Source: a virus. Taken from it: a DNA stretch of 26,687 nt. Position numbers and translations under genes: made by a program. This document shows positions 1 through 26,687 of the stretch, one piece after another; position 1 is the first letter of the stretch, and the number at the start of each line of letters is the position of its first letter. Under the pieces are notes generated by a model. It made no database searches, was not told where the DNA came from, and saw only the letters and a list, made by a program, of their open reading frames with translations. The stretch spans positions 1 to 26,687 of the IMG/VR virus record IMGVR_UViG_3300008267_000299. One strand, given 5' to 3'.

Positions 1-1
1 T

Positions 2-79
2 GAAACTGTAGAAAAACTTAGAATAGAAATGGCGCAACTTAAACGAAACATAAAAACAAGCACTATTTATAGGCAATGA
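2..79 (+). CDS. C-terminal end of an upstream gene (partial)
   Basis: A reading frame is open from the left edge of the window and stops at TGA 77-79. The 25 visible residues are charged and helical (EKLRIEMAQLKRNIK) and look like the tail of a coiled-coil or helical protein. The stop overlaps the next start as ATGA, the same coupling used by the following genes, which supports it being a real gene end. No function can be assigned from this fragment. Confidence 0.6.
   Translation, partial: ETVEKLRIEMAQLKRNIKTSTIYRQ
64..70 (+). promoter_or_regulatory. TATTTAT box, putative phage late promoter
   Basis: TATTTAT lies five bases before the ATG at 76, inside the end of the upstream gene. It is the first of ten such boxes placed just before genes. 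If it acts as a -10 element, transcription would begin at about the ATG, giving a leaderless mRNA. No -35 motif is visible. Confidence 0.5.
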
Positions 80-2628
80 ACACTTTAGCTAACTACTTAG
101 TCGAGCAGGTACTCGCAGAATTATCACAAGGAGTCATCGTTATGCTTCCGGGTGGCTTTAAGCCGCCACACATCGGTCACGTAGAATTGGCAAAGCGATA
201 TGCATCTCAACCAAACGTGTCTGAGGTTCGTATCCTTATTGGACCAAAAGAGCGTGATGGAATTACAATGGATCAGTCCATGGAGATTTGGAAGTTGTTA
301 TTAGGAGGTGCACCAAACATAAAGGTTGAGAGAGCACCAAACGATAACCCAATGAGAGCAGCTTACGAATATATTGAAACTGCGGAACCAGGAACCTATA
401 CATTAGGATCTAGCTCGAAGGGTAAGGATTACGAAAGAGTGAAGATGTTTGTAGCAGGTCATGCTCCAGGAACTGGAAAATACCATAGACCTGAGGTTAG
501 TGTTGTTGAGTTACCAATTAACACATCACCACTCCTTTACAAAGGACGTACCGATAATCTAAACGGACAAGGAATAAGTGCTAGTGTGCTAAGAGCAGAT
601 TTAGCAGCAAACAACTACGATAATGTCAAAACAAACTATCCAGGAATATCCGACAACGTTACTAAGACTATTTACTCTGTCTTAAAAAAAAATGATTTAT
701 CCGAAGCTGTAGTCTCAGATTGGGTGAACAAGCTTAAAGCAAAGTTCAAAGAAATTCTTCAAGCAGTGAAAGAGGAGGGGGTTGAAACTAAAAAAGCATT
801 CACCTTACTAATTCAAGCTGCACAAGGAAAAAAGAAACTAACCGACGAGGAAAAGGCTTGGGTTGGTAATCAAATGAAAGATGCACTCAAAGCAGCAGGC
901 TTAGTGGCAGCATCTATACTCCCAGGAGGAACAATTTACTTTGTATTAATTAGATTGCTAAAACTAGAAAAATACACAATGCCGGATCGCTTTCTAAGCA
1001 AGAACGCAGCGTCAGCAGGCACACTATCTTTAATGGAGAAGTCATGGATGACACCACAAGGAAGAGGGCCTAATTTTGATAAAGGGATCCTCCAAATCAA
1101 GTCTTTAATGCAAACCTTCTTCGAACGATTGAAATCAGCACCAAGAGATTTGCAGAGAGATTTTGCTCAGCTATATGCGCACGTTACTAAGACAGGACGC
1201 TTGTTGCAGTCATGGGAATTAGATCAAATAACACAAAAACTAGAACCAATACTAATTAAGTCTGGTTTCAATGTAAAGCTAGACAAAAAAGAGCTTCCAA
1301 TCGCACTTGTGCAGGCACTAAAAACGTTTCCAAAACTACAAGCAAGAGTGCCACAACAAGTGTTAGCTGAGCGTATGCTTTTGAAAGAAGGAGGAGCAGC
1401 TGGACACATGACTCATCCATACGAAGACTTAGACCTTACGTTTGGAGATGCACGCAATATGATTGACGCAGCTTTGAGTGGTAAAGTAGAGTTTGCTCAA
1501 GAAAAGTTAGATGGTCAAAATCTAATGGTCACTTACAAGGATGGTAAAGTTAGAGCAGCTCGTAACAAAGGACAGCTTAAAAACTACGCTGAAAACTCAA
1601 TCACTGCTGATCAGTTAGACCAGATGATGGCAGGAAAAGGGGCAGTTCAAACTGCATTTGTTGAGGCTATGCGAGATATGGAATCAGCAATAAACAAGTT
1701 GGATCCAACACAAAAAGAACAATTCTTCCAAAACGGAAAACGATTCATAAATTTTGAAGTGCTGTTTCCTGGAACTACAAACGTAGTACCTTACGGAGCA
1801 ACACAACTAAGACTCCACGGATTTAAAGAATATGATCAGGATGGTAATGTGGTTGATGAGGATTCTGAAGGAGCAGTTCAATTGCAAGCAGCAATTGACA
1901 AGGTTCAAGCGTCAAATCAAAAAACATATCAGATCCGCCATACAGATCCCATCACACTATCTAAAACTAAAGATTACGAAAAGCAAAAGGATGAGTTACT
2001 TAAGCAACTAGAGACTATTCGTAAGACATACGACCTTAAAGAGAATGATAAAACTTCACTCTACTTTCAAGCTTGGTGGAAAAATTACATTGAACAAAGA
2101 GCCAAAGAACTTGGTTACGAGATAGACGATAATACGTTACAGCAATTAATTAATCGCTGGGGATTTGGAAACAAGGAGGTGAACATTAAGAACATTCGAG
2201 CAATGATTAAAAATGTAGACTTCTTGAAGTGGGTAGATGATTTTGATAAGAATGGAGTATCAGCTCAGCAAAAGGAAGCAAAGCGACCACTTGAAAACCT
2301 ATTCCTAAAATTAGGAGTATATGTCTTGCAGAACATTCAGCAGTTAGTATCTATAAACCCTAACGACACTGTACAGAAGATGCGCGACGAATTAGCGTAT
2401 ACTATTAAAGGGATCCGAGCAGCAGCGGCTTCACCAGAAATGCAAGATGACGACAAAGGTTTGAAGTTTCTAAAACGAGAGTTGCAGAGACTGCAAGACT
2501 TGGGAGGCTTTAAAGCAATTGTTCCGTTAGAGGGAGTTGTATTTAAGTACAACGGAAAAATATACAAACTAACTGGTGCTTTTGCTCCAATTAACCAGAT
2601 CATTGGATATCTAAAATTTCAACGATGA
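76..2628 (+). CDS. Fusion of HxGH nucleotidyltransferase (NMNAT/cytidylyltransferase-like) and RNA/DNA-ligase-like domain
   Basis: This 850-residue protein has two catalytic modules. Residues 18-200 form an HxGH-type nucleotidyltransferase: GGFKPPHIGH with H32 and H35, and ISASVLR at 167-173, matching the ISxTxxR motif of NMN and pantetheine-phosphate adenylyltransferases. Residues 440-850 are a covalent nucleotidyltransferase (ligase) domain: motif I EKLDGQN with nucleophile K477, RAARNKG at 493-499, motif III FINFEVL around E561, motif IV EGVVF at 819-823 and motif V around K831. The KxDGxN form is closer to Rnl2-type RNA ligases than to DNA ligases. Motifs III and IV are about 258 residues apart, implying an inserted helical domain. 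Residues 272-297 are hydrophobic. Candidate head-protease sites occur near the N-terminus (LVE10, LAE15) and at both domain borders (LSE210/A, LKE438/G). Substrates are unknown; NAD metabolism and RNA repair are the leading possibilities. Confidence 0.8.
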   Translation: MNTLANYLVEQVLAELSQGVIVMLPGGFKPPHIGHVELAKRYASQPNVSEVRILIGPKERDGITMDQSMEIWKLLLGGAPNIKVERAPNDNPMRAAYEYIETAEPGTYTLGSSSKGKDYERVKMFVAGHAPGTGKYHRPEVSVVELPINTSPLLYKGRTDNLNGQGISASVLRADLAANNYDNVKTNYPGISDNVTKTIYSVLKKNDLSEAVVSDWVNKLKAKFKEILQAVKEEGVETKKAFTLLIQAAQGKKKLTDEEKAWVGNQMKDALKAAGLVAASILPGGTIYFVLIRLLKLEKYTMPDRFLSKNAASAGTLSLMEKSWMTPQGRGPNFDKGILQIKSLMQTFFERLKSAPRDLQRDFAQLYAHVTKTGRLLQSWELDQITQKLEPILIKSGFNVKLDKKELPIALVQALKTFPKLQARVPQQVLAERMLLKEGGAAGHMTHPYEDLDLTFGDARNMIDAALSGKVEFAQEKLDGQNLMVTYKDGKVRAARNKGQLKNYAENSITADQLDQMMAGKGAVQTAFVEAMRDMESAINKLDPTQKEQFFQNGKRFINFEVLFPGTTNVVPYGATQLRLHGFKEYDQDGNVVDEDSEGAVQLQAAIDKVQASNQKTYQIRHTDPITLSKTKDYEKQKDELLKQLETIRKTYDLKENDKTSLYFQAWWKNYIEQRAKELGYEIDDNTLQQLINRWGFGNKEVNIKNIRAMIKNVDFLKWVDDFDKNGVSAQQKEAKRPLENLFLKLGVYVLQNIQQLVSINPNDTVQKMRDELAYTIKGIRAAAASPEMQDDDKGLKFLKRELQRLQDLGGFKAIVPLEGVVFKYNGKIYKLTGAFAPINQIIGYLKFQR

Positions 2629-2954
2629 AAGATTTATACAAACAATTAAAAGAGGCTGCTATTAAGCAAACTCTTCTCGAAAAGAAAGAGGCAATTGCTA
2701 CGTCTGAGCACACCAACATGACACTACACTACGATTCAGATTTTAGCGAAGTAGGTGAGAGTGGTAATCCAGAGTTCAGCTTTAAGATCAGTGTATCTTC
2801 AACTGGAGGGAAAGAATACTTCAGAGGTGTTTCAGATAGCGAGGAGAGTGATAAGATTTCTGAAGCAGCACGACTAGAGTTACGTAGAGCAATACGTAAA
2901 TTTGACAAATACGTAGAATTAATTCTACAAAAATACAAGTTACAATCAAGATGA
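2625..2954 (+). CDS. Small hypothetical protein with capsid-targeting-like N-terminus
   Basis: A 109-residue protein whose start overlaps the previous stop as ATGA, so translation is probably coupled. The N-terminus MKDLYKQLKE is ten residues ending in LxE followed by Ala-Ala. This closely resembles the T4 internal-protein signal MKTYQEFIAE, which gp21 removes before Ala. A second LLE occurs at 17-19. The middle (30-75) is probably beta-rich (FSFKISVSS). The C-terminal third is a basic helix with RLELRRAIRKF. I do not recognise the family. The best guess is an internal head protein or a DNA-associated protein, from the leader and the neighbours only. Confidence 0.7.
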   Translation: MKDLYKQLKEAAIKQTLLEKKEAIATSEHTNMTLHYDSDFSEVGESGNPEFSFKISVSSTGGKEYFRGVSDSEESDKISEAARLELRRAIRKFDKYVELILQKYKLQSR

Positions 2955-3454
2955 GTTTATTTGTTACAACTGGAAATTCCAAAAAAGCCTACAAGGAAGG
3001 CGATGTGTGGACCGAGTCAGGAAAGACTTGGACAATTAAAAATGGCATCAAGCGTACCCTCACAAAGATGGATCAAGCGCGTAAGGATGTCTTAACCCCA
3101 TTTTCATGTCCTAGCTGTGGAGGTGCTATGAAGCATCACCTAGATTCAAAAATGTGGACAATTCACAAGACATGCTTTCAGTGTGTTATTGATGCAGAGC
3201 ATGAGATCATAAAAGCAGGAAAATGGGAGGAATATGAAAAATCAAAGATCACAGCAAATGCAGAGGCGTTTGTAAAAGATATGGAGTCAGCATTAAAGGA
3301 GTATGTTGACGAATCAGTTGCACAATCTCACGTTACTGAAAAAGGAATGGTAGAGCAGTGGAAGGATTCAAACAAAGGCTTTATTCAATCAGTTGTAGAT
3401 GACGAACTCAATCAATTAAAAAACAAAGTCGAAGACTATAAGAGTAAGAAATGA
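2951..3454 (+). CDS. Phage zinc-finger protein
   Basis: A 167-residue protein coupled to its neighbours by ATGA overlaps at both ends. Residues 15-40 (EGDVWTESGKTWTIKNGIK) form a short beta module. It is followed by a four-cysteine zinc site, CPSCGG at 53-58 and C75xxC78, with histidines between them. The remainder is a long charged helix (85-167) ending in a lysine-rich tail. I recall similar CxxC...CxxC proteins beside head genes of marine T4-like phages, but the function is not established. It may be structural or nucleic-acid binding. It lacks the short N-terminal LxE leader seen in its neighbours. Confidence 0.7.
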   Translation: MSLFVTTGNSKKAYKEGDVWTESGKTWTIKNGIKRTLTKMDQARKDVLTPFSCPSCGGAMKHHLDSKMWTIHKTCFQCVIDAEHEIIKAGKWEEYEKSKITANAEAFVKDMESALKEYVDESVAQSHVTEKGMVEQWKDSNKGFIQSVVDDELNQLKNKVEDYKSKK

Positions 3455-4050
3455 CAACAACAATCCTAGCAGTTATAGCAGCCGTAATATCAGGAATAGT
3501 AGGTCCTGTGTTGGTGTTATTTGTAAAGCAGCATTTGGATGATAGGAAATCAGAAAAGGAAGATCTTATCAATGAATCTGACTTGGGTGAAATGGTAACT
3601 GTATTGGAGTTTATCGAGGACATAAGAACGTCTTACGGTTTTGATCGAGTGAGCATTTGCCAGTTCCATAACGGAGGTAAGTTCTTAAACGGAAGGTCTA
3701 TGAAGAAGTTTTCTATGACTTATGAAACAGTGGCTCCGGGGATCGAAAAGATAAAGCGTAGATACCAAAACGTACTAGTCTCCGAGTTCCCTAAATTATT
3801 CTCAGCAATGATGAAAGAGCCGTTTTTGATCATAAACCAAGAAGATGACGACTTTCCAGCTCTGAGAAGAGAGATGCAAACTAATGGGATTGTGCAGTCT
3901 GTAAAGATGAGCATTGTCGGATTGCGAGGAGAGGTACTAGGCTTCATAACTTGCCATTGTATAGGAAAGCCAAATGACTTAGTAGGCAACTACTTGAGAC
4001 ATGAGCTACAGGATAAAGCTAATCAAATATCGGGATACTTAGCTAAATAA
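3451..4050 (+). CDS. Membrane-anchored GAF-like domain protein
   Basis: A 199-residue protein. Residues 2-26 form one uncharged hydrophobic helix (ILAVIAAVISGIVGPVLVLF), a signal anchor, followed by a charged linker. Residues 50-197 look like a GAF-type sensor fold: an amphipathic helix, then VSICQFHNGG and GRSMKKFSMTYE, later VKMSIVGLRGEVLGFITCH, with strand-helix alternation. The soluble domain would probably face the cytoplasm, but topology cannot be settled from sequence alone. It is coupled to the gene before it by ATGA. A virion or host-membrane role is possible; no ligand-binding residues can be named with confidence. Confidence 0.6.
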   Translation: MTTTILAVIAAVISGIVGPVLVLFVKQHLDDRKSEKEDLINESDLGEMVTVLEFIEDIRTSYGFDRVSICQFHNGGKFLNGRSMKKFSMTYETVAPGIEKIKRRYQNVLVSEFPKLFSAMMKEPFLIINQEDDDFPALRREMQTNGIVQSVKMSIVGLRGEVLGFITCHCIGKPNDLVGNYLRHELQDKANQISGYLAK

Positions 4051-4051
4051 T

Positions 4052-4504
4052 ATGAACGAGGATTCAAAAGGACTGTGGGCAAATATAAGAGCTAAGCGAG
4101 CTCGAGGTGAAGCGCCTGCACGCAAAGGATCTGAGGCACATAAAAAAGCGGTAGCTGCTGCTAAGAGGATAAATGCAGAAGAGGGTGTGTACGAGGTAAC
4201 TATCTGTGAAGCGTGTGCATTATCGTTGATGGAAGCTATAAGAGATACTAAGGTTCAGTTAGGAGAAGCGGAGTATCAAGGACGCACCGTTAAGTTGGGC
4301 AAGCCAATGCAAGGTGACGTAAAGAAATTTAAAGTGTATGTAAAGAATCCAAAAGGAAACGTAGTTAAAGTTAATTTTGGAGATCCTAACATGAGAATAA
4401 AAAAGAGTGATCCAGCTCGAAGAAAATCCTTTAGAGCTAGACATAATTGCGATAATCCAGGACCAAGAGATAAAGCTCGATATTGGTCATGTAGAAAGTG
4501 GTAA
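4052..4504 (+). CDS. Conserved phage protein with basic N-terminus and Cys-containing C-terminal module
   Basis: A 150-residue, strongly basic protein with two modules. Residues 1-42 (GLWANIRAKRARGE, then KKAVAAAKRIN) are Lys/Arg/Ala-rich and helical. Residues 70-150 contain GKPMQGDVKKF, NFGDPNMRIKKSDPARRKSF and the ending HNCDNPG...ARYWSCRKW. I recall this C-terminal module as common in head clusters of T4-like marine phages. Between the modules, LMEAIRD and LGEAEYQG carry LxE followed by Ala, the form cut by T4-type prohead proteases, so the two modules may be separated during maturation. Charge suggests DNA binding inside the head; this is inference. Confidence 0.7.
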   Translation: MNEDSKGLWANIRAKRARGEAPARKGSEAHKKAVAAAKRINAEEGVYEVTICEACALSLMEAIRDTKVQLGEAEYQGRTVKLGKPMQGDVKKFKVYVKNPKGNVVKVNFGDPNMRIKKSDPARRKSFRARHNCDNPGPRDKARYWSCRKW

Positions 4505-4505
4505 G

Positions 4506-5645
4506 ATGAAATTAAGAAAACTAATAGAGAAGGTTGATCCAGCCAAAATTGATGCAAACTTATATCCTAATAGGTTGAGTAAGGTCAATCAAAAACTCGC
4601 ATCAACAGTGGTTAACAATTCAAGCCCAGGCGATGAGGATTTGGGTGATACGAAGAAGGCAGGTTTATCAGCAGATCAACTTAAAATCAGCCAAACAACA
4701 ATGGACTTAGATAAGTTTATTGGGATGGGTATTGGTATGATGTGTAGATCTAAGTACTTTCCAAACGGTCCGGGTGGAGATTTAGGAGCAATCGTATCAA
4801 GTGATAACCATATCATGGACGGTCATCATCGATGGGCAGCTACAATTCTTGCCAATCCAAAAGCAAAAGTATTTGGTTTATTCGTTAGCCTCCCTGGTGA
4901 AAAACTAGTAGGAGTGCTTAATACGTGGACCGCTGCACGCAAACAAAAAGGCAAACCATCCACACACAAGATGGCTCAACTATCACCTGATGCAATTAAA
5001 GCTCGATTTATAGAGCTGGCTAGCAAGGGAGGTGGAGCACTTCCGGACGCTCAAACAATCCTACAAGGACTACAGCAGAACAACTACGGAAGCGTAGAGC
5101 AGGCAGCTGAGACTGCAGCAAAGAATTGGGCAGCCAACGCAAAACTAAGAGCAATAGAGTCATGGATGCCCGAAAAGATTGACATGCCAGCAATCGAGCA
5201 AAAGCAGCTAGCGCAAGTAGCTAGTGACATTCAGCAAGGAAAGATCGATCTTAACCCACCTTACAGCGAGCCAACAAAAAAAGCTGCCCAAGCAGCAGGT
5301 GTTGATATATCAGAAAAAACTATGAAAGCATCAGAATTTAAAAAACTAATCCGCGAAGAGGTTCATAGGGCCTTAAAACAAAAATCAATCGCAGAAAATA
5401 AAACAGTTCGTGAGCTCAAGTTTACATCAGCAGGTGTTAAGGAGCTTTTGAAGACTGTATTTAACAATCTACATCTACTACCTAAACTTGGCTTTGATAC
5501 CTTTAAGCAAGTACTGGATTACATAAAGTTCGGCGATCAGGAAGAGCAGACAGAATTGGAGAATCGATTAAAGAGTTTAGGTGTTAATCTAGTATCGGAA
5601 TTAAAACAACCAAAAAAGAGTGAAGTTAAGAAGAGCATTAAATGA
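4506..5645 (+). CDS. ParB/Srx-like protein with an internal second leader-like segment
   Basis: The frame is open from 4407, but the start chosen is ATG 4506, one base after the previous stop. That gives 379 residues and the leader MKLRKLIE (LIE8). Residues 85-150 carry a ParB/sulfiredoxin-type signature: IVSSDNHIMDGHHRWAA with D105-G-H-H-R109. Residues 155-270 are Ala/Gln-rich and helical. At M273 a segment MKASEFKKLIREEV begins that looks like another capsid-targeting leader (IRE284). The following 95 residues form a separate helical domain, so this may be two internal proteins fused in one frame, or an internal start at 5322. Activity (nuclease, CTP-binding or phosphotransfer) cannot be decided. 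Confidence 0.75.
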   Translation: MKLRKLIEKVDPAKIDANLYPNRLSKVNQKLASTVVNNSSPGDEDLGDTKKAGLSADQLKISQTTMDLDKFIGMGIGMMCRSKYFPNGPGGDLGAIVSSDNHIMDGHHRWAATILANPKAKVFGLFVSLPGEKLVGVLNTWTAARKQKGKPSTHKMAQLSPDAIKARFIELASKGGGALPDAQTILQGLQQNNYGSVEQAAETAAKNWAANAKLRAIESWMPEKIDMPAIEQKQLAQVASDIQQGKIDLNPPYSEPTKKAAQAAGVDISEKTMKASEFKKLIREEVHRALKQKSIAENKTVRELKFTSAGVKELLKTVFNNLHLLPKLGFDTFKQVLDYIKFGDQEEQTELENRLKSLGVNLVSELKQPKKSEVKKSIK

Positions 5646-6315
5646 AGCACTCTTACAAAGATTTTGTGAGGACCTAGAAACGGCAGCAGCACCAGCAACC
5701 GTTACTGGAAAACTCGCAACCCTACTCAACGAGTCTAAGCGATTAGTATTTGAACCATTTAATATAAACGCAAACGACCGTAAGTACTTTATAGCAGGCT
5801 CTGCTCGATTGTATCTGTATCCAGAGTTTATTGAAATTTTAAAACTCAAAACAATGGGTGATTTGGATTTTGTAATTCCTGGAAAGCAAGAGTGGTCAAA
5901 CTTAAATGCGCATTTAGCAAAAAACCCTAATCCAAAAATCAAAGCAGAAGACGTAAAAGCTGGTCGATACATTCCACACGAATTGATCGAAGCTTTTGAT
6001 GAGTGGATGCCAAAATATGACGAAGAAGCAGCTAGAGATTTTTCTGTGAGATCGACAGCTGATATATTAAAGAGCGCAAAGCTAATTGGTGGTTACTATT
6101 TTATGAGTCTGTATGATATCATGGATTACAAGCTCAACCTTAATCGAGATAAAGAAAAGCAAATAACTGACCTACTAATCAAATACCAAAAAGCAGGAAG
6201 TAGTTCGGAAAAGAATGAAATAAAGAAGTTTGTGTTGAGTTTATTCGCAGGAGATGAAGCCGAGGCTAACGATTTTCTAGCACCAGTAGTAACTAGAGCA
6301 GCAAAGCTCAACTAG
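5620..6315 (+). CDS. Pol-beta-fold nucleotidyltransferase-like protein
   Basis: A 231-residue protein starting at GTG 5620, overlapping the previous gene by 26 bases in another frame. GTG is preferred because it yields the leader MKLRRALNE followed by Ala, a textbook (L/I)xE prohead-protease site; the next in-frame ATG would remove the catalytic core. The core has IAGSARLYL (G60-S61) followed about 20 residues later by GDLDFVIP (D81, D83), the GS...DxD metal site of Pol-beta-type nucleotidyltransferases such as AbiEii and MNT families. Residues 145-190 (SLYDIMDYKLNLNRDKEKQI) resemble the helical part of those families. The substrate is unknown. The GS-to-DxD spacing is longer than usual, so fold assignment is moderate. 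Confidence 0.65.
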   Translation: MKLRRALNEALLQRFCEDLETAAAPATVTGKLATLLNESKRLVFEPFNINANDRKYFIAGSARLYLYPEFIEILKLKTMGDLDFVIPGKQEWSNLNAHLAKNPNPKIKAEDVKAGRYIPHELIEAFDEWMPKYDEEAARDFSVRSTADILKSAKLIGGYYFMSLYDIMDYKLNLNRDKEKQITDLLIKYQKAGSSSEKNEIKKFVLSLFAGDEAEANDFLAPVVTRAAKLN

Positions 6316-6342
6316 TATTAACGAAACAAAATAGTATGGACG

Positions 6343-6561
6343 GTGATAGTCAGAAGAAAAACGAAGAAGGAGATCCTTCCAACCCTGACCCTTATATTGG
6401 CAACTTTTTTCAACCCACTTGGATTCGACGCGCTTTTCAAGATGGTGATGGACTGGACCGGTTCCTATTGGATTACGGATTTAATTTTCTATTGCGCTTC
6501 GGCGTTCTTCTTCATCTTGTACTATTTATTAAAGAAACGCTCTAACAATGAAGCTAATTAA
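6343..6561 (+). CDS. Small two-helix membrane protein
   Basis: A 72-residue protein from GTG 6343. It has two hydrophobic segments: ILPTLTLILATFFNPLGF (11-28) and ITDLIFYCASAFFFILYYLL (44-63), joined by FKMVMDWTGSYW and ending in KKRS. I recall small phage membrane proteins of this shape near late genes. A competing frame from ATG 6336 covers the same DNA but gives an incoherent Pro/Asp-rich sequence, so this frame is preferred. It overlaps the next gene by 14 bases. The function is unknown; a holin-like role is conceivable but unsupported. Confidence 0.6.
   Translation: MIVRRKTKKEILPTLTLILATFFNPLGFDALFKMVMDWTGSYWITDLIFYCASAFFFILYYLLKKRSNNEAN
6523..6529 (+). promoter_or_regulatory. TATTTAT box, putative late promoter
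   Basis: TATTTAT inside the end of the small membrane-protein gene, 18 bases before ATG 6548. The spacing matches other boxes in the window (13-22 bases). Confidence is lower than for intergenic boxes because the site also encodes Tyr-Leu-Leu. Confidence 0.4.
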
Positions 6562-6946
6562 CCTTATACCCCTACGCGAAGTAGAAGAGAATGGAACCCC
6601 CGAGTTAATCGCAACTCCCTTCTTCCGCGAATTTCAAACGAAGCACGGCTATAAACCTCTATTTAAGTATCTTGGCACAAAAAACGAAGAGCATATCTTC
6701 ATTGCCGATCTTGAGGATCTTGGTGCGTTAGAGCTTATTATCACAGATGCGCAGATCATGGCCAAAGTAACGGAAAAAGAGGCTGTGTTTGGCCTGATCT
6801 ACACTTCTACTGGTTTAGAGAAAACAGACGCTACTGTGTGTAAAATGAAGATGAAAGATGGTGCAATCGAAGTGATGCACTACGATCCAAAAGATAAGAA
6901 AAACTTTGATGCCAAGACTACTAAGTTTCTCAGCCTAATCAACTAA
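6548..6946 (+). CDS. Hypothetical protein with capsid-targeting-like leader
   Basis: A 132-residue protein. The N-terminus MKLINLIPLRE ends in LRE11 followed by VEENG, another short leader with an LxE site. The rest is a compact alpha/beta domain: FREFQTKHGYKPLFKYLG (26-43), EEHIFIADLEDLGALELIIT (47-66), and EAVFGLIYTS followed by a charged C-terminus. No cysteines or catalytic motif point to a known enzyme. It ends two bases before the Dps-like gene. A TATTTAT box lies 18 bases upstream, so this may be the first gene of its own transcript. The family is not recognised. Confidence 0.65.
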   Translation: MKLINLIPLREVEENGTPELIATPFFREFQTKHGYKPLFKYLGTKNEEHIFIADLEDLGALELIITDAQIMAKVTEKEAVFGLIYTSTGLEKTDATVCKMKMKDGAIEVMHYDPKDKKNFDAKTTKFLSLIN

Positions 6947-6948
6947 AT

Positions 6949-7317
6949 ATGAACAAGAATTTAGAAAAATTAATATCATACCTACTACACTCAAGAACAC
7001 AAGTGCATGTATTCCATTTGCAGACAAAGTCGTATGCAGAACACATAGCTTACGGAGCTTACTATGGTGGTATTGTAGATTTAATTGATGCACTAGTAGA
7101 AGCTTACCAAGGAAAGTATGACATCATCTCATCATACGAGTCTCCAGGATTGGAGAACTATAAGAGTGGCGATCAAGTTGTAACATACCTCAAAGCATTA
7201 AGCAAAAAAGTTGAGGAAGTGCATTCGTCTGTGAAAGATACATACATCCAAAACCAATTAGATACAGTTAACGAGTTGATAAACTCAACAATATACAAAC
7301 TAAGATTCTTAAAATAA
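6949..7317 (+). CDS. Dps/ferritin-like four-helix protein
   Basis: A 122-residue, all-helical protein. Helix 1 onward reads HSRTQVHVFHLQTKSYAEH, then YYGGIVDLIDALVEAYQGKY. Placed without gaps on E. coli Dps, H20, H32, D47 and E51 fall exactly at the spacing of Dps H51, H63, D78 and E82, four of the five ferroxidase residues. The fifth, Dps D67, corresponds to G36. The protein is shorter than Dps (about 165 residues) and lacks the N-terminal extension. No LxE leader is present. A Dps-like protein could bind DNA or iron, but the missing Asp means ferroxidase activity is uncertain. It shares a TAATG junction with the next gene. Confidence 0.6.
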   Translation: MNKNLEKLISYLLHSRTQVHVFHLQTKSYAEHIAYGAYYGGIVDLIDALVEAYQGKYDIISSYESPGLENYKSGDQVVTYLKALSKKVEEVHSSVKDTYIQNQLDTVNELINSTIYKLRFLK

Positions 7318-7724
7318 TGAAGAAAGCTAAGTTGACTAGAGAACGAGCGCTACGAGAAGCAGTTCGTATCCTTGTAAGAAAGATGATAAAGGAAGCTGAG
7401 GAGGCTGAAACGGATCCAGCAGCTGAAGAAGCACCTGAAGACCCAACAGCAACACCGGATGCAGCTGCTAAACAGGAACCCGCTAAACAAGAGCCAGCTA
7501 AACAAGAGCCTGCGCAGCCAGAGCCAGCTCCGGAAGAAGAAGGTCTTAATCCAGACTTTCAGGCAGCAACTGATGCTTTCATGCGTAAACTAGCTCAGTC
7601 GACTGGAACACCGAGTGCTGATGATTTAATAGACATGATGTCACAGATGGTTGAGCGGTTTACAACTTCTAGCGAAGAGAGATTAAACCTACTTAAAGGA
7701 ATCCGAAATAATACAGTACACTAA
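7317..7724 (+). CDS. Acidic Pro/Ala/Glu-rich internal-protein candidate
   Basis: A 135-residue protein in three parts. Residues 1-26 form a strongly basic helix containing LRE14/A and IKE26/A, both good prohead-protease sites. Residues 27-78 are disordered and acidic, with three tandem AKQEP units and runs of Pro, Ala and Glu. Residues 80-135 form a short helical domain (ATDAFMRKLAQ, ADDLIDMMSQMVERF). This layout, a basic targeting helix followed by an acidic low-complexity body, is what one expects for a head-core or internal protein. No specific family is recognised. The start overlaps the upstream stop by one base (TAATG). Confidence 0.7.
   Translation: MKKAKLTRERALREAVRILVRKMIKEAEEAETDPAAEEAPEDPTATPDAAAKQEPAKQEPAKQEPAQPEPAPEEEGLNPDFQAATDAFMRKLAQSTGTPSADDLIDMMSQMVERFTTSSEERLNLLKGIRNNTVH
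7467..7511 (+). repeat. Three tandem 15-bp units
   Basis: Three copies of a GCTAAACAAGAGCCA-like unit, the last two nearly identical, encode AKQEP repeats in the disordered region of the surrounding protein. The near-identity suggests recent slippage expansion. Confidence 0.85.
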
Positions 7725-8188
7725 TGAAAACATCGCAAATCATAAAAAGACTGAGAGAGGATTCTGCTTATCAAGAGTTCTTCCAAAAAGCAATGAAAAA
7801 GTTCGACATTTCGTCCCCTTCTGACTTGAAGGATCCAGAAAAGAAAAAGAACTTTTTTAATTACGTAGACAAAAACTACTCAGCTAAGAGTGAGGCGTAT
7901 ATTAGAGGTAAGTGGACTACATCTAGTTCTAGTGGTGGTACATACTTTCCAGCACACAGTGCTGATAGTGCAGAAGTAAAAAAAGCTAAACAAGCATTGG
8001 CTAGGTGGTTTACAAATATAAAAAAGAATTTACCTGGAAGCATGTCAAGAAGCGTATTAGACGATTTGTCAGATTTAATTGACGATTACGCATTAGCCTA
8101 CGCTCAAGATGAAATCGAAGCTGCTGAAAAAGTAATGTCACGCAACCTCGGTGATGAGATGAATAAGCGAAGCATAAACATTAAGTAA
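7724..8188 (+). CDS. Conserved phage protein with MKTSQ...LRE leader
   Basis: A 154-residue protein. The leader MKTSQIIKRLRE ends in LRE12 before Asp and opens like T4 internal proteins (MKTYQEFIAE). The body begins YQEFFQKAMKKFDISSPSDL and KKKNFFNYVDKNYSAKSE, a helical module I recall from many marine T4-like phages near head genes. A Ser/Gly linker follows (around 66-75), then a helical C-terminal domain with LARWFTNIKKNLPG and LIDDYALAYAQDEIEAAEKV. The function is unknown. Position and leader suggest an internal head protein. Confidence 0.7.
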   Translation: MKTSQIIKRLREDSAYQEFFQKAMKKFDISSPSDLKDPEKKKNFFNYVDKNYSAKSEAYIRGKWTTSSSSGGTYFPAHSADSAEVKKAKQALARWFTNIKKNLPGSMSRSVLDDLSDLIDDYALAYAQDEIEAAEKVMSRNLGDEMNKRSINIK

Positions 8189-8192
8189 TTGC

Positions 8193-8543
8193 ATGAAAAT
8201 AGAGGTTACAAAAACAAACTTAGTTCTAGGCATAGTTATTGTGTTTTTGATTGGTTACATTCTAATTGTACGTAACTTTTCAAAAACCACCATAGACGAT
8301 TCGAAATATCGAAATCAGATTGATAGTCTCAACAACGTACTTCTCGAGTACAAGAATAAGCAGCTTGACCTAGATAAAAAAATAGCAAACTACGAGCTGG
8401 ATATTCGAAAACTGGACTTTCAAATAGATTCAGCAGAAAATAAAATAATCGAAATAAGAAACTACTATGGTGAAAGGATTAAAAATGTTGGTCGTTTTTC
8501 TACTGCTGAGCTTGACGACTTTTTCACAAAACGCTACAAGTAA
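8193..8543 (+). CDS. Membrane-anchored coiled-coil protein, candidate inner-membrane spanin
   Basis: A 116-residue protein. Residues 8-27 form a single N-terminal membrane helix (NLVLGIVIVFLIGYILIV), followed by a long coiled coil (33-95) rich in Leu, Asp and Lys, and ending FSTAELDDFFTKRYK. This is the layout of Rz-type i-spanins: a signal anchor with a periplasmic coiled coil. The next gene begins inside it in another frame, as Rz1 often does in Rz. Whether the partner acts as an o-spanin is doubtful because it lacks a lipobox. Spanin assignment is by architecture only. Confidence 0.5.
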   Translation: MKIEVTKTNLVLGIVIVFLIGYILIVRNFSKTTIDDSKYRNQIDSLNNVLLEYKNKQLDLDKKIANYELDIRKLDFQIDSAENKIIEIRNYYGERIKNVGRFSTAELDDFFTKRYK

Positions 8544-8904
8544 CGAACCACAAGTTTGTATGCCAGCTAGTCGAGCACGCAAAGTAGCTCAAGACTTGCT
8601 TCGCTTGGATTCACTTGCAGCTGAACACAATAAGACTCTTTTTGTACTCGAACGTACACAAACTAAGCTAGTTGTGAAGGACAGCATCATAAGCTCAAAC
8701 GAAGAAAAGATTGCTGAATATCTTGAAGAGATTGGAACACATAAAGAAAAATATACAGTTGCTAACAATCGAGTTACCGAACTACAAGAGAGTGTAAGCA
8801 CGCTACAAACAAAGAACGAAAACCTACAAGGTTGGATCAAAGGCTTAGGAGGAGGTTTGATTGCAACAATGACCACATTGATAACGATAATACTTGTCAA
8901 ATAA
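8467..8904 (+). CDS. Secreted coiled-coil protein with C-terminal membrane helix
   Basis: A 145-residue protein overlapping the previous gene by 77 bases in a different frame. It has a clear signal peptide (MVKGLKMLVVFLLLSLTTFS, cleavage around 20-21), a coiled-coil body (40-120) and a hydrophobic C-terminus (GLGGGLIATMTTLITIIL). ATG 8485 is an alternative start and would still keep a signal sequence. There is no Leu-x-x-Cys lipobox, so it is not a standard Rz1 lipoprotein. The protein would be exported and held by its C-terminal helix. It ends one base before the terminase start. A lysis or envelope role is likely; exact function is unknown. Confidence 0.55.
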   Translation: MVKGLKMLVVFLLLSLTTFSQNATSNEPQVCMPASRARKVAQDLLRLDSLAAEHNKTLFVLERTQTKLVVKDSIISSNEEKIAEYLEEIGTHKEKYTVANNRVTELQESVSTLQTKNENLQGWIKGLGGGLIATMTTLITIILVK

Positions 8905-8905
8905 T

Positions 8906-10483
8906 ATGTCAGATCAGCAGAAAACATTAAAGGAGATAATCAAGGAGGAGTACATAAAGTGTGCCCGTTCCGCATCATACTTTATGAAAAAATACTGCGT
9001 GATCCAGCATCCTACTCGAGGTAAGATTCCATTTCACCTATATCCATATCAGGAAGGTGCATTACAAGACTTCCAGGAAAATGATAGGACAATCATCTTA
9101 AAATCTAGGCAGCTTGGTATTTCAACATTGATTGCTGGTTACGCACTTTGGATGATTTTGTTTCAAAATGATAAAAACGTACTTGTAGTTGCGATCGACC
9201 AGAATACATCTAAAAACCTCGTAACAAAGGTACGAGTAATGTTCGACAATTTACCTAGCTGGTTAAAATTGAAGGCGGTTGAAAGTAATAAACTATCGAT
9301 GAGGTTATCAAATGGATCACAAATCAAGGCCGTATCAAGTACCGGAACATCTGGTCGATCTGAGGCACTATCACTTGTGATCATAGATGAGGCAGCTTTC
9401 GTCGATGGCGCAGAAGAGTTATGGGCTTCATTGCAGCAAACATTATCAACGGGTGGTCAGGGTATATTATTGTCAACCCCAAACGGAACTGGTAACTTTT
9501 TTCACAAAATGTGGGCAAAGGCTGAGGCTGGAGAAAACAAATTCAAAACACTAAGACTACCGTGGACCGTCCATCCAGAGCGAGATCAAGTATGGCGAAA
9601 TAGGCAGGAGGCAGAATTAGGAGCGAGACTGGCAGCGCAGGAATGTGATTGTGATTTTAGCACTTCTGGAAATACTGTTGTTTCTCCTGATTTGATAACT
9701 CACCACATGAATACCTTTGCAAAAGATCCTATTGAAAAGAGAGGATTTGATGGTAATCTATGGGTGTGGGAGATTCCCGATTACACGAGAAGCTATTTAA
9801 TAGCAGCCGATGTTGCAAGAGGAGATGGATCGGACTTTTCTGCATTCCATGTAATTGATATAGAATCATGCACTCAGGTTGCTGAGTATAAAGGCCAAGT
9901 ATCAACTAAAGACTTTGGCAATATGCTAGTTGCTGCGGGAACAGAGTATAACGACGCTTTGTTGGTAGTGGAAAACGCAAACGTAGGTTGGGCAACATTG
10001 CAGCAAATAATTGAACGTGGATATAAAAATCTCTATTACACACCAAAGGATAGTGGTTTAGATTCAGATAAGTTTCTCACAAAGGGATATGATCTAACAG
10101 ACAAAAAGGATATGGTCGCCGGGTTTACTAACTCACACAAAGTAAGGCCTCTGACAATATCCAAGATGGAGTTGTATATTCGAGAGAATAGTTGTATAAT
10201 AAGAAGTAAGCGTTTACTGGATGAATTGTTTGTATTTATTTACAGAGCCGGTAGACCAGAAGCTGCCTCCGGCTACAACGACGACTTGGTAATGAGTTTT
10301 TGTCAAGGATTGTGGGTAAGAGATACAGCACTAAGATTAAGGCAAGCAGGAATCGAGTTAAACCGAATGGCAGTAAATAATATAAAATCTACAGTATCTA
10401 TCTACAAGCCTACCTTTAGTAACCGTGCTTTCAAAGTGAAAACTCAACACGGAAACGACGAAGACATTAACTGGTTGTTGTGA
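8906..10483 (+). CDS. 17: Terminase large subunit (T4 gp17-like)
   Basis: ATP-driven DNA packaging motor with headful nuclease. ATG 8906 is chosen over TTG 8894 because it follows the upstream stop by one base; it gives 525 residues. Order: Walker A-like SRQLGIST at 67-74, Walker B LVIIDEAAF with D161-E162, coupling motif LLSTPNGTG at 188-196. The RNase-H-fold nuclease follows, with acidic residues D302 (IAADVARGDGSD), E356 (LLVVENANVGW) and D459/D460 (GYNDDLVMSF). T4 gp17 is about 610 residues, so this one is shorter at the N-terminus. It is followed directly by its own promoter box and the portal gene; no small terminase, sheath or tube gene is adjacent. Confidence 0.96.
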   Translation: MSDQQKTLKEIIKEEYIKCARSASYFMKKYCVIQHPTRGKIPFHLYPYQEGALQDFQENDRTIILKSRQLGISTLIAGYALWMILFQNDKNVLVVAIDQNTSKNLVTKVRVMFDNLPSWLKLKAVESNKLSMRLSNGSQIKAVSSTGTSGRSEALSLVIIDEAAFVDGAEELWASLQQTLSTGGQGILLSTPNGTGNFFHKMWAKAEAGENKFKTLRLPWTVHPERDQVWRNRQEAELGARLAAQECDCDFSTSGNTVVSPDLITHHMNTFAKDPIEKRGFDGNLWVWEIPDYTRSYLIAADVARGDGSDFSAFHVIDIESCTQVAEYKGQVSTKDFGNMLVAAGTEYNDALLVVENANVGWATLQQIIERGYKNLYYTPKDSGLDSDKFLTKGYDLTDKKDMVAGFTNSHKVRPLTISKMELYIRENSCIIRSKRLLDELFVFIYRAGRPEAASGYNDDLVMSFCQGLWVRDTALRLRQAGIELNRMAVNNIKSTVSIYKPTFSNRAFKVKTQHGNDEDINWLL

Positions 10484-10484
10484 C

Positions 10485-10491
10485 TATTTAT
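10485..10491 (+). promoter_or_regulatory. TATTTAT box upstream of portal gene
   Basis: TATTTAT sits in the 23-base gap between terminase and portal, two bases after the terminase stop and 15 bases before ATG 10507. A run of A residues follows the box. It is one of the clearest boxes in the window. Confidence 0.65.
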
Positions 10492-10506
10492 TTAAAAAAA
10501 CATTAA

Positions 10507-12375
10507 ATGGCTGAAAGACAACAATCACAGTCCTTATTTGGTGCATTAAGACGTTTATTCAGTACTGACGTAATCATCCGCAATGTAGGAGGTAACCAGC
10601 TCAAGGTTATTGATACTAATAAATTGCAGTCAGATGGTAACTTAAAGACCAACAGAAGAGTTGACCGATACTCGAGATTATTCTCGACAATGCCAGGCGG
10701 AATGTCTATGCATGCAGGTCAGCTGCAACTTTATACTCGCTTGGAGTTGTTTCGTGATTACGAGGCAATGGATACGGATAGTATTATTTCATCAGCACTA
10801 GACATATACGCCGATGAGTGTACTGCTAAGAATGAGTTTGGAGATATGCTGGCAATTCAATCTTCAAATGAGAAAGTACAAAAAGTATTGCACAACCTAT
10901 TTTACGACATCTTAAACGTTGAGTTTAACTTATGGCCGTGGATTAGAAACACAGTTAAGTATGGAGATTTCTTCCTAAAACTCAACATTGCAGAAAAATA
11001 TGGTGTAATTGGTGTAGAGCCAATTTCAGCGTATGAGATGATTAGAGAAGAAGGAATGAATCCCGAAGATCCAAATGAGATCAAATTCAAAAGAGACTTC
11101 ACAGCTCTATCTTCTGCTTATTCTGTAAGCTCAACACGAAATAGTGAAGAATTTGATAACTACGAGATTGCACATTTTCGCTTACTATCGGATACCAACT
11201 TTCTACCTTACGGTCGATCAATAATCGAACCGACAAGAAAAGTTTGGAAACAGATAACTCTAATGGAAGATGCGATGTTAATTCATCGTATCATGCGTGC
11301 ACCAGATAAGCGTGTATTTAAGATTGACATCGGTAACATACCACCAAACGAGGTTGATGCGTTTATGGAGGGTATGACTAGTAAGATGCAAAAAGTACCT
11401 TATGTAGATCCTGAATCAGGAGAGTACAACTTAAAGTATAACATGCAAAACCTACTAGAAGACTTCTACCTACCAGTACGTGGAGCTGAAAGTGGTACAT
11501 CCATAGAATCCTTAGCCGGGATTCAATACGACTCTATTGCGGATATCGAGTATTTGAGAAACCGATTACTAGGGTCTTTGAAGATTCCAAAAGCATACTT
11601 AGGGTACGAAGAAGATACAACTGGAAAGGCAACACTAGCATCACAAGACTTTCGATTTGCAAGAACGATCGAACGAGTGCAGAAGATCATTGTATCTGAG
11701 CTGTACAAGATTGCACTAGTACACCTTTATGCTCAAGGATTCCAAGACGAAGACTTAGTGGATTTCACATTAAGTCTTACAGCACCATCATCAGTATACG
11801 AGAAAGAAAAGGTAGAGCTTTGGACGTCCAAAGTGACTCTAGCTGGCGACATGGTTGAAAAGAAACTATTCAGTAGATATTGGGTATACGAAAATCTATT
11901 CAATATGAGTGAGCAGCAGTGGATGGAGGAGCAGGATAGGATCATACGAGATACCAAGGAGCAGTTTAGATTAGAGCAAATTAAGACAGAAGGAAACGAT
12001 CCATCTAAAACTGGTCAGTCATTTGGAACACCACACGACTTAGCACAACTATACAAAGGTAATGGAGGCGTGCCAAAGGGATACGATGAGAAGATGCCAG
12101 AAGGTGGATGGCCTGGAGCTGGAAGACCGGAAGAGCCGGGAACTTATGCAACTCACAAGCATCCGTTAGGATGGGATCCACTAGGAGCCAAGAGTATTCG
12201 AAAAGTTTACGAACAAGAAAAGCGAATGGAATCTAACCGCTCATTGTTAAATTCATTAGAAAAGACTATGGGTAGTAAAAAGCAAGCACTCAAAGAAACA
12301 TACGATCTTAGCGATGAAAATGATACAAAAGATCCAGATTTGTTAAGCGAAGATAATCTATTACAAGAGGAATAA
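10507..12375 (+). CDS. 20: Portal protein (T4 gp20-like)
   Basis: The dodecameric portal at the DNA-packaging vertex. The 622-residue length compares with 524 in T4. T4-like portal signatures include RRVDRYSRLF at 50-59, MDTDSIISSALDIYADECT at 88-106, WIRNTVKYGDFFLKL at 145-159, ISAYEMIREEG at 173-183 and the clip region MEDAMLIHRIMRAPDKRVFK at 253-272. An extended C-terminus (about 505-622) is rich in Gly, Pro and charge. It probably starts an operon with the two following head proteins, the protease and the core proteins, driven by the box at 10485 and again at 12388. Confidence 0.96.
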   Translation: MAERQQSQSLFGALRRLFSTDVIIRNVGGNQLKVIDTNKLQSDGNLKTNRRVDRYSRLFSTMPGGMSMHAGQLQLYTRLELFRDYEAMDTDSIISSALDIYADECTAKNEFGDMLAIQSSNEKVQKVLHNLFYDILNVEFNLWPWIRNTVKYGDFFLKLNIAEKYGVIGVEPISAYEMIREEGMNPEDPNEIKFKRDFTALSSAYSVSSTRNSEEFDNYEIAHFRLLSDTNFLPYGRSIIEPTRKVWKQITLMEDAMLIHRIMRAPDKRVFKIDIGNIPPNEVDAFMEGMTSKMQKVPYVDPESGEYNLKYNMQNLLEDFYLPVRGAESGTSIESLAGIQYDSIADIEYLRNRLLGSLKIPKAYLGYEEDTTGKATLASQDFRFARTIERVQKIIVSELYKIALVHLYAQGFQDEDLVDFTLSLTAPSSVYEKEKVELWTSKVTLAGDMVEKKLFSRYWVYENLFNMSEQQWMEEQDRIIRDTKEQFRLEQIKTEGNDPSKTGQSFGTPHDLAQLYKGNGGVPKGYDEKMPEGGWPGAGRPEEPGTYATHKHPLGWDPLGAKSIRKVYEQEKRMESNRSLLNSLEKTMGSKKQALKETYDLSDENDTKDPDLLSEDNLLQEE

Positions 12376-12387
12376 ACTTTTAGGGCA

Positions 12388-12394
12388 TATTTAT
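12388..12394 (+). promoter_or_regulatory. TATTTAT box before the head-core operon
   Basis: TATTTAT in the 25-base gap after the portal gene, only six bases before ATG 12401. With a -10-type start this transcript would have almost no leader. No Shine-Dalgarno sequence is present between the box and the ATG. Confidence 0.6.
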
Positions 12395-12400
12395 TACTAG

Positions 12401-13255
12401 ATGAAAAAGTCAACACATTCTAAAATAAAAAACACTGCCATCTTGTTTGAGCTATTGACCAGACAAGTAGCAGCTGATACTATAAAGGGAGTGGAGAAAT
12501 CTCCAGCACTTACTCTTATACGAGAGCACTTCAAACCTAATAACATTCTTACCAAAGAGCTGATGCTCTATCAAACACTGATGAACGAAAAGTTCTCGAG
12601 CCAAGATAAAGCAAACTACCTAATCAATACAGTAGTTAAGTTGAGAAATAAACTCAACACTAAAGTGTTAGGTGAATCAAAGTACAACCTAATTAGAGAG
12701 ATTAAAAAGCACTACGACCTTACTGATTTCTTCAAAACCAATCTAAGTGAATATAAGCTATATGCATCTATCTATCGGGTTTTCGAAGGTGCAATCATCA
12801 CTAAAGCTGCAGAAGTAGTTCGCAGCCGCTTTACTTTGTTAGAGCATTTGACCAAGAAAAAGACAAACGCAATCACTGAAAGCACTAATCCAGTAGGCGA
12901 CTATATTAAGCAGGATGAAGAGGTGAGATTATTGGCTTACAAACTTATGATAGATAAGTTTAACGAAAAGTACGCCAGCTTGTCAACAAAACAAAGATCA
13001 ATTCTTAAAGAATATATCAACAACGTATCCAATACAGTTTCTTTAAAGAACTTCATACTCAAAGAAGCTGATCTACTTAGAGCTAGTATCAAAAAGCATA
13101 TTCCAAAAATCACCGATAAAGTGACCAAAATAAAGCTTAACGAAGTTAGCAATATGCTAAACTCATTCTCTAAGGTAAAAACTATAAAAGAGGAGAACGT
13201 ATTGTCATTGTTGTTGTATCACGAACTCTTAAAGGAACTTAAAAATGTCAAGTAA
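12401..13255 (+). CDS. Conserved helical protein of the T4-like head cluster
   Basis: A 284-residue, almost entirely helical, basic protein. It begins MKKSTHSKIKNTAILFELLTRQ and contains KELMLYQTLMNEKFSSQDKA (53-72), a Lys/Asn-rich middle and SLLLYHELLKELK at the end. I recall a protein of this form between portal and protease genes in many marine T4-like phages. No T4 gene name can be given. Its position suggests a role in prohead core assembly. The last 11 bases overlap the next gene. LxE sites occur (for example ILKEADLL near 222), so cleavage is possible. Confidence 0.75.
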   Translation: MKKSTHSKIKNTAILFELLTRQVAADTIKGVEKSPALTLIREHFKPNNILTKELMLYQTLMNEKFSSQDKANYLINTVVKLRNKLNTKVLGESKYNLIREIKKHYDLTDFFKTNLSEYKLYASIYRVFEGAIITKAAEVVRSRFTLLEHLTKKKTNAITESTNPVGDYIKQDEEVRLLAYKLMIDKFNEKYASLSTKQRSILKEYINNVSNTVSLKNFILKEADLLRASIKKHIPKITDKVTKIKLNEVSNMLNSFSKVKTIKEENVLSLLLYHELLKELKNVK

Positions 13256-13988
13256 AAGAAGACTTACAAAAGAGGATATCGAAGAGGTTCGCAACTACAT
13301 TAAGAAGCTGCGCAAAGAAGGAAGTACGACAGCCAATGCTCCAGGTTTCCTTACAGCAGCAGCTTGGACTGGTGAAGAGGGTGGTGAGGGTACAAAAGCC
13401 ATCGATGTTGAGGATGATCAATACGCATTTTCAATAAAGCCTTCTGAAAAGAAGCAACACTTTATTAAGTTGCATGAAGCGAATTACAAGGCTTTTAAGG
13501 AAGACGCAACATCTACTCATGTTCAAAAAATCAATCGCAGAATACTCGAAGTAAATAAAATGCTTAGAGAGATTTCGCAGGCATTGGATCATAGCATAAA
13601 GCTAAAACAAGAGTCAGCTGTAGATAATTCAAGATATTGGAAAAAGACCAACGAAGCGTTTTTGAAGATGAAGTCTAGGCTATCTGAGGTGAATAAGAAG
13701 ATAGGCCAATTAGCTAATTTAAAGGAATTAGCAGCAAACGCTGTTAAAGATAAGTTATTCCAATTACTAACAAAAGCAGGAGTACAAGTATCAGCAGATG
13801 ACATAGACTACAATCAAGTGGCAGCTGATCAGTATGAGTTTGACGTTATGATTGGAGGAGAGCCTTACGCAATAGATTACGACAAAGGTTTACTGGTTTA
13901 TCAAGGCTACGATCAGGAGGTAGAGATAGGTAGCATCAACCAAGAGATGCAAGTTGTAGCTAAACTAGGACAAATTTTTAAACAATGA
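13245..13988 (+). CDS. Conserved protein upstream of the prohead protease
   Basis: A 247-residue protein. The N-terminus is a basic helix (SSKRRLTKEDIEEVRNYIKK) followed by a Gly/Ala/Thr linker (APGFLTAAAWTGEEGG). The middle (80-165) is a long helix or coiled coil, including NRRILEVNKMLREISQALDHS. The C-terminal 75 residues form a small alpha/beta domain ending with VDIDYN-like strands and DKGLLVYQGYDQEVEIGS. It overlaps the previous gene by 11 bases and the protease gene by four (ATGA), implying translational coupling. The function is unknown; position suggests a structural or core role. Confidence 0.7.
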   Translation: MSSKRRLTKEDIEEVRNYIKKLRKEGSTTANAPGFLTAAAWTGEEGGEGTKAIDVEDDQYAFSIKPSEKKQHFIKLHEANYKAFKEDATSTHVQKINRRILEVNKMLREISQALDHSIKLKQESAVDNSRYWKKTNEAFLKMKSRLSEVNKKIGQLANLKELAANAVKDKLFQLLTKAGVQVSADDIDYNQVAADQYEFDVMIGGEPYAIDYDKGLLVYQGYDQEVEIGSINQEMQVVAKLGQIFKQ

Positions 13989-14602
13989 ATAAGTCAGTAT
14001 TAGTAGATTACATTGGATCAATCCAAGTGACTCCTGAGCAAATCACAGAGTCAATGGCCAAGAACGAAGGAAAGGTCATCGTATCTGGTGTAATGCAGCG
14101 TGGTAGTGATGGTAGAGATCAAAACTTTAACCAAAATGGTAGAAGCTATCCATTACCAATCTTAAAGCGTGAGTGCGAAAAATACAAAAATGTATTTATC
14201 AAAGAGCGTAGAGCTTTAGGTGAACTAGACCATCCAGAGTCTTCTGTAGTAAACTTAGCAAATGTGTCTCATAACGTCTTAGATATTTGGTGGGATGGAA
14301 CCGACTTGATGGGTAAGATTGAAATCTTAGCAACACCATCAGGAAACATTGCAAAAGAGTTGCTACGAGCAGGAATCCGTTTAGGTATTTCATCTCGAGG
14401 AATGGGATCAGTAAAAAACCTAGGAGAGGGTAAAGTAGAAGTGCAAGATGACTTTGAAATTGTATGTTGGGACTTGGTTTCCAATCCATCTACACAAGGT
14501 GCATTTATGTCCCCATCCCTAAACGAAAGTGTAAGCCGAGGAGGATCAAACAAGTATTCAAAAATCAACTCACTAATTGGTGACATAATATCAGTAATGT
14601 AA
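13985..14602 (+). CDS. 21: Prohead core protease (T4 gp21-like serine protease)
   Basis: This protease trims scaffold, capsid and internal proteins at (L/I)xE sites before packaging. The 205-residue length is close to T4 gp21 (212). Catalytic motifs visible: His in ALGELDHPESSVV (H83), Ser in GISSRGMGS (S137, next to S136) and a likely Asp in CWDLVSNPS (D163). The sequence NFNQNGRSYPLPIL at 47-60 is also typical. Near the C-terminus SLNE181/S is a plausible autocleavage site. The gene lies between two conserved head proteins and a run of leader-bearing core proteins, which would be its substrates. Substrate candidates also lie 76-8188. Confidence 0.95.
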   Translation: MNKSVLVDYIGSIQVTPEQITESMAKNEGKVIVSGVMQRGSDGRDQNFNQNGRSYPLPILKRECEKYKNVFIKERRALGELDHPESSVVNLANVSHNVLDIWWDGTDLMGKIEILATPSGNIAKELLRAGIRLGISSRGMGSVKNLGEGKVEVQDDFEIVCWDLVSNPSTQGAFMSPSLNESVSRGGSNKYSKINSLIGDIISVM

Positions 14603-14603
14603 T

Positions 14604-14963
14604 ATGAAACTCAAGAAAATAAAAGAAAGCATTGACCAAAAAACTACCCTAAACGAGAAAGCTGCATTCTTGCAGGAAGTTTCTCAGTTTAATGAGTATG
14701 GTAAGATAATTTACCGTACAGAAGGTATGCGAGAAGCAGCTGAAAAAATTAGTAAGGTTGTTGAGAACGCTGAGCGTATTGCTTTGCAAGAAACCGATGA
14801 ATGGTTTGATGAAGTGACCGTAAAGCGAAATATGAAGTCTCTTCGTTCCAACAATGAGGCATTTAAAAAAACTGTTGGTGAAATCGCAAAACTACAACAA
14901 AGATTAGAAGCTTTGTATGAAGAGATGGGAGGAACATTAGGCAGATACTACGAAATTCACTAA
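14604..14963 (+). CDS. Conserved small head-cluster protein (helical)
   Basis: A 119-residue helical protein immediately after the protease. The N-terminus MKLKKIKESIDQKTTLNE contains IKE8 and LNE18, followed by FLQE25, all candidate gp21 sites. The conserved core is SQFNEYGKIIYR (27-38), ENAERIALQETDEWFDEVTVKRN (54-76) and a C-terminal heptad helix with LQQRLEALYEEMGGTLGRYYEI. I recall this as a frequent neighbour of the protease in T4-like marine phages. The role is unproven; a prohead core component is likely. Confidence 0.75.
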   Translation: MKLKKIKESIDQKTTLNEKAAFLQEVSQFNEYGKIIYRTEGMREAAEKISKVVENAERIALQETDEWFDEVTVKRNMKSLRSNNEAFKKTVGEIAKLQQRLEALYEEMGGTLGRYYEIH

Positions 14964-14964
14964 C

Positions 14965-15381
14965 ATGAATAAGGCAGATAAATTGGTACTAAAGCTCATC
15001 AACGAAGTGTTGGATGAGTACATCTTCGAAGCTGAGGAAGAAGGTAATCCCTTTGCTGCAGCCGCTGACGCAGGAGGTGGAGATAAGGGAGCTGATGCAG
15101 GTGCTGAAGCAGGTGCCGATGCAGCCGCTGCTGATGGTGGAGGAGAAGAGGAGAAGGATAAGGAAAAGAAAGAAGCTCCTGCAGAAGATGCATTAAGCTT
15201 TAAATTTGACGTATCAGCTGCCAAGAAGTATAACACATCTAACTTTAGAAATGATACTGCAGTAGCAAAAAAAATAACAAAGAACGGAATACTAGCAACT
15301 GTAAAGCCAGACGACGTAGATGTTCTTATAGGTTTCGATGATATTACAGAACAAGCAAAATCTTTTTTTAAAAACAAATAA
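14965..15381 (+). CDS. Acidic Ala/Gly/Asp-rich core-protein candidate
   Basis: A 138-residue protein. The N-terminal helix NKADKLVLKLINEVLDEYIFEAEEE has INE14, LDE18 and IFE22/A. Residues 28-75 are low complexity, built of Ala, Gly, Asp and Glu. The C-terminal 60 residues form a small folded domain (FKFDVSAAKKYNTSNF, ITKNGILATVKPDDVDVLIGFDD). The acidic, low-complexity middle and the cluster position are reminiscent of T4 core proteins gp67/gp68, though no direct sequence match is claimed. It starts one base after the previous stop and is followed by a one-base overlap with the next gene. Confidence 0.65.
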   Translation: MNKADKLVLKLINEVLDEYIFEAEEEGNPFAAAADAGGGDKGADAGAEAGADAAAADGGGEEEKDKEKKEAPAEDALSFKFDVSAAKKYNTSNFRNDTAVAKKITKNGILATVKPDDVDVLIGFDDITEQAKSFFKNK

Positions 15382-16043
15382 TGAAAGCAAACGTAATTAG
15401 ACTAACACCATTGTTAGAATCAATCCTGAGAGAAGAGGATATGAAAAAACAAACAGCAGCAATGGATGCTGCTATGGGTAGTGCATTTAAGACCTTAGGA
15501 GCTGAGTTTGAAGCCAACAAAGATGAGATACAACAAGACGTTGCACAGTCGCAGGGTGAGGTTAATGAAGCGTTAGGTATTATTGGTATTCTTGGTGTCA
15601 TATTAGCAGCACCAAAGATTATTGAGCTGTTTGTGAAGGGTCTTGGTAAGATAGTGTCTGCGTGGAAGACTTACGTAAAACCAGGAGAAGCTAAGGGTAA
15701 TGAGGAGGAGTTTGCGAAGGGTATTATGAATTTTGCTCACAAATGGCACAAAGCATATATTAAGGGTATTAAGTGGATTCTAAAGATTTCTGGAATTTAC
15801 AAAAAAGCCGGAATCACAGGAGATGGAGCTCAAGAAAAAGCAGCAGAAATGTTATTCTATACAATTATCGCAGCAATGGCCATTTGGAGTGGAATTGGTG
15901 CTGGACAGGCGTTTGCTAAGGCAGTTTCAGGATCAGGTGGAGTTGGTAACTTTTCTCTAGCAGCATTTGAAGCAGCAATGGCCTCTATTAAAACCGCCGA
16001 AGTAACTGAGTTTATGGCAAAACTAGGATTGAAGATAACATAA
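15381..16043 (+). CDS. Candidate internal protein with two hydrophobic helices
   Basis: A 220-residue protein. The leader MKANVIRLTPLLESILREED has LLE13 and LRE18. Two hydrophobic helices follow: EALGIIGILGVILAAPKIIEL (63-83) and LFYTIIAAMAIWSGIGAGQA (158-177). Between them is a Lys/Trp-rich amphipathic region (GIMNFAHKWHKAYIKGIKW). A membrane-active protein carrying a head-targeting leader beside the protease gene is suggestive of a virion protein that enters the host membrane during DNA delivery; this is inference. It is the last gene before the 16071 terminator. A membrane protein of the prohead assembly site is the main alternative. Confidence 0.65.
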   Translation: MKANVIRLTPLLESILREEDMKKQTAAMDAAMGSAFKTLGAEFEANKDEIQQDVAQSQGEVNEALGIIGILGVILAAPKIIELFVKGLGKIVSAWKTYVKPGEAKGNEEEFAKGIMNFAHKWHKAYIKGIKWILKISGIYKKAGITGDGAQEKAAEMLFYTIIAAMAIWSGIGAGQAFAKAVSGSGGVGNFSLAAFEAAMASIKTAEVTEFMAKLGLKIT

Positions 16044-16070
16044 AACTAATAAAAATACAAACTTTTTTTA

Positions 16071-16107
16071 AGAAAACCTACCCAAAAGTAGGTTTTTCTT
16101 TTTTTGC
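16071..16107 (+). terminator. Intrinsic terminator after the protease/core operon
   Basis: A nine-base-pair stem (AAAACCTAC at 16073-16081 with GTAGGTTTT at 16088-16096) and six-base loop are followed by a T-rich tract to 16105. It closes the operon from portal and protease. Confidence 0.85.
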
Positions 16108-16207
16108 GTAATACTTATTTGCAAATACACTATCCGTATTATAGTGTCCTAACATTACGATCTATATTGTTGGCTCTCAATAGCCTCAGGACAAACAAAA
16201 AAGCAAA
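16108..16207 (+). promoter_or_regulatory. Structured leader of the scaffold/capsid operon
   Basis: This gap holds no gene. A perfect seven-bp hairpin is at 16127-16147 (ACACTAT, loop CCGTATT, ATAGTGT). A competing pair TGTCCT (16145-16150) with AGGACA (16188-16193) shares bases with it. Between them GGCT (16172-16175) can pair with AGCC (16182-16185). A degenerate box, TATTTGC, lies at 16116. The 12 bases before the ATG are A-rich without Shine-Dalgarno. It probably carries the promoter and an mRNA stabilising or regulatory structure. Confidence 0.5.
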
Positions 16208-17227
16208 ATGAACAAATTGTTAAAAGACGCAATCGCAGATGCTAAGGCTGTTCGTGAGACTGCATTAGCTAACGCTAAATTTGCACTTGAAGAAGCATTT
16301 GCTCCTAAACTACAGTCTATGCTATCTCACAAAATTAAAGAAGAGATGGAAGGTGAAGAAGAGGAAGCACCAGCTGAAGATGATGCAGCAATGGAATCAA
16401 GAATGCGCGGTAACGCTGGAATCTACGAAGAAGATGATGATATCTTTGGAGATGAGGAAGGTGAAGGTGCATCAAACGCTGCTGGGAACGATCCAGAAGC
16501 ATTAGCTGAGGAAGGCGAAGATGAAGAAATGCCTGCTGAAGAAATGCCTGCTGAAGAGCCAGCTGAAGAAGAGGGTGAAATTTCTGACGAAGAGTTGGCA
16601 GAATTAATCCGCGAACTGGAAGGTGAAGAAGAAGAGGAAGGTTCAGACGAAGAAGAGTCACTTGAAGAAGGTGAGGACGAAGAGTATGAAGAAGCTCCTA
16701 AATCTGAAGGTAAGAAAAAGAAAATGAAGATGATGGAAGAGGAAGGTGAAGAAGAAGCGCCAGCTGAGGAATCAGATGACGAAGAAGTTGACCTAGAAGA
16801 AATCATCCGTGCATTACGTGAAGAAGATGAAGAAGGTGGTGAAGATTCTGAAAGAGCTGAAAAAGCTGAGGAAGAGTTGGAAGAAGCTTACAAAGTAATC
16901 AAATTCTTACGTAGCAAATTGAACGAAGTAAACCTATTGAACGCTAAATTACTTTATGTAAATAAACTAATCAAACGTGAAGGTCTTACAGAAGGTCAAA
17001 AAGTGAAAATCATTGAAACCTTTGATCGTGCTAAAAATGTACGTGAGGCTAAATTGATCTACACTACACTTGCTGAGTCAGTAGCTAAGAAAGCTGTTAA
17101 GTCTGCTGCCGTTTCTAAAAAGAGAATGGTAGAAGGTTTTGCATCTAAAGCTCAAAAGCCTACTAAGATTCTTCAAGAGAACAAAATCTACGATCGTTTC
17201 AAAACGTTGGTAAACTTTAACAGATAA
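16208..17227 (+). CDS. 22: Prohead scaffold/core protein (T4 gp22-like)
   Basis: The internal scaffold on which gp23 assembles; destroyed by gp21 during maturation. The 339 residues exceed T4 gp22 (269), mostly because residues 45-215 are an extreme Glu/Asp-rich stretch with short repeats (EEMPA twice; two related segments DEELAELIRELE at 127-138 and DLEEIIRALREE at 195-206). The C-terminal part (225-295) is the conserved core: AYKVIKFLRSKLNEVNLLNA, then EGQKVKIIETFDRAKNVREA and YTTLAES. Several (L/I)xE sites are visible. It sits directly before the capsid gene, as in T4. Confidence 0.88.
   Translation: MNKLLKDAIADAKAVRETALANAKFALEEAFAPKLQSMLSHKIKEEMEGEEEEAPAEDDAAMESRMRGNAGIYEEDDDIFGDEEGEGASNAAGNDPEALAEEGEDEEMPAEEMPAEEPAEEEGEISDEELAELIRELEGEEEEEGSDEEESLEEGEDEEYEEAPKSEGKKKKMKMMEEEGEEEAPAEESDDEEVDLEEIIRALREEDEEGGEDSERAEKAEEELEEAYKVIKFLRSKLNEVNLLNAKLLYVNKLIKREGLTEGQKVKIIETFDRAKNVREAKLIYTTLAESVAKKAVKSAAVSKKRMVEGFASKAQKPTKILQENKIYDRFKTLVNFNR
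16523..16552 (+). repeat. Exact tandem 15-bp duplication in scaffold gene
   Basis: GAAGAAATGCCTGCT occurs twice in a row and encodes EEMPA-EEMPA in the acidic region. A third, degenerate copy follows. Confidence 0.85.
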
Positions 17228-17252
17228 TTAACTTAATTTAAAAAGCAAAAAA

Positions 17253-18863
17253 ATGAACTTGTTTGAAAACATTCATAACGAGAACAGAGGTGAAGCAACA
17301 AAGCCTCTAATCTCTAAGTGGTCTCGTACGGGATTACTTGAGGGCTTGAAAGGTAAGAATGAGAAGTCAACTGTGGCTGTCCTTCTTGAAAACCAAGCTC
17401 GTCAATTAGTAAAAGAAGGATCTGGAACAACTGCAGGTGTAGGTGGATCAGGATTCGAGCAGTGGACTGGTGTAGCTCTACCGTTGGTACGAAGAGTATT
17501 CGCTGAAATCGCTGCTAAAGAATTCGTTTCTGTACAGCCGATGAACTTGCCTTCTGGTCTAGTATTCTACTTAGACTTCAAATACGGTAACAACAAGAAG
17601 CCTTTCGGATTTGCTCCAACTGGACAAAACCAAACAGGAACACTTCAAGGTGTTACTAACCAAGTTGGTGCTCCAACTGATGGTCTTTACGGTGCAGGTC
17701 GTTTTGGTTACTCAGTAAACACTCAAGTAGGTACTGCAGCTGCTGCAACTACTGCTTCTGCAGGTGTTTCTGACGTAAACTACGATGGTCTATACACTGC
17801 TTCTGTAGCTACGTTGTGGAAAACTTGGGCTATCGCTACATCTTCTATCGCTAACTTTGATCCGTATGCAGTACGTTCGTTTGTTCCAGTTTCTGGATCA
17901 ACTACACTAACTGCAGGTCAATACTTGCCAGCGTTTACAAGATTGTCTGGTGGTAATGTCGTATTCGTTGTAACTGCTTCTATCGCAGGAGCTGTTGGTA
18001 CAGCTGCAGCAAACACTGCAATCAGCTACTCTATCCAGCCTACAAACGATAACAGAAATGACTTCGAATCAACTGGAGTAGACGCTAACAACCGTAACCT
18101 AGACACAGACTTGAACATCCCAGAAATTGAATTGCAAATGCGTTCAATTCCAGTAACTGCTAAGACTCGTAAGTTGAAAGCAAGCTGGACACCTGAGTTT
18201 GCTCAAGATCTTAACGCATACCACTCAGTAGATGCTGAAGGAGAATTGACAGCTATGTTGTCAGAGTATGTATCAATGGAGATCGACCTAGAGATCCTAG
18301 ACATGCTTATCTCTGCAGCTGCTACAACTGAGTACTGGTCTGCAAAAGTTGGTCAAGAGTGGACTGGAGCAGGATTTGCACCAAGCCAATTCAACGGTCA
18401 AGCTTACATCCAAGGTACTTGGTTTGCTACCCTAGGTACTAAACTACAAAAAGTATCTAACCAAATCCATGCTAAAACTCTACGTGGTGGAGCAAACTTC
18501 TTAGTATGTTCTCCAGACGTTTCTACAATCCTTGAGTCAATCCCAGGATATGCAGCAGACGGAGACGGAAGCAAGTCTAAGTATGCAATGGGTGTACAAA
18601 AAGTAGGTGCTATGACTAGCCGCTACGAAGTGTACAAAAATCCATACATGCAAGAGAACACAGTATTAATGGGCTTCAGAGGATCTCAATTCCTTGAAAC
18701 TGGTGCAGTTTATGCTCCTTACATTCCATTAATGTTGACTCCACTTGTGTACGATCCTAAGAACTTCATCCCAAGACGTGGTGTAATGACTCGCTACGCG
18801 AAAGTTGTTACTCGTCCTGAGTTCTACGGAAAAGTGTATGTAGCTGATTTGAACAACTATTAA
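17253..18863 (+). CDS. 23: Major capsid protein (T4 gp23-like)
   Basis: The HK97-fold shell protein, 536 residues (T4: 521). The N-terminal region has KWSRTGLLEGL (22-32) and AVLLENQARQLVKEGSG (42-58). The block GVALPLVRRVFAEIAAKEFV followed by SVQPMNLPSGLVFYLDFKYG is highly characteristic. The C-terminus RYAKVVTRPEFYGKVYVADL is also typical. The expected gp21 cut is after E55 (LVKE/GSG), here V-K-E rather than the usual I/L-x-E. Residues 150-270 form a Thr/Ala-rich inserted domain. It shares the leader and promoter of the scaffold gene and is followed by a strong terminator. Confidence 0.97.
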   Translation: MNLFENIHNENRGEATKPLISKWSRTGLLEGLKGKNEKSTVAVLLENQARQLVKEGSGTTAGVGGSGFEQWTGVALPLVRRVFAEIAAKEFVSVQPMNLPSGLVFYLDFKYGNNKKPFGFAPTGQNQTGTLQGVTNQVGAPTDGLYGAGRFGYSVNTQVGTAAAATTASAGVSDVNYDGLYTASVATLWKTWAIATSSIANFDPYAVRSFVPVSGSTTLTAGQYLPAFTRLSGGNVVFVVTASIAGAVGTAAANTAISYSIQPTNDNRNDFESTGVDANNRNLDTDLNIPEIELQMRSIPVTAKTRKLKASWTPEFAQDLNAYHSVDAEGELTAMLSEYVSMEIDLEILDMLISAAATTEYWSAKVGQEWTGAGFAPSQFNGQAYIQGTWFATLGTKLQKVSNQIHAKTLRGGANFLVCSPDVSTILESIPGYAADGDGSKSKYAMGVQKVGAMTSRYEVYKNPYMQENTVLMGFRGSQFLETGAVYAPYIPLMLTPLVYDPKNFIPRRGVMTRYAKVVTRPEFYGKVYVADLNNY

Positions 18864-18885
18864 TAGTATTTCAAATAAACCCTTG

Positions 18886-18912
18886 AACCCCTCCTAGTGA
18901 GGGGTTTTTTGT
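18886..18912 (+). terminator. Intrinsic terminator after the major capsid gene
   Basis: A perfect eight-bp GC-rich stem (AACCCCTC with GAGGGGTT), loop CTAGT, followed by T residues. Its strength fits a highly expressed capsid transcript. Confidence 0.9.
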
Positions 18913-18922
18913 TTTCCAAAGC

Positions 18923-18929
18923 TATTTAT
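18923..18929 (+). promoter_or_regulatory. TATTTAT box upstream of phoH
   Basis: TATTTAT lies 22 bases before ATG 18952, right after the capsid terminator. It directly abuts another ATG at 18930 that opens a 33-codon frame. Confidence 0.6.
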
Positions 18930-18951
18930 ATGAAAGCAAAGTTACTAGTTC

Positions 18952-19647
18952 ATGGAAGATCAAAAGCAGCCGCAGGCAAGAAAGTTAAGCAATCTCGAGA
19001 AGAGAAAGCCAAAAGGCCAAATCAAATTTAAGATAGAGTTAAATGAGGAGCAGAAGGTTGCTAAGGCAATCATCTACGATAATCCAATAGTCTTATTGAA
19101 GGGAATGGCAGGTAGCGGTAAAACACTCGTAGCATGTCAAATAGCGTTGGATATGTTCTTTAAAAGAGAAATCGAAAAAATTGTAATTACACGACCAACA
19201 GTAGCAAAGGAGGACATCGGATTCTTACCTGGAGATATGAAGGAAAAGATGGATCCATGGTTAGCTCCAATATATGCTAATCTTTATATGCTCTACAACA
19301 AAGAAGCTATTGATAAGATGGTATCTGAAAACTACATCGAGATTGTTCCATTTGCATTTATGCGAGGTCGTACGTTTCCAAACACAATGGTGTTAGTTGA
19401 TGAGTGTCAGAATATAACACACACTCAGACTGAGATGATGTTAGGTCGTTTAGGTAAAGGCGGTAAGATGGTATTCTGTGGTGATTTAGCTCAGATTGAT
19501 TTGAAATCAAAAAAGGATTCTGGAATCAGTTTCTTTGTGAGATTAGAAGAGCAAGTACCAGGAGTGCGAATCATATCTTTGAAAACTAACCACAGACACG
19601 AAATCGTAGAGAAAATCCTATCAGTTTACACTGACTACAGAGATTAA
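18952..19647 (+). CDS. phoH: PhoH-like ATPase
   Basis: A PhoH-family P-loop ATPase of 231 residues, single domain. Walker A GMAGSGKTLV (51-60) and Walker B MVLVDECQNIT with D150-E151 are intact; ITRPTVAKEDIGFLPGDMKEK (79-99) and GDLAQIDLK (177-185) are typical of the family. PhoH is very common in marine phages; despite the name, links to phosphate starvation are not established, and RNA-related helicase roles have been suggested. The short basic N-terminus (1-25) is uncertain because a neighbouring frame from ATG 18930 is open and similar in composition. It has its own promoter box and no clear terminator after it. Confidence 0.92.
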   Translation: MEDQKQPQARKLSNLEKRKPKGQIKFKIELNEEQKVAKAIIYDNPIVLLKGMAGSGKTLVACQIALDMFFKREIEKIVITRPTVAKEDIGFLPGDMKEKMDPWLAPIYANLYMLYNKEAIDKMVSENYIEIVPFAFMRGRTFPNTMVLVDECQNITHTQTEMMLGRLGKGGKMVFCGDLAQIDLKSKKDSGISFFVRLEEQVPGVRIISLKTNHRHEIVEKILSVYTDYRD

Positions 19648-19661
19648 TAAGTCAACGCTAC

Positions 19662-19668
19662 TATTTAT
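19662..19668 (+). promoter_or_regulatory. TATTTAT box before virion protein gene
   Basis: TATTTAT in the phoH downstream gap, 13 bases before the GTG start at 19682. Confidence 0.6.
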
Positions 19669-19681
19669 ATCAAAATACGTA

Positions 19682-20179
19682 GTGGCAAGCAATTTACTTA
19701 TTACGATACAAGAGTCTATCATACTTCCTAACGGAAACAGAGAGGTTCTTCAAAACACCAAAACGATATCAGGTGTTAATCAAACCTTACGTAGGATTGA
19801 CACGATAGCCACATCACCAAGTGGATCAGGAATAGAAATCTTGAGATTTACAGACAGTGAAGCACAACAAACTGCTGGCTCATTTGTTAAGAGTGAAGTC
19901 AAGTATATACGAATAACTAACCTAGACGGTACAAACGCAGTAGAAATCTCTATTGTAAATGAGGAAGGATCTGAAGGAGAGTTTGTATTGTTTAAGTTAG
20001 ATGCAGGAGAGTCGTTGATGATAGGTGGTGTAGATCTTGGGGCTAGCCAACCTGCTGACTATGTTCTACCAGGTATATGGGATGAAATGTATTACGGTTA
20101 TTCTGGACAAGCTGATGTAGTTAGAGCTAAGGCAATAACAGCTCCTATTCAATTAGAATACTTTGTTGCATCAGCATAA
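19682..20179 (+). CDS. Putative beta-rich virion protein
   Basis: A 165-residue protein starting at GTG (19682), since no in-frame ATG lies upstream after the box. It is predominantly beta-strand, with no long helix: LLITIQESIILPNGNREVLQ (5-24), KTISGVNQTLRRIDTIATS, YIRITNLDGTNAVEISIVNE (75-94), FVLFKLDAGESLMIGG (101-116). The mixture of beta strands and acidic loops fits an outer capsid or neck component. I recall proteins opening MASNL...I...ISGVN in T4-like marine phages, but the exact role is not known. Confidence 0.65.
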   Translation: MASNLLITIQESIILPNGNREVLQNTKTISGVNQTLRRIDTIATSPSGSGIEILRFTDSEAQQTAGSFVKSEVKYIRITNLDGTNAVEISIVNEEGSEGEFVLFKLDAGESLMIGGVDLGASQPADYVLPGIWDEMYYGYSGQADVVRAKAITAPIQLEYFVASA

Positions 20180-20187
20180 ATGATTGA

Positions 20188-20194
20188 TATTTAT
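20188..20194 (+). promoter_or_regulatory. TATTTAT box before short fibre gene
   Basis: TATTTAT lies 14 bases before ATG 20209, followed by an A-rich leader. Confidence 0.65.
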
Positions 20195-20208
20195 TTAAAA
20201 ACTACAAA

Positions 20209-20736
20209 ATGGGATTAACTTATAGAGGTGACTTAGACCGACCGCTTAACACAGCAGAGATAGACGACAACTTTAGATATTTTACTGGCTCGCACGCAGT
20301 AACTGGATCAGTAACAGCAACAGAGGGATTTGTTGGAAGTCTAACTGGATCTGTGAATGGTGTAGCAGATAGTGCAGTAACAGCATCACATGCATTGTTT
20401 GCAGAAGTAGCTGAATCATCATCTTACGCAGCATTAGCGACAACAGCAGAAACAGCTTCTTATGTAGAAAATGCACAAACAGCATCTTACGTTGAGATTG
20501 CACAAACAGCATCTTATGTTTCTTTAGCTGAGTCTGCTTCTTACGTATCTGCAACCAACGTTGACGGTACTGTAGCCAACGCTACAGCAGCTGTAACATC
20601 ATCCTTTGCAGCAGGTGCTTTCTTGTTCGCAGCTGTTGATCCACTTCCAACACCGGTTAATGGAGCCTTAATAGTTTCATCTAGCGGTGATTTATATTTT
20701 GGTAGCGGCAGTAACTGGAACTTGGTTAGCTTGTAG
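20209..20736 (+). CDS. Short fibre-like protein with ASYV repeats
   Basis: A 175-residue protein. The N-terminus GLTYRGDLDRPLNTAEIDDNF is the RPLxxxEIDdNF motif widely found at the start of phage tail-fibre proteins. Residues 28-50 contain TGS units. Residues 82-117 are four tandem nine-residue repeats of the type TASYVxxAx, probably a trimeric fibrous shaft. The C-terminus (145-175) is a small capping domain: NGALIVSSSGDLYFGSGSNW. It is followed by a strong terminator, so it ends its transcript. Precise location on the virion is unknown. Confidence 0.7.
   Translation: MGLTYRGDLDRPLNTAEIDDNFRYFTGSHAVTGSVTATEGFVGSLTGSVNGVADSAVTASHALFAEVAESSSYAALATTAETASYVENAQTASYVEIAQTASYVSLAESASYVSATNVDGTVANATAAVTSSFAAGAFLFAAVDPLPTPVNGALIVSSSGDLYFGSGSNWNLVSL
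20452..20559 (+). repeat. Four 27-bp fibre repeats
   Basis: Four tandem units encode TASYVENAQ, TASYVEIAQ, TASYVSLAE and SASYVSATN. The word ACAGCATCTTATG in this block (20506-20518) recurs in the fibre gene at 23666. Confidence 0.8.
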
Positions 20737-20765
20737 AAAATAAAACCCACTTTTGGATAAAATAG

Positions 20766-20795
20766 AAAAGACTCCAATCGGAGTCTTTTTGCGTT
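20766..20795 (+). terminator. Intrinsic terminator before the neck operon
   Basis: A perfect ten-bp stem AAAAGACTCC/GGAGTCTTTT with loop AATC at 20766-20789, followed by T. Only eight bases separate it from the next promoter box. Confidence 0.9.
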
Positions 20796-20802
20796 TTTAC
20801 GA

Positions 20803-20809
20803 TATTTAT
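20803..20809 (+). promoter_or_regulatory. TATTTAT box for the neck operon
   Basis: TATTTAT between the terminator and ATG 20824 (14 bases to the start). The box directly follows a terminator, so it is the only obvious source of gp13-gp15 transcripts, which makes its promoter function likely. Confidence 0.7.
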
Positions 20810-20823
20810 TAAAAACTATCACT

Positions 20824-21969
20824 ATGAATATAGTAATTTGGCCAGGATCAAGTTCGTTCTATCCAGGCAAGACACCTTTCGGATATTATGACTTAGATTC
20901 GAGGTTTCAGTCGGACGCAGACCGAGTTGCTGACTGGTGCGCAAAGCGTTTAGGATATCCTATACTAGAGGTGGAATTGCAAGATGTAAACTTCTATGCT
21001 GCCTTTGAAGAAGCGGTTACCGAGTTCTCTACGCAAGTTAATATGAACAATGCCGCAGATTACATGCACACCCTAATTGGTGCACCAAACACATCAAACC
21101 TAAACGGAAAAGTAATATCTCCTAGCTTGAACAGAACAATTCAACTTGCAAAAGAATATGGAACTGAGGCGGGTAGTGGAGGTACAGTAGACTGGAAAAG
21201 AGGCTATGTAGATCTTATACCAGGACAGACCTTATACGATTTAGATACTCTATGGGCTGATGTCAACGAGTCTGGAAGTAAGATTGAAGTGAAGAGAGTT
21301 TACCATGATTTCTCACCAGCTATTGTTCGATACTTCGACCCTTATGTAGGAACTGGAGCAGGAACTCAGCAGCTATTGGATAGCTTTGGTTGGGGATCAT
21401 ATTCACCAGCCGTTTCATTCTTGGTAATGCCACTATATGCTGATTTACTTAGAATACAAGCTATCGAGATGAATGATAAGATTCGTAAGTCAAACTATAG
21501 CTTTGAACTTAGAAACAACCAACTGCGATTGTTTCCAATTCCAACATATCCAACAAAAGTGTGGTTTGAGTATATTGTAGAGGCTGATAGAGTTAATCCA
21601 ACCAAGAACTCTCCAAGTGGTAGTGTAGTAACGGATCTAAGTAGCATACCTTTCAACAGAAACGAATACTACACAATCAAAGATATAGGAGTTCAGTGGA
21701 TATACAAGTATACACTAGCAGTTGCTAAGGAGATGTTAGGATTAATCCGTAGCAAATATAGCACACTCCCTATTCCAGGATCGGAATTAACATTGAACGG
21801 AACTGACCTAATGGCGCAGGGAAGAGAAGATAAAGCTACACTAGTAACAGAGCTCAACACCCTACTTTTAACAATGGGCAGAAAGACACAGCTAGAAAAC
21901 GAAGCTTTAATCGCTACATCAATTCAGCAGCAGTTATCGAAAGTACCACTAAACATATACATTAAGTAA
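20824..21969 (+). CDS. 13: Neck protein gp13-like (head completion)
   Basis: A head-completion/neck protein that sits on the portal after packaging. The 381 residues compare with 309 in T4. Shared features with T4 gp13: near the N-terminus, KRLGYPILEVELQDVNFYAA with EEAVTEF (compare RRLGAPIINVEL and ALELYGEY). Near the C-terminus, KYTLAVAKEMLGLIRSKYST and PIPGSELTLNG followed by ATLVTEL, matching the T4 WATALAKELNGQI...LPGGVTIDG region. The N-terminal 35 residues (WPGSSSFYPGKTPFGYYDLD) are an extension absent from T4. It is the first gene of a gp13-gp14-gp15 group joined by TAATG overlaps. Confidence 0.85.
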   Translation: MNIVIWPGSSSFYPGKTPFGYYDLDSRFQSDADRVADWCAKRLGYPILEVELQDVNFYAAFEEAVTEFSTQVNMNNAADYMHTLIGAPNTSNLNGKVISPSLNRTIQLAKEYGTEAGSGGTVDWKRGYVDLIPGQTLYDLDTLWADVNESGSKIEVKRVYHDFSPAIVRYFDPYVGTGAGTQQLLDSFGWGSYSPAVSFLVMPLYADLLRIQAIEMNDKIRKSNYSFELRNNQLRLFPIPTYPTKVWFEYIVEADRVNPTKNSPSGSVVTDLSSIPFNRNEYYTIKDIGVQWIYKYTLAVAKEMLGLIRSKYSTLPIPGSELTLNGTDLMAQGREDKATLVTELNTLLLTMGRKTQLENEALIATSIQQQLSKVPLNIYIK

Positions 21970-22478
21970 TGGCACTATTTGGTAGCAGTAGAGATATTAG
22001 ATTTATACTCGGAATAAACGGGGAACTGTTAGATAATGTAATTCAGCAAGAAGTAGACTATTACAAACTACATATTCCAGATACAAAGAGTTCGGATCCA
22101 GTAACTAACCTTTATGGTGAGGGCTCATCACAAAAGGCATACTACAAGCCAGTTAGGATAACTTGCTTAATAGATAGAACTCAAGGTTTCCAGGCAGCAC
22201 AGGATGATCAGTTTGGTATTGATGTATCTTCTACTTATATTTTTCGATTCCTACGTCCAAAGCTAGAAGAGGTCGGTCTAGTGCCGGATATTGGAGATAT
22301 TATTGAAGATCGTGGAAACTATTACGAAGTGGACAACACAAACGAGATTCAGTTCTTTGCAGGAAAGGATAAAGATTACGGAAAGAATGTAGGTCCAGAG
22401 TTTGGTCGTAATATGTCTATTGAATGTACAACGCACTTAACGAGAGTAGTAAGACTGCAAATAGTAAAATTTAGATAA
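21969..22478 (+). CDS. 14: Neck protein gp14-like
   Basis: The partner of gp13 in the neck. The 169-residue length is shorter than T4 gp14 (256). The core resembles T4 gp14 in order: VDYYKLHIPDTKSSDPVTNLYGE (24-46), matching the YYVP...DLIFGED region; GFQAAQDDQFGIDVSST, matching GAKSFFSNFGMQV; then GDIIEDRGNYYEVDNTNEIQFF, matching GDLIYF..NSLFEINWVE. The long T4 C-terminal tail is missing. The gene shares single-base TAATG overlaps with both neighbours, so the neck proteins are probably made together. Confidence 0.72.
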   Translation: MALFGSSRDIRFILGINGELLDNVIQQEVDYYKLHIPDTKSSDPVTNLYGEGSSQKAYYKPVRITCLIDRTQGFQAAQDDQFGIDVSSTYIFRFLRPKLEEVGLVPDIGDIIEDRGNYYEVDNTNEIQFFAGKDKDYGKNVGPEFGRNMSIECTTHLTRVVRLQIVKFR

Positions 22479-23665
22479 TGTACACAAAAAAGAACTTACC
22501 AAAATCGCAGTACGAGCTTTCAAAGGGGGTCGAGGATAATCGATTCACTAGAGCTAACGACGTAAGGAGAGATGATGATACTCTTAAAGAGCTACGTATT
22601 GGTTTGTTTGATTTGGATTATTGCATTAAGTGGTATTTCGATAATGTGATACGACCTCAAATAACTGAGTTTGGCAAGCAAGTTCTAGTTCCAGTTATGC
22701 ATGGAGCTCCAGAAAAGTGGAAGAACATGCAAGCAGATGGTTACTTTCGAGACAAAAATGGCAAAATACAAACACCACTAATATCATATAAGAGAACTGG
22801 TATTACAAAAAACAAAACACTCGGATCCAAAGTAGATGCCAACTTTCCACAACTCTATTTTACTGAAGAGATAAAGTACGATAAGCAAAATAAGTATGAT
22901 CAATTTAGCGTATTGAACAACTCAAAGCCAATTAGAAGCTTTGTTACTACGGTAATTCCTGAGTTTGTTGACGTCACTTATGATGTTATTGTTTGGACGG
23001 AGTTTGAAGATCAAATGAATGGAATTGTAGAACCAATAATATACACAGAAGGTTCATTTTGGGGCGATCCAGAAAAGTTCAAGTTTAGAACTAAGATTGA
23101 TAACTTCACAAACACTACAGACTTACTTCAAGATCAAGATAGAATTGTAAGAACAGCATTCTCGATCACAATGTTTGGATATATTATTCCAGATACACTT
23201 GCTAAAAACCTAAGCAAAAAGCAATCATCGAAAGCGTTCGACTCAAGGCAGCTTGTGGTAGAGACTACGGTGGATGTGGACGGTACAACGATGGATACAA
23301 TAACAGAAGGAACACCAACTACAGTATCACAACCGATCACAACAGAGTCCCCAAATCCAAACAACTTAGTGAACATAGCACTTACAAGCTATCTAAATAC
23401 AAATACAGCTAGACAAGCAACAAGTGTATCCGTTCCAGATACAGCTGTTTTCAGTGCATCATTCCTAATAGCTCCTACTGGCATACCACCAACAAACGCA
23501 GCTAGCTTTATGTTTTTCATAAATGGACAACACATAGAGCCTGCAGCGATTGTAAGTTTTGTAGATAATGGAAATGGAACGTGTACATTAGTTTTAGATA
23601 TAGGTGAGTTAGGATTTAATTTAATAGCTGCGGATGAAATTGTAGCAGTAGGAAAATTTGCATAA
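22478..23665 (+). CDS. 15: Tail terminator / sheath stabiliser gp15-like with extra C-terminal domain
   Basis: T4 gp15 caps the tail and joins it to the neck. Residues 35-245 follow T4 gp15 in order: QVLVPVMHGAPEKWK (68-82; T4 has IRVPITYASKEHF), KPIRSFVTTVIPEF, YDVIVWTEFEDQMNGIVEPI (168-187; T4 IFTRYEDDMFQIVEQIL) and TAFSITMFGYIIPD (226-239; T4 LTFEVNGWMYPP). T4 gp15 is 272 residues; this is 395. A Thr-rich linker (262-296) leads to an added beta-rich domain of about 100 residues (297-395), ending FNLIAADEIVAVGKF. The added domain probably faces the virion exterior. Confidence 0.8.
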   Translation: MYTKKNLPKSQYELSKGVEDNRFTRANDVRRDDDTLKELRIGLFDLDYCIKWYFDNVIRPQITEFGKQVLVPVMHGAPEKWKNMQADGYFRDKNGKIQTPLISYKRTGITKNKTLGSKVDANFPQLYFTEEIKYDKQNKYDQFSVLNNSKPIRSFVTTVIPEFVDVTYDVIVWTEFEDQMNGIVEPIIYTEGSFWGDPEKFKFRTKIDNFTNTTDLLQDQDRIVRTAFSITMFGYIIPDTLAKNLSKKQSSKAFDSRQLVVETTVDVDGTTMDTITEGTPTTVSQPITTESPNPNNLVNIALTSYLNTNTARQATSVSVPDTAVFSASFLIAPTGIPPTNAASFMFFINGQHIEPAAIVSFVDNGNGTCTLVLDIGELGFNLIAADEIVAVGKFA

Positions 23666-24073
23666 ATGCCAATACTAAGTAGTAGACAACTAGACCTCTC
23701 ATCAATAACGGGTTCGTTATTAGGGACAGCATCTTATGCTTTAACAGCATCTTATGCTTTAAACGTATTAAACAACAATCCAAGTAGTATATTGCAAGGC
23801 AATATAACAGCTAGTGTTAGTACTGGAAGCTTTCTATTTCTTATACAGTCTGAGTCGCAAACGATACTATCGATAGATCAGCAAGCAGCTTTAGTATTGT
23901 CTAGCAGCGCATCAACCCCTTTCTTAATTAAGAATCACCTAGGAAGTAGTGTATTGGAGGTTAGTCAAAGTGGGCTTATCACCGTAGCGACACATTCAAT
24001 AGAGTTGACAAACCCTGCACCAAACGGTGGTATTTATTTTACCTCAAACTCCTTTTTTGTAGGATTAGATTAA
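23666..24073 (+). CDS. Short fibre-associated protein with TASYAL repeats
   Basis: A 135-residue protein, starting immediately after the gp15 stop. The N-terminus MPILSSRQLDLSSITGSLLG is followed by two identical TASYAL units and then a Ser/Thr/Leu-rich body with ITASVSTGSFLF and strand-turn patterns (SSILQGN, VLEVSQSGLITVATH). The ending NGGIYFTSNSFFVGLD resembles small capping domains of fibre proteins. It shares the ASY repeat word with the protein at 20209. Probably an appendage component; no receptor-binding domain is visible. Confidence 0.6.
   Translation: MPILSSRQLDLSSITGSLLGTASYALTASYALNVLNNNPSSILQGNITASVSTGSFLFLIQSESQTILSIDQQAALVLSSSASTPFLIKNHLGSSVLEVSQSGLITVATHSIELTNPAPNGGIYFTSNSFFVGLD
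23726..23761 (+). repeat. Exact 18-bp tandem duplication
   Basis: ACAGCATCTTATGCTTTA occurs twice in direct succession, encoding the two TASYAL units. Confidence 0.9.
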
Positions 24074-24081
24074 CTTTAGTA

Positions 24082-24088
24082 TATTTAT
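24082..24088 (+). promoter_or_regulatory. TATTTAT box before adhesin-like gene
   Basis: TATTTAT lies 15 bases before ATG 24104 in a 30-base gap. A further copy at 24031 is inside the previous gene and farther from the start. Confidence 0.6.
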
Positions 24089-24103
24089 AGCAAATAACAA
24101 GAC

Positions 24104-24844
24104 ATGGCAGAATGGAAAAAAGTAATAGTCTCTGGTAGCGATGCTCACCTCAAGAGTCTTTTAGTATCAAACAATCAACAAATATCAGGTTCAGTTGCTG
24201 ACACACGATTGAGTGGTTCTTTTTCTGGATCATCTGAAGGGTTCTTCAGCGGCTACGCAAATTTACCTGACTTAACTCATGGAGAGGGTATTTCTCCATT
24301 TATGTACGATGGAGGAACAACAGCTACAGTAGCTGTCTCAGGAGCTGCACAACTTACCGATAACACAGTCACTAAGTGGAATAATGCGGACGGCAAGTTT
24401 GTTAACACAAACATCACAGATAATGGGACACTCGTTACTGTAGGAGTAGATGCTCAATTCAGTCAAGACGTTGTTATTGTTGGTGATGTCATTGTACAAG
24501 GCACTGCTTCCTTCCAAAACACACAAAACCTACTAGTAGCTGATCGCTTTGTTTTATTCGCATCAGGATCTGCTACAACTGGAGATGGAGGTATTGTTGT
24601 ACAACAAGGTACTCAAAATATAGGAGAACTATTTGGATACGACTCAACAGCAACACGTTGGGGCTTTACATCATCGTTTAGTGCAGACAGCACAGGTTTT
24701 TCTCCAGCAGTCTATGTTGGAGCAGTTCAAACAGGAATTGGACAAACAGCAGCAAGCCCAGCTCCTATATACGGAGGAGCATCAAACGGATATGGAACTA
24801 TGCACGTAGATACTGATGATGGTGAAATTTGGATTTACGCATAA
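24104..24844 (+). CDS. Appendage structural protein sharing the WKKVI-SGS N-terminus
   Basis: A 246-residue, beta-rich protein. It opens MAEWKKVIVSGSDAHLKSLL, nearly the same as the large adhesin at 25300 (MPNWKKVITSGSAAELQSLF), implying a shared attachment module. TGS/SGS repeats follow (26-50). The middle has LVADRFVLFASGSATTGDGG and IGELFGYDST, a module I recall in marine T4-like structural proteins. It ends GYGTMHVDTDDGEIWIYA. A box 15 bases upstream suggests its own promoter. It is probably a fibre or whisker component. Confidence 0.68.
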   Translation: MAEWKKVIVSGSDAHLKSLLVSNNQQISGSVADTRLSGSFSGSSEGFFSGYANLPDLTHGEGISPFMYDGGTTATVAVSGAAQLTDNTVTKWNNADGKFVNTNITDNGTLVTVGVDAQFSQDVVIVGDVIVQGTASFQNTQNLLVADRFVLFASGSATTGDGGIVVQQGTQNIGELFGYDSTATRWGFTSSFSADSTGFSPAVYVGAVQTGIGQTAASPAPIYGGASNGYGTMHVDTDDGEIWIYA

Positions 24845-24860
24845 ATTTCTTAAAAAGGTT

Positions 24861-25043
24861 ATGAGTATTTTAGACAAAATAAAGCAGAACGAAAATAACG
24901 AAGACAAAAAGGACGTCCAACTTAATAAACAAGAGTTGGAGTTCCTTTTGTTAGTAATAAAAGAATCCACCTTTAAAGGAGAGCATATAGAATCACTTTA
25001 TGCATTAGTCTACAAATTACAGCAGCAATATCAAAACAGATAA
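24861..25043 (+). CDS. Small conserved helical protein
   Basis: A 60-residue protein. The frame is open from 24816, but ATG 24861 is preferred because it follows the upstream stop and gives a coherent start MSILDKIKQNE. It is charged, then has LNKQELEFLLLVIKESTFKGE and SLYALVYKLQQQY, two helices. I recall small proteins of this form between fibre genes in marine phages. The function is unknown; an assembly chaperone is possible but unsupported. Confidence 0.6.
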   Translation: MSILDKIKQNENNEDKKDVQLNKQELEFLLLVIKESTFKGEHIESLYALVYKLQQQYQNR

Positions 25044-25046
25044 GTT

Positions 25047-25205
25047 ATGTACACATTACCAGAATATCAACTCCTTCGAGCAGGATTAGATGCACTAACT
25101 ATACGAGGGGCAGATGCAAAGCTTGTAGCAAACTTACAGATCAAATTGGAGAAGGAATTAGATAAACTGTCCAATCCACCAAAATCGGAAGACTTAAAAA
25201 AGTAA
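25047..25205 (+). CDS. 52-residue small helical protein
   Basis: ATG 25047 begins three bases after the previous stop and the frame ends at TAA 25203-25205. The 52 residues (opening MYTLPEYQLLRAGLDALTIR) are mostly helical, with QIKLEKELDKLS near the end and a Lys/Pro/Ser tail. The tight spacing to the upstream small gene and to the next promoter box supports it being translated. The function is unknown. The pair of tiny genes sits between two appendage proteins. Confidence 0.6.
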   Translation: MYTLPEYQLLRAGLDALTIRGADAKLVANLQIKLEKELDKLSNPPKSEDLKK

Positions 25206-25209
25206 CCCC

Positions 25210-25216
25210 TATTTAT
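25210..25216 (+). promoter_or_regulatory. TATTTAT box within an inverted repeat, upstream of the large adhesin
   Basis: TATTTAT lies inside CCTATT...AATAGG (25208-25227), a six-bp palindrome with an eight-base loop. The distance to ATG 25300 is 83 bases, much longer than for the other boxes. Confidence 0.5.
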
Positions 25217-25299
25217 ATTAGAATAGGCTGTTGGCCGTAAGGAAGTAGGCATATACACGGCATAGTGTGTGTATCTAACCGCAGCAAAAAAAAATTAGT
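25217..25299 (+). promoter_or_regulatory. Structured leader of the adhesin gene
   Basis: This gap has no gene. An eight-bp stem (one G-U wobble) is formed by ATATACAC (25251-25258) and GTGTGTAT (25267-25274) with an eight-base loop. GGC/GCC pairs upstream could add another hairpin. The last 20 bases are A-rich. Its length resembles the scaffold leader at 16108-16207. It may stabilise the mRNA or regulate translation. Confidence 0.4.
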
Positions 25300-26687
25300 A
25301 TGCCAAACTGGAAAAAAGTCATTACATCTGGCTCCGCAGCTGAGCTACAGTCTTTGTTTGTATCTACAAGCATAACAGCTTCAGATGCCTTGTTCACTAG
25401 TTCCCTTCGCGTCACAGGACCTACCCAAATAACCGGCTCTGTTAATGTACAGTTCGGCAACGTCAATATAAGAAGCAATGCATACTTCTTTAATGGATCA
25501 AACACAACCGGTGTTAATGTATCTTTAATAGGCGTAGATAGTAACAATGTAATTAGAATTGGAAATCAAGGATATCTTAATGAAATTGAATCTGCTACTA
25601 ACATCGATGGTGATACACAAATAACCGGCTCGTTAAGTGTTACAGGATCGGCAACATTAATAGGAGATTTACGAATTACTGGATCTATTCTCGCAACCGG
25701 TTCTCACATATCGTCTGTAGATTACATCGACTTTGACACTGGCTCAGCAGAACCTGCATGGAAATCCGGACGAGTGTTTTGGAATAACACTGAAGGAGCA
25801 TTATCCGTGTACAATGCTGAACAAGATATTACACTACAAGTAGGACAAGAAAATTGGACGCGCGTTAGAAACAATACTGGTACAACAATAACAAATGGTA
25901 CTGTTGTAAGAGTTATAGGATCGCAAGGTGATGCCCCTACAGTAGAAAGAGCACAATCTATAGCTAAATCGGGTAGTATAAATGTAGATACCCAAGTACT
26001 AGGTGTGGCAACTCACAACATTGAAGATGGTAGTTTTGGGTATGTAACAACACAAGGTTTAGTTCGAGGATTAGACACAAATGCCTTTAATGATGGTGAT
26101 ACTTTATTTGTAGGTACTGGTTCAGCTGGCGTGTTGCAAAGTACAGCACCGCGCGCTCCATATGAAATCATTCCCGTAGGTGTATGCGTAAAAGCTGGGC
26201 CTGGTGGCAGTGGCATCATATATGTTGCAGTCCAACAACCACTCGACTTTTCAGATTTAAGCTCTGTGGAAAAATCCGGCTCTTACAATTATGGTGATTT
26301 GTGGACTTATGTTCCAAGTGGGTCTTTTGGTGTTTGGAAACATACTAACCAATTATCTGGATCGTATGGTCTCACTGGATCACTTAGTGTAACGGGATCA
26401 TCTACTGTAATTGGATCTTTAGCGTTAACCGGTTCTTTAGATGCATCTGGCAGCTTTTCTGTAACTGGTACTCAAACATACACTGGCTCATTTAAGGTTT
26501 CCGGATCATTTGAAGTAATTGGTCCACAAACTAATACGGGCTCTTTGTTCATAACGGGCTCATCAACGGATAAGATTGAACTATTAATTCCATTAACTTC
26601 GTCAAATACTGTTGTTGATGGAGATCTCCAGGTAAATGGTGCTTTGACATTGGCTGGAGGTTTACAATTTGGCCCAACATTTGCAAC
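25300..26687 (+). CDS. Large adhesin / tail-fibre protein (partial, runs off the window)
   Basis: The frame is open from ATG 25300 to the window edge, giving at least 462 residues without a stop. It begins MPNWKKVITSGSAAELQSLF, the module shared with the protein at 24104. Two blocks of beta repeats built on TGS (ITGSLSVTGSATLIGD at about 25620-25710, and LTGSLSVTGSSTVIGS to TGSLFITGSS at about 26360-26580) resemble triple-beta-helix fibre shafts. Between them is a globular domain: ENWTRVRNNTGTTITNGTVV, VLGVATHNIEDGSFGYVTTQ, GLVRGLDTNAFNDGDTLFVG and APYEIIPVGVCVKAG, a repeat type I recall in phage fibre proteins. It is likely the host-receptor protein; the receptor-binding tip lies beyond the window. 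Confidence 0.8.
   Translation, partial: MPNWKKVITSGSAAELQSLFVSTSITASDALFTSSLRVTGPTQITGSVNVQFGNVNIRSNAYFFNGSNTTGVNVSLIGVDSNNVIRIGNQGYLNEIESATNIDGDTQITGSLSVTGSATLIGDLRITGSILATGSHISSVDYIDFDTGSAEPAWKSGRVFWNNTEGALSVYNAEQDITLQVGQENWTRVRNNTGTTITNGTVVRVIGSQGDAPTVERAQSIAKSGSINVDTQVLGVATHNIEDGSFGYVTTQGLVRGLDTNAFNDGDTLFVGTGSAGVLQSTAPRAPYEIIPVGVCVKAGPGGSGIIYVAVQQPLDFSDLSSVEKSGSYNYGDLWTYVPSGSFGVWKHTNQLSGSYGLTGSLSVTGSSTVIGSLALTGSLDASGSFSVTGTQTYTGSFKVSGSFEVIGPQTNTGSLFITGSSTDKIELLIPLTSSNTVVDGDLQVNGALTLAGGLQFGPTFA

Follow-up and report, generated by a model that had tools for sequence, protein, structure and literature searches.

T4-like N-terminal leaders on head-module proteins of an uncultured phage: candidate cargo and core proteins of the prohead

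Introduction

The T4 proteins IPI, IPII, IPIII and Alt carry a capsid targeting sequence (CTS) that is cut by gp21, as described in the accessible sections of PMC9026906 and PMC5694885. The window (the whole stretch of 26,687 nucleotides analysed, IMG/VR record IMGVR_UViG_3300008267_000299) raises the question whether a phage may address a larger series of proteins to its capsid in this manner; a preliminary description of the sequence had proposed a battery of packaged proteins with T4-like leaders. The reading preferred here, with a probability of about 0.78, is that the head module encodes cargo and core proteins with an N-terminal targeting propeptide of the T4 kind, that this propeptide would be cut by the protease encoded at 13985 and that the enzymes among these proteins would be injected. 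All features given with coordinates lie on the plus strand.

Results

Leader motif in the genes of the window

The preliminary description had listed ten genes with (L/I)xE near the start (76, 2625, 4506, 5620, 6548, 7317, 7724, 14604, 14965 and 15381). All ten starts proved correct, with the motif inside the first 26 residues in 10/10; the starts of 4506 and 5620 (GTG) are backed by orthologs aligning from residue 1 (L090 and L088 for 4506, L088 for 5620). This list is a selected one, and the motif is also carried by the terminase gene 8894, by 12401 and 13245 and by the protease gene 13985. Gene 12401 probably has no leader, because its motif belongs to KNTxxxFELLxRQ, a block found repeatedly among relatives. 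A comparison with other genes of the same phage, suggested in the same description, came out in its favour: between 76 and 16043, residues 5–26 contained (L/I)xE in 14 of 22 genes (shuffles predict 5.8; P=1.1e-4) and the E was followed by A, G or S in 7 of the 22 (1.07 expected, P=4e-5), as against 1 of 10 genes past the major capsid gene (1.6 expected). As a yardstick, nine T4 head or core proteins treated as gp21 substrates were used (IPI, IPII, IPIII, gp21, gp22, gp23, gp24, gp67 and gp68, with Alt left out). The motif was found at residues 5–26 in eight of them, that of gp67 beginning at residue 4. Since 4/12 other T4 proteins (gp17, gp18, gp2 and e) carry it too, its presence in a single gene is not diagnostic, sensitive though the motif is.

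The leader of gene 76, MNTLANYLVE/QVLAE (76..120), has T4 spacing and corresponds to LVE/S, LVE/G and LxE/A in orthologs. Gene 2625 starts with MKDLYKQLKE/A followed by LLE/KK (2625..2681). MKLRKLIE of gene 4506 (4506..4529) is matched by MKLKKLLE, MKLKHILNE and MAKYKLSSFLSE/A in orthologs, and MKLRRALNE/A of gene 5620 (5620..5646, GTG start) by MKLKRALNE/V in its ortholog L088. For gene 6548, with the leader MKLINLIPLRE (6548..6580), 19 distinct orthologs were found and 16 listed, of which 15 have a P(L/I)(R/K)E leader and the 16th is without its N-terminus. Sequence and ortholog comparison delimited a leader with LRE/A and IKE/A in gene 7317 (7317..7394). The leader of gene 7724, MKTSQIIKRLRE/D (7724..7759), was recognised from orthologs, two of which (L098 and L101) have a second leader stacked in front; a search of the phage collection at E 1e-3 gave no relative of this gene. 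Gene 14604 carries MKLKKIKE/S (14604..14627, from ortholog comparison), gene 14965 a leader ending YIFE/A (14965..15030, from orthologs and join comparison) and gene 15381 a leader with LLE/S and LRE/E (15381..15434; ortholog leader MIKLKDLLTE). Leader subtypes in the module include MKLxxLxE, FDLKKFLVENKL and LRxxIREE.

A Pfam scan of ten window proteins, including seven leader-gene products, gave no match above cut-off (14604 and 15381 were scanned via an ortholog alone, and 14965 was left out). The ParB-like label given to gene 4506 in the preliminary description stands as far as the motif goes (DGHHR, with DGHHRW invariant in 5 sequences); the best fold match of its model (pLDDT 62) was ParB at E 0.11, which is very weak, and a PDB sequence search gave no relative. 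The Pol-beta-like label of gene 5620 found no Pfam support in 5620 or its ortholog.

Enrichment in related loci

The comparison set comprised 160 related IMG/VR loci, in which genes were called from the first fitting ATG, so that starts may be misplaced. Enrichment was limited to the genes between terminase and capsid (motif in 213/302, 83.7 expected) and those upstream of the terminase (186/478, 106.8 expected), with 39/70 (15.6 expected) upstream of the capsid gene in loci without a visible terminase. The downstream zone (53/290, 51.7 expected) and minus-strand genes (26/205, 25.1 expected) gave no excess of this kind, and a peak of motif position at about residues 7–18 was seen in the head and upstream zones only. 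Collapsed to single-linkage families, for which merging or splitting is possible, the counts were 44.5/78 (19.6 expected) and 54.3/131 (31.4 expected). Shuffles give the motif in 12 to 28 per cent of genes according to zone, and the terminase carries it too; AT-rich gene starts yielding K, L and E, with LxE arising by chance in helices, might be thought to produce the pattern. Composition-preserving shuffles lie far under the head-zone counts and tail and minus-strand genes at or near expectation, which contradicts a compositional origin at the level of the set and makes it scarcely credible overall; for single genes it may still apply.

T4-like geometry (Phi-x-x-Phi-(L/I)-x-E) occurred in 39.2/208 families versus 4.1 expected (9.5-fold), where the spacing alone was taken from T4, the hydrophobic class was widened post hoc to F, Y, L, I, M and W, and a spacing decoy, F....F[LI].E, was likewise enriched (5.7-fold). 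In whole-contig scans of immuto and of four IMG/VR contigs the motif peaked at the protease, and Mel-JY01 gave a weaker peak (10/25). Of six scanned genomes, two (G004, 54/213 vs 41.0; G005, 59/239 vs 40.4) clearly exceeded the shuffle beyond the head region as well, which counts against the preferred reading. A secondary peak in G005 (65–74 kb, z 4.0) was not leader-like on inspection and was treated as a fluctuation.

Exchange of leaders and placement of joins

Leaders are exchanged between bodies: 60 leader pairs scored at least 50, compared with none in three shuffles, part of these pairs being distant homologs that body clustering missed. Conversely, one body may bear differing leaders. 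Among proteins with the gene 2625 landmark, LxE was kept directly before the body in 18/18, and proteins with the C-terminal half of 14965 have different leaders ending LxE/A. The landmarks for 14965 and 7317 demanded a preceding E and are hence biased, those for 2625 and the ligase join did not, and the junction argument therefore rests on the latter two; part of the signal could stem from bodies whose conserved region takes in LxE. The 5'-nucleotidase of immuto carries a leader as well (NT5C E 4.7e-5, one bit under the Pfam cut-off). Recombination of gene starts might spread shared N-termini that have no targeting role, in the way that tail-fibre genes share another N-terminal tag across bodies (19/29 high-scoring tail/minus pairs). 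We consider this very improbable for the head genes, whose leaders diverge yet in many cases keep Phi-x-x-Phi-(L/I)-x-E, with LxE retained at the join with the body.

Protease, candidate scaffold and capsid genes

The matching protease that had been claimed for the window is present: a gp21-type Peptidase_S77 prohead protease is encoded at 13985..14602 (PF03420 E 2.8e-29; phrog_207 E 1.4e-49) and carries an N-terminal ITE/S of its own at residue 22. An acidic gp22-like scaffold candidate with 15 [LI].E sites (16208..17227) precedes the capsid gene; PHROG profiles gave it no family match of weight. The major capsid protein gp23 (17253..18863, phrog_138 E 2e-71) has a predicted maturation site VKE/G at residue 55 (hand count). 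In the column of T4 gp23 E65, [LIV]xE[AGS] was found in 72/76 aligned capsid rows, T4 included, and the capsid proteins thus suggest that protease specificity is kept across the clade.

Gene 76 as a polyprotein

Gene 76 appears to encode an N-terminal HxGH nucleotidylyltransferase domain (NMNAT/cytidylyltransferase-like; 124..690, approximate limits), for which profile support is modest: residues 17–59 matched phrog_395 (E 4e-5), profile A3 matched phosphopantetheine adenylyltransferase (PPAT; E 0.0014), and Pfam CTP_transf_like remained under the cut-off for two relatives. Two candidate internal cleavage sites follow, LSE/A at residue 210 (697..708) and LKE/GG at residue 438 (1381..1395). The latter marks the domain junction, where [LI]xE-GG was present in 26/26 distinct homolog contexts and where pLDDT was <50 (model residues 1–10). 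Beyond it lies a ligase-like covalent nucleotidyltransferase domain (1390..2625) with KxDG, EGxVF and KxTG, which we take to be motifs of ATP-dependent RNA ligases and covalent nucleotidyltransferases. Across 22 sequences, E42, K43, D45 and G46 were invariant, with little or no variation in EGxVF and KxTG. All 21 best Foldseek matches were nucleic-acid ligases, yet with E of at least 0.018 and TM of about 0.2; fold comparison reached a best Z of 6.0, and a PDB sequence search gave no credible match. One relative, L115, has an extra region with a DFDDT motif, presumably HAD-type, beside the nucleotidylyltransferase-like and ligase-like domains. Judged from its sequence, gene 76 is a polyprotein of these two domains, and the enzyme labels of the preliminary description are unevenly backed here, the nucleotidylyltransferase modestly by profiles and the ligase by its motifs together with weak similarity in fold.

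The leader might also be an uncut docking helix, for example for portal, terminase or shell, with (L/I)xE forming part of the binding face; leaders look amphipathic, often have two motifs, and [LI]..E is mildly enriched (observed/expected 1.38). Decoy motifs make this improbable: [LI].E reached 1.82 and [LI].E[AGS], the top motif of the test, 2.91, while most decoys, among them [LI].D, [LI].Q and [LI].K, lay near 1. The motif also occurs at internal domain joins and in the gp23 maturation column. In raw counts A/G/S after E was weakly favoured, P1' composition alone being a weak discriminator.

Virion mass spectrometry of T4-like cyanophages

In published virion data for S-CREM2, the motif was present in 9/13 non-structural virion proteins versus 27/133 undetected ones (p=5e-4), the four misses being gp12 (M at P3), gp165, gp174 and gp176. 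S-SCSM1 alone gave 4/7 versus 47/197 (p=0.07, not significant). Among three detected S-SZBM1 proteins examined, one had the motif; the other two, 136 and 139, are without it and likewise count against the preferred reading. NMNAT-like virion proteins start MKNFSSFLTE/A, MKSFLQFLKE/A and MRFRQFIIE/A. An aromatic pattern occurred in 5/13 versus 2/161 S-CREM2 proteins; since it was composed after the leaders had been seen, its p value was not used. According to the accessible parts of the S-CREM2 and S-SCSM1 papers, the virion enzymes might be carry-over, and those parts name no targeting leader. Among the matches listed for CC-licensed PMC, by title or opening of the abstract, none reported a virion proteome of immuto or Mel-JY01.

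These data bear on whether the leader proteins are mainly prohead core or scaffold parts, like T4 gp67, gp68 and gp22, that are digested to peptides. Such a role would suit the position of 14604, 14965 and 15381 between protease and scaffold candidate, the small size of several leader proteins and the presence of more than one (L/I)xE near several starts. As the main role of these proteins it is rather unlikely, as enzyme-like proteins bear leaders too (gene 76, the immuto 5'-nucleotidase) and, in S-CREM2 virions, unique peptides numbering 3 to 21 were found for a SAM hydrolase, a kinase and a cytidylyltransferase with such leaders.

Discussion

The proposed battery of T4-like leaders is well supported: comparisons by zone and by family, decoy motifs, swapped leaders and domain junctions all speak for it, as does the published mass spectrometry of virions of the T4-like cyanophage S-CREM2. 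Strict T4 geometry (hydrophobic residues at 4 and 7, processing positions 8 and 10) was found in just 3/10 window genes. In the preferred reading, cargo and core proteins carry as leader a short amphipathic helix with (L/I)xE at its end; by binding the gp22-type core, this helix would cause the protein to be enclosed during shell assembly. Cleavage behind the E by the gp21-type protease 13985 would subsequently free the body, and the gene 76 polyprotein, if cut likewise at internal (L/I)xE joins, would yield a ligase-like enzyme in addition to a nucleotidylyltransferase. Part of the leader products are probably core proteins that would be digested; the enzymes would remain in the head, as the cyanophage analogy suggests for packaging, and may enter the host along with the DNA.

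More tentatively, T4-like phages of aquatic bacteria might package a leader-tagged polyprotein of an NAD-rebuilding nucleotidylyltransferase and an RNA-ligase-like enzyme, which the prohead protease would cut in the head and which would be injected with the genome to act against NAD-depleting and RNA-cleaving defences before phage gene expression, the leader being a sequence-readable address of injected proteins. If true, many unannotated genes of T4-like phages could be read from sequence as candidate capsid cargo, so that for uncultured phages, too, the injected proteins could be listed and tested. There would also be a mechanism by which NMNAT-like enzymes, a kinase and a SAM hydrolase come to be in the virions of cyanophages, where the source papers could not tell them from carry-over. 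Polyproteins and stacked leaders would then show cargo gain by domain fusion at protease sites.

Several known systems are comparable. In cyanophages S-CREM2, S-SCSM1 and S-SZBM1, NMNAT/cytidylyltransferase, kinase and SAM hydrolase are reported in virions, with N-termini of the kind MKNFSSFLTE/A that agree with T4 IPIII in residues 4, 7, 8 and 10; gene 76 differs in adding a ligase-like domain. Among the matches listed for CC-licensed PMC, none tied a capsid targeting sequence to cargo of cyanophages or Bacteroidota phages, 'capsid targeting' and 'cyanophage' occurring together in the T4 review PMC9026906 alone. Polyvalent proteins of phages and plasmids, as outlined in the accessible text of PMC5512222, combine disparate enzyme domains, ParB-like and nucleotidyltransferase ones among them, and are thought to be injected. 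Gene 76 similarly joins unrelated enzyme-like domains in one polypeptide, but Pfam recognised no metallopeptidase of its own, and its cutting is ascribed to the prohead protease in trans. The N-terminal 30 residues of P1 DarB direct a reporter into the capsid, although the N-termini of Dar proteins have no common consensus (available sections of PMC9024508). Head propeptides of phiKZ and SPN3US are removed by a gp21-related protease but are mostly much longer, and phiKZ is cut at S/A-x-E (accessible sections of PMC9026906 and PMC5694885). The closest likeness is to the T4 CTS itself, a short N-terminal propeptide ending in (L/I)xE on unrelated bodies with a cognate S77 protease, whose Phi-x-x-Phi-(L/I)-x-E geometry is enriched in the clade of the window phage. 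Unlike T4, this phage has about ten such genes in one head module with several leader subtypes, and it or its relatives have stacked leaders and polyproteins with internal sites. The principle is thus already known from the T4 CTS; its scale and the polyprotein form are new.

Layout of the window

The 26.7-kb virus record carries a T4-type head module with genes for the terminase (8894), the portal (10507), a gp21-type S77 prohead protease (13985), an acidic scaffold-like protein (16208) and the major capsid protein (17253), the last followed by PhoH and tail genes. Judged by protease and capsid protein, its closest isolates are Flavobacterium phage immuto (host Flavobacterium sp. LMO8) and Microcystis phage Mel-JY01, each with less than 60% identity.

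Frequency of the leader motif in the window

The preliminary description had proposed that ten genes (76, 2625, 4506, 5620, 6548, 7317, 7724, 14604, 14965 and 15381) encode capsid-packaged proteins that share a short N-terminal helix with (L/I)xE, likened to the T4 leader cut by gp21. The motif was scored at residues 5-26, and its expectation was obtained by shuffling residues 2-33 of each protein. It was present in 14 of the 22 window genes up to 16043 (5.8 expected, P=1.1e-4), including all ten, vs 1/10 genes past the capsid gene (1.6 expected); the shared leaders are real. Requiring A, G or S to follow the E left 7/22 genes (1.07 expected, P=4e-5). Among the genes up to 16043, (L/I)xE was absent from residues 5-26 of 2951, 3451, 4052, 6343, 6949, 8193, 8467 and the portal.

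Gene 6949-7317, which lies within the leader cluster and has no leader, belongs to a starvation-inducible regulator family (phrog_858, E 4.9e-27). Gene 3451-4050, likewise leaderless, has a hydrophobic N-terminus and a weak GAF-domain match below the cut-off (E 0.0013), and two overlapping genes at 8193-8904 without leaders have N-terminal hydrophobic segments that are spanin-like by reading. The leader-bearing product of 15381-16043 shows, by reading, two long hydrophobic stretches and is possibly a membrane-active internal protein.

T4 was used as a yardstick. The motif was found at residues 5-26 in 8/9 head/core proteins taken as gp21 substrates (in gp67 it starts one residue before this range); gp17, gp18, gp2 and e are among 12 other T4 proteins that have it, and single genes are therefore not callable by the motif. 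Some of the leader genes may encode core proteins that get digested.

Enrichment in related loci and genomes

IMG/VR loci (160) were collected by capsid and terminase similarity, using the best 80 of ~600 matches for each. Genes were called with one simple caller and sorted by position, and identical starts were removed; the counts take in the window and leave out immuto and Mel-JY01. Within this selection (best 80 of ~600, twice), the motif occurred in 213/302 terminase-to-capsid genes (83.7 expected), 186/478 genes upstream of the terminase (106.8 expected), 39/70 genes that precede a capsid gene on loci where no terminase was seen (15.6 expected), 53/290 genes downstream of the capsid gene (51.7 expected) and 26/205 minus-strand genes (25.1 expected). 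In the head and upstream zones, the position of the E peaked around residues 7-18, with a second bump at 54 in the head zone; the tail zone showed no such peak. Clustering on residues 31 onward, which left the leaders without influence, yielded 431 families, immuto and Mel-JY01 included. With one vote per family from the same best 80 of ~600 twice, the motif was found in 44.5/78 terminase-to-capsid families (19.6 expected, z 7.0), 54.3/131 upstream families (31.4 expected, z 5.1), 19.5/101 tail families (16.1 expected) and 12.3/113 minus-strand families (12.7 expected).

In immuto, two overlapping 20-gene windows at 100.8-125.6 kb contained 15 and 14 positive genes (5.7 and 5.4 expected), flanking windows 9 and 11 (4.0 and 5.1 expected), and more distant windows were near expectation. 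The highest peak spanned the protease in the IMG/VR contigs G001, G002, G004 and G005, the last of which has a second peak elsewhere with a similar z. The protease region (20 kb on the upstream side and 2.6 kb on the downstream side) was then compared with the rest of each genome: immuto, 16/23 (6.2 expected) vs 49/203 (40.9); Mel-JY01, 10/25 (4.8) vs 43/221 (38.8); G001, 12/24 (5.3) vs 31/138 (28.2); G002, 16/26 (7.1) vs 22/101 (17.7); G004, 12/23 (6.6) vs 54/213 (41.0); and G005, 11/16 (4.5) vs 59/239 (40.4). Fisher p values for the six genomes ranged from 2e-5 (immuto) to 0.02 (Mel-JY01); the rest-of-genome counts of G004 and G005 exceed expectation, so that some motif excess exists outside the protease region too.

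Leaders as exchangeable modules

Leader similarity was scored by ungapped BLOSUM62 with a threshold of 50, using one random member per family. Among 213 head/upstream families, 60 pairs scored at least 50, vs none in three shuffles; part of these pairs are homologs missed by clustering, and several link bodies without detected similarity, as in immuto MADNFNLRSFLTENKLTKNAQLLKE (333 aa), MENFDLKKFLVENKLTTNSKILKE (99 aa) and MENTFDLKKFLVENKLTNNSRLLE (182 aa). A score of at least 50 was reached by 29 pairs of tail/minus families, of which 19 represent a tail-fibre tag of type PNWKKVITSGS without LxE. In contig G002 (56.2-64.6 kb), six genes start with MIKLKSLLKE, MIKLKEILDE, MIKLSNILE (preceding a DMDGVL phosphatase-like body), MKLKNLLPIRE, MKLKNILDE and MKLVSLLPLNLRE. 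Gene 2625 represents the converse case of one body with different leaders: [LI]xE directly precedes the landmark KK[EQ][AV][IV] in 18/18 homologs (the landmark is missing in 2/20), behind leaders of 8, 11, 14, 17, 19 or 22 residues. In two orthologs of gene 7724 (loci L098 and L101), another leader is stacked ahead of the first.

The tail tag, P(N/S)WKK(V/I/L)(I/L)xSGSxAxL without LxE, is found on different bodies encoded after the capsid gene, both in the window (24104-24844, MAEWKKVIVSGSDAHL) and in the tail zones of the related loci L007, L018, L027, L039, L047, L076 and L163 (immuto), and probably anchors proteins to the virion. The leader proteins of immuto include 109856, 113188 and 117631. 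Of these, 113188 (L163 13189-13944) carries the leader MKKSQLRQIIKE/A and matches DUF5661 (E 9.6e-10) and, weakly, the T4 RegB endoribonuclease (E 0.0056).

Gene 76 as a predicted polyprotein

By its sequence, gene 76 is a predicted polyprotein in which a leader precedes an HxGH nucleotidylyltransferase domain, followed by variable middle segments and, at the C-terminus, a ligase-like domain. The first domain matched phrog_395 (E 4e-5, residues 17-59) and a phosphopantetheine adenylyltransferase profile (E 0.0014). Across 22 sequences, the C-terminal domain keeps KxDG unchanged and also shows other motifs of the ligase type. The AlphaFold model of this domain (mean pLDDT 75; <50 for residues 1-10, which contain the join) had only RNA/DNA ligases as its 21 best Foldseek matches, all weak (E at least 0.018, TM ~0.2), and structural comparison gave a Z of ~6. 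At the join that precedes this domain, 26/26 distinct homolog contexts have [LI]xE-GG (two homologs lack the landmark), which is kept while x and the upstream sequence differ. In gene 76, a cut at this join would release a C-terminal piece that begins with GGAAGHMTHP. The ligase-like domain stands alone behind MKFLKSYEEFLNENLILE in locus L181, a region beginning DKLRIFDFDDTLV stands behind SLNE in locus L115, and in immuto a leader is followed by a lone protein that resembles a 5'-nucleotidase (NT5C match with E 4.7e-5, slightly short of the Pfam cut-off).

Motif specificity and capsid maturation site

Among 208 head/upstream families, observed/expected ratios were 1.82 for [LI].E (z 7.8) and 2.91 for [LI].E[AGS] (z 6.1). 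The decoys [LI].D (1.03), [LI].Q (1.06), [LI].K (1.14), [LI].R (1.08) and [FYWM].E (1.09) were flat, [AS].E was low (0.68), and [LI]..E and V.E reached 1.38 and 1.40; in 215 tail/minus families, all tested motifs gave 1.33 or less. According to mutagenesis in T4, targeting of IPIII depends mainly on residues 4 and 7 and processing on residues 8 and 10, and an aspartate at position 10 blocks processing while leaving targeting intact (PMC9026906). The pattern Phi-x-x-Phi-(L/I)-x-E, whose spacing matches these positions and whose hydrophobic class (Phi) was our choice, was found in 39.2/208 head/upstream families (4.1 expected, 9.5-fold) and 5.8/215 tail/minus families (2.8 expected). All spacing decoys but one were ~2-fold; the exception, in which Phi lies five residues ahead, reached 5.7-fold. 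Decoys with D, K or Q gave 0.6 to 1.5. The proposed battery of T4-like leaders is mostly sound: zone, family, decoy and module evidence argue for it. The strict T4 spacing is limited to 76, 14965 and 15381 among the ten genes, the remaining leaders being mostly MKLxxLxE-type variants.

The protease specificity suggested by the leaders matches the capsid maturation site of the clade, because [LIV]xE[AGS] stands at the T4 gp23 cut column (E65) in 72/76 aligned capsid N-termini, T4 gp23 included. A second, upstream column has the motif in 74/76, mostly as LLE/G. The site of the window's own capsid protein has V at P3, outside the [LI]xE pattern.

Comparison with cyanophage virions and T4

The S-CREM2 report lists 52 virion proteins, and its authors do not exclude carry-over (PMC10665884). 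The 13 virion proteins that are neither structural nor endolysin and lie outside the structural block were taken as the test set; the motif was present in 9/13 (2.4 expected), vs 27/133 undetected proteins (27.5 expected; Fisher p=4.7e-4), and in 4/34 other virion proteins (4.1 expected; protease, scaffold and capsid protein not counted). The leaders include MKDFDSFLEE (SAM hydrolase), MKRFDAFLTE (kinase), MKNFSSFLTE/A (cytidylyltransferase) and MKDLHSFLTE; the misses are the Cas9-like gp12 (which has FASFMAE/A), gp165, gp174 and gp176. Gp12 (L217 7704-10313), a nuclease reported in S-CREM2 virions, shares a second leader type, SRWxxWSxG then F(M/I)xE/A, with S-CRM01 g128 (L223 2453-3004).

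Of the S-SCSM1 proteins marked as virion proteins in its record, seven lie outside the head and tail blocks, and 4/7 have the motif vs 47/197 unmarked genes (p=0.067 alone; p=1.1e-4 pooled with S-CREM2); the head block has it in 4/5 and the tail proteins in 8/33 (5.5 expected). NMNAT-like virion proteins are reported for S-SCSM1 (PMC9602691) and S-SZBM1 (PMC9146016). Of the other detected S-SZBM1 proteins, two were inspected, 136 and 139, and both lack the motif. The NMNAT-like proteins begin with MKSFLQFLKE/A and MRFRQFIIE/A, respectively, and resemble T4 MKTYQEFIAE/A in this respect. The principle of capsid targeting by a sequence that gp21 removes is already known; as far as the literature searched shows, the scale, the modular exchange and the putative polyprotein with sites at its domain joins are new, as is the suggested link of such leaders to enzymes that earlier work had described from virions of cyanophages.

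Follow-up and report, generated by a model that had tools for sequence, protein, structure and literature searches.

A modular polyprotein of aquatic T4-type phages, probably cut in the head, whose ligase appears to be released by either a protease site or an internal start

We describe a widespread family of aquatic T4-type phages in which a polyprotein is probably packed into the head, where the prohead protease would cut it, and in which release of its ligase has, on the same reading, switched repeatedly between the protease and an internal translation start. The member analyzed here is an open reading frame (ORF) of 850 amino acids with an ATG start (76..2628, + strand, from ORF call and translation) in a 26,687-base virus record; we refer to this whole stretch of DNA as the window. 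In the mechanism we propose, an N-terminal capsid-targeting sequence would draw the polyprotein into the prohead core, where the gp21-type prohead protease would cut it after E10, E210, and E438. The freed products would be an HxGH (NMNAT-like) nucleotidyltransferase, a linker segment, and, from Gly439 onward, an RNA-ligase-like enzyme, and all of them would enter the next host along with the DNA. The job of the ligase would most likely be the repair of RNA ends, e.g., of tRNA cut by host defence nucleases, and other modules of the family may act as end-healing enzymes. In many marine relatives, an in-frame Shine-Dalgarno sequence and an ATG at the identical residue would free a ligase made in the cytosol. 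The domains, the conserved borders, the LxE consensus common to polyprotein and capsid protein, the alternation of Glu with Met plus Shine-Dalgarno, and the targeting-like N-terminus are direct observations. Packaging, cleavage, delivery, the activities, and the role in RNA-end repair we infer from sequence, and we consider it reasonably likely that this picture of a modular, head-loaded polyprotein is right.

The source of the window is a T4-like freshwater phage. ORF and profile searches find a T4-type head module with a terminase (8894-10483), a portal (10507-12375), a prohead protease of the T4 gp21 type (13985..14602, + strand; phrog_207, head maturation protease, E 1.4e-49), and a major capsid protein (17253..18863, + strand; phrog_138, E 2e-71) that carries an N-terminal site, QLVKE55/GS (here and below, a slash marks a putative cut or the corresponding border). 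Large adhesin-like ORFs lie directly upstream of the polyprotein ORF. Downstream is a small ORF (2625..2954, + strand) with a head-targeting-like N-terminus, MKDLYKQLKE/AA; its site is LKE10/A in the window and LQE/A in two relatives (L002 and L003). Searches of Pfam, PHROG, and NCBIfam with the window polyprotein gave a weak match to phrog_395 and nothing else, and a nucleotide search gave short matches in a neighbouring ORF and no others.

The first domain (about residues 20-205; 133..690, + strand) had been predicted from the sequence alone to be an HxGH transferase of the NMNAT/cytidylyltransferase type, and motifs, profiles, and structure bear this out. The HxGH motif reads GGFKPPHIGH (residues 26-35) and the second, ISSTxxR-type motif reads ISASVLR (residues 167-173), of which S168 and R173 are unchanged across 20 aligned relatives. 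A profile of the domain matches NMN, NaMN, and pantetheine-phosphate adenylyltransferases (PPAT) in the PDB with E-values down to 9e-9. The model (block-mean pLDDT mostly 82-94) has a Rossmann-like nucleotidyltransferase fold, and Foldseek, which might have placed it outside the HxGH transferases, kept it among them with a probability of 1.00 to NaMNAT and PPAT. The window protein has no match to PF01467; 19 of 42 relatives match it at E up to 1e-3. The domain is followed by a middle segment (residues 211-438; 706..1389, + strand) that differs in length and content among relatives. In the structure model it is helical with a hydrophobic stretch at about 255-305, and its tail (412-438) is disordered in the AlphaFold model.

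The second domain (residues 439-850; 1390..2625, + strand) is predicted to be an RNA-ligase-like covalent nucleotidyltransferase. Motifs I, III, IV, and V are all present: EKLDGQN (K477, D479, G480), E561, EGVVF (E819, G820), and K831 of a YKLTG-type motif are invariant in 25 aligned relatives. The predicted adenylation lysine, K477 in motif I EKLDG (1504..1506, + strand), is invariant in all aligned relatives, and hhalign places it in register with T4 Rnl2 (EKLDGQN versus EKIHGTN), in a match that is weak overall (E 0.0027, probability 11%); of the T4 ligases, this profile comparison covered Rnl2. Comparison of the ligase model (mean pLDDT 91.8) by VIA-align gives Z scores of 9.8 for the Naegleria RNA ligase, 8.8 for T4 Rnl1, 8.4-8.5 for fungal tRNA ligase, and 8.3 for T4 Rnl2, over 169-203 residues, while DNA ligases score 7.3 or lower. 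The original prediction had left the choice between an RNA and a DNA ligase; the ligase assignment holds and is refined toward RNA ligases, to which the modelled fold is closest. Foldseek alone is borderline (E 2e-3, low TM-scores). The family has no Pfam or PHROG match at the cut-off, PF09414 is matched in one relative only (E 0.027), and the sequence profile of the ligase gives chance matches only against the PDB (SMC3 and others). IMG/VR has more than 580 contigs with this domain; a collection of bacterial and archaeal genomes yielded only four loci, probably phage contigs in MAGs. The start of the ligase, GG(A)xGH(M/L)xHP, is conserved among relatives, but the sequence before it is not.

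The modules between or before these two constant domains vary from one relative to another, making the chain a modular one. L089 has a tRNA nucleotidyltransferase that adds CCA or A (PF01743, E 1.5e-29); a zeta/PNK-type P-loop kinase occurs in 9 of 42 relatives, and a HAD phosphatase akin to the polynucleotide kinase of phages (phrog_415) in 3 of 42. Nudix domains are also inserted, and a 3' exonuclease-like module (PF00929) appears once. No other part is as well conserved as the ligase, which every member collected has, the searches having been seeded with it. Together, the RNA-ligase fold and these modules resemble a set of tools with which RNA ends could be healed and sealed, a process in which the roles of phage RNA ligases, kinases, and nucleotidyltransferases have been discussed (PMC7824862; PMC9503650).

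Could the polyprotein, packaged and cleaved, serve chiefly NAD+ chemistry instead, with an HxGH NMNAT that restores the NAD+ drained by host NADase defences and a ligase of secondary importance? The HxGH domains of relatives match the archaeal-type and NadM-type NMNAT models TIGR01527 and PRK05379, the nearest phage homologues of one of them (L090) are annotated NMNAT/Nudix, and NAD+ salvage is known in phages (PMC9503650). We nevertheless regard this as an unlikely, if serious, possibility. It is the ligase that is present throughout, many relatives have a degenerate HxGH motif (GPHH, GRHH, TGAH), and the same HxGH profile also matches pantetheine-phosphate adenylyltransferase. In addition, no NadV/NAMPT partner was found among the 20 ORFs scanned of this 26.7 kb fragment. 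NAD+ restoration, as first proposed for this protein, is plausible but goes no further, with the modules pointing at least equally to RNA-end repair. Because the family includes CCA-adding, kinase, HAD, and Nudix modules, the comparison favours RNA/tRNA end repair over NAD+ repair, and either function is one that we infer.

The same prediction had placed protease sites at the domain borders, and the putative sites LSE210/A after the first domain (697..708, + strand) and LKE438/GG before the ligase (1381..1395, + strand) are exactly where it put them. Taken in one sequence, they prove nothing: the protein has two [LIV]xE[AGS] sites, compared with 2.33 expected after shuffling (P = 0.68). We therefore dropped the number of LxE sites in a single protein as evidence, and the claim would not have stood without relatives. 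What goes beyond chance is the conservation of the putative sites at matching borders in relatives, and this does support it. Directly before the GG of the ligase, [LIV]xE occurs in 45 of 63 distinct upstream peptides, compared with 0 to 13 of 63 at other offsets. Within the window's clade, [LIV]xE is found among the 18 residues that follow the HxGH domain in 19 of 20 distinct relatives, versus 35% expected, and each of the 28 distinct marine relatives ends its HxGH module with LxE (LLKE/GS, LIKE/SS, and LLSE/AS among them). Many different residues (A, S, N, G, D, E, H, K) occupy P1' at this first border, and in LR756508 (L006) the ligase starts without E/GG. The AlphaFold models place both internal sites in linkers of low confidence: the first lies at 208-211 and the second in a segment made up of 412-438 and residues 1-5 of the ligase model, both with pLDDT < 50.

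The residue before the ligase GG follows a simple rule. Across 109 distinct border sequences with a GG start it is Glu in 73 and Met in 36, and never anything else; this holds for the first 81 sequences (56 Glu, 25 Met) as well as for a second set of 28 new loci (17 Glu, 11 Met). Glu-type borders have Leu or Ile at P3 (always, in the first 81 sequences) and a variable P2, at which eleven different residues occur in that set. An in-frame Shine-Dalgarno sequence at the right spacing is found upstream of 36 of 36 Met borders and none of the 73 Glu borders, as counted with a pattern widened after inspection, AGGGGG and AGAGAG being admitted (L034, L036, L057, L059). The pattern of the first scan (AGGAG, GGAGG, GGGAG, AGGGGG) matched 23 of the first 25 Met borders. 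The usual layout is AAGGAG tta tta tta ATG. The DNA of L106 and L111 keeps its Shine-Dalgarno sequence despite changes in the encoded residues (KE, RK, RS in the second set). In the polyprotein ORFs examined, GAG makes up 27% of Glu codons and AAG 28% of Lys codons, so AAG GAG is not simply a codon habit. A Shine-Dalgarno sequence is rare before the remaining internal ATGs of these ORFs, except the one at GHM a few codons on, where the upstream GGAGG derives from Gly-Gly codons. The raw counts are inflated by relatedness, and the sober figure is that of the independent-pair test: all eight independent pairs on supported branches agree in direction (p 0.008). On the tree there are 11 changes of state for the 109 sequences and 8 for the first set, i.e., about 8-11 switches.

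We read the Glu cut and the Met start as two routes to an identical free ligase, and the two enzymes appear to be meant to work apart. Since Met-type relatives would make their ligase outside the head, delivery would not be needed by those phages and we do not claim it for them. Internal starts of this kind are known in T4-type head genes, as the T4 sequence has one in gene 21, which has also been reported in the literature (PMC9026906). Two other candidates were rejected. Translation of the window ORF from Met445 (GHM) would depend on a GGAGG that comes from Gly-Gly codons about 13 nt off, and the GHL relatives have no ATG there. Met as an alternative P1 residue of the protease in phages with LLLM/GG was also considered; the capsid site of one such phage (G007/L037) is LIDE/AS, which is of the Glu type, so Met is not the protease residue of that phage.

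The alternation bears as well on an uncleaved fusion, a single late enzyme of the cytosol or the virion in which the Glu before GG is structural. Such a protein would agree with a number of sites that is at chance in a single sequence, and cleavage is itself a prediction. We find it improbable, as Glu is swapped only for Met with a Shine-Dalgarno sequence, at least eight times independently, P2 is free where P3 and P1 are fixed, and the border is predicted to be disordered.

Is the polyprotein directed to the head? T4 gp21 cuts after L/I-x-E, and the T4 capsid-targeting sequence consists of ten residues, of which positions 4 and 7 serve targeting and positions 8 and 10 processing (PMC9026906). 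The putative targeting sequence of the window protein (residues 1-10, MNTLANYLVE; 76..105, + strand), with a putative cut after E10, has the layout of T4 IPIII and IPII (MKTYQEFIAE/A versus MNTLANYLVE/Q). The pattern M..[LIVY]..[YFW][LIV] is found in the polyprotein ORF in 15 of 17 loci, and only two further ORFs in these loci match it. Across the window, LxE[AGSQ] falls within the first 25 residues of 9 of 32 proteins, compared with 2.6 expected (P 0.0005), as it would if a group of them were targeted to the head. The capsid proteins of the window and 11 relatives have, at the gp23 pro-region border, LVKE/GS, LIKE/GS, LLKE/GS, LVKE/AS, LIDE/AS, LIKE/AS, or LISE/AN; LxE followed by G or A is also the signature of the polyprotein sites. 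Together with the targeting-like N-terminus and the surrounding head genes, which include a gp21-type protease, these sites lend support to the earlier suggestion of a polyprotein made in the head. The putative site E10/Q11, which closes the N-terminal sequence, is a third one, absent from the original prediction, and its P1' is unusual. One subclade (L020, L023, L024, L035, L049, L051) keeps both internal sites and starts its ORF with MNKITVLFPGG, without a targeting sequence. In the huge phage LR756500, a stand-alone ligase ORF has its own targeting-like N-terminus, ending in ILE/GG, and adjoins a separate HxGH ORF.

A ligase like T4 gp63, which is both RNA ligase 1 and a tail-fibre attachment factor, would have this double role as precedent and the place of the ORF just downstream of large adhesin-like ORFs in its favour, but we think such a role, or one in sealing nicks in the DNA that enters the host, very improbable, as the fold is nearer to RNA than to DNA ligases, the chain of relatives holds CCA-adding, kinase, HAD, and Nudix modules, and a tail role needs no head-targeting sequence.

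A head-loaded, cleaved polyprotein has likenesses in several known systems. The T4 internal proteins IPI, IPII, IPIII, and Alt have a similar N-terminal signal of about ten residues with key positions 4, 7, 8, and 10, a similar head-gene context, and L/I-x-E cleavage by a gp21-type protease, which is putative here. Each of them is one unit from which short terminal peptides are removed, whereas the present chain strings together several enzyme modules separated by conserved sites. Also multidomain, with mosaic modules and a proposed delivery with the DNA, are the polyvalent proteins (Iyer et al. 2017, PMC5512222). That article mentions RNA ligases only briefly, and a text search of it found neither cytidylyltransferase nor NMNAT, nor any account of module borders marked by prohead-protease sites or of internal starts as an alternative to them. 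Published hallmark domains of polyvalent proteins include MPTase, DarA-N, and ARTs; a Zn protease model is matched by one of 42 relatives in our family. With T4 Rnl1 and Rnl2, the Naegleria RNA ligase, and fungal Trl1, the ligase has in common its catalytic-domain fold (Z 8.3-9.8) and motifs I to V; it differs in its low identity (about 12%), large helical insertions, fusion to an HxGH domain, and lack of a Pfam family at the cut-off. Phage NadM/NadR NMNATs and NAD+ salvage enzymes have the HxGH fold and motifs in common with our family, which differs from NadM/NadR in the ligase fusion with its protease sites and in a catalytic motif that is degenerate in many relatives. A homologue from an isolated phage is the "cytidylyltransferase like protein" of Microcystis phage Mel-JY01 (WWT39297.1), whose gene lies upstream of the terminase and which has an HxGH-like domain, IAE/GG, and a ligase beginning with GGLGGHM. 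It is shorter (639 amino acids), with a short linker and MGIHH instead of HxGH, and its ligase half is unannotated. In the openly licensed literature we found no description of an HxGH-ligase fusion.

If our reading is correct, the head protease of tailed phages would not only mature the shell but also unpack separate enzymes carried in one chain, a head polyprotein comparable to those of RNA viruses, and one targeting signal would load several proteins in equal numbers. The alternation between Glu and Met with a Shine-Dalgarno sequence is a rare natural test of a protein border as a release point. The enzymes that many uncultured aquatic phages deliver could then be read from sequence by cutting it at LxE. 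Virion-borne RNA repair, present from the first moment of infection, would then join the candidate counter-defences of these phages.

The middle segment of the window polyprotein contains a hydrophobic helical stretch, KAAGLVAASILPGGTIYFVLIRLLKLEKYTMPDRF (within protein residues 211-310, about nt 706-1005 of the window). Two of the 42 relatives scanned match the NCBIfam model NF040639 ("LETM1-related"). Directly after the HxGH module and the LxE border that closes it (a putative prohead-protease site), most marine relatives carry a recurrent module that starts with DDGPPTFYDGFxDY. It is found in the ligase-encoding loci L028, L037, L043, L068 and L089, among others, and has no family match. 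In the chain of 1,906 residues at L089 (835-6552), the HxGH and ligase modules are joined to a CCA-adding enzyme; the chain also includes a segment resembling ParB (LLAGNTRMM) and one further part.

Another ParB-like motif, DGHHRW, occurs in a neighboring ORF of the window (4407-5645) and at the N-terminus of the polyprotein of the huge phage LR756508 (L006:10483-13230). In the same phage, an ORF downstream of the terminase (L006:18517-20298) has an intein-like insertion (CVSGDTRVLTNNGYIPIKKIYE ... VHNC).

We also note two other places in the window. At the end of ORF 4052-4504 (4268-4504), the DNA shares approximately 70% identity with short ORFs from the Pelagibacter phages Aegir and Kolga; a stretch near it matches a Roseobacter phage ORF named HVA1 family; this region is possibly a small mobile module. 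At 3451-4050, an N-terminal hydrophobic segment precedes a GAF-domain match (PF01590) that is weak and below the cut-off (E-value 0.0013).

The HxGH motif itself is degenerate (FGPHH, MGRHH, LTGAH) in L068, L043, L041, L037 and most marine relatives. Because of this, catalysis by the N-terminal enzyme may be altered or lost in many phages.
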